Positions 1-24,091 of a stretch of DNA of 24,091 bases are shown piece after piece (position 1 is the first letter of the stretch; each line of letters starts with the position of its first letter). The stretch lies in IMG/VR virus record IMGVR_UViG_3300032579_000073, positions 1-24,091 of that record. One strand, given 5' to 3'. Below the pieces are notes generated by a model. The model was given only the letters and a program-made list of their open reading frames with translations, was not told the DNA's origin and did not search any database. This DNA is from a virus. A program made the translations under genes and the position numbers.

Positions 1-516
1 AATACGCCATTACGCATTGCTGGCTTTATTGCTCAATGCGCCCATGAATCCGGTGGGTTTAAATTTACCGTTGAAAATTTGAACTATTCGGCAGCTGCAT
101 TGCGAGCTATATTTGGCAAATACTTTCCCAATGACGAATTGGCTAACGAATTTGCTCGGCAGCCGGAGCGCATTGCTAACAAAGTTTATGCAAACAGAAT
201 GGGGAACGGCGATGAATCTTCGGGAGATGGTTGGAAATATCGCGGTCGCGGCCTTATCCAAATTACAGGGCGCGACAACTATACGTCCTTTGCGACTGCT
301 ACTGGCATCAATGCTATCGACAATCCTACGATGGTCGAAACTCCTACTGGCGCTACTTTGTCTGCTGGTTGGTTTTGGAATAGCCGGAATCTTAACGCTT
401 ATGCTGATGCGGGAGATTTTCAATCTATGACTAAACGCATCAATGGCGGCGTAAATGGCATTGAGGACCGATCTGCCAAATACGACGCATTGAAAAAATA
501 CTTACAAGTTACTTAA
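1..516 (+). CDS. Endolysin, GH19 chitinase/lysozyme-like (5' truncated)
   Basis: Phage lysis enzyme expected to cleave peptidoglycan glycan strands at the end of infection. The frame is open from base 1, so the N-terminus lies outside the window; 171 codons are visible and perhaps 20-40 residues are missing. An HESGGF segment at bases 43-60 carries the Glu expected to be the general acid of family GH19. A GRGLIQITGRDNY segment near bases 244-288 is the characteristic second block of phage GH19 lysozymes. No signal peptide can be judged without the start. The gene ends convergently with the leftward operon, overlapping the next gene by 8 bases. No holin or spanin is visible, so the rest of the lysis cassette probably lies to the left. 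Family assignment is strong; exact bond specificity is not shown. Confidence 0.9.
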   Translation, partial: NTPLRIAGFIAQCAHESGGFKFTVENLNYSAAALRAIFGKYFPNDELANEFARQPERIANKVYANRMGNGDESSGDGWKYRGRGLIQITGRDNYTSFATATGINAIDNPTMVETPTGATLSAGWFWNSRNLNAYADAGDFQSMTKRINGGVNGIEDRSAKYDALKKYLQVT

Positions 517-724
517 AAAGTGAATTGAATAAATATAAAAAGTAAGTAGTAACGCCGACGCAGCAAATTATTTTGTACCAAAAATAACGAAATGGACTGG
601 GTTTATCTTCGCCAAGCATGACTTTTTGCCAAGCGATCATGTCAATATCGCGCTCAATGTAAATTTGCTTTGGCTCATATTTCAGGCCAATTTTTACTTT
701 ACCGGTGTTGTAAGGTACATTCAT
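509..724 (-). CDS. Small single-pass membrane protein, unknown function
   Basis: A 71-residue protein that I do not recognise. The start is supported by a GGGAGA ribosome binding site just upstream of the ATG on the minus strand. Residues about 48-69 form one hydrophobic segment (YKIICCVGVTTYFLYLF), preceded by a polar, charged N-terminal half, so a C-terminal membrane anchor is likely. It is the last gene of the leftward operon, one base after the preceding gene, and converges on the endolysin gene with an 8-base overlap. It could be a membrane-associated replication or lysis accessory, but a single segment and leftward transcription do not make a good holin case. Confidence 0.55.
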   Translation of the reverse strand: MNVPYNTGKVKIGLKYEPKQIYIERDIDMIAWQKVMLGEDKPSPFRYFWYKIICCVGVTTYFLYLFNSLFK

Positions 725-725
725 T

Positions 726-1166
726 TTATCTCCCTAATTGTCGAAAGTTTTTAATCCAAAGTACCGCGCAAGGCTCCATGTCTTGCCAATCGTCCCGGTC
801 CTTGCGCCCCCGGAATCGAAAACCTTTCACATCATCAAAGTCTTGTACAACAGCGTACCAAATCCCGTCCGTAGCGTTGACAATCATAATGAAGGGTAAA
901 CCCGTAGTTTCATAAAGCTGTCGAGCTGATTGCCATTTTTCGAGCGAAATAAAGAATCCACCAAACCGAGCAAAATCAGCCATAGAATATTTTGGGCTTT
1001 TAATTTCCATCCAGCTCGCAATGAAATTCTCGCGCATGATTGCAAAATCGAGTTTGTATTTGATTGGCAACTTAACGCATTTGCAATTCCACAAATCCTC
1101 AACACGCTCAATAACATCCAATTCGTTATTAAGGTCATGTTGGGTTTCATATAAAGGTCGGCTCAT
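726..1166 (-). CDS. PD-(D/E)XK nuclease-like phage protein
   Basis: 146 residues. I recognise no exact family, but the middle reads KLDFAI (D40) followed 14 residues later by WMEIKSP (E54-x-K56). This is the D...ExK signature of the PD-(D/E)XK nuclease fold, and a Glu-rich helix (residues 15-23) precedes it as in many such enzymes. The later IMIVNATDGIWYAVV and RGRKDRDDWQD segments look like core strands and a basic patch. The ATG overlaps the stop of the upstream replication gene by 4 bases (ATGA), so translation is coupled. Position in a replication operon fits a role in processing phage DNA or degrading host DNA. The fold call rests on a short motif only. Confidence 0.6.
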   Translation of the reverse strand: MSRPLYETQHDLNNELDVIERVEDLWNCKCVKLPIKYKLDFAIMRENFIASWMEIKSPKYSMADFARFGGFFISLEKWQSARQLYETTGLPFIMIVNATDGIWYAVVQDFDDVKGFRFRGRKDRDDWQDMEPCAVLWIKNFRQLGR

Positions 1167-1633
1167 ACATCACCTTTTTGAATACCAAGTGCTTGTTGAT
1201 ACTTTTCGATTTGTATAAGATTCAATTTCTCGCCGCTTTCGTGCCTCTCCTTGAGCTTTTTAGCCCAAGCCTTAGGGTCGTATGTACCTACCGACGTTTT
1301 CGGGGCTTGTAGGGCGGTTTCCGCCATTTTGCGTAATTGCTCCGAAACGATACTTGGATCAGCTTTCGGGGGCGGCAGCTGTAACGCAGCATATTGCGGT
1401 GCATTTCTGCACAAAGCGCGAAACTGGAGCATTGATGGTGGCCTATCTTCAGGCAGGTTTTCCAATGCAAACGCAATCGCGCCTGAGTGACCGCGAAAAC
1501 CGCCGAGGCATTCGCACCATTCGGTTTTTACGTCAGCAATAGAAATTTTTTCGTAACGACTGGTGAACTCCCGACCATAAACAACTGTCAACTTATCAAA
1601 AATTCTGTCAATCCAAGGTAAAGGCAAACTCAT
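1163..1633 (-). CDS. Lambda P-like replication protein (helicase loader candidate)
   Basis: 156 residues. The N-terminal half shows the layout of phage replication protein P: IADVKTEW, then a helical segment, then an RPPSMLQFRALCR block resembling the LPSPGQFVAWCRE block of lambda P. The C-terminal half is Pro/Lys-rich and helical. By analogy it would bring the host replicative helicase to an origin-bound initiator. Context supports this: it lies directly after the YdaU/O-like initiator with a 4-base ATGA overlap, as lambda O and P lie side by side. Overall similarity is weak by eye, so it could be another helicase-loader type; no Walker motif is present, which argues against a DnaC-type ATPase loader. 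Confidence 0.6.
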   Translation of the reverse strand: MSLPLPWIDRIFDKLTVVYGREFTSRYEKISIADVKTEWCECLGGFRGHSGAIAFALENLPEDRPPSMLQFRALCRNAPQYAALQLPPPKADPSIVSEQLRKMAETALQAPKTSVGTYDPKAWAKKLKERHESGEKLNLIQIEKYQQALGIQKGDV

Positions 1634-2382
1634 TTTGATAACTCCTTAAATTCCGAAAATATAATTTCCTGACTGGGAATGTCGATGATGTTGCTTCGCT
1701 TTCCCCTAAATTCATCCATGCGCAGTTGATCTTCCCTTTGCTTACGCGCCCAAGCTGATTCTTTAACCGGTTGTCCAAGTGACTTGTCAGCAACCCATTC
1801 GGCCTTGAATCCTCTCCACCCTCTTGCAGCACATTCCGACAATGCTTGCTCAAGTGTCCAACCAGCTTTGTCAGATTCCCGTTGAATAGATTTGATGACC
1901 GTTTCGGTTATTGCTGCACGACTCAGTTTTCTTTGAGCAACAAATGCGTCCCAAACTTCGGGTGATACGCCTTCAGGCGCTTTTATATTTTGTGTCTTGG
2001 GTCTTGTGTTATGTGTCTTGGGTATTGGGTTATGTGTAGCATTGCTTTCGCACTCCGTTCGCAATGCGTTCGTATCCCATCTTTTCATAGCAGAACGTCG
2101 TGCCTTCTCGCTTTTTTCATTAACGGACTCAATTTCTTTTAGCACTCGATCCGAAACCCAACCCTGTCGAGTTTTCTTAAAAAATTCTTTTAATACGGAC
2201 GCAATGCTTTCGCTATGCGGACGCATACGAATAATCTTTGCTATTTCATCGGGGTCTAGCGGAAGTGGTTTTTCGTGAAGGTAAGACCAATCAAGCATTC
2301 GCCTATATGCTAGGTCCTCGAAAAAATCCAAATGCCCTGTATGGCTTTGGTAATCCCCGATATTGAATTGGTAATAGTGCAT
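1630..2382 (-). CDS. YdaU/DUF1376-family phage replication initiator (O-like)
   Basis: 250 residues. The N-terminus has the family's opening pattern (hYYxFxIGDYxSHTGHL, then AYRRMLDWSYLHEKPLP), a winged-helix DNA-binding module found in prophage O-like initiators. A low-complexity Pro/Thr/Asn linker (about residues 115-131) separates it from a C-terminal helical part. The start at 2382 is fixed by the family N-terminus, although the preceding bases are an oligo-T stretch plus GGGCC with no purine-rich ribosome binding site. The stop overlaps the P-like gene (ATGA). The linker DNA contains 21-bp direct repeats, so the origin may lie inside the gene as in lambda O. A terminator-like RNA fold lies immediately upstream, suggesting regulated expression. 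Confidence 0.85.
   Translation of the reverse strand: MHYYQFNIGDYQSHTGHLDFFEDLAYRRMLDWSYLHEKPLPLDPDEIAKIIRMRPHSESIASVLKEFFKKTRQGWVSDRVLKEIESVNEKSEKARRSAMKRWDTNALRTECESNATHNPIPKTHNTRPKTQNIKAPEGVSPEVWDAFVAQRKLSRAAITETVIKSIQRESDKAGWTLEQALSECAARGWRGFKAEWVADKSLGQPVKESAWARKQREDQLRMDEFRGKRSNIIDIPSQEIIFSEFKELSK
1981..2037. repeat. Iteron-like 21-bp repeats with A+T-rich patch: candidate replication origin
   Basis: TGTGTCTTGGGT occurs at 1991-2002 and again at 2012-2023. The full 21-bp units (1991-2011 and 2012-2032) differ at two positions, and a third unit begins (TGTGT at 2033-2037) before diverging. A TTTTATATTTT patch at 1981-1991 adjoins them. The period equals two helical turns and the repeats sit in the linker part of the O-like initiator gene, the same arrangement as lambda ori (iterons plus an A+T-rich unwinding region inside O). 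Origin function is inferred. The alternative is simple low-complexity linker coding sequence, which is common in YdaU genes. Confidence 0.5.
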
Positions 2383-2391
2383 AAATGGCCC

Positions 2392-2471
2392 AAAAAAAAG
2401 CCCTAGTTAGCATCCTCACCTTTTGGGTGTTGGCAGACTCGCGTGTACGAGCAGGATGCTAACTAGGACTT
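2392..2471 (-). terminator. Terminator-like three-way-junction RNA before the O-like gene (element A)
   Basis: On the minus strand, AAG plus CCTAGTTAGCATCCT pairs with AGGATGCTAACTAGG plus CTT to give a 19-bp stem (2453-2471 with 2398-2416) containing one U-G wobble. It sits on a run of eight U (2399-2392), the layout of an intrinsic terminator. The head is not a simple loop: it holds CTCG/CGAG (2438-2441, 2448-2451) and CACC/GGTG (2417-2420, 2426-2429), making a three-way junction. A further hairpin, ATTCCT-GCCA-AGGAAT (2481-2496), lies just before it in the leftward direction. The U run ends 9 bases before the O-like start codon, so read-through must be controlled, or a promoter lies elsewhere. 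On the plus strand there is no T run. Confidence 0.75.
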
Positions 2472-2510
2472 ACACGAGAAATTCCTGCCAAGGAATGCGG
2501 TAAAGATATA

Positions 2511-2789
2511 TTATTTTCTAATATTTTGCAACATGGCTATTGCGTCATCGACGGAATTAACCCGGACCACTAAGCCGCCGCGCCAATTACTCAGATACTT
2601 CAGCTGGTGATCGGTATATCTTGCCTTCTCGCTAGATTTCACTTCAACCAAAATGGTTTGTCCCTGTGTTGCAACCATCAAATCGGGAATCCCATTGCCA
2701 ACTTTGGACAAGTCATAAACGTCAGCGCCCATCAAACGTAAAGCTTTTACGATTTCTTTTTGGTTTTCATCAACCCGTTTTGCATACAT
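2511..2789 (-). CDS. VRR-NUC-type nuclease
   Basis: 92 residues from the ATG at 2789, a start chosen because the family fold begins near this point. A TTG at 2840 in the same frame would add 17 hydrophobic residues of doubtful value. The motif order GIPDLMV (D36), TILVEVKSS (E49-x-K51) and a downstream TDHQLKYL (Q62) is typical of small phage VRR-NUC enzymes of the PD-(D/E)XK superfamily. Such proteins cut branched or flap DNA and are common in phage replication modules. It is the first gene of the leftward operon, reading from the divergent early promoter region. No strong ribosome binding site is seen before either start, so the start is uncertain while the family is fairly secure. Confidence 0.8.
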   Translation of the reverse strand: MYAKRVDENQKEIVKALRLMGADVYDLSKVGNGIPDLMVATQGQTILVEVKSSEKARYTDHQLKYLSNWRGGLVVRVNSVDDAIAMLQNIRK

Positions 2790-2810
2790 AGGGAATGCCG
2801 TAATAACGAA

Positions 2811-2870
2811 AATACAACAATCTAATACTTTTCTGCACAAAGTCTAATACTTGTATATAATAGAACTCAG
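2811..2870. promoter_or_regulatory. Divergent early promoter/operator region
   Basis: An A+T-rich gap between the leftward nuclease gene and the rightward annealing-protein gene. TATAAT at 2856-2861 is a perfect rightward -10 box, with only a poor -35 match near 2833. On the opposite strand TATTAT (2857-2862) could serve leftward transcription. TCTAATACTT is repeated at 2821-2830 and 2843-2852, 22 bases apart (two helical turns), and AATACAACAAT at 2811-2821 recurs at 5094-5104 in the next promoter region. These look like operator sites for a phage regulator that is not in the window. The regulator is inferred. Confidence 0.6.
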
Positions 2871-2905
2871 TAGCACTTCGCTACATTATCACGAAAGGTA
2901 ATCAA

Positions 2906-3460
2906 ATGACTACATTTAACGATCTTCGCAAGATCAATGTTTCAGAATTTACAGAAAAAAAAGGCAATCTAAGCTATTTGTCTTGGGCTTGGGCTGTCGA
3001 TACTTTATTGCAGCACGATCCGATGGCGACTTGGGAATTTACCGAGCCGACATATTTCGGCGAAACCATGATGGTGTATTGCTCAGTTACGGCCTTTGGC
3101 AAAACCATGAAAATGCACTTGCCTGTGATGGACAACAGAAATAACGCTGTCAAAAGCCCTGACTCGCGCAAAGTCAGCGACGCAATGATGCGCTGCCTTG
3201 CCAAATGTATCGCTTGTTTTGGCATCGGTTTGTACATCTATGCTGGCGAGGATTTACCAGTAGAGCCGGAACCGTCCGAAGATGAGCTGGGCGAATTGAC
3301 AACCAAAATCGAAAGCTCAACGTCCGTTGACGAATTGGTTGAAATATTTACTGTGACCAAGGCAAAGTACGCCAAACATCCAAATATCGTCGCAACTGTG
3401 CGCGATTTGTGTGGCGCTCGCAAAAATGAATTACTTTCAACTGAAGCGGAGGTTAAATAA
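2906..3460 (+). CDS. DUF1071 single-strand annealing protein
   Basis: 184 residues. The opening (FNDLRKINVSEFTEKKGN, LSYLSWAWAVDTLL) and the later DAMMRCLAKCIACFGIGLYIY block are the DUF1071 pattern. These proteins are regarded as Rad52-superfamily single-strand annealing recombinases that anneal complementary strands during phage recombination. The acidic C-terminal third is probably an interaction tail. Translation starts after a CACGAAAGG ribosome binding site. The stop overlaps the next gene's ATG as TAATG, coupling it to an exonuclease, and SSB follows two genes later. This is the classical recombinase, exonuclease and SSB grouping. The family is recognised confidently; the annealing role comes from family knowledge. 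Confidence 0.85.
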   Translation: MTTFNDLRKINVSEFTEKKGNLSYLSWAWAVDTLLQHDPMATWEFTEPTYFGETMMVYCSVTAFGKTMKMHLPVMDNRNNAVKSPDSRKVSDAMMRCLAKCIACFGIGLYIYAGEDLPVEPEPSEDELGELTTKIESSTSVDELVEIFTVTKAKYAKHPNIVATVRDLCGARKNELLSTEAEVK

Positions 3461-4164
3461 TGAATATTTACTTTGACATCGAAACTGTACCGGCACAATC
3501 ACCAGCTGCGATTGAATTGCTTAAAAAAGACATCGAAACAGAAATCTCAGCAATAAAATCACCGGGCAATTACAAAGACGAAGCCAAGATTGCCGAATAC
3601 ATCAAAATTAAAACTGATGAAATTACGGCAGCTGCGGATGAGAAATATCGCAAAACGTCATTTGATGGCGGCATGGGTCAGATTTGCGCGATCTCATTTG
3701 CGGTCGATGATATGCACCCGTACAACATTTACCAAGAAGATTGGACCAAAGAATCGGAAATCATCCATGAATTCTATGGTTATCTTGACGATTATTACAA
3801 TCCAAGCACCGATCCTCGTCCAGTATTTATTGGTCACAACGTGGTTGGTTTTGATTTGCGATTCTTATTTCAGCGCTCAGTCATGTTGGGAATCAAGCCG
3901 CCATCATTTATTCCATTTCATGCTAAACCTTGGGATCAATCGGTATTTGACACGATGGTTGCGTGGGCCGGTGTAGGCAATCGGATCAGCATGGATAAAC
4001 TATGCAAAATCTTTGGCATCGAATCCAAGGGCGAGCTGGACGGCAGCAAGGTGTGGGATTACGTTCAGGCCGGGAAGATTGAGGAAGTGGCGGAATATTG
4101 CGGCAAAGATGTCGAGCGCACCCGCGCAATTTACAAACGATTGACATTTCAGGGGTCAAAATGA
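3460..4164 (+). CDS. DnaQ-fold 3'-5' exonuclease (DEDDy, PolB-exonuclease-like)
   Basis: 234 residues. All expected acidic motifs are visible: YFDIETV (D6, E8; Exo I), IGHNVVGFDLRFL (N127, D132; Exo II) and EYCGKDVERT (Y213-x3-D217; Exo III, DEDDy type). The enzyme would degrade DNA 3' to 5' with two metal ions. The sequence resembles the predicted stand-alone exonucleases related to the PolB proofreading domain. A 35-residue Lys/Glu-rich helical insertion (about residues 25-65) follows Exo I. It overlaps the annealing protein upstream (TAATG) and the next small gene downstream (ATGA). The pair probably acts as the phage recombination exonuclease and annealase, although most such partners are 5'-3' enzymes, which makes the polarity here worth noting. 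Confidence 0.85.
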   Translation: MNIYFDIETVPAQSPAAIELLKKDIETEISAIKSPGNYKDEAKIAEYIKIKTDEITAAADEKYRKTSFDGGMGQICAISFAVDDMHPYNIYQEDWTKESEIIHEFYGYLDDYYNPSTDPRPVFIGHNVVGFDLRFLFQRSVMLGIKPPSFIPFHAKPWDQSVFDTMVAWAGVGNRISMDKLCKIFGIESKGELDGSKVWDYVQAGKIEEVAEYCGKDVERTRAIYKRLTFQGSK

Positions 4165-4355
4165 ACCGTGAACTATTACAGCAAGCACTAGACAGGAAAG
4201 CTGATAACGCTCGTGAACTAGGTTTGGATTATGAGCCTGAGCAAGACTGGGACTTACTGAAAGCAACTCAAGAGTCCCTTTGTGAGCACATGGCACGAAT
4301 TAAAGAGTTGGAAGCACAGATAGCCAAGCTGAAGGAGAAAAACAATGAGCGTTAA
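4161..4355 (+). CDS. Small coiled-coil phage protein
   Basis: 64 residues from the ATG at 4161, preceded by AGGGG (4151-4155) and overlapping the exonuclease stop as ATGA. An upstream in-frame start would lie wholly inside the exonuclease gene and is unlikely. The C-terminal half (EHMARIKELEAQIAKLKEK) has a clean heptad pattern, so a short coiled coil is likely. The N-terminal half is charged and helical. It overlaps ssb by 11 bases. Function unknown; the position suggests a small accessory of the recombination/SSB module. Confidence 0.65.
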   Translation: MNRELLQQALDRKADNARELGLDYEPEQDWDLLKATQESLCEHMARIKELEAQIAKLKEKNNER

Positions 4356-4788
4356 CAAAGTAATTTTAATTGGTAACTTAGGCCGCGATCCTGAATTGCG
4401 TTATTCACCCGGCGGCGATGCCATTGCAAACTTTAGTATCGCTTGTACCGAAAAGTACAAAGACAAAGCTGGTCAGGCCGTAGAGCATACTGAATGGATC
4501 AACATTACCATATTTGGGAAACTTGCCGAAATTGCCGGGGAATACCTAAAAAAAGGCGCACCAGTTTTCATCGAGGGTAAAATGCGTACTGAGAAATATA
4601 CGGACAAATCCGGCATCGAAAAGTACAGCACTAAGGTTATTTGCCAAAACTTTCAAATGCTGGGTAGTAAAGCAGAACGGTCCGAATCACCCCGACAATC
4701 GGCAGCGACGGTAAACGACGCAAGGAAGTACGCAGCTGCTACTGGGGGCGAAGGATTGGCGGATATGGATGACGATATTCCATTTTGA
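4345..4788 (+). CDS. ssb: Single-stranded DNA-binding protein
   Basis: 147 residues. The OB-fold core starts NKVILIGNLGRDPELRYSP and continues through EHTEWINITIFGKLAEIAGEYLKKGAPVFIEGKM, the standard bacterial SSB pattern. A short flexible linker leads to an acidic tip, DMDDDIPF, which in bacterial SSBs recruits replication and repair enzymes. It coats single-stranded phage DNA during replication and recombination and could present it to the annealing protein and exonuclease encoded just upstream. The start is preceded by GGAGAAA inside the small coiled-coil gene. The length is slightly shorter than typical host SSBs because the linker is short, as is usual for phage copies. Confidence 0.97.
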   Translation: MSVNKVILIGNLGRDPELRYSPGGDAIANFSIACTEKYKDKAGQAVEHTEWINITIFGKLAEIAGEYLKKGAPVFIEGKMRTEKYTDKSGIEKYSTKVICQNFQMLGSKAERSESPRQSAATVNDARKYAAATGGEGLADMDDDIPF

Positions 4789-4845
4789 TTTACCGAAAGC
4801 GGATGCTGGTTTAAATAGTGTTTTCCAGTGCAGCGAGTAGTGACA

Positions 4846-4861
4846 CCCCGGAAAGACGGGG
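4846..4861 (+). other. GC-rich hairpin after ssb (possible weak terminator)
   Basis: CCCCG, a 6-base loop, then CGGGG, followed by ATTTCT. It lies 57 bases after the ssb stop and 26 bases before the secreted-peptide gene. The T content after the stem is poor, so termination would be weak; it may instead protect the upstream mRNA end. Confidence 0.35.
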
Positions 4862-4887
4862 ATTTCTAAACTTTGAGGAGCAGTGCC

Positions 4888-5013
4888 ATGAAAAAAGTAA
4901 TCGCAATTGCGTTGTTTTTAGCATCAGCATCAGCATTTGCAGCTTGCCCACCATACACAACCTATGGATGCACACCAATGCCCAACGGCAAAATGTCTTG
5001 CGGCTGTAGATAA
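4888..5013 (+). CDS. Small secreted cysteine-containing peptide (41 aa)
   Basis: ATG at 4888 follows GAGGAG (4875-4880) at 7 bases, one of the best ribosome binding sites in the region. The N-terminus (MKKVIAIALFLASASAFA) is a textbook signal peptide: Lys-Lys, a hydrophobic core and an AFA-A type signal peptidase I site after residue 18. The mature part is only about 23 residues, with four Cys (residues 20, 28, 38 and 40) and several Pro/Gly/Tyr, so disulfides in the periplasm are likely. The Cys at +2 is not in a proper lipobox. I do not know the family. It lies between the ssb hairpin and structured element C, so it may form its own small transcription unit. A role in superinfection exclusion or envelope modification is a guess. 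Confidence 0.7.
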   Translation: MKKVIAIALFLASASAFAACPPYTTYGCTPMPNGKMSCGCR

Positions 5014-5019
5014 GTCAAC

Positions 5020-5081
5020 GGGGAATCCTTGTCGAGCTGGTATCTCAAACTACCGAATCCTTTCGTGGGCAGGGATTCCCC
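5020..5081 (+). ncRNA. Structured RNA element C (three-way junction candidate)
   Basis: The outer stem pairs 5020-5033 with 5068-5081: nine perfect pairs (GGGGAATCC with GGATTCCCC) continued by five pairs that include two G-U wobbles. Inside are GGTA/TACC (5039-5042 with 5051-5054) and a small CGAA-TCCT-TTCG hairpin (5054-5065). The wobbles pair only in plus-strand RNA. It starts 6 bases after the stop of the secreted-peptide gene. No T run follows, so it is not an ordinary terminator. GAATCCTT occurs twice (5023-5030 and 5055-5062). Confidence 0.55.
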
Positions 5082-5093
5082 ACCTTATGCACA

Positions 5094-5147
5094 AATACAA
5101 CAATGTATTAGAAATTTGTTGCATAGGTTATTGGGTAGATGTATTAT
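5094..5147 (+). promoter_or_regulatory. Promoter with operator-like motif before gene 5188-5502
   Basis: TTGCAT (5119-5124), a 17-base spacer and TATTAT (5142-5147) form a sigma70-type promoter with a good -10 and partial -35. AATACAACAAT (5094-5104), followed by GTATTAGA (5105-5112), mirrors the early promoter at 2811-2852, where the same 11-mer is followed by the inverted form of that octamer. A shared regulator is likely but not shown. Confidence 0.6.
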
Positions 5148-5187
5148 AAAACCGTAGTAAAGATCAACACACGAAAGGAAGATCAAA

Positions 5188-5502
5188 ATGAAATACGCAA
5201 ATTTCTTTGGTTACAGCGACATTGACCCCTATAAGGTTATTCGTGTCGTTAGCGAAAAATGTTTGGAAGTGCAAGAAATGATTGCCAAGCTCGACGAAGT
5301 AGCGTTCAAGCCTGAATTTGTCACCGGCGGTTTTTCGGCAATTTGTGTAAACCAGTATGAGCAAAAGTGGAATATCGAAAGCGATGTAAATGGTCGCGTA
5401 ATTCGGATTCGCTTGGGTAAAGATGGGGTTTGGAAAGATCGGGATGGTAGAAAATTTGGATTGTCTGACCAGCCTTGCAAATTTTACGATTACAACTTTT
5501 AA
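5188..5502 (+). CDS. Hypothetical early phage protein
   Basis: 104 residues with no recognised domain. It starts after CACGAAAGGAAG, the ribosome binding sequence shared with the annealing-protein gene and the small membrane peptide gene. The protein alternates charged helices (EKCLEVQEMIAKLDE) with strand-like segments (IRIRLGKDGVWKDRDGRKFG), so a small alpha/beta fold is likely. It has no signal peptide or membrane segment. It is the first gene behind the promoter at 5119-5147, an early or middle-gene position. Function unknown. Confidence 0.75.
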   Translation: MKYANFFGYSDIDPYKVIRVVSEKCLEVQEMIAKLDEVAFKPEFVTGGFSAICVNQYEQKWNIESDVNGRVIRIRLGKDGVWKDRDGRKFGLSDQPCKFYDYNF

Positions 5503-5507
5503 TTTCC

Positions 5508-5521
5508 GGGGCTACGGCCCC
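5508..5521 (+). other. GGGGC-UACG-GCCCC hairpin
   Basis: A perfect 5-bp GC stem closed by a UACG tetraloop on a C-G pair, an exceptionally stable UNCG-type loop. It lies between the stop at 5502 and the CACGAAAGG ribosome binding site at 5524. Only two T follow, so it more likely marks an mRNA stability or partial-termination site than a full terminator. Confidence 0.5.
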
Positions 5522-5539
5522 TTCACGAAAGGAAAAATT

Positions 5540-5614
5540 ATGAAAGACTTATTAATTTCTGTGGTTGGCTGGCTTTTAATTTTGCTCCCTATCGTTGCAT
5601 GGTGGATCAAATGA
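5540..5614 (+). CDS. 24-residue single-pass membrane peptide
   Basis: ATG at 5540 follows CACGAAAGGAAAAATT, a strong ribosome binding site of the phage's own type. The peptide is almost one hydrophobic helix (LLISVVGWLLILLPIVAWWI) with an N-terminal Lys-Asp and a C-terminal Lys. Its stop overlaps the next ATG as ATGA. The strong initiation site and the coupling argue that it is translated. It may insert in the inner membrane or act mainly as a translational lead for the next gene. No family recognised. Confidence 0.6.
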   Translation: MKDLLISVVGWLLILLPIVAWWIK

Positions 5615-5811
5615 AAATATCCACTCCGGCATTTCCTACATGGGTGGGTAATCAAGACATGGCCCCGGGCATGACGCTGCGAGTTTATATTGCGACCGCA
5701 GCATTGCAGGGGTTTTGTGCTAATCACGACATGGACAAAATCACCATCGGTCAGGCCGCAGATTGGGCATTTCGCATGGCGGATGAAATGATAAAAGTGA
5801 GCAATAAATAA
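5611..5811 (+). CDS. Small phage hypothetical protein
   Basis: 66 residues from the ATG at 5611, which overlaps the membrane-peptide stop (ATGA) and follows GGTGG at 7 bases; an in-frame ATG at 5599 is less well placed. The pattern GMTLRVYIATAALQGFCANH followed by an AADWAFRMADEMIK helix resembles a widespread family of small phage proteins that read GMTLRDYFAxxAL...YxxADAML. Their function is unknown. The stop overlaps the next start as TAATG, so it is coupled on both sides. Confidence 0.7.
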   Translation: MKISTPAFPTWVGNQDMAPGMTLRVYIATAALQGFCANHDMDKITIGQAADWAFRMADEMIKVSNK

Positions 5812-5996
5812 TGGACATGAATCAAATAGCCTATGAGCTGGGTTACTCGAAAGCTCAAAACGAAGTATGGATGCAACTTCTACGCATGATTTTGAACGCT
5901 GAAAAAAACGCCAATTTTGAGGCGGTCGAATATTTTCAGATTGTTTTCAAAGCATTAAACGATGGCGCATTAAAGCCAATTGGGGTAAAACCATGA
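5811..5996 (+). CDS. Small helical hypothetical protein
   Basis: 61 residues. The ATG at 5811 shares a base with the preceding stop (TAATG); ATG 5817 two codons later is an alternative. The sequence is mostly amphipathic helix (NEVWMQLLRMILNAEKNANFEAVEYFQIVFKAL is its core, residues 17 to 50 in two parts). No motif, signal or membrane segment. Its stop overlaps the following gene as ATGA. Reality is supported by coupling at both ends; function unknown. Confidence 0.6.
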   Translation: MDMNQIAYELGYSKAQNEVWMQLLRMILNAEKNANFEAVEYFQIVFKALNDGALKPIGVKP

Positions 5997-6172
5997 AAAA
6001 TCGATTGTTTGACTGTAGCGAAGGCCAGCTCGAACTGGATAAACTCATGCGTAAATATCACAACTTGGTTGTCCGAAACGATTATGAAAACGCTTTGCCC
6101 ATTGCTGGCGAGATCAAACACGTTTCAGCATTGCTTTATGAATGGACCAAGCAAAGGGCAGCCGGTGACTGA
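5993..6172 (+). CDS. Small helical hypothetical protein (59 aa)
   Basis: ATG at 5993 overlaps the previous stop (ATGA) and the frame runs 59 codons to the TGA at 6170-6172. The protein begins MKNRLFDCSEGQLELDKLM and ends ALLYEWTKQRAAGD; it is charged and helical and recognised as no family. It fills the stretch between its neighbours exactly. The HD-hydrolase gene begins 8 bases before its end, with a ribosome binding site (AGGG, 6155-6158) inside this gene. The other long frame in this stretch is Cys/Trp/Thr-rich and without a plausible start, so this frame is preferred. Confidence 0.65.
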   Translation: MKNRLFDCSEGQLELDKLMRKYHNLVVRNDYENALPIAGEIKHVSALLYEWTKQRAAGD

Positions 6173-6593
6173 TGTGAACTTGGAAACCGCCATTTCAATT
6201 GCAGCCATTGCACACAATGGTCAGGTTGACAAGGGCGGTAATCCCTATATCCTCCACCCGCTGCGCGTCATGCAGTGCTTTCAAAACACGCAGCATCAAA
6301 CCGTCGCTGTTCTACACGATTTAGTCGAGGACACCGATTGGACATTCGAAAAACTCCGAGTAACTGGATTTTCTTGCACCATCGTTGATGCACTGGACGC
6401 ATTGACCAAGCGCAAAGGCGAAGGTTATTTAGAATTCATCCATCGAGCAAGTCAAAACCCAATCGCAAAAAAAGTAAAACTTGCCGATTTATTAGATAAC
6501 ATCGATCTAGGCCGTATCCCAAACCCAACACCCGAAGATTACGCTCGCGTCAAAAAATACGACGAAGCGATAAAAATGATATTGAACTGGTAA
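6165..6593 (+). CDS. SpoT/MESH1-like HD hydrolase (alarmone hydrolase candidate)
   Basis: 142 residues from GTG 6165, chosen because AGGG lies 6 bases upstream and the family N-terminus begins here. Motifs in order: H17-x2-Q20 with KGGNPYILHPLRV (H31), VAVLHDLVEDT (H51-D52 with E55-D56, the HDxxED signature) and KLADLLDNI (D108). These match the metal-binding and catalytic set of the ppGpp hydrolase domain of SpoT/Rel and the stand-alone MESH1 enzymes. No synthetase domain is present. The expected reaction is removal of the 3'-pyrophosphate of (p)ppGpp or a related nucleotide, which would blunt the host's stringent response. Substrate is inferred; small phage HD proteins may prefer other nucleotides. 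Confidence 0.8.
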   Translation: MTDVNLETAISIAAIAHNGQVDKGGNPYILHPLRVMQCFQNTQHQTVAVLHDLVEDTDWTFEKLRVTGFSCTIVDALDALTKRKGEGYLEFIHRASQNPIAKKVKLADLLDNIDLGRIPNPTPEDYARVKKYDEAIKMILNW

Positions 6594-6611
6594 TACATCC
6601 TGTATGATAAT
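6582..6611 (+). promoter_or_regulatory. Promoter candidate before gene 6644-6946
   Basis: TTGAAC (6582-6587), an 18-base spacer and GATAAT (6606-6611). The palindrome ATACA-TCC-TGTAT (6593-6605) lies between the boxes and could be an operator. The -35 is inside the end of the HD-hydrolase gene. The gap 6594-6643 holds no gene. Confidence 0.5.
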
Positions 6612-6643
6612 GTCATATATTAATTTTAACGATCTATGACACC

Positions 6644-6946
6644 ATGTCGATAAATGCCGTACAAAAGATTCGCGGGTTATTCCGGGAAAAGCAGCAAGCG
6701 ATGACGAATGCCGAGATCAAAACGCATTTGCCTGAACTCAAGCCGTCGGACATTTCGATGGCGATGTGCTATTTGCTCAAACAGCGCTACGCGACCCGGG
6801 AGTTGATACCAGTACAAAACCCCAAAGCTCGCAAAACGGTTTGGATGTACACCTATTTTGATGCCCCACTGCCAAAGGACAACAGTGAAGCAGCTATTCA
6901 TACTGGCACATTCGTCAGCTCGCGCAAACGCTATACAAGCGATTAA
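6644..6946 (+). CDS. Winged-helix-like phage protein
   Basis: 100 residues. The first 55 residues read as a compact helical module (AVQKIRGLFREKQQAMTN, then AEIKTHLPELKPSDISMAM, then a short strand) typical of a winged helix with a recognition helix near residues 36-49. A polar tail follows. It is first behind the promoter at 6582-6611 and directly before ninB, which starts inside its 3' end, so it may regulate this recombination block or the late genes. No strong ribosome binding site is obvious at the ATG. The domain call rests on helix pattern and is tentative. Confidence 0.6.
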   Translation: MSINAVQKIRGLFREKQQAMTNAEIKTHLPELKPSDISMAMCYLLKQRYATRELIPVQNPKARKTVWMYTYFDAPLPKDNSEAAIHTGTFVSSRKRYTSD

Positions 6947-7262
6947 GGATGCTCCCGATGGATACACCGTCGAAATCAAACCCAAAAATCGATCCCTTGA
7001 GCAAAATGCAAAGCTACACGCAATCTTGGGCGAAATTTCACGAACGACTGAATGGGCCGGACGAAAAAGAGATATTGAAACGTGGAAACGATTGCTTACT
7101 GCTGCGTGGATGCGTGAAAGAGGAGAAAACGTAGAACTACTCCCCGCGCTCGATGGTCATGGCGTTGATATTGTATTTCGTCATACATCATCATTAACCG
7201 TAAATGAAATGATTGAGCTGATAGAATATATTATGGCGTGGCAGCATGGCATCGAAAGCTGA
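6885..7262 (+). CDS. ninB: NinB-family recombination protein (lambda Orf-like)
   Basis: 125 residues from GTG 6885, preceded by AAAGGA at 5 bases. The sequence follows the NinB pattern: KQLFILAHSSARANAIQAI, then GYTVEIKPKNRSLEQNAKLHAILGEI, then an EWAGRKRDIETWKRLL block. Lambda Orf/NinB is a single-strand/SSB-interacting mediator that helps load the annealing recombinase and can replace RecFOR. Here the annealing protein and SSB encoded upstream are the probable partners. It overlaps both the winged-helix gene (by 62 bases) and the Ref-like gene (by 17 bases), as in compact nin regions. Confidence 0.9.
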   Translation: MKQLFILAHSSARANAIQAIKDAPDGYTVEIKPKNRSLEQNAKLHAILGEISRTTEWAGRKRDIETWKRLLTAAWMRERGENVELLPALDGHGVDIVFRHTSSLTVNEMIELIEYIMAWQHGIES

Positions 7263-7530
7263 ACAGAAATATTTTGCAAAGCTGGCTGATTTCGGTTGCA
7301 TACTTTGTTACAAGCTAGGATATGGCGAAGGCACACCAAGCGAGATTCACCATTTACGAAAAGCAGGGATAAGAGCTAATGCACCAGTTATACCGCTTTG
7401 CCCGGAACATCATCGGGGAAATACGGGAATTCATGGTTTGGGTAAAAAAGCATTCGAAAGGATGTATGATTTAACTGAAGATGATTTATTACAATTGACA
7501 CACTTTATGATCGGAGCGCCAAATGGCTGA
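7246..7530 (+). CDS. Ref-like HNH/zinc-binding nuclease
   Basis: 94 residues. Motif order: CILC (C18, C21), EIHHLRKAG (H35-H36), IPLCPEHHRG (C52, H55-H56) and GIHGLGKKAFERMY (H63). This matches the phage P1 Ref type, a RecA-dependent HNH-superfamily DNase, and related small phage proteins. The paired Cys/His bind a structural zinc while the second HH block forms the active site. It follows ninB directly, the position where lambda has the Holliday nuclease Rap/NinG, so it probably supplies the junction- or D-loop-cutting step of phage recombination. Function beyond the fold is inferred. Confidence 0.85.
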   Translation: MASKAEQKYFAKLADFGCILCYKLGYGEGTPSEIHHLRKAGIRANAPVIPLCPEHHRGNTGIHGLGKKAFERMYDLTEDDLLQLTHFMIGAPNG

Positions 7531-7825
7531 TACAAATGATTCCACTAATCCTAGTAACGCTGCTGTGCCTACCGTTCCTGATGCTACTGGGAACGCTACA
7601 CCTGCTGCTATTCCTGTTCAGGCCAATCCCGTTCCTAGTGTCAGCTCTACTGATAATTTGGCTCATGGATCATCTACGGTAAGTAAAGAAAACTTCGTTC
7701 AGAAATTCATTGCCGACGTAGAGTACGAAATAAAGAAACTGGAATCGATCACTAGCTTATTTCATGTCGCATCAATCAAGAAAAACATTCATGCTTTGAT
7801 TGCTGATGTGAAATCCAAACTTTGA
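7523..7825 (+). CDS. Hypothetical protein with Ala/Pro/Thr-rich N-terminus
   Basis: 100 residues. The ATG overlaps the Ref-like gene by 8 bases and follows GGAGCG. Residues 1-50 are low complexity (Asn, Thr, Pro, Ala, Val, Ser) and probably disordered; residues 54-100 form charged helices (EIKKLESITSLFHVASIKKN). No family recognised. It is the last gene before the late promoter and structured element B, so it may be an early-to-late control protein, but nothing in the sequence shows this. Confidence 0.6.
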   Translation: MADTNDSTNPSNAAVPTVPDATGNATPAAIPVQANPVPSVSSTDNLAHGSSTVSKENFVQKFIADVEYEIKKLESITSLFHVASIKKNIHALIADVKSKL

Positions 7826-7831
7826 TACTAT
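7823..7831 (+). promoter_or_regulatory. Extended -10 late promoter candidate
   Basis: TG-A-TACTAT is an extended -10 element (TGn plus a hexamer matching TATAAT at 4 of 6). It has no convincing -35 at normal spacing, as is common for extended -10 promoters. Transcription would begin at about 7838, at the 5' arm of structured element B, and run into the terminase and head genes. It overlaps the end of the preceding gene. Confidence 0.45.
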
Positions 7832-7838
7832 AGAAACC

Positions 7839-7903
7839 GTCAGGCCAGCGGAGCGCCGTCCTCGCTTCGACAGGGGTCCCTCCTCCACCTGAACTGGCCT
7901 GAC
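7839..7903 (+). ncRNA. Structured RNA element B (three-way junction) in the terminase leader
   Basis: GTCAGGCCAG (7839-7848) pairs perfectly with CTGGCCTGAC (7894-7903). Inside, 7849-7855 pairs with 7863-7869 (seven pairs, one G-U) around loop CCGTCCT. A second arm, CAGGGG with CC-A-CCTG (7871-7876 with 7885-7891), forms six pairs with a bulged A around loop TCCCTCCT. Nearly every base of the 65 is in a stem or apical loop. It sits 11 bases before the TerS ATG, which has no purine-rich ribosome binding site. No T run follows, so it is not a terminator. Confidence 0.75.
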
Positions 7904-7914
7904 ACCCTCGCATC

Positions 7915-8355
7915 ATGGAAACTACTCGACCCGTTGGCAGACCGTCAGATTACAACGATGAAATCGCCGAAATCATTTGCAATCGGATTGCCGAAGGCGA
8001 AAGTCTAGTCAAAATATGTAAGGACGAATCAATGCCGGGAAGGTCAACGGCTTTGAGATGGCTATCAATCCATCCCAAATTTCGGGACAGATACGCGTTA
8101 GCGCGGGAAGCTCAAGCCGATTACTTGCTGGAGCAGCTGCTAGATATTGCCGACGCTGTAGAGGATGACACCTACGAAGATAAGGATGGGCGGGTACGAA
8201 CCAATCACGAAGTGGTCAATCGATCCCGGCTGCGTATTGATACTCGCAAATGGATTATTGCCAAACTTGCGCCTAAGAAATACGGCGATGTAAAAGATAC
8301 CGATACGCATCAAACTGTGGTCCGAAACTGGATAGAAGAACCGGATGTCGAATGA
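7915..8355 (+). CDS. terS: Terminase small subunit
   Basis: 146 residues. TTRPVGRPSDY followed by EIICNRIAEGESLVKICKD and MPGRSTALRWLSIHPKFRDRY is the standard N-terminal helix-turn-helix of phage small terminases. It recognises the packaging start site and recruits the large subunit. Residues 70-146 give the oligomerisation helix and a polar tail. The start agrees with the family N-terminus, although CACCCTCGCATC before the ATG has no Shine-Dalgarno match. TerL follows with an 11-base overlap. The structured element directly upstream is therefore the leader of the packaging operon. Confidence 0.93.
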   Translation: METTRPVGRPSDYNDEIAEIICNRIAEGESLVKICKDESMPGRSTALRWLSIHPKFRDRYALAREAQADYLLEQLLDIADAVEDDTYEDKDGRVRTNHEVVNRSRLRIDTRKWIIAKLAPKKYGDVKDTDTHQTVVRNWIEEPDVE

Positions 8356-9625
8356 AATCGTCGTTCCAAAACTTCATTCGGGCCAAGAAAATATCTATCG
8401 AAACCAAGCCCGGCTAAATGTAGTCCGTTGTGGGCGGCGCTGGGGTAAGACAAAACTACTGGAATATATCGCTGCTGGATGCGCTCTCAAAGGCATGAAC
8501 GTAGGGATTTTCACACCCGAAAACCGACAGCTTGCCGAGCCTTGGGACCATTTACTCGAAATGTTGTCATCGGATATAAAAAGCCGAAACAGGAATACCG
8601 GGACGATTTACATTAAGGGCGGCGGCAAAATCGATGTATGGACATTGAACGATAACGAGCTGGCTGGTCGGGGGCGCGAATACCACCGAGTATTGATCGA
8701 CGAGGCCGGATTTACCAAATCACCGCAAATGAAGGAGGTATGGGAAAAGGCAATTAAGCCAACCATGCTGACTACCAAGGGTCGGGCGTGGGTATTCTCA
8801 ACACCAAATGGCATCGACACCGATAATTTCTTTTATTCGGTTTGCAATGATAAAGAGCTGGGATTCAAAGAGTTTCACGCTCCAACTATCACCAATCCAT
8901 TTGTTCCTCCTGAGGAATTAGAAAAGGAAAGATTAAGAAATAACCCGCTGGTATTCCAACAAGAGTATTTGGCTGAGTTTGTCGATTGGTCGGGAACGGC
9001 CTTTTTTTCTGTGGATAAGATGCTAGTCAATGGCGAGCCGGTCCAATACCCGGAGCGCTGCGATGGTGTATTCGCTGTCATGGATACGGCGGTCAAGGGC
9101 GGCAAAGAAAACGATGGTACAGCTGTCGTTTACTGTGCGCTCAACAAATGGGTTGGTCATCCATTGGTTGTATTGGATTGGGACGTAGTGCAAATCGATG
9201 GAGCGCTACTTGAAACTTATTTGCCAACGGTATTTGAGCGATTAGAGGAATTGGCAAAGATGACACAATCCCGACATGGCGTAGTCGGGACATTTATTGA
9301 GGATGCAGCTGCTGGTTCGATCCTGATTCAGCAAGGCCGCAGCCGAGGATGGAACACTCATGCCATCGACAGCAAGCTGACAGCTGCTGGGAAAGACGAA
9401 CGTGCCATTTCCGTATCCGGTCATTACTTTCAAGAAAAGCTCAAAATCAGCGAGTACGCATACAATAAGACAACCAATTTCAAGGGCGTAACCCGAAATC
9501 ATTTGTTATCGCAAGTGTCAGGGTTTAGAATTGGCGACAAAGATGCCCACAAACGGGCTGATGACTTGCTCGACTCGTTCGTTTATAGTATCGCAATCGG
9601 CGTGGGCGACAAATACGGATTCTAA
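8345..9625 (+). CDS. terL: Terminase large subunit
   Basis: 426 residues. The ATPase half shows Walker A CGRRWGKTK (29-37) and Walker B RVLIDE (115-120, catalytic E120), with the coupling segment FSTPNG (151-156). The C-terminal RNase H-fold nuclease shows VMDTAVKGG (D247), TFIEDAAAG (E319/D320) and KRADDLLDSF (D406/D407/D410). It drives DNA into the prohead and cuts concatemers. The length is normal for the family and all key residues are present. The start has no clear ribosome binding site but is coupled to TerS by overlap. The portal gene follows after 2 bases. Confidence 0.97.
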   Translation: MSNEIVVPKLHSGQENIYRNQARLNVVRCGRRWGKTKLLEYIAAGCALKGMNVGIFTPENRQLAEPWDHLLEMLSSDIKSRNRNTGTIYIKGGGKIDVWTLNDNELAGRGREYHRVLIDEAGFTKSPQMKEVWEKAIKPTMLTTKGRAWVFSTPNGIDTDNFFYSVCNDKELGFKEFHAPTITNPFVPPEELEKERLRNNPLVFQQEYLAEFVDWSGTAFFSVDKMLVNGEPVQYPERCDGVFAVMDTAVKGGKENDGTAVVYCALNKWVGHPLVVLDWDVVQIDGALLETYLPTVFERLEELAKMTQSRHGVVGTFIEDAAAGSILIQQGRSRGWNTHAIDSKLTAAGKDERAISVSGHYFQEKLKISEYAYNKTTNFKGVTRNHLLSQVSGFRIGDKDAHKRADDLLDSFVYSIAIGVGDKYGF

Positions 9626-9627
9626 AT

Positions 9628-11034
9628 ATGTCAGACATATCCATTAACACTAGCTTTTTGGGAAACAACCTGACGAATCTATTGTCAGAGCAAACGATTC
9701 AACCGGGCGATCCCGCCGGATACGAATTATGTAAGGCGCTGTGGGAATACCATCCAATGGGCGGCAAGTTAGTAGAAAAGCCGGTCCGATTGGCTTTATC
9801 GAAAGCAAGAAAAATCACCGTTGATATGCCTCCCAAGGAAATGCTGGTCGAAGCATTTGAGCGCGAATGGGAAAAGCTGGGCTGCACCAATCATATTCGT
9901 GACGTAATGTTTTTGAATCGCACTTATGGTGCTGCTGGTATCGTCTATGGCGCAAAGGACATTCCAACCGAGGAACCAATCGATCCTTGGAAATTGCCTG
10001 ACCTGAATATTTATTTTAATCAGCTGGACCCGCTGAACATGGCGGGATCAATCGTAACCAACCAAAACCCCAATGCGCCGGATTTTCAAAAGCCATTGGC
10101 TTACACGACAGCAGCTGGTCAACCGTATCACCCAAGCCGTAGCGTTGTGGTATTTAACGGCACTCCGATCTACTTGTCGTTTCAATCGTCCGCATTTGGT
10201 TTTACGGGCCGCAGCATATTCCAACGTGCGGTTTATCCTCTGAAGTCATTCATCCAATCGATGGTGACGGATGACTTGGTGACATTTAAAGCCGGATTGC
10301 TGATCTCGAAACAAAAACCGGCTGGATCGATTGTTAACCGACTCATGCAATCAGCTTCAGCGATTAAGCGCGAATATTTGGCGCAAGGATCAACTGGCAA
10401 TGTATTGTCGATTGACATCGATGAAGAAATCAGCGCCATTGATTTGACTAATACGGCGACGGCGATGACAACGGCACGAGATAACATCATTGCTAACATT
10501 GCAGCTGCGTCAGATGTGCCAGCGCTATTACTTAAAGACGAAGCGATGACCAGTGGCTTTGGAGAAGGCACGGAAGACACAAAGGCGATTGTCCAATACA
10601 TCGATGGCATTCGTGAAGATATGCGTAGCCTATTTGAATTCTTTGACAAAATCGTCATGCACAGAGCATGGAACAGGGAATTTTTCGAGGCGGTACAAAA
10701 CGAATATCCCGAGGTTTACGGCAAGAAAACCTACGAACAGGCATTCTACGATTGGCAAAAGCATTTCCGCGCTGAATGGCCTTCTCTCATGGAAGAACCG
10801 GAATCCGAAAAGGTCAAGGTCGATGAAATTAAGCTCAAAGGCGTGACCGAAATACTTAGGACCATGCTGCCAGTAATCGATCCACAAAACCGAGGGCGAT
10901 TAATTCAATGGGCGCAGGACAATCTAAACGAGATGGAGAATATGTTTCAAAGCTCATTGGAAATGGATTGCGAGGACATTGCTGAATACGAAATACCCGA
11001 AACTGAATTGACGGACTTGCCTAAACTTGCGTGA
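9628..11034 (+). CDS. Portal protein (DUF1073 type)
   Basis: 468 residues. Features of DUF1073 portals are visible: the clip/stem region around GRSIFQRAVYPLKSF, the central SIDIDEEISAIDLTNTA block and the DVPALLLKDEAMTSGFGEGTED segment (about residues 299-320). The protein forms the dodecameric ring at the head vertex through which DNA passes. Its place directly after TerL is canonical. The C-terminus is acidic. Its stop overlaps the GTG of the next gene (GTGA). The family call is good; exact domain borders are approximate. Confidence 0.9.
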   Translation: MSDISINTSFLGNNLTNLLSEQTIQPGDPAGYELCKALWEYHPMGGKLVEKPVRLALSKARKITVDMPPKEMLVEAFEREWEKLGCTNHIRDVMFLNRTYGAAGIVYGAKDIPTEEPIDPWKLPDLNIYFNQLDPLNMAGSIVTNQNPNAPDFQKPLAYTTAAGQPYHPSRSVVVFNGTPIYLSFQSSAFGFTGRSIFQRAVYPLKSFIQSMVTDDLVTFKAGLLISKQKPAGSIVNRLMQSASAIKREYLAQGSTGNVLSIDIDEEISAIDLTNTATAMTTARDNIIANIAAASDVPALLLKDEAMTSGFGEGTEDTKAIVQYIDGIREDMRSLFEFFDKIVMHRAWNREFFEAVQNEYPEVYGKKTYEQAFYDWQKHFRAEWPSLMEEPESEKVKVDEIKLKGVTEILRTMLPVIDPQNRGRLIQWAQDNLNEMENMFQSSLEMDCEDIAEYEIPETELTDLPKLA

Positions 11035-12563
11035 TCGTTATGAAATTTAAAAACGTCAATACTCAGCGCATTATTGAAATTCCCGACGGTCATTTAGATT
11101 TATTCCGGTTTATGGTGAAATCGGATCAGTATCAATTTGTCAAAAATGATGATGGTGAACACTGGATTACTCTGAATGGCGGCGACGGAGATGGTCAGCA
11201 CGTTTTAATTAACGGAGAAGGTAAGGTAATGGCTGGCGCTGGCGGCAAATTGAACGGCGCACATTTAAAAGACGTAAAAACCAAATCTAAGAATGTTGAA
11301 AAACATGGTCCTCCAATACCCCAATACCCACCAGCTCCACCACATCAAGCCAAGGAAACTGGTAAAGAAGGCCATGTTGAAGGCACTTACACAGCCAAAG
11401 TAAGAGATTTAAAAGAACAATTTAAGAATGTATTAAAAGATAAGGGAATCAAAGCCAGCGTAATTTTTGACAAAAAAAACTTGAGTGTCAGAGTTTCCGT
11501 TCCAAGTTATGAGTCAAAATTTTCACGAGAAGAACAAAAATTTATCAAACAATGGATGATTGATAATGAATTTACGGGTGCAATGGGACATCCTATTGAT
11601 CCTGACTTTTACAATGAAGGTAAAGGATTGACACTAAGTTTTTATCACAATCCCGAATCGGCAAAGAAAAATAAGGAAAGCGCACAACTCAAGCAATCAG
11701 CTTCATTGCAGGGTGTCACTGGTCAACAAAGTCACGAAGGCGCAAATCAAAAGAAATTCAATACTTACGTTCCACAGCACACCAATAAAGAAGCTGAAAA
11801 ATTTGCTGTAGAAAACAATTATGTTGACAATGCAATATTCGGAAAATTAAACGTAAAAATTACCAATGAGGCGCTTTCAAGTCTTTCCGATCATTTGACA
11901 GAATTCCCTGAATTGAGAAGTAGGCAAAAGGCTATCGGGTCAATTCAACAACGGGTTGCAATGAATCATGCAATCAAAGTTGCTAAAAACAAAGAGTATT
12001 ATAGGAAATTCTATCCTGATAAAACTGAAGAACAACTTCAGCAATTATCTGAAAAACATACGAAAAAAGAACGAATTGCTAGTAATACTTGGGCTTATGC
12101 GGCATCTCAAGGCGATTTAGCTGGTGTTTTCTTTAATGAAAAGCATTCCGGTAAAGATTTGGAATCTTTGGAAAAAGACCTTAAACGTAGCGTTGAAACA
12201 AAATGGCATCCGGTCGGTTGCGACACCATAAAATCGATATATGACCATGAATACGGTCATCAATTAGATTATTTATTGGATTTAAGAAATAACCCAAACA
12301 TAAATAATCTAGCTCGTGAAATTCGTTCGCGTGAAACCGAAGAAACAAAAAACATGAGTAGGGAAGAAAAAGCTGAATATATAAGGAAAAATGGTAGTTT
12401 GATGACAAGAGAGCTATCGAAATATGCAACAACAAATATTCAGGAATTTATTGCTGAAGCATGGGCCGAATATAAAAACAATCCTACGCCGAGAGAATTA
12501 GCTAAAAAAGTTGGAACAATCATAAAGGACGAATATGAGCGAAAATTTGGTAAAGCTAGTTAA
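11031..12563 (+). CDS. Phage-encoded zinc metallopeptidase, possible injected cargo or toxin
   Basis: 510 residues from GTG 11031 (coupled to portal, GTGA); ATG 11040 is the alternative start. Residues 45-81 hold a WITLNGGDGDGQHVLIN plus GKVMAGAGGKLNG segment of a type seen in several phage head-associated proteins. A Pro-rich linker (94-106) and a long Lys/Glu-rich middle follow. Residues 406-410 are HEYGH, an HExxH zinc motif, and QEFIAEAWAEY (471-481) supplies Glu candidates (E472/E476) for the third ligand, as in anthrax-lethal-factor-like and polyvalent-protein metallopeptidases. The gene is A+T-richer than its neighbours (21/60 GC in two counted blocks, 12301-12420). It sits between portal and MuF and is followed by a small acidic gene. 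Capsid cargo acting on host proteins is inferred; a head-maturation role is possible. Confidence 0.7.
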   Translation: MIVMKFKNVNTQRIIEIPDGHLDLFRFMVKSDQYQFVKNDDGEHWITLNGGDGDGQHVLINGEGKVMAGAGGKLNGAHLKDVKTKSKNVEKHGPPIPQYPPAPPHQAKETGKEGHVEGTYTAKVRDLKEQFKNVLKDKGIKASVIFDKKNLSVRVSVPSYESKFSREEQKFIKQWMIDNEFTGAMGHPIDPDFYNEGKGLTLSFYHNPESAKKNKESAQLKQSASLQGVTGQQSHEGANQKKFNTYVPQHTNKEAEKFAVENNYVDNAIFGKLNVKITNEALSSLSDHLTEFPELRSRQKAIGSIQQRVAMNHAIKVAKNKEYYRKFYPDKTEEQLQQLSEKHTKKERIASNTWAYAASQGDLAGVFFNEKHSGKDLESLEKDLKRSVETKWHPVGCDTIKSIYDHEYGHQLDYLLDLRNNPNINNLAREIRSRETEETKNMSREEKAEYIRKNGSLMTRELSKYATTNIQEFIAEAWAEYKNNPTPRELAKKVGTIIKDEYERKFGKAS

Positions 12564-12786
12564 AAGAATTAGAAATCGTGAAAATGTCCCTCCCTCTGAC
12601 GTTGTTGGTTTGACTGAGGATGAAATGGAAATTTTCATTGACGAATTCAATCGCCCCCCATTTATAGAATTGGTTGATGCTGGTACTGAGGAAGAATGGG
12701 AAAAAGCAGAGGCAGAGAGAAAAGAAATTAACCATGAAAATGGCTATGATGACAACGGCAATATTGTTGATCCACTTCCAACATGA
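12535..12786 (+). CDS. Small acidic protein, possible partner/immunity of the metallopeptidase
   Basis: 83 residues. ATG 12535 follows AAAGGA at 5 bases and overlaps the metallopeptidase gene by 29 bases. I count 22 Asp/Glu against 9 Lys/Arg, giving a strongly negative protein. It has a helical start (LVKLVKRIRNRE) and a segment of hydrophobic-acidic alternation (GLTEDEMEIFIDEFNRPPF). No signal or membrane segment and no known family. Tight coupling to a candidate toxin and the shared low GC suggest the two moved together, which is typical of toxin-immunity pairs. It could equally be a chaperone or a packaging tag for the peptidase. The stop overlaps the MuF-like gene (ATGA). Confidence 0.65.
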   Translation: MSENLVKLVKRIRNRENVPPSDVVGLTEDEMEIFIDEFNRPPFIELVDAGTEEEWEKAEAERKEINHENGYDDNGNIVDPLPT

Positions 12787-13589
12787 CATTTTTCGAAGTA
12801 CTTACAGCTGCGGTAAATGAATTCATTGAATATGGGTTTGATTCGCAAACTCGTGTCGAGCGTTGGGTGCGGTTGTTGAAAGAGGCAGCTCTTGCACAAA
12901 TGATCCCCGAGCATCAAATGCAAATAGCGATGGAAAAATCGCTAGGCGCTGCATTTACCCGGCTGGTAACAAAAGGCGGTTTAGTTAATAAGCACGTTTC
13001 ACGCTACAGCATCGAAAAGCTAAAACCAACCCTTCGTGCTGAACTTGATCGACGCATCATGGCAAGCGCCAATCTGATTAAATACAATCGTCAAGAATCA
13101 ATTAGCAATCTGCTACGACGTTTTGAAGGCTGGGCCACATCAATCCCACCGGGCGGAACGGACATTGTTAACCGGGTCAAAGAAAAACAAAAGATCAAAA
13201 AATCACTTGGCAATGTGACATTTGAACAGCGTCGGGTCATTATTGACCAAACGCACAAATTGATCTCTAACATTAACGAAATCGTAGCTATGGACAATGG
13301 CGCGATTGGTGGTCGCTGGCATTCACATTGGCGACAAATCAATTACGACTATCGCAAAGACCATAAAGAGCGCGACGAAAAAATATACGTCGTGCGCGGC
13401 AGCTGGGCGGACAAGGCCGGTTATCTCGATCCCAAAAACGGATATACCGATCAAATCACGCAACCCGGCGAGGAAGTGTTTTGTCGGTGCAATTACTCAT
13501 ACATTTACAACTTGCGCGACATGAAAGATTTGTTGACAGATAAAGGCAAAATTGCGTTAGAATCTGCAAAAATGTCTAAGGCCGCATAG
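12783..13589 (+). CDS. Phage head morphogenesis protein (MuF/SPP1 gp7-like)
   Basis: 268 residues. The C-terminal part carries the MuF domain pattern: a helical stretch, then RWHSHWRQINYDYRKDHKER (about 178-197), a hydrophobic strand IYVVRGSW and the closing PGEEVFCRCNY (C234, C236), the Cys-Arg-Cys signature of the family. These minor head proteins bind the portal and may be ejected with DNA. In many phages this gene carries C-terminal toxin domains; here it has none, and the metallopeptidase is a separate upstream gene. The start overlaps the acidic gene (ATGA). The polyprotein gene follows after 2 bases. Confidence 0.85.
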   Translation: MTFFEVLTAAVNEFIEYGFDSQTRVERWVRLLKEAALAQMIPEHQMQIAMEKSLGAAFTRLVTKGGLVNKHVSRYSIEKLKPTLRAELDRRIMASANLIKYNRQESISNLLRRFEGWATSIPPGGTDIVNRVKEKQKIKKSLGNVTFEQRRVIIDQTHKLISNINEIVAMDNGAIGGRWHSHWRQINYDYRKDHKERDEKIYVVRGSWADKAGYLDPKNGYTDQITQPGEEVFCRCNYSYIYNLRDMKDLLTDKGKIALESAKMSKAA

Positions 13590-13591
13590 AT

Positions 13592-16138
13592 ATGCCATTC
13601 GCTTCGGAAAAACAACGCAAAGCCATGTACGCCGCCGCTACCGGCAAGAGCAACATCGGCATTCCGAAAGCCGCCGCAAAAAAATTCATTAAGCATAGTA
13701 AAGATACGATGAAAGCCCCATCATTGCTTGCTTTGCCTACCGAAAAAAATAAAAACGAAGATTCCGACGTAATGGTTCGCGCTGGTGATAAGCGCAACGA
13801 ATTAAAAGGTTTGTCAAACGAACTTGCCGAAATTTTTCAACATTTAAGTGAACTCAAAGACGATGAGAGCGAAACTGTTCCGCGCTTTGAGGATGATTCC
13901 GAGGCATGGCAAACCAAAGAAGGCAAAAACAAAAATGGCGGCTTAAATGAAAAAGGCCGCGAATCGTATAACAAAACGCATGGCGCACATTTAAAAGCGC
14001 CCCAACCCGAAGGCGGATCACGCAAGGCATCGTTCTGCGCTCGCATGAAGGGTATGAAAGCAAAATTAACGTCATCCAAAACGGCGCACGATCCTGATTC
14101 GAGAATCAATAAAGCGCTTAGAAAATGGAAATGTGATGACGATTTGAAAGATGATTTGTCCAAAATCTGCGACAGCATTTTAGAATACGCGTCCGCTATA
14201 CCTGATGACGATCCTTGCTGGCAGGGATATAAGCAATTGGGTATGAAAGAAAAAGACGGCAAACAAGTGCCAAACTGTGTGCCTGATGCCGCCGATCCAG
14301 TAGCAGCTGCTCCGCTTGCTGTCGATCCGATTATGCACGATGGTCCAATGGGTCGCTCGTCCGGGATTATGTTTATGACATCCGAAGGCGAAACCTTGTT
14401 AATCCGTCGTGGAATGGGTGGCGGTGATTTCCCCGGTACTTGGTGCGTCCCCGGTGGTCATCAAAAACATGATGAAACCCTCGAAGAATGCGCTAGGCGC
14501 GAATGCGAGGAGGAAACCGGCCTGAAGTACGAAGGCAAGCTCGAAGTATTGCACGATGATGGTCAATTCTGCACATATATCGCTCGCGACGTAAATAAGG
14601 GCGATGTCAAACTGAATTACGAATCGAGTGGTTACGATTGGTGCGATCCTAAAAATCCTCCCATGCCATTGCACCCCGGCCTTGATGTGGCCTTTCGTGT
14701 AGCGATGGCAAAAACAGAATTTGATATGGCGGAGTTGATGCGCGAAGGCGTATTGCCTAGTCCACAAATGTACGCCAATGTGATGCTGCTATCGATCCGC
14801 ATTACCGGGACCGGATTGGCTTATCGTTCAAGCATTGGCGAACACGTTTGGCGCGATCCATCGTTATATTTAAACGACGATTTTTTAAAACGCTGTCAAG
14901 GTTTGGTTGTCATTATGGACCATCCTGAATCAGCCGTATTAACATCTAAAGAATTCAAAGACCGAGCTGTCGGGACGGTGATGCTACCGTACATCAAGGG
15001 CGATGAAGTATGGGGAATTGCTAAGATTTACGATCAAAGCTCTATTGACGAGATTTGTGAAGGAGAAATTAGCACTTCACCATCGGTGGTATTTGACAAT
15101 ACTGCCGGAAATACTACACTAACGACAGAAAACGGAGAACCGCTTCTGATTGAAGGTGTACCCTTCCTTTTGGACCATATAGCAATCGTTACGAAAGCTC
15201 GTGGCTCTAAAGGGGTTTGGGACAAAGGTGGCGATCCAGCCGGAGTTTTACTAACTAACCCTGAGGTATCTGCTATGTCAGACAATACTACCGCGCCGAA
15301 GGCAGATGCCCAAGGCGATAAACTCGATGCCATTCTATCAATGTTGGGCAATGTTATTGCTCGCGTTGACGAAATGGAGAAAACTTTACCCGCGCCCCCA
15401 CTGGTCACAGCTGCTGACAAGAAAAAGGCCAAAAAAGATGATGATGATCGTATGCGTAAGGACGATGATGAGGAAGAAGAATCCGAATCTGAAGCTAAAC
15501 GCGAAATGATGCGTAAGATGGACAAAAAACGCAAAGACGACGACGATGATGCCATGTGCGACGATGACGATGAAGATGATCGTAAAGACGACGACATGAA
15601 ACATCGTAAAGATGCCAAAAAGCGTAAAGACGACGCTGAAGGCTCTGATCCTAAAGAGCATGGTCCAGCTGGCGAAATGAAGCCTGATGATGATGCAATG
15701 TGCGATGATGAAGAAGAAGCTATGAAGGCCGACGAAGAAGAAGCTAAATATGCCGACGCTCAAGCTAAAGCTGACAGCGTAATGGCATCGTTTGGCAAAT
15801 CAGCTTCCCGTCCTTTGAAGGGCGAAAGTTTGTTGTCATACCGTAAACGCCTATTGCGCGGCTTGCAAGCCTACTCCGACGCATATAAGGACATCAACCT
15901 TGCAGCTATCAAAGATGCAAAATTGTTGTCGCTTGCTGAGAAGCAGATTTTTGCTGACGCACAAGCTGCCGCTAAGTCACCACTGACCTATGCAGCAGAT
16001 CAGGAAATTGAAATCCATGAGCGTGATCGCGCTGGTCGTGTGATTACGAAATTCAAGGGTGGCTTTGGCTGGATGGACGCATTTAAAGTGCCTTCCATGC
16101 GCGTCAAAGAATTCAATTTGAACAACAACAAGCGATAA
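13592..16138 (+). CDS. Head-maturation polyprotein: DUF6321-like, NUDIX, DUF2213 prohead protease, scaffold
   Basis: 848 residues in a chain of modules. Residues 1-35 are a short basic leader (MPFASEKQRKAMYAAATGKS). Residues about 100-181 hold the AWQTKEGKNKNGGLNEKGR and RKASFCARMKGMKAKLTSSK pattern (DUF6321-like). A GYKQLGMKEKDGKQVPNCVP segment follows (212-231). Residues about 252-372 are a NUDIX hydrolase with a complete NUDIX box from G289 through E295 and R303-E304 to E307-E308 and G310. Residues about 380-560 match DUF2213 prohead proteases (VVIMDHPES, H444; GEISTSPSVVF, Ser 494-498). Residues 562-848 are a coiled, extremely Asp/Lys-rich scaffold with a conserved-looking C-terminus. It should assemble and mature the prohead. 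The NUDIX insertion is unusual. Confidence 0.85.
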   Translation: MPFASEKQRKAMYAAATGKSNIGIPKAAAKKFIKHSKDTMKAPSLLALPTEKNKNEDSDVMVRAGDKRNELKGLSNELAEIFQHLSELKDDESETVPRFEDDSEAWQTKEGKNKNGGLNEKGRESYNKTHGAHLKAPQPEGGSRKASFCARMKGMKAKLTSSKTAHDPDSRINKALRKWKCDDDLKDDLSKICDSILEYASAIPDDDPCWQGYKQLGMKEKDGKQVPNCVPDAADPVAAAPLAVDPIMHDGPMGRSSGIMFMTSEGETLLIRRGMGGGDFPGTWCVPGGHQKHDETLEECARRECEEETGLKYEGKLEVLHDDGQFCTYIARDVNKGDVKLNYESSGYDWCDPKNPPMPLHPGLDVAFRVAMAKTEFDMAELMREGVLPSPQMYANVMLLSIRITGTGLAYRSSIGEHVWRDPSLYLNDDFLKRCQGLVVIMDHPESAVLTSKEFKDRAVGTVMLPYIKGDEVWGIAKIYDQSSIDEICEGEISTSPSVVFDNTAGNTTLTTENGEPLLIEGVPFLLDHIAIVTKARGSKGVWDKGGDPAGVLLTNPEVSAMSDNTTAPKADAQGDKLDAILSMLGNVIARVDEMEKTLPAPPLVTAADKKKAKKDDDDRMRKDDDEEEESESEAKREMMRKMDKKRKDDDDDAMCDDDDEDDRKDDDMKHRKDAKKRKDDAEGSDPKEHGPAGEMKPDDDAMCDDEEEAMKADEEEAKYADAQAKADSVMASFGKSASRPLKGESLLSYRKRLLRGLQAYSDAYKDINLAAIKDAKLLSLAEKQIFADAQAAAKSPLTYAADQEIEIHERDRAGRVITKFKGGFGWMDAFKVPSMRVKEFNLNNNKR
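15275..16138 (+). CDS. Scaffolding protein from internal in-frame start (Nu3-like)
   Basis: ATG 15275 is in frame with the polyprotein (Met562) and preceded by GAGGT (15263-15267) at 7 bases, a better ribosome binding site than that of the full-length gene. The product would be 287 residues: a short helix (DKLDAILSMLGNVIARVDEM), a long charged Asp/Glu/Lys/Arg-rich stretch with the octamer DDAMCDDD and its near copy DDAMCDDE, and a C-terminal domain (about the last 110 residues) that could bind capsid protein. This is the arrangement of lambda C/Nu3, where the scaffold is made from an internal start of the protease gene. The start is inferred from sequence only. Confidence 0.6.
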   Translation: MSDNTTAPKADAQGDKLDAILSMLGNVIARVDEMEKTLPAPPLVTAADKKKAKKDDDDRMRKDDDEEEESESEAKREMMRKMDKKRKDDDDDAMCDDDDEDDRKDDDMKHRKDAKKRKDDAEGSDPKEHGPAGEMKPDDDAMCDDEEEAMKADEEEAKYADAQAKADSVMASFGKSASRPLKGESLLSYRKRLLRGLQAYSDAYKDINLAAIKDAKLLSLAEKQIFADAQAAAKSPLTYAADQEIEIHERDRAGRVITKFKGGFGWMDAFKVPSMRVKEFNLNNNKR

Positions 16139-16149
16139 GGAAATAGATC

Positions 16150-16770
16150 ATGTCAGCATTAATCTCGATCAACCCTATGGCTACGACCAACGCTGCTGGT
16201 CTATTTAACACCAACAGCGCTGGTTATACCCAAGGTGATGCACAAGACGATCCCGCGGTCAAATTTGCTTTGGCTGGTGGCGTACTTTCAACTTCAGCTA
16301 CTAGCCCACTATGGGGCGGTGTGCCAATTCAGGAATTTATTCCCGGCGCGGCTGCACAACCCGGTACGGATACCCTCGGTTCTACGATTCTGCAAGCTAC
16401 GACTTCAGCCGTACCATCGGGTATTTGCGTATTCAACCAAGCATACGGTGGCATTACGACTCCTCAGTCAACTGCTCCTTTGTATTCACCCGGTATGTCG
16501 GTTAACTACTACCGTTTTGGAAGTGGCGCTCGTATTCCTCTCGCTTGTGATTCAAGCGTTGTTGCACTGGATGGCAACCTGTCATCGTCAACGGTGTACT
16601 ACAACTACAGCACAAACGTGTTGACCACGACCCAACCATCGGGTCAGGCTGCACTGCCAGTGAAGATTCTGAAAGTTAGCGCCAGTGGCAATAAAACGGT
16701 GTCGTATAACAGCGGCTCCAATACTGCTAACTGGGTTTACAATCAACCAGTGGCTTTGTGCCTAATCTAA
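16150..16770 (+). CDS. Head decoration/cement protein candidate
   Basis: 206 residues, rich in Ser, Thr, Ala, Gly, Asn and Tyr with almost no Lys/Arg/Glu, a beta-rich composition usual for capsid cement or decoration proteins. The start follows AAGGAAATAGATC, a late-gene ribosome binding context also seen before the tail-tube gene. SPLWGGVPIQEFIPG resembles a segment found in phage structural cement proteins. It lies between scaffold and major capsid gene, the usual place for decoration proteins. The exact family is not certain. Confidence 0.75.
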   Translation: MSALISINPMATTNAAGLFNTNSAGYTQGDAQDDPAVKFALAGGVLSTSATSPLWGGVPIQEFIPGAAAQPGTDTLGSTILQATTSAVPSGICVFNQAYGGITTPQSTAPLYSPGMSVNYYRFGSGARIPLACDSSVVALDGNLSSSTVYYNYSTNVLTTTQPSGQAALPVKILKVSASGNKTVSYNSGSNTANWVYNQPVALCLI

Positions 16771-16783
16771 TAAGGAAACTATC

Positions 16784-17809
16784 ATGTCAGGTTTCGCACC
16801 GTCATTTGTTACAGTAAACCCGCACTACATGATGCCCGAGCTGATTATGCAATACAGCTTGGCTTCCGGCGCATTTACGACTCTTGCTACTGAAAACCCA
16901 ATGCCTCGCATTGGCGAAGCTGATCTCTACGTTTACGCGAAAAAGGTCCAGCTGACCACTCAAGTGCAAGCCAACCAATCGCAAGTTAACCAATTGCCAA
17001 GCGCATCGGTTATTCCTTCGATGATCTCAACCGCAACGTACCGTTTGCAAACCCGCGCTCAGTACGATAATTTTGACGAAGCCGCTACCGGTGCATGGGG
17101 TTATGCTTTACCCCAAGCAATGCGCCTTGCTGCCCGTCAAGGTATCGCACAGCAGCTGCGTAATGCTCTGCTGTACGGCTACAACCCTGCCAACGGCGAA
17201 GGCTTGTTGAATACTGCTGGTGCAACCACTGCTACCCTTGGTGCTGACACCAATGGTAACGTCGGTTATTCCAAGTGGGATTCGGGCCAGCTTGCTCAGT
17301 ATTTGCTGAACATGATCGGTTCGTTGAAAGTCAGTACATTGCAAATCGGTCAACCGCTGCGCTTGGTATTCTTGGCTCCTCAACGCTTTATCAGCCAAAT
17401 TTCGTACAGCGGCGTTGTGTCATTGACCCAATTCCAACGTATCGGCGCTGGTGTTGAAACCGCAGCTGGTTTGGTTGAAACCGTCGCTCAATGGGCAGGT
17501 GGTGATGACGTTAGCTTTGCAGCTGACGACACTCTCATCGGTCAAGGCGCTGGTGGCACTGACGCTATCTTGTTGGTTGCTCCTGAATTGAAGATTCCTA
17601 AGGCTAACGCTCAAATCAACACCAACATTTTTGCAACTTTGACCCCAAATCAAACTGCAACTACTTTGATGCTGACTGACGTATCTGCACCTACCGAAAT
17701 TCCTACGCCAATTCCTGACGGTGGTATTACTACCCTGTACACGATGCGTTCGACTTCCGGCTGGGGTATCCGTCCTGAAGGTCTTTACATTTTGTCCGCT
17801 GCCTATTAA
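16784..17809 (+). CDS. Major capsid protein (DUF2184 type)
   Basis: 341 residues. The YDNFDEAATGAWGYALPQAM segment, the long helix AARQGIAQQLRNALLYG and the C-terminal TPIPDGGITTLYTMRSTSGW with GIRPEGLYIL are typical of DUF2184 capsid proteins, an HK97-fold group. No N-terminal delta domain is evident, which agrees with a separate scaffold. AAGGAAACTATC precedes the ATG. Codon use is even and smooth, as expected for the most abundant phage protein. A promoter-like sequence overlaps its last codons. Confidence 0.93.
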   Translation: MSGFAPSFVTVNPHYMMPELIMQYSLASGAFTTLATENPMPRIGEADLYVYAKKVQLTTQVQANQSQVNQLPSASVIPSMISTATYRLQTRAQYDNFDEAATGAWGYALPQAMRLAARQGIAQQLRNALLYGYNPANGEGLLNTAGATTATLGADTNGNVGYSKWDSGQLAQYLLNMIGSLKVSTLQIGQPLRLVFLAPQRFISQISYSGVVSLTQFQRIGAGVETAAGLVETVAQWAGGDDVSFAADDTLIGQGAGGTDAILLVAPELKIPKANAQINTNIFATLTPNQTATTLMLTDVSAPTEIPTPIPDGGITTLYTMRSTSGWGIRPEGLYILSAAY

Positions 17810-17820
17810 GACGGTATATT
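17792..17820 (+). promoter_or_regulatory. Promoter candidate after the capsid gene
   Basis: TTGTCC (17792-17797), 17 bases and TATATT (17815-17820): 4 of 6 and 5 of 6 consensus matches. The -35 lies in the last capsid codons. The expected +1 falls at about 17827, the first base of structured element D. It would add transcription of the connector and tail genes. Confidence 0.5.
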
Positions 17821-17826
17821 GACAAA

Positions 17827-17902
17827 CCCCGAGTGATGCCGGGGAATGATTCAATGGGCAGTGGGTTTCCCTTAAAAAAGGAAGCCGCATCATCACTGCC
17901 CA
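17827..17902 (+). ncRNA. Structured RNA element D (two hairpins, possible pseudoknot)
   Basis: Hairpin 1 is CCCCG/CGGGG (17827-17831 with 17840-17844). Hairpin 2 has outer arms TGGGCAGTG and CACTGCCCA (17855-17863 with 17894-17902) and an inner stem GGTTTCC/GGAAGCC (17864-17870 with 17880-17886, one G-U), leaving GCATCAT (17887-17893) unpaired on one side. TGATGC in the loop of hairpin 1 (17834-17839) is the perfect complement of GCATCA (17887-17892), so a kissing or pseudoknot contact is possible. It ends 18 bases before the next start codon, and no T run follows. Confidence 0.6.
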
Positions 17903-17920
17903 CCCTTATCGGGAAATACC

Positions 17921-18424
17921 ATGAAACTCTATATTGCCAACTGCTCTAAACAAGACCACCAGTTTACATACGGCTTGTTAGAGAATCCCCGTCCCTTCAT
18001 GCAAAAGATTCGCGCTGGTTCGCAAATCGTTATTGAAGGTCAACCTGAAGAAATCGATCACATTCTGAAACAGCACGAACCGTATGGTTTCCAAGATGCT
18101 AAAAAAGTCAAAAAGGGCTTTAGTGGCATTGCGTATCAAATGGATAAGCCGATTTCTGTCGAAAATATCGAAGCTGGAATTAGCGTTCGCGATCAGGAAA
18201 TGATTGATCGTGCGCTTGAGGCTCGAAAAATTACTGCTGCTGCTGCGGATCAGCACCTTGCCAATACCGCGCAGCAAATGGGCTTGAAACAAAAATCCGG
18301 CCTTGAAGTAGAAGTTATCGAAGAAAAGCGCAATGCCGCTGATTCTGACGTAAAATTCGAACAGACTATTGAAGTGGTACGCGAAGGAATAGCACCCCGT
18401 CGCGGACGACCCCGCAAATCTTAA
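17921..18424 (+). CDS. Structural/connector-region protein with AT-hook-like C-terminus
   Basis: 167 residues, no certain family. The N-terminal part (KLYIANCSKQDHQFTYGLL, then FMQKIRAGSQIVIEG) is strand-rich and resembles small proteins that follow capsid genes in some myophages. The middle is helical. The C-terminus, APRRGRPRKS, is an AT-hook-like RGRP core flanked by basic residues, which could bind the minor groove of packaged DNA. It starts behind structured element D with only a weak GGGA ribosome binding site, so its translation may depend on that fold. Confidence 0.65.
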   Translation: MKLYIANCSKQDHQFTYGLLENPRPFMQKIRAGSQIVIEGQPEEIDHILKQHEPYGFQDAKKVKKGFSGIAYQMDKPISVENIEAGISVRDQEMIDRALEARKITAAAADQHLANTAQQMGLKQKSGLEVEVIEEKRNAADSDVKFEQTIEVVREGIAPRRGRPRKS

Positions 18425-18436
18425 AAGTGTAAAACT

Positions 18437-18895
18437 ATGAGCGATCCGATCACTAGCCCTCCGACATTAACTGGCTTTATCGCTTGGTCAAGGGCGGTGA
18501 TGGGAATCCCCACTGTAGCGCTCGCGGATAACGATCCCGGCTATGCTTACGCATTTCAAATCGCTTTAGATTTAGTCCCGTTAGATTTCAGTACTGCGTC
18601 GCCTGATATTTACACCCTGACTGTTTACAATTGGGGTGGCAGTCAATTGTTGCAATTCCAACAAGATTATGCCGGACAAACTTGGTTCGCGTCGGCAAGG
18701 GCAAGCTATGGTATTAACTCTTTTGTGGCTGGCGTTATTAACAGCGCAGCTGATTCAAGCACTAGCGAATCATTAACCGTCGGCAAGGGATTAAGCAATT
18801 TGAGCTTGATCGATTTGCAACGACTCAAAGACCCATATGGTCGGCAAGCGCTGGCATGGATGCAAACCATCGGCACTTTGTGGGGGTTGACTTGA
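18437..18895 (+). CDS. Head-tail connector-region protein
   Basis: 152 residues. The LTVYNWGGSQLLQFQQD and FASARASYGINSFVAGVI segments recur, to my knowledge, in phage proteins of this gene position, where head-completion or adaptor proteins lie. A Leu-rich C-terminal helix (SLIDLQRLKDPYGRQALAWMQ) follows. No enzymatic motif. It is coupled to the next gene by a TTGA overlap. Role assigned by position between capsid and tail genes. Confidence 0.65.
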   Translation: MSDPITSPPTLTGFIAWSRAVMGIPTVALADNDPGYAYAFQIALDLVPLDFSTASPDIYTLTVYNWGGSQLLQFQQDYAGQTWFASARASYGINSFVAGVINSAADSSTSESLTVGKGLSNLSLIDLQRLKDPYGRQALAWMQTIGTLWGLT

Positions 18896-19332
18896 AAATT
18901 CACTTAGGCGTAATCGATGTACCCGAACCATTGGGTAACACGACTTTTGGGGTGGGAACTATCCTAGAGGAAAAATACGGCCTATTTTCCGCTTTTGCTG
19001 ACAACAACGCACAGTTTATGGCGGATGCCATTGCCAATGATATTGCCGGAGCGATGGAAACATACCTGACTACCGGACAATTTTCTAGCAATCCTTTCGC
19101 GGGGGCGGGAGATAAAATCAGCCAAAGAATGAGAGATTTTATTTCTTTGCAAGAGGTTGAAAGGCTCGGCATTCCGGGCGTACCAACTCAGGCCGCGCTG
19201 GAAGGTAAAACCCTTCGAAAGAAAAAGATTGGCAAAAAGGGCAAACAATTAGTGCGTAGTTATGGACCGCGCCGCCCTTCATTTATTGATTCCGGTACAC
19301 TCGAAAAATCTTTGAAAGCGTGGATTGACTAA
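18892..19332 (+). CDS. Head-tail joining/tail-completion candidate
   Basis: 146 residues from TTG 18892, which overlaps the previous stop (TTGA) and follows GGGGG at 5 bases; GTG 18880 in frame is an alternative. The protein is mixed alpha/beta with a basic cluster (KTLRKKKIGKKGKQL, about 110-124) and a C-terminal RRPSFIDSGTLEKSLKAWI pattern common in phage neck/tail-completion proteins of about this size. Its stop overlaps the next ATG (TAATG). Position supports a neck role; the family is not certain. Confidence 0.6.
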   Translation: MKIHLGVIDVPEPLGNTTFGVGTILEEKYGLFSAFADNNAQFMADAIANDIAGAMETYLTTGQFSSNPFAGAGDKISQRMRDFISLQEVERLGIPGVPTQAALEGKTLRKKKIGKKGKQLVRSYGPRRPSFIDSGTLEKSLKAWID

Positions 19333-20336
19333 TGGCAAGCGTTGCTGAAACCGCAGGGGCAAAAACTCAGCTTGGAGCTGGCCTTGCTGAAGGCGTTAAT
19401 ACGCTATCGCTGAATCAAACTATTACATTCACTTTGTATGTGAAATTGATTTTGCCGCTTGATGGTTATGTATTTTGGGTAAATGCTGCATTACTAACGG
19501 ATTCGGCGCTCTATAACGCAGCTCAATTCAACCGCTTAGAATTCGATCAATTCGGAGATTCTCTACCGGCGCGGCAGCTGGTTGCTCAAGGCTCCTTGCA
19601 TTATGCGACTGAAATGCACCAGCTCGATGATAGAACGACTGCATACAATCACATGATTTTTACGTCATTGCAGCCGATTCAGGATTTCAATTTAATTAAT
19701 CCCAATTTGATCTATGTTGCTACGAATAGCGATGGGATCAAATTTGCATTTAGTCGGCGCGAGAATTTCTACAAACAAGCCGATTTGTACCATTATCGAG
19801 GCGATGCCTTGTATTCAGTCATGGATACGCAATTAATCGATTCCATGACCGGCTTTGACACAACCAGCCCTATTGTTTCGAATAGTTTGCCGATTTGGTT
19901 GTCATTGAACCAATTTTTTCCGATGTATCCATCTTATTTGGTGGGACAAAACATTGCTCCGCCTTATGCGTCGGTGGATATTTCACCGTCGGATACATAC
20001 GCAATTCAGGCATTCCCATTGCTTGATAAAAATTCAAATCCGAATCAGCTCACGCATGACAAGGTAAAAATTACGATCTATGGCATTCGTAATCAGGAAG
20101 CATTAAATTTCGCTCAATATGTCTTTGATTATTCATTGAATACGGATAATATTGGCGTACAGAATATGCCTATCGTTCAGGATGAAAAAATGACTCAGCC
20201 TGAATTTGGCATTATTGCAATGAAGAAATCGATCACGTTTGATGTAAGTTACTATCAGACAACCGTTAACGACATTGCGAGGAAGCTGATTGAATCAGCA
20301 TTTATTAACATTACCGTTGCACCTTATCCTACATAA
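19332..20336 (+). CDS. Phage structural protein of the neck/tail region
   Basis: 334 residues. I recognise it only as the conserved protein that precedes the sheath in DUF3383-type myophages. It is strand-rich, with long hydrophobic-polar alternation (TITFTLYVKLILPLDGYVFW) and a RRENFYKQADLYHYRGDALY segment near the middle. The C-terminal ITFDVSYYQTTVNDIARKLI closes it. No enzymatic motif, signal or membrane segment. The start shares bases with the previous stop (TAATG). A tail-terminator or neck role is possible. Confidence 0.7.
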   Translation: MASVAETAGAKTQLGAGLAEGVNTLSLNQTITFTLYVKLILPLDGYVFWVNAALLTDSALYNAAQFNRLEFDQFGDSLPARQLVAQGSLHYATEMHQLDDRTTAYNHMIFTSLQPIQDFNLINPNLIYVATNSDGIKFAFSRRENFYKQADLYHYRGDALYSVMDTQLIDSMTGFDTTSPIVSNSLPIWLSLNQFFPMYPSYLVGQNIAPPYASVDISPSDTYAIQAFPLLDKNSNPNQLTHDKVKITIYGIRNQEALNFAQYVFDYSLNTDNIGVQNMPIVQDEKMTQPEFGIIAMKKSITFDVSYYQTTVNDIARKLIESAFINITVAPYPT

Positions 20337-20358
20337 ACACAGATAGAAGGAAATCATC

Positions 20359-20670
20359 ATGGCAATTACGTCATTCCCCATAGTAAATAATGTTGCTATC
20401 GTCGGCAACGGTACAAAAACAGTTTTGGACATTACCACTGCGACGGTTATCAAACCTGTCGCTGGTCGCGTAGCAAAAGTTAGCGTTTTGGTTGCTGGCA
20501 GCGCCGTTGGTTCGGTTAATGATTGCATCACAACTGGTGCAGCTGCGGTAGCAAATCAACTGTTTGTTATTCCTGAAACCGTTGGTGTTTTCACTGTAGA
20601 TATGCCTACCCAAACCGGCATTACCGTTGTTCCCGGCACTGGTCAGACACTCGCAGTTAGCTACTCGTAA
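20359..20670 (+). CDS. Small beta-rich structural protein
   Basis: 103 residues preceded by GAAGGAAATCATC. Almost entirely Val/Ile/Thr/Gly/Ala with alternating pattern (VAKVSVLVAGSAVGSVND, then GVFTVDMPTQTGITVVPG), indicating a small beta sandwich. Similar minor structural proteins sit before the sheath gene in related phages and may decorate head or tail. Exact function unknown. Confidence 0.7.
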   Translation: MAITSFPIVNNVAIVGNGTKTVLDITTATVIKPVAGRVAKVSVLVAGSAVGSVNDCITTGAAAVANQLFVIPETVGVFTVDMPTQTGITVVPGTGQTLAVSYS

Positions 20671-20684
20671 TTAAGGAGTCAATA

Positions 20685-21986
20685 ATGACAACTCAAATCG
20701 TTACTGTAAATGTAACGCAAAACGTAGCGCCAGCGCCTAGTCAGCTTCAAAGAACCGGGGCGCTTGTGTCCCAAGGTTCGACGACGCTGGCTGCTGGAAC
20801 TACGGCTTTGCTTACTCAATTTGCTGATTTAACTTCGATCCTCAAAGGTACGATTTCGATCAGCTCTATCACTTGGAATACTGGTGTAGTGACGGTTACG
20901 ACCGCAACCGCACATGGAATTCCTGTTACTGATATTGTTCCCGTTATTATTGCTGGTGTATCACCAAGCGGATATAACGGCACATTCAATGCGACATCAA
21001 CCGGAACAACCACTTTTACCTACGCGCTGGCATCAAACCCCGGATCGGCTACGGTACAAGGTACGGTTATTTTAGAAGATTCGCAAGAATTGGTAGCAAT
21101 GGCAACGACTTACTTTGCTCAAGGTACGTCAAATGCTATTTATGTATTGGAACTTGGAACTGGTACAGGCGCACAAGGAATTACAGCGCTTAATACTTAT
21201 ATGCAAGCCAACATGAATGCGTTTTATGCCTACGCATTGCCAGTGGAAATGTCCAATGATTCGACATTTGTTCCATTTGCGAAAAATTGGGATGCTACAA
21301 CTTCGATGGTTTACTTTTGGGTAAAAGCATCGTTAGGAAACTACACCAATTTCACTGGTACAAAATCAATTGTTGCACTGTGTCAAGATGTGAATGCACC
21401 TGTAACAGAATGGTCACCAGCAGCAATGTTGTGGGTTGCCATGAATTACAACCCATCCAATACCAATAAAGTCACGCCAATGGCGTTTTCTTATGTGGTT
21501 GGTGTTACTGCATTCAGCGGTACGCAAACTCAGCAGCAAGCCCTTCGTACAGCGAACTGCAACTACATTGGTACTGGAGCTGAAGGCGGCATTAGCAACA
21601 CCTTGATCCTTTGGGGTGTTAATGGTGACGGCAACGATTACACCTACTGGTACTCGGTAGATTGGGTTCAAATTAACGTCAATATCAGCATTTCAAATGC
21701 GATTATTAACGGGTCGAACAATCCAATTAATCCTTTGTATTACAACCAAGCCGGTATCAATACGCTGCAAAAAGTGTCACAAGGCACGATGAATAGCGGT
21801 ATTGCATTTGGTCTAGTGTTGGGTCCAGTAGTGGTGCAAGCGGTTCCATTCACGACCTATGTGACCAACAATCCAAGTGACTATGCAATTGGTAAGTACG
21901 CTGGCCTTTCGGTCACTTACACACCAGCTCGCGGCTTCACTCAGATCGTTTTCAACGTGAATGTCAGCTCATTCGCTCTCGCTTAA
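20685..21986 (+). CDS. Contractile tail sheath protein (DUF3383 type)
   Basis: 433 residues. The conserved C-terminal part (NINVSISNAIINGSNN-type helix, then TLQKVSQGTMNSGIAFG and the VTYTPARGFTQIVFNV strand) follows the DUF3383 sheath pattern. Residues about 60-130 form an inserted Ig-like beta module (NTGVVTVTTATAHGIPVTD through SGYNGTFNATSTGTTTFTY), a repeat type common in phage virion proteins. The sheath contracts to drive the tube through the envelope, which makes this a myovirus. AAGGAG precedes the ATG and the tube gene follows at once. Confidence 0.85.
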   Translation: MTTQIVTVNVTQNVAPAPSQLQRTGALVSQGSTTLAAGTTALLTQFADLTSILKGTISISSITWNTGVVTVTTATAHGIPVTDIVPVIIAGVSPSGYNGTFNATSTGTTTFTYALASNPGSATVQGTVILEDSQELVAMATTYFAQGTSNAIYVLELGTGTGAQGITALNTYMQANMNAFYAYALPVEMSNDSTFVPFAKNWDATTSMVYFWVKASLGNYTNFTGTKSIVALCQDVNAPVTEWSPAAMLWVAMNYNPSNTNKVTPMAFSYVVGVTAFSGTQTQQQALRTANCNYIGTGAEGGISNTLILWGVNGDGNDYTYWYSVDWVQINVNISISNAIINGSNNPINPLYYNQAGINTLQKVSQGTMNSGIAFGLVLGPVVVQAVPFTTYVTNNPSDYAIGKYAGLSVTYTPARGFTQIVFNVNVSSFALA

Positions 21987-21999
21987 AGGAAAATAGATC

Positions 22000-22449
22000 A
22001 TGGCTGGAAATCCACTTATTAACCAAGGCACTCTTAATAGGCTACGCGGTTCGGTAGTCTATGCGAGCAATGCTACGTTAAACATTACTGCGCCCTATTT
22101 GGCGAAGGAAGCAATCAGCATTGCATTTGATGGCGATGCTGGTTTGTTAATTCCGACGCTAACTGGTGGTGTAACCTCACCCGAACCATATCAAATGGCG
22201 ACGGTGACGCTACATTTGCTGAAATCGCAAAGCCTTGCTGATGTCTATAAGACTCAAATTGAAACCAACGTCAATGTTGGTGACATTTCGATTATTACTG
22301 ACTCGGCAGCACTGAGTGATTATGCACTCGTCAATTGCATTCTGAAGGGGGTTCGGGATGTAACATTTGATGGTGTTCAGCCCGGCTTTGTCGTTACCTT
22401 GGCTGGTATCTACAACGTCAACAGCTCACTATGGGATTTAATTTCGTAA
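22000..22449 (+). CDS. Tail tube protein
   Basis: 149 residues. NPLINQGTLNRLRGSVVY, LNITAPYLAKEAISIAFDGDA and SPEPYQMATVTLHLLKSQSLAD are the pattern of tube proteins paired with DUF3383 sheaths. The protein polymerises into the inner tube for DNA passage. The AAAGGAAAATAGATC context before the ATG matches that of the decoration gene. Position between sheath and chaperones is canonical. Confidence 0.88.
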   Translation: MAGNPLINQGTLNRLRGSVVYASNATLNITAPYLAKEAISIAFDGDAGLLIPTLTGGVTSPEPYQMATVTLHLLKSQSLADVYKTQIETNVNVGDISIITDSAALSDYALVNCILKGVRDVTFDGVQPGFVVTLAGIYNVNSSLWDLIS

Positions 22450-22472
22450 GTTAACTTTTTAGGACGGAAAAA

Positions 22473-23045
22473 GTGAAAATCAATCGAGCTTTGAACTTGG
22501 TAATTCCGGTTGAATCGGAAAAAGGACAAATATACGTTCACAGCACCCCGATCTCTCGGGAGGTTTTTGAGCAATATTTCTTGGTTATTTCCAAGACATT
22601 TGCCGGAATCTTTTCTCAGGGATTGGGGGCGATTGCTGGGCCTAGAATTGCATACCTGATGCTAAAGCAAACAGCCGAAGATATGGGTTTGTGGACGGGT
22701 CCGGGCGGCGTTGGTAATGGTTTAGTAAATGAAATAATTCGATTATCGAATGTATTCATGCCCGGTAAAAAGGGATGGCAAAGTATCCCGCTTCAGGTCG
22801 CTATTGACAAAGAAGTATTGGATAAGGAAACCGTCGCTGAAATACAGGGGGAATTGATTTTTTTTACTTGCGTGTCCATGATGAACAAAAAGGCACAAGT
22901 GCAGGGGATCATGGATACAGTCAACGGATTATGGGGTTCGCACACAACATCATTGGATTCTACGGAATACATCAACTCCTTGAAGATATCGACAGAGGTA
23001 GAGAATACTGGCGCGACGGAGATCACATCGTCGCTGCCTGTTTAG
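22473..23045 (+). CDS. Tail assembly chaperone (G-like)
   Basis: 190 residues from GTG 22473 behind AGGACGGAAAAA. It lies between tube and tape measure, where chaperones that coat the tape measure are encoded. The sequence is helical with an AIAGPRIAYLMLKQTAEDMG block and a tail of Ser/Thr/Glu. A T TTT TTT stretch in frame at codons 129-131 and a second long frame overlapping the 3' end suggest the G/GT type of expression. Confidence 0.8.
   Translation: MKINRALNLVIPVESEKGQIYVHSTPISREVFEQYFLVISKTFAGIFSQGLGAIAGPRIAYLMLKQTAEDMGLWTGPGGVGNGLVNEIIRLSNVFMPGKKGWQSIPLQVAIDKEVLDKETVAEIQGELIFFTCVSMMNKKAQVQGIMDTVNGLWGSHTTSLDSTEYINSLKISTEVENTGATEITSSLPV
22859..22865 (+). other. Candidate -1 slippery heptamer T TTT TTT
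   Basis: The run sits in the G-like gene with codon phase X XXY YYZ. A slip would add 102 codons of the -1 frame (to 23170), giving a product of about 233 residues. It lies early (codon 131 of 190) compared with lambda, where slippage is near the end of G, so simple homopolymer coincidence is possible. Confidence 0.35.
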
Positions 23046-23173
23046 ACTATATTTCGGGGGAAGGTTTTTCGAGGTTTTTTGAGGATGTTGATATAGAATT
23101 CAAGTCAAGCGCACACGAATTTCGTCAAAGACATTTATTAAGAGCAATATATGGCAACAAAATCGGTCATTGA
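22931..23173 (+). CDS. Second tail chaperone (T-like), overlapping frame
   Basis: 80 residues from ATG 22931, read in the -1 frame relative to the G-like gene and overlapping its last 115 bases. The part after the G stop (VAACLDYISGEGFSRFFEDVD through FRQRHLLRAIYG) is clearly protein-like and helical. The frame stays open upstream to beyond the T run at 22859, so it could be made by frameshifting as a GT fusion or from ATG 22931, which has only a weak site (CGGA). It overlaps the tape measure start by 23 bases. Confidence 0.65.
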   Translation: MGFAHNIIGFYGIHQLLEDIDRGREYWRDGDHIVAACLDYISGEGFSRFFEDVDIEFKSSAHEFRQRHLLRAIYGNKIGH

Positions 23174-24091
23174 TATTGAAGTCCACGACGAAGCATTTAA
23201 AGAATTTGCGGCGCTCTTTCAGAAATATCAGTCACAACTTGGGAAGATGCCGGGCCAGTGGGGTAAGGTTGGTTCGGCAACCCAACAAAGCGCAAAAGGT
23301 TTTGACGCTGCCATTAAAAACTTGATGCAAGCTGCAACGGCGATGAATAACATCTACGCAGCGCAAACCAAGGTCGCAGCCGAACAATCAAAAATCAACA
23401 AAATTGCCAAAGATACTCAGCGCACATTTGAGAGTATTGGCAAAACAACTGCCAACATTGGTAAAAGTGTAGCGTCAACCACTTTAAACCTTCTGCGTTG
23501 GTCAGGAATCGGCCTTGCTGCGGGTTTATTGGGTGGGGCGGGAGGTTTGTTTGGCCTAACATCGTTCGCGGCTAATATTGGCGATTTGCGCCGCCAGTCA
23601 CAAGGTTTAGGCGTATCGTCCGCAGAACTTCGCGCAGCTCGCGTCGGTTATGGTCGTTATGCCGATGTTGATCCTTTGCTCGGATCATTGTCAGCTGCTC
23701 AAACCGACGTTACAAAACAATGGGCATTTGGTGCAAATCGGTTGAATCCGAATCAAAGCGCAGCTGAACTATTGCCCCAACTATTGCGTCGCGCGGGTGA
23801 AGTTTATAAGCAAGGACCAGCTGCTACTGCACAGCAACGATTGCAAGCACAAGGCTTGGATGTATTGGGAATTACCGTCGAAACGGCTCGACGCATGGCT
23901 CAGATTTCGGAAAAAGAGCAAAAAGACGCTGAAGAAAAATATCAGCGAGATTTGAAATCTTTTGATGTTGTCGATGCAACATTAAAAAAATGGCAAGAAT
24001 TTAGCGTAACCATTAATGAAGCTGGAGAAAAAATCAAAACCACGTTTATTGATGGATTAGCCCCACTGGCTGAACCACTAGGGCATTTAGC
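23151..24091 (+). CDS. Tail tape-measure protein (3' truncated)
   Basis: Open from ATG 23151 (AAGAG upstream) to the window end, 313 codons without stop. The N-terminal 110 residues are Gln/Lys/Ala-rich helices (AAIKNLMQAATAMNNIYAA). Residues 114-140 form a hydrophobic Gly/Leu/Ala segment (LRWSGIGLAAGLLGGAGG), typical of tape measures, which enter the host membrane on ejection. Helical repeats follow (SSAELRAARVGYGRY). Tail length would be set by the full gene, whose 3' part lies outside. Position after the chaperones is decisive. Confidence 0.85.
   Translation, partial: MATKSVIDIEVHDEAFKEFAALFQKYQSQLGKMPGQWGKVGSATQQSAKGFDAAIKNLMQAATAMNNIYAAQTKVAAEQSKINKIAKDTQRTFESIGKTTANIGKSVASTTLNLLRWSGIGLAAGLLGGAGGLFGLTSFAANIGDLRRQSQGLGVSSAELRAARVGYGRYADVDPLLGSLSAAQTDVTKQWAFGANRLNPNQSAAELLPQLLRRAGEVYKQGPAATAQQRLQAQGLDVLGITVETARRMAQISEKEQKDAEEKYQRDLKSFDVVDATLKKWQEFSVTINEAGEKIKTTFIDGLAPLAEPLGHL

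Follow-up and report, generated by a model that had tools for sequence, protein, structure and literature searches.

Three seemingly uncatalogued RNA families at the probable starts of phage messages

Three of the four intergenic regions analyzed here, termed A, B and D, seem to be parts of uncatalogued folded RNAs at the starts of phage messages. They lie in a 24,091-nucleotide stretch of viral DNA, referred to throughout as the window. Because the shape of each is kept across relatives, A, B and D probably act as switches or tuners of the genes that follow. A first-pass annotation had described four compact structured RNAs, A to D, as a recurring class that acts either on RNA polymerase, by analogy with the put RNAs of phage HK022, or on the genes behind; gene regulation would be the better half of that guess, ahead of the put analogy.

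At the positions first assigned, all four elements, on the assigned strand, fold better than their 200 dinucleotide shuffles (z of −8.5 for A, −3.9 for B, −3.3 for C and −3.7 for D), with the real fold matched by no shuffle of A, B or D and by one of C. The proposal that G-U pairs favor the assigned strand fits the lower folding energy found there in each case: −41.0 vs. −33.7 kcal/mol for A, −33.9 vs. −31.6 for B, −27.7 vs. −21.8 for C, and −32.9 vs. −31.2 for D. The three-way junction drawn for A, B and C holds for A and B; in C it is seen in the centroid only and is absent from the minimum-energy fold. D forms no such junction. Covariation in IMG/VR relatives, scored alongside shuffled and slid controls, strongly supports selection on A, B and D as RNA, and G-U pairs on the transcribed strand recur in the relatives of A and D. 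A helix scan blind to the structure (at least 4 pairs, 85% pairing) found that all covarying helices are structural ones, six in A and four in D. As the annotation had held, the elements are not a simple repeat: A, B and D are each a separate conserved RNA family. Its idea of a single class stands only in part. The three families are unrelated in sequence, and A and D have a common core topology, absent from B, in which the loop of a 5′ hairpin pairs with a strand 3′ of an inner hairpin, within the closing stem. The extents and folds first given also need revision, as A is longer and the pseudoknots of A and D had been missed. The fourth region is as follows.

5020..5081, plus strand: element C, putative stable hairpin with internal arms (fold z −3.3)

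For C, the loci examined gave only copies without any difference, besides three partial matches that are weak (E 0.97 or worse), with no divergent relatives, and no copy was found in named phages.

In the suggested search against Rfam 15, no element scanned reached the gathering score of any family. With E up to 5, the models gave two weak matches in the window, neither at an element; with E up to 3, ten short A, D and B loci gave five weak matches, each to another family and far under the gathering score. One of these five, to MIR1514, overlaps B in locus L471. The pseudoknot through the P1 loop recalls the pistol ribozyme, which was considered and dropped, there being no such Rfam match; in pistol, the pseudoknot strand flanks the inner hairpin on the opposite side. 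No description of A, B or D was found among the titles and abstracts searched.

Element A and its flanks are laid out as follows.

2392..2496, minus strand: element A, full extent (covariation in 53 rows, blind helix scan; fold z −8.5 for the part first assigned)
2481-2496, minus strand: A P1 hairpin, loop 2486-2491, outside the range first assigned
2486-2491 with 2430-2435, minus strand: A PK1, P1 loop with 3′ strand
2472-2476 with 2442-2446, minus strand: A PK2, 5′ strand with 3′ strand
2454-2471 with 2398-2415, minus strand: A P2 closing stem
2438-2451, minus strand: A P3
2417-2429, minus strand: A P4
2392-2399, minus strand: A U8 run, directly after the closing stem
2504..2513, minus strand: AT-rich −10-like stretch upstream of A (by eye; its place agrees with relatives, and the match is weaker than most)
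1630..2382, minus strand: DUF1376/primosomal protein gene led by A (PHROG 6451, PF07120)

In an alignment of 53 IMG/VR rows (52 of 100 distinct A elements plus the window), 97.4% of cells are paired vs. 77.8% in shuffles. The 5′ strand of PK1 is present in 120 of 123 elements vs. 2.9% of shuffled flanks, the search pattern having fixed the 3′ strand only. The strands of PK2 were first read by hand; when the test was repeated without hand reading, 78 of 85 distinct elements carried their own complement of at least 5, compared with a mean of 11.6 and a maximum of 21 on permutation. PK2 is hypervariable, with 35 loop types. In the blind scan, no covarying helix competes with the terminator stem, and thus a two-state switch is not visible; alternatives of 4–7 pairs that do not covary are present.

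A −10-like box lies upstream in 114 of 118 distinct relatives, vs. 17, 17 and 28 in same-width windows further upstream and 34 in shuffles. A run of at least five U follows in 121/123, at +28 to +33 in 113/119, so that A has the anatomy of an intrinsic terminator, a stable covarying stem and then at once a U-run; its end is predicted from sequence to be one. An ATG or GTG falls 16–22 nt after the start of the U-run in 103 of 112 copies (TTG inside the U-run, at distances 6–8, being left out of this count), and GGA or GGG stands between the U-run and the start codon in 98 of 112. In the window the start codon is 17 nt after the start of the U8 run, with 9 nt from the end of U8 to the ATG. This set distance, kept across different genes, points to cis control. 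The gene behind is most often the replication (DUF1376) gene; since 40 of the 119 A elements have no recognized primosomal gene within 2.5 kb, and 9 contigs break off too early, the regulated gene varies.

A is common: a pattern scan of IMG/VR found it in at least 120 stretches, and each of 134 loci with the core has a single copy. Two records of named phages matched (query from locus L116), and no plasmid did (query from L230); the core was found in 0 of 398 genomes from the phylum of the Bradyrhizobium genome that carries locus L325. In other phages the place of A is taken by a different RNA. By regular expression, an RNA like int-alpA (RF02996) occupies the slot in 51 of 81 primosomal loci; 21 were classed as "other", a number of which show an int-alpA-like core by eye, and 2 were too short. 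Such an RNA stands ahead of the primosomal gene in 7 of 8 loci scanned. This slot is a feature found here and lies outside Rfam's definition of int-alpA. Like A, int-alpA RNA forms a three-way junction and lies immediately ahead of this primosomal gene, and its consensus has a U-run, also AGGG, after the closing stem. Unlike A, its model has neither the 5′ P1 hairpin nor PK1, and its conserved core is another one (CUAG, CGAAAAG, CCUG). The RF02996 model matched none of the A, B or D elements scanned, and at gathering it gave no match on 20 A-bearing loci. Our literature search found no text on int-alpA, and its original description, reportedly by Weinberg et al. in 2017, was outside that search.

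Element D occupies the interval from the capsid gene to a single gene downstream.

17827..17902, plus strand: element D (covariance model hit of 86.5 bits; covariation in 50 distinct rows)
17827-17831 with 17840-17844, plus strand: D P1 hairpin, inside the range first assigned
17834-17839 with 17887-17892, plus strand: D pseudoknot, P1 loop with 3′ strand
about 17855-17864 with 17893-17902, plus strand: D P2
about 17864-17870 with 17880-17886, plus strand: D P3
17815..17820, plus strand: −10-like box TATATT, 6 nt upstream of D P1
17921..18424, plus strand: gene directly after D (PHROG 6737, function unknown)

In 50 IMG/VR rows, 99.3% of cells are paired vs. 80.4% in shuffles, and the GUGAUGC loop is invariant. 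An initial alignment used 34 D rows, fewer than the 49 read before; all capsid loci were then searched with the covariance model, which matched 79 of 80, including every one of the 78 in which the interval up to the next gene is complete. Locus L048 is cut by the contig end, and no match was found in L042, whose contig stops 330 nt past the capsid gene. In total there were 81 matches in 88 sources (79 capsid loci, the window and locus L329), none of them at an A or B site. Automatic reading recovered the pseudoknot in 73 of 78 loci. In the other 5, the L071 and L079 groups, it took a different repeat; the pseudoknot can be seen by eye in these as well, and they match the model. The D pattern occurs in 56 stretches of viral contigs; judged by stems, 51 of the 53 newly examined are real, L258 and L264 being chance matches. 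Of 34 stretches in genome contigs only L329 is real by the same measure, and this MAG contig, labelled Mucilaginibacter, is perhaps a misbinned phage. A query from L029 found no D in named phages. Outside the structure, no helix of at least 4 pairs covaries; a lax scan gave two candidates of 3 pairs each, at alignment columns 3/26 and 52/144, that show some covariation. A small hairpin over the Shine-Dalgarno sequence, with at least 3 pairs in 48 of 50 rows, may be chance. Among 13 aligned relatives of the gene after D, most have a tail of basic residues at the C-terminus. The gene belongs to no Pfam family; its AlphaFold model (pLDDT 71.8) has a disordered tail and a best PDB match of E 0.33. 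Upstream, a −10-like box is found in 40 of 46 distinct relatives, vs. 9 and 6 in windows further upstream and 15.9 in shuffles. With such a box just upstream of both A and D, each RNA probably begins near +1.

Element B leads terS.

7839..7903, plus strand: element B (fold z −3.9; 9-row alignment; five relatives fold alike)
7839-7848 with 7894-7903, plus strand: B P2
7849-7855 with 7863-7869, plus strand: B P3, loop CCGUCCU
7871-7874 with 7888-7891, plus strand: B P4
7823..7831, plus strand: extended −10-like box TGATACTAT, 7 nt before B
7915..8355, plus strand: terS (PHROG 1482, terminase small subunit), the gene led by B

In the nine IMG/VR rows, 94.8% of cells are paired vs. 79.1% in shuffles; one of five covariation measures, further pair types, was not above shuffles (285/500), and in the row for the window P3 has slipped out of register. 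The GUCC loop is invariant. By eye, and as invariant alignment columns, the box TGNTANNAT precedes all 12 distinct flanked copies. Also by eye, B is absent before terS in other relatives, and where B is present no clear Shine-Dalgarno sequence precedes terS. Locus L252 matched the B pattern and proved to be an unrelated palindrome.

With moderate confidence, we read A, B and D as cis-acting 5′ leaders, A being a transcription attenuator and B and D tuning translation or stability. Each would form the 5′ end of a phage transcript and act on the following gene or operon, with promoter and, in A, terminator activity predicted from sequence. Transcription of A would start at P1, and the RNA would fold into a body with two pseudoknots, the closing stem and U-run serving as an intrinsic terminator just before the start codon, mostly of a replication gene. 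Given a terminator so placed, most transcripts would end early, leaving a short and stable RNA, and the gene would be made by read-through only, A being a promoter-proximal attenuator. D may start a separate transcription unit behind the major capsid gene; having no terminator, it most likely governs how the message after it is translated or how stable that message is, and B would play the same role for terS. The folds, the pseudoknots, the positions and the covariation are shown; the direction of regulation, and any ligand or protein, are inferences. An anatomical precedent for A is RCd22, associated with a phage-borne AbiF of C. difficile (abiF RNA, RF03085), where the available text gives a promoter, a structured RNA of ~100–130 nt, an intrinsic terminator, a ribosome binding site and a start codon, and describes riboswitch-like premature termination (PMC12373285). 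RCd22 has abiF motifs and a toxin gene downstream, whereas A mostly leads a replication gene, and RF03085 did not match A where scanned. The manA and wcaG motifs of cyanophages are likewise structured phage RNAs, manA being described as common in potential 5′ UTRs (PMC2864571); they differ from A, B and D in sequence and in the genes concerned, with no Rfam match here.

A different reading, to which we give a minor but real share of belief, makes the terminated short RNA of A the product itself, acting in trans in immunity, incompatibility or protein binding, in the manner of P4 CI RNA or RCd22, with read-through secondary. A is indeed a discrete unit of ~105–110 nt that carries both a promoter-like box and a terminator-like end, in one copy per locus, and the hypervariability of PK2 is as expected of a specificity tag, though neutral helix drift also yields variable paired sequence. 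There is a parallel in phage P4, which blocks its own replication genes through a leader RNA and premature termination, the CI RNA pairing in antisense with seqA and seqC in the text available (PMC4825925). P4 CI RNA, with which the c4 antisense RNA (RF01695) may be grouped, is close to A as proposed in that a leader stops replication-gene transcription early; it differs in its antisense pairing with separate sites, the analysis of A having covered pairing within the element. Against a role in trans stand the start codon at its set distance behind A in front of different genes and the lack in D and B of a U-run of A's kind. It seems rather improbable that the folds only protect the 5′ end from decay or aid a weak ribosome site. 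The structures do begin shortly after the −10-like box, and B copies lack, by eye, a clear Shine-Dalgarno sequence, but a plain hairpin would suffice for protection, while PK1 in A, GUGAUGC in D and GUCC in B, as well as the terminator-like end of A, call for more; GGA or GGG precedes most start codons behind A.

Processive antitermination of the put kind, the other half of the first guess, is not supported, and we regard it as very unlikely. HK022 putL and putR are, like A, B and D, phage RNAs near a promoter, here just after a −10-like box; putL lies just downstream of its promoter, and putRNA, about 70 nt in two stem-loops, suppresses termination far downstream without protein factors, according to the text available (PMC9378689). 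The size of about 65–110 nt agrees. However, instead of two stem-loops, A, B and D each show inner arms within a closing stem, A and D have pseudoknots, a word absent from the available text on putRNA in that source, and A has a terminator-like stem and U-run of its own before the gene. Strong predicted terminators were found within up to 10 kb downstream of D in only 3 of 17 loci, a lower bound from a strict scanner. That the elements are signals in the DNA, such as a cruciform, a protein site or, for B, a packaging site, is scarcely credible. B adjoins terS, and packaging sites often lie near terS, but the transcribed strand folds better, G-U pairs fall on that strand in relatives, and the −10-like box is on the matching side of the elements.

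Three strongly covarying RNA families, for which the scans gave no gathering-score match to Rfam, thus occupy control points in uncultured phages, ahead of the replication (A), packaging (B) and post-capsid (D) genes. The covariation indicates which paired changes should preserve function. The placement near +1 and the use of either A or an int-alpA-like RNA at the same gene suggest a role for int-alpA RNA, leader control of a phage replication operon. A bolder proposal, which we hold to be a long shot, joins a swappable leader device at the transcription start of unrelated phages to action of A RNA in trans. The loop of the 5′ hairpin of A and D would dock into the junction of the closing stem, families such as A and the int-alpA-like RNAs would be interchangeable at the same gene, and PK2 would be an immunity-group tag. 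If this were true, related phages would shut off each other's replication operon.

The window, a virus record of 24,091 bases, carries phage genes for an endolysin, PDDEXK and VRR-NUC nucleases, a DUF1376 primosomal protein, a Sak-like annealing protein, NinB, terminase subunits, portal and capsid, and its TerL shares less than 60% identity with every one of the 51 matching records of named phages. Four elements had been put forward in the first-pass annotation as structured RNAs, each on a given strand. All four fold better than their shuffles and better on that strand. A scan of the window with Rfam 15 (E up to 5) returned two weak matches only, neither at an element.

2392-2496, minus strand: element A (first-pass range 2392-2471)
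7839-7903, plus strand: element B
5020-5081, plus strand: element C
17827-17902, plus strand: element D

The hairpin originally described for A is a real fold, but it is only the P2-P3-P4 portion (closing stem and inner arms) of a larger RNA with a 5′ hairpin, P1, and two pseudoknots. Relatives came from at least the upstream regions listed by a primosomal-protein scan plus at least 120 stretches from a pattern scan, giving at least 123 unique copies among the loci gathered. Each of 134 loci with the A core has a single copy; the core was not found in 398 genomes of one phylum. In PK1, the P1 loop pairs with a strand 3′ of P3. The search pattern specified P3 and this 3′ strand only; the 5′ loop, UUGGC(A/G), is found in 120 of the 123 copies, 35–38 nt upstream in 116 of these, and in 2.9% of shuffled flanks. 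In PK2, the P1–P2 linker pairs with the P3 loop: the strands can form at least 5 consecutive Watson-Crick pairs in 78 of 85 distinct elements, with 35 loop types, whereas permuted pairs gave a mean of 11.6 and a maximum of 21. Across 53 aligned rows, paired cells reach 97.4% (77.8% in shuffles), with double changes at 30 of 41 pairs; PK2 covaries at 5/5 pairs, while in PK1 every cell is paired (100%) and one pair covaries. The P1 loop might also pair, with wobbles, with the P3 5′ strand (alignment columns 8–14 and 48–54); these 7 columns display no covariation, and the pairing is a possible folding intermediate. In a named phage (MW202462.1, L529:817-1059), a ‘hypothetical protein’ annotated on the opposite strand over the A element is possibly a spurious ORF.

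Element D was followed through an IMG/VR scan with the major capsid protein, taking the best 80 of 129 loci. The interval from capsid to the next gene is complete in 78 of these 80, with the same layout throughout: a terminator after the capsid gene in many, then usually a TATNNT-like box, a P1 hairpin whose loop reads (A/U)GUGAUGC, a linker, a P2 closing stem (about 11 pairs) enclosing the inner hairpin P3 and a strand GCAUCA, and in most a CACCC close before the start codon. Loop UGAUGC pairs with GCAUCA in 73 of the 78 by automatic reading and in the remaining 5 by eye. This pseudoknot is compensated as UCAAGC/GCUUGA in three loci (L028, L032, L067), UGAAGC/GCUUCA in L033 and UCAUGC/GCAUGA in L016. 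The family model, which does not include the pseudoknot, matches 79 of the 80 loci, including all 78 with a complete interval; across 88 sources its only matches beyond capsid loci are the window and L329, a MAG contig of doubtful origin. Among 50 distinct rows, in an alignment fitted to the nested helices, paired cells are at 99.3% (80.4% in shuffles; 33.5–51.4% with slid partners), double changes occur at 18 of 25 pairs, and the covariation score is 0.562 versus 0.187 in shuffles. In most of 13 relatives aligned, the protein after D (window 17921-18424) has a basic GRPRK-like stretch at its C-terminus; it could bind nucleic acid, perhaps D itself. A fold comparison gave no informative match.

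Twelve distinct flanked copies of B lie upstream of terS, and five relatives fold into the same junction. Its loop is CUGUCC, or CCGUCC in the case of the window and its close relative L004. In 9 rows, paired cells are at 94.8% (79.1% in shuffles), covariation is 0.550 versus 0.237, and double changes occur at 9 of 15 pairs, a count reached by 2 of 500 shuffles; further pair types were not above shuffles (285 of 500). By eye, no B-like RNA precedes terS in many other capsid relatives, so B is optional.

The evidence for A, D and B is sequence analysis throughout, and its shuffle controls leave the kinship of the sequences in place. The results with slid partners and the diversity of PK2 types argue against chance. 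A structure-blind helix scan (at least 4 pairs, 85% paired) returned covarying helices, six for A and four for D, each belonging to the proposed structure.

Element C remains a stable predicted fold; the loci compared yielded identical copies and weak partial matches only. Just before it (window 4888-5013) lies, by eye, a short ORF of fewer than 60 aa; it begins like a signal peptide, and its end contains Cys. A 35-nt stretch at 5086-5120 is 94% identical to L004:5223-5257, where it adjoins a different gene, and is possibly a shared operator. By eye, the stretch is followed by promoter-like sequence, and CTAATAC motifs stand at about 2820-2861.

The surroundings of A bear on function. Of 118 distinct upstream regions, 114 have a −10-like box that starts 14–24 nt ahead of the P1 loop (17, 17 and 28 in equal windows further upstream; 34 in shuffles), and a U-run comes after the closing stem in 121 of 123 copies. 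A frame-opening ATG/GTG lies 16–22 nt past the U-run start in 103 of 112 copies (leaving out 6 too-short contigs and one without a start), and 98 of the 112 have GGA or GGG in between. Promoter-like box, covarying body and near-constant start-codon distance together argue for the elements being cis leaders. Given the terminator-like end of A, transcription attenuation would be the simplest account there. The nearest described anatomy is that of RCd22 from the C. difficile AbiF system (PMC12373285). As the structure-blind scan found no covarying alternative helix able to free the terminator, control by a bound factor or plain read-through appears more likely than a two-state switch. An effect on translation or stability of the following message would be the default guess for D and B. 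The first-pass annotation had also suggested antitermination resembling that of put RNAs. A strong predicted terminator lies at D or up to 315 nt before it in 12 of 17 loci, and in at least 3 of 17 a downstream stretch of up to 10 kb holds one. This is a lower bound, since the scanner is strict and overlooked terminators visible by eye ahead of D in L031 and L032. There is still little sign of terminators on which such an antiterminator might act.

In 64 of 112 cases, the gene first after A belongs to one cluster around a DUF1376 protein; with later genes counted as well, a primosomal gene lies within 2.5 kb in 70 of 119 (none in 40; contig ends too soon in 9). In three loci, the gene intervening between leader and primosomal gene is of T5orf172/MUG113 or HNH_3 with AP2 type. 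On another phage contig, a Betaproteobacteria-1 RNA (RF02932, 103 bits; L232:955-1071) precedes an A-type leader by about 150 nt.

L373:885-1250, homing-endonuclease-like gene between A leader and primosomal gene
L384:1640-2110, homing-endonuclease-like gene in the same position
L433:5228-5581, homing-endonuclease-like gene in the same position
L207:5024-5092, int-alpA RNA (RF02996) match directly ahead of DUF1376 primosomal gene
L225:1962-2038, int-alpA RNA match in the same position
L177, L180, L192, L201, L216, L235, int-alpA RNA matches in the same position

The slot before the primosomal gene, classed by regular expressions in 81 sequences (the window and 80 among the matches listed), holds A in 7, an int-alpA-like RNA in 51 and something other in 21, with 2 too short. 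Of 8 such loci scanned, the Rfam int-alpA model matches the slot in 7 (E 1.8e-5 to 0.22), with one match above the gathering score and six below; among 12 loci of mixed kinds, L207 alone reached that score. With most slot matches below gathering, the int-alpA family may be larger than its Rfam model finds. Since A and int-alpA-like RNAs occupy the same slot, two unlike leader RNAs would serve one gene.

Follow-up and report, generated by a model that had tools for sequence, protein, structure and literature searches.

Comparison with related phages confirms, at the level of sequence, that the late operon of a freshwater phage is headed by a conserved structured RNA leader, as had first been observed in a single 24-kb fragment of that phage from IMG/VR (24,091 nucleotides, hereafter the window). 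The leader is predicted to fold into a three-way junction beginning at the transcription start, and lies between an extended −10 promoter and the start codon of the gene for the terminase small subunit (terS). We regard it as an undescribed structured phage RNA family in which promoter, predicted +1, junction and a start codon lacking a Shine-Dalgarno (SD) sequence are locked together and exchanged as a single cassette. Depending on its role, the family would be the second kind of natural RNA-only antiterminator if it modifies RNA polymerase, a start in which a folded RNA replaces the SD helix if it governs translation, or a compact 5′ cap if it is only stabilising.

Structure and genomic context of the leader

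The leader occupies positions 7839–7903 of the plus strand, on which all features described in this section lie. Its 10-bp outer stem is formed by the 5′ arm GTCAGGCCAG (7839–7848) and the 3′ arm CTGGCCTGAC (7894–7903), a pairing seen both in the fold and in covariation among relatives, and encloses two hairpins, with junction linkers of 0, 1 and 2 nt. Hairpin 1 (7849–7869) has its stem at 7849–7855/7863–7869 and the apical loop CCGTCCT at 7856–7862, where most relatives carry ACUGUCCU. Hairpin 2 (7871–7891) has its stem at 7871–7876/7885–7891 and the loop TCCCTCCT at 7877–7884, and its sequence is kept only in the related locus L004 while its pairing is kept more widely. The predicted folding energy is −33.9 kcal/mol, with z about −3.9 for the leader alone and −3.6 with flanking sequence; no shuffled sequence was as stable, and the best single structure makes up 86% of the ensemble. 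The combination of a 10-bp stem starting from GTCAG, the same arm spacing and the loop word was found a single time on the window's plus strand, and 200 mononucleotide shuffles gave no instance of it.

The extended −10 element (TG-A-TACTAT, 7823–7831) consists of TG at 7823–7824, A at 7825 and TACTAT at 7826–7831, and its TGA (7823–7825) also serves as the stop codon of an open reading frame at 7523–7825. Because the element ends 7 nt 5′ of the outer stem, transcription would start at about 7838–7839, at or next to the first stem base. Downstream of the junction, an unstructured 11-nt spacer without SD (ACCCTCGCATC, 7904–7914) leads into terS (7915–8355), which encodes an Sf6-type terminase small subunit (Pfam PF20901, 5.8e-41; phrog_1482), and then the gene for the large subunit, terL (8345–9625; PF03237; phrog_2). 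The ATG at 7915 is the sole possible TerS start, since an in-frame TGA lies at 7900. SD pairing in front of this ATG amounts to −1.5 kcal/mol across 20 nt and to +1.9 for the spacer by itself, and other starts in the window are equally poor in this respect. On re-checking, the positions stated in a reading made from the sequence alone (the sequence-only reading) proved to be right.

Conservation and covariation in related phages

Related loci were gathered by their TerL and TerS proteins and by DNA patterns. They hold nine distinct leader sequences, stemming from few lineages, across dozens of overlapping IMG/VR loci, all with one layout and each directly 5′ of terminase genes. The best-separated leader types are window/L004, L019/L062, L016/L067, L017, L061/L183 and L152/L167, with sizes ranging from 58 to 66 nt; the L004 leader is 94% identical to that of the window. 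The 10-bp outer stem starts with GUCAG (variants GUUAG and UUCAG) and ends with CUGAC (variant CUGAU). Almost no change is seen in its five lower pairs, and covariation marks the five upper ones, such that five of the ten pairs are changed on both sides in relatives, the exchanges being G-C to A-U; U-A to C-G and G-U; A-U to C-G and U-A; G-C to A-U; and G-C to C-G. Covariation was also found in four of six pairs of hairpin 1, the apical loop of which reads ACUGUCCU in seven of the nine leaders and CCGUCCU in the other two, while in hairpin 2 pairing is kept and sequence and length vary. In the seven non-window leaders both hairpins adjoin the outer stem almost without linker, and a linker of 5–6 nt separates the hairpins from each other. 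Over the whole alignment 94% of cells are paired and both-side changes occur at 9 of 16 pairs, a result matched by none of 500 shuffles and unchanged without the window type; sliding the partners by 1–3 columns lowers pairing to 25–42%.

The promoter is conserved together with the fold. The pattern TGnTAnnnT lies 6–7 nt 5′ of the first stem base in all nine distinct leaders, and the +1 predicted from this spacing falls at or adjoining the stem in every one of them, a 5′-terminal stabiliser being expected to have its stem within ~4 nt of +1. The features by which the family is defined, namely a 10-bp GUCAG/CUGAC outer stem, two enclosed hairpins and an extended −10 at 6–7 nt, were thus found together. 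Promoter spacing, stem, hairpin 1 loop and SD-less start are all retained in the related phages, and the comparison supports both the proposed start of the transcript at the stem and the earlier impression that the first RNA of the packaging operon would be nearly all structure.

Within ~1.95 Mb of DNA scanned, the full descriptor of promoter, stem and loop occurred only in leader-carrying loci. Model R1 detected one sense-strand copy per contig in 14 of 14 leader-bearing contigs, in every case at the head of the late operon; in G011 this copy also gave a weak score on the other strand. When the window type was left out of model building, the resulting model matched the window at 16.7 bits (E 0.09 with filters off, such E-values being rough), with the leader as the best place in the window, and gave no window match under default filters. 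The window leader is thus divergent and weakly recovered by the model, so that its kinship is argued in addition from its position, the promoter spacing, the GUCCU loop and the words GUCAG, GUCC and CUGAC.

Several features indicate that selection acts on the plus-strand RNA. Eight of the nine leaders close hairpin 1 with a G-U pair, and the outer stems of L017 and L152 also contain G-U or U-G pairs. As these would be C-A on the opposite strand, they point to RNA rather than DNA, and the folding z was better on the plus strand for every leader.

Promoter–leader module and its distribution

Pairs of closely similar leaders show that promoter and leader are retained or swapped together, independently of the downstream gene, as judged from sequence identities. 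Between L016 and L067 the promoter is 95%, the leader 98% and the spacer with ATG 100% identical, and the gene behind is unrelated: in L067 (from 3068; also in L068, L121 and L148) a GIY-YIG-like open reading frame uses the spacer and ATG of L016 terS, and a TerS of another type comes next. L019 and L062 share a 95% identical promoter and a 100% identical leader and diverge from the 3′ end of the stem on, with a changed spacer and a gene at 69% identity. Since promoter and leader stay 95–100% identical while the gene changes, we consider the element a promoter–leader module and not a TerS operator; the constant promoter distance, together with this indifference to the downstream gene, is best explained by a function linked with the transcript's 5′ end.

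The module is absent from the close relatives L013–L015 (TerS 64% identical), where a promoter-like site in the corresponding position is followed by a short unstructured leader without a junction, and it would therefore be dispensable or recently gained or lost. Model R1 found no match in ~120 further terminase loci, in 16 whole contigs from phages that lack the leader, in the terS regions of six named phages, or in 399 genomes from the order of a betaproteobacterial metagenome-assembled genome (MAG) with a TerS fragment, and pattern scans of IMG/VR yielded no additional leader variant. A TerL search for the host in 274 genomes gave no match. The nearest TerS of a named phage is that of Pseudomonas phage LKA5 (47.5%), and the nearest TerL proteins of named phages are those of Yersinia phages (57%). 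The short TerS fragment in the betaproteobacterial MAG (L120, 4001–4126) is 60% identical to the query and is perhaps a prophage remnant.

Start codon and loop sequences

Spacers between stem and start codon measure 9–23 nt across leaders and are mostly AU-rich, and no leader class has an SD core, which upholds the claim that TerS starts without a ribosome-binding site (RBS). An SD core is present at 40–65% of the larger open reading frames in these phages and SD-less starts are thus common, so that only its absence from all leader classes makes the missing SD noteworthy; six or seven such classes in succession are suggestive but do not amount to proof. Initiation at terS may be mechanistically unorthodox or simply weak, as it is at many genes without an SD. 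No U-run, as would be expected of an intrinsic terminator or attenuator, follows the stem, but ACCCTCGCATC or AU-mixed spacers do.

The sequence-only reading had also drawn attention to CC(G/C)TCCT in both apical loops and to the identity of CCTCCT with the anti-SD core. Of the two loops the first is conserved; CCTCCT in hairpin 2 is found only in the window and L004, and we dropped it as a working anti-SD. The functional meaning attached to that identity also lacks support on other grounds, because a copy of the anti-SD would bind the SDs of other mRNAs and cannot recruit ribosomes. For the hairpin 1 loop ACUGUCCU, no complement (AGGACA/AGGACAG) was found in 16S rRNA of E. coli, and GGACAGT occurs once in its 23S rRNA, with the limitation that E. 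coli may not represent the host.

Possible functions of the leader

Our leading but still tentative reading, drawn from sequence comparison and the simplest for a function linked with the transcript's 5′ end, is that the leader serves as a 5′-terminal RNA cap which protects the late mRNA, and that its conserved loop has a specific partner. Transcription of the late mRNA, which covers packaging and structural genes, would begin from the extended −10 promoter with the first junction base, and the leader would act in cis as RNA. Because it would leave no unpaired 5′ nucleotides, the long late transcript is expected to be shielded from 5′-end-dependent decay (RppH, then RNase E). The rigid junction would present a fixed apical loop, ACUGUCCU, to a putative host or phage protein, and the unstructured spacer would allow a modest rate of TerS initiation. 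The 5′-terminal stem-loops of ompA and papA mRNAs, cited in PMC3997798, are precedents for 5′-end protection. They are similar in that the stem lies at or a few nt from the +1 of a long mRNA, and dissimilar in that they need no conserved loop, whereas the apical loop of the phage leader is invariant in seven of nine. The weakest step of the cap proposal is that from conserved loop to binding partner. A mere stabiliser needs no invariant loop sequence, and the apparent dispensability of the leader, absent as it is from L013–L015, also speaks against a cap.

The main rival is antitermination. By analogy with HK022 put, the nascent leader may bind RNA polymerase, with or without the assistance of a protein, and make it resistant to terminators or Rho over the late operon; we judge this unlikely, although the leader matches putL, an RNA of ~73 nt that begins at transcript position +2/+3 and acts on polymerase unaided (PMC9378689), in place and size. 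Both are structured RNAs of ~70 nt with which a phage operon transcript begins and which are tied to its promoter, the joint persistence of promoter and leader as genes change is expected of a transcriptional element, and weak initiation at the first gene would invite Rho polarity. The fold differs, however, as putRNA consists of two neighbouring stem-loops, has a triplex and lacks a closing stem (PMC9378689), whereas a 10-bp stem closes the three-way junction here; putL also belongs to an early operon and has polymerase as partner, whereas the phage leader belongs to a late one. Strong intrinsic terminators are nearly absent downstream, with none in 16 kb in the window and one in all downstream stretches tested, so that no intrinsic target for antitermination is visible, which we count against it. 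That the promoter-fused junction with its invariant ACUGUCCU loop, a cassette before late operons, forms a second, structurally distinct class of phage nascent RNA modifying RNA polymerase (or the ribosome) directly is likewise something to which we give only a small chance. Also quite unlikely is translational control, with the junction standing in place of an SD helix, either as an aid to SD-independent initiation or as an operator for a late repressor of the first gene. Its appeal lies in the start codon 9–23 nt after the stem with an SD in no leader class, as against 40–65% of larger open reading frames, and in the use of an identical spacer and ATG by the unrelated GIY-YIG frame of L067. 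The spacer nevertheless varies in length and sequence, spacer and gene differ between L019 and L062 behind identical leaders, the loop lacks a complement in E. coli 16S rRNA, and SD-less starts are common in these phages; possible as it is, translational control fits the turnover of spacers and genes less well.

The C4 antisense RNA of P1/P7 is a structured phage RNA derived from a leader, with loops that match ribosome-binding sites; the present leader resembles it in derivation, structure and an RBS-matching loop, and differs in showing no consistent target. That the loop ACUGUCCU, either free or released from the leader by cleavage, base-pairs with AAGGACAG-type RBSs of other phage mRNAs and causes late shut-off is distinctly improbable. 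GGACA is present among GGA-containing RBSs in 32 of 218 genes of leader-bearing and 2 of 221 genes of leader-lacking contigs after removal of duplicates (statistics that rest on simple ORF calls), and a small early gene family, MNDIS, has [A/G]GGACAG in all eight contigs that carry it. The window loop CCGUCCU, moreover, has its sole plus-strand complement, AGGACGG, at the RBS of the gene at 22473. The enrichment is nonetheless missing in G001, G006, G011 and G012 despite the same loop, the early/late difference is gone once duplicates are removed, and in three phages with an identical loop the 22473 orthologue does not carry the complement. The MNDIS site reads, by eye, as the conserved C-terminus (HF-K/R-D) of an upstream frame, which explains its conservation. 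No RBS target is common to all leader-bearing phages, and antisense action on RBSs was set aside as enriched in part of the clade and not coupled to the leader. Packaging sites are frequently located beside terS, and the position of the leader directly next to this gene would suit a DNA element, such as a pac or cos site or a palindrome bound by TerS. This is highly improbable in view of the G-U pairs, the strand asymmetry of the fold, the covariation of an internal hairpin and the near-identical leader which precedes a different TerS type in L067.

As a separate observation on RBS usage, AAGGACA is unusually frequent in G002–G005, G007–G010 and G014, at 15–33% of AGGA sites, but not in related contigs, whether they carry the leader or lack it.

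Known RNA families and neighbouring elements

Rfam 15 gave no match to the window at the gathering threshold, and relaxing the threshold returned only eukaryotic noise with E > 1; the leaders of four relatives likewise had no Rfam match. No terminase leader RNA was described in the open-access subset of the literature. The pRNA of phi29 is alike in being a three-way-junction RNA tied to DNA packaging by position, and unlike in that it serves a different terminase type, whereas the phage leader is part of an mRNA leader and its loops are not mutually complementary (CCGUCCU versus UCCCUCCU in the window, and CUGUCC versus mostly A-rich loops in relatives).

Other junctions were seen in these phages. 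In front of a homologous gene (MHYY...), in L122 (2183–2249) and likewise at this gene start in L152 and L155, relatives carry a junction of another kind, TTGGGC...GCCCAA, which is conserved among them; its L122 copy weakly resembles Rfam int-alpA RNA (E 0.007, below gathering), a likeness that did not recur in a larger search. The window itself contains another three-way junction on the minus strand at 2398–2471 (Element A), with a 19-bp outer stem and z −7.7, followed by U8; it lies ~20 nt before the start of a DUF1376 gene (2382–1630, minus strand) and resembles a terminator or attenuator.
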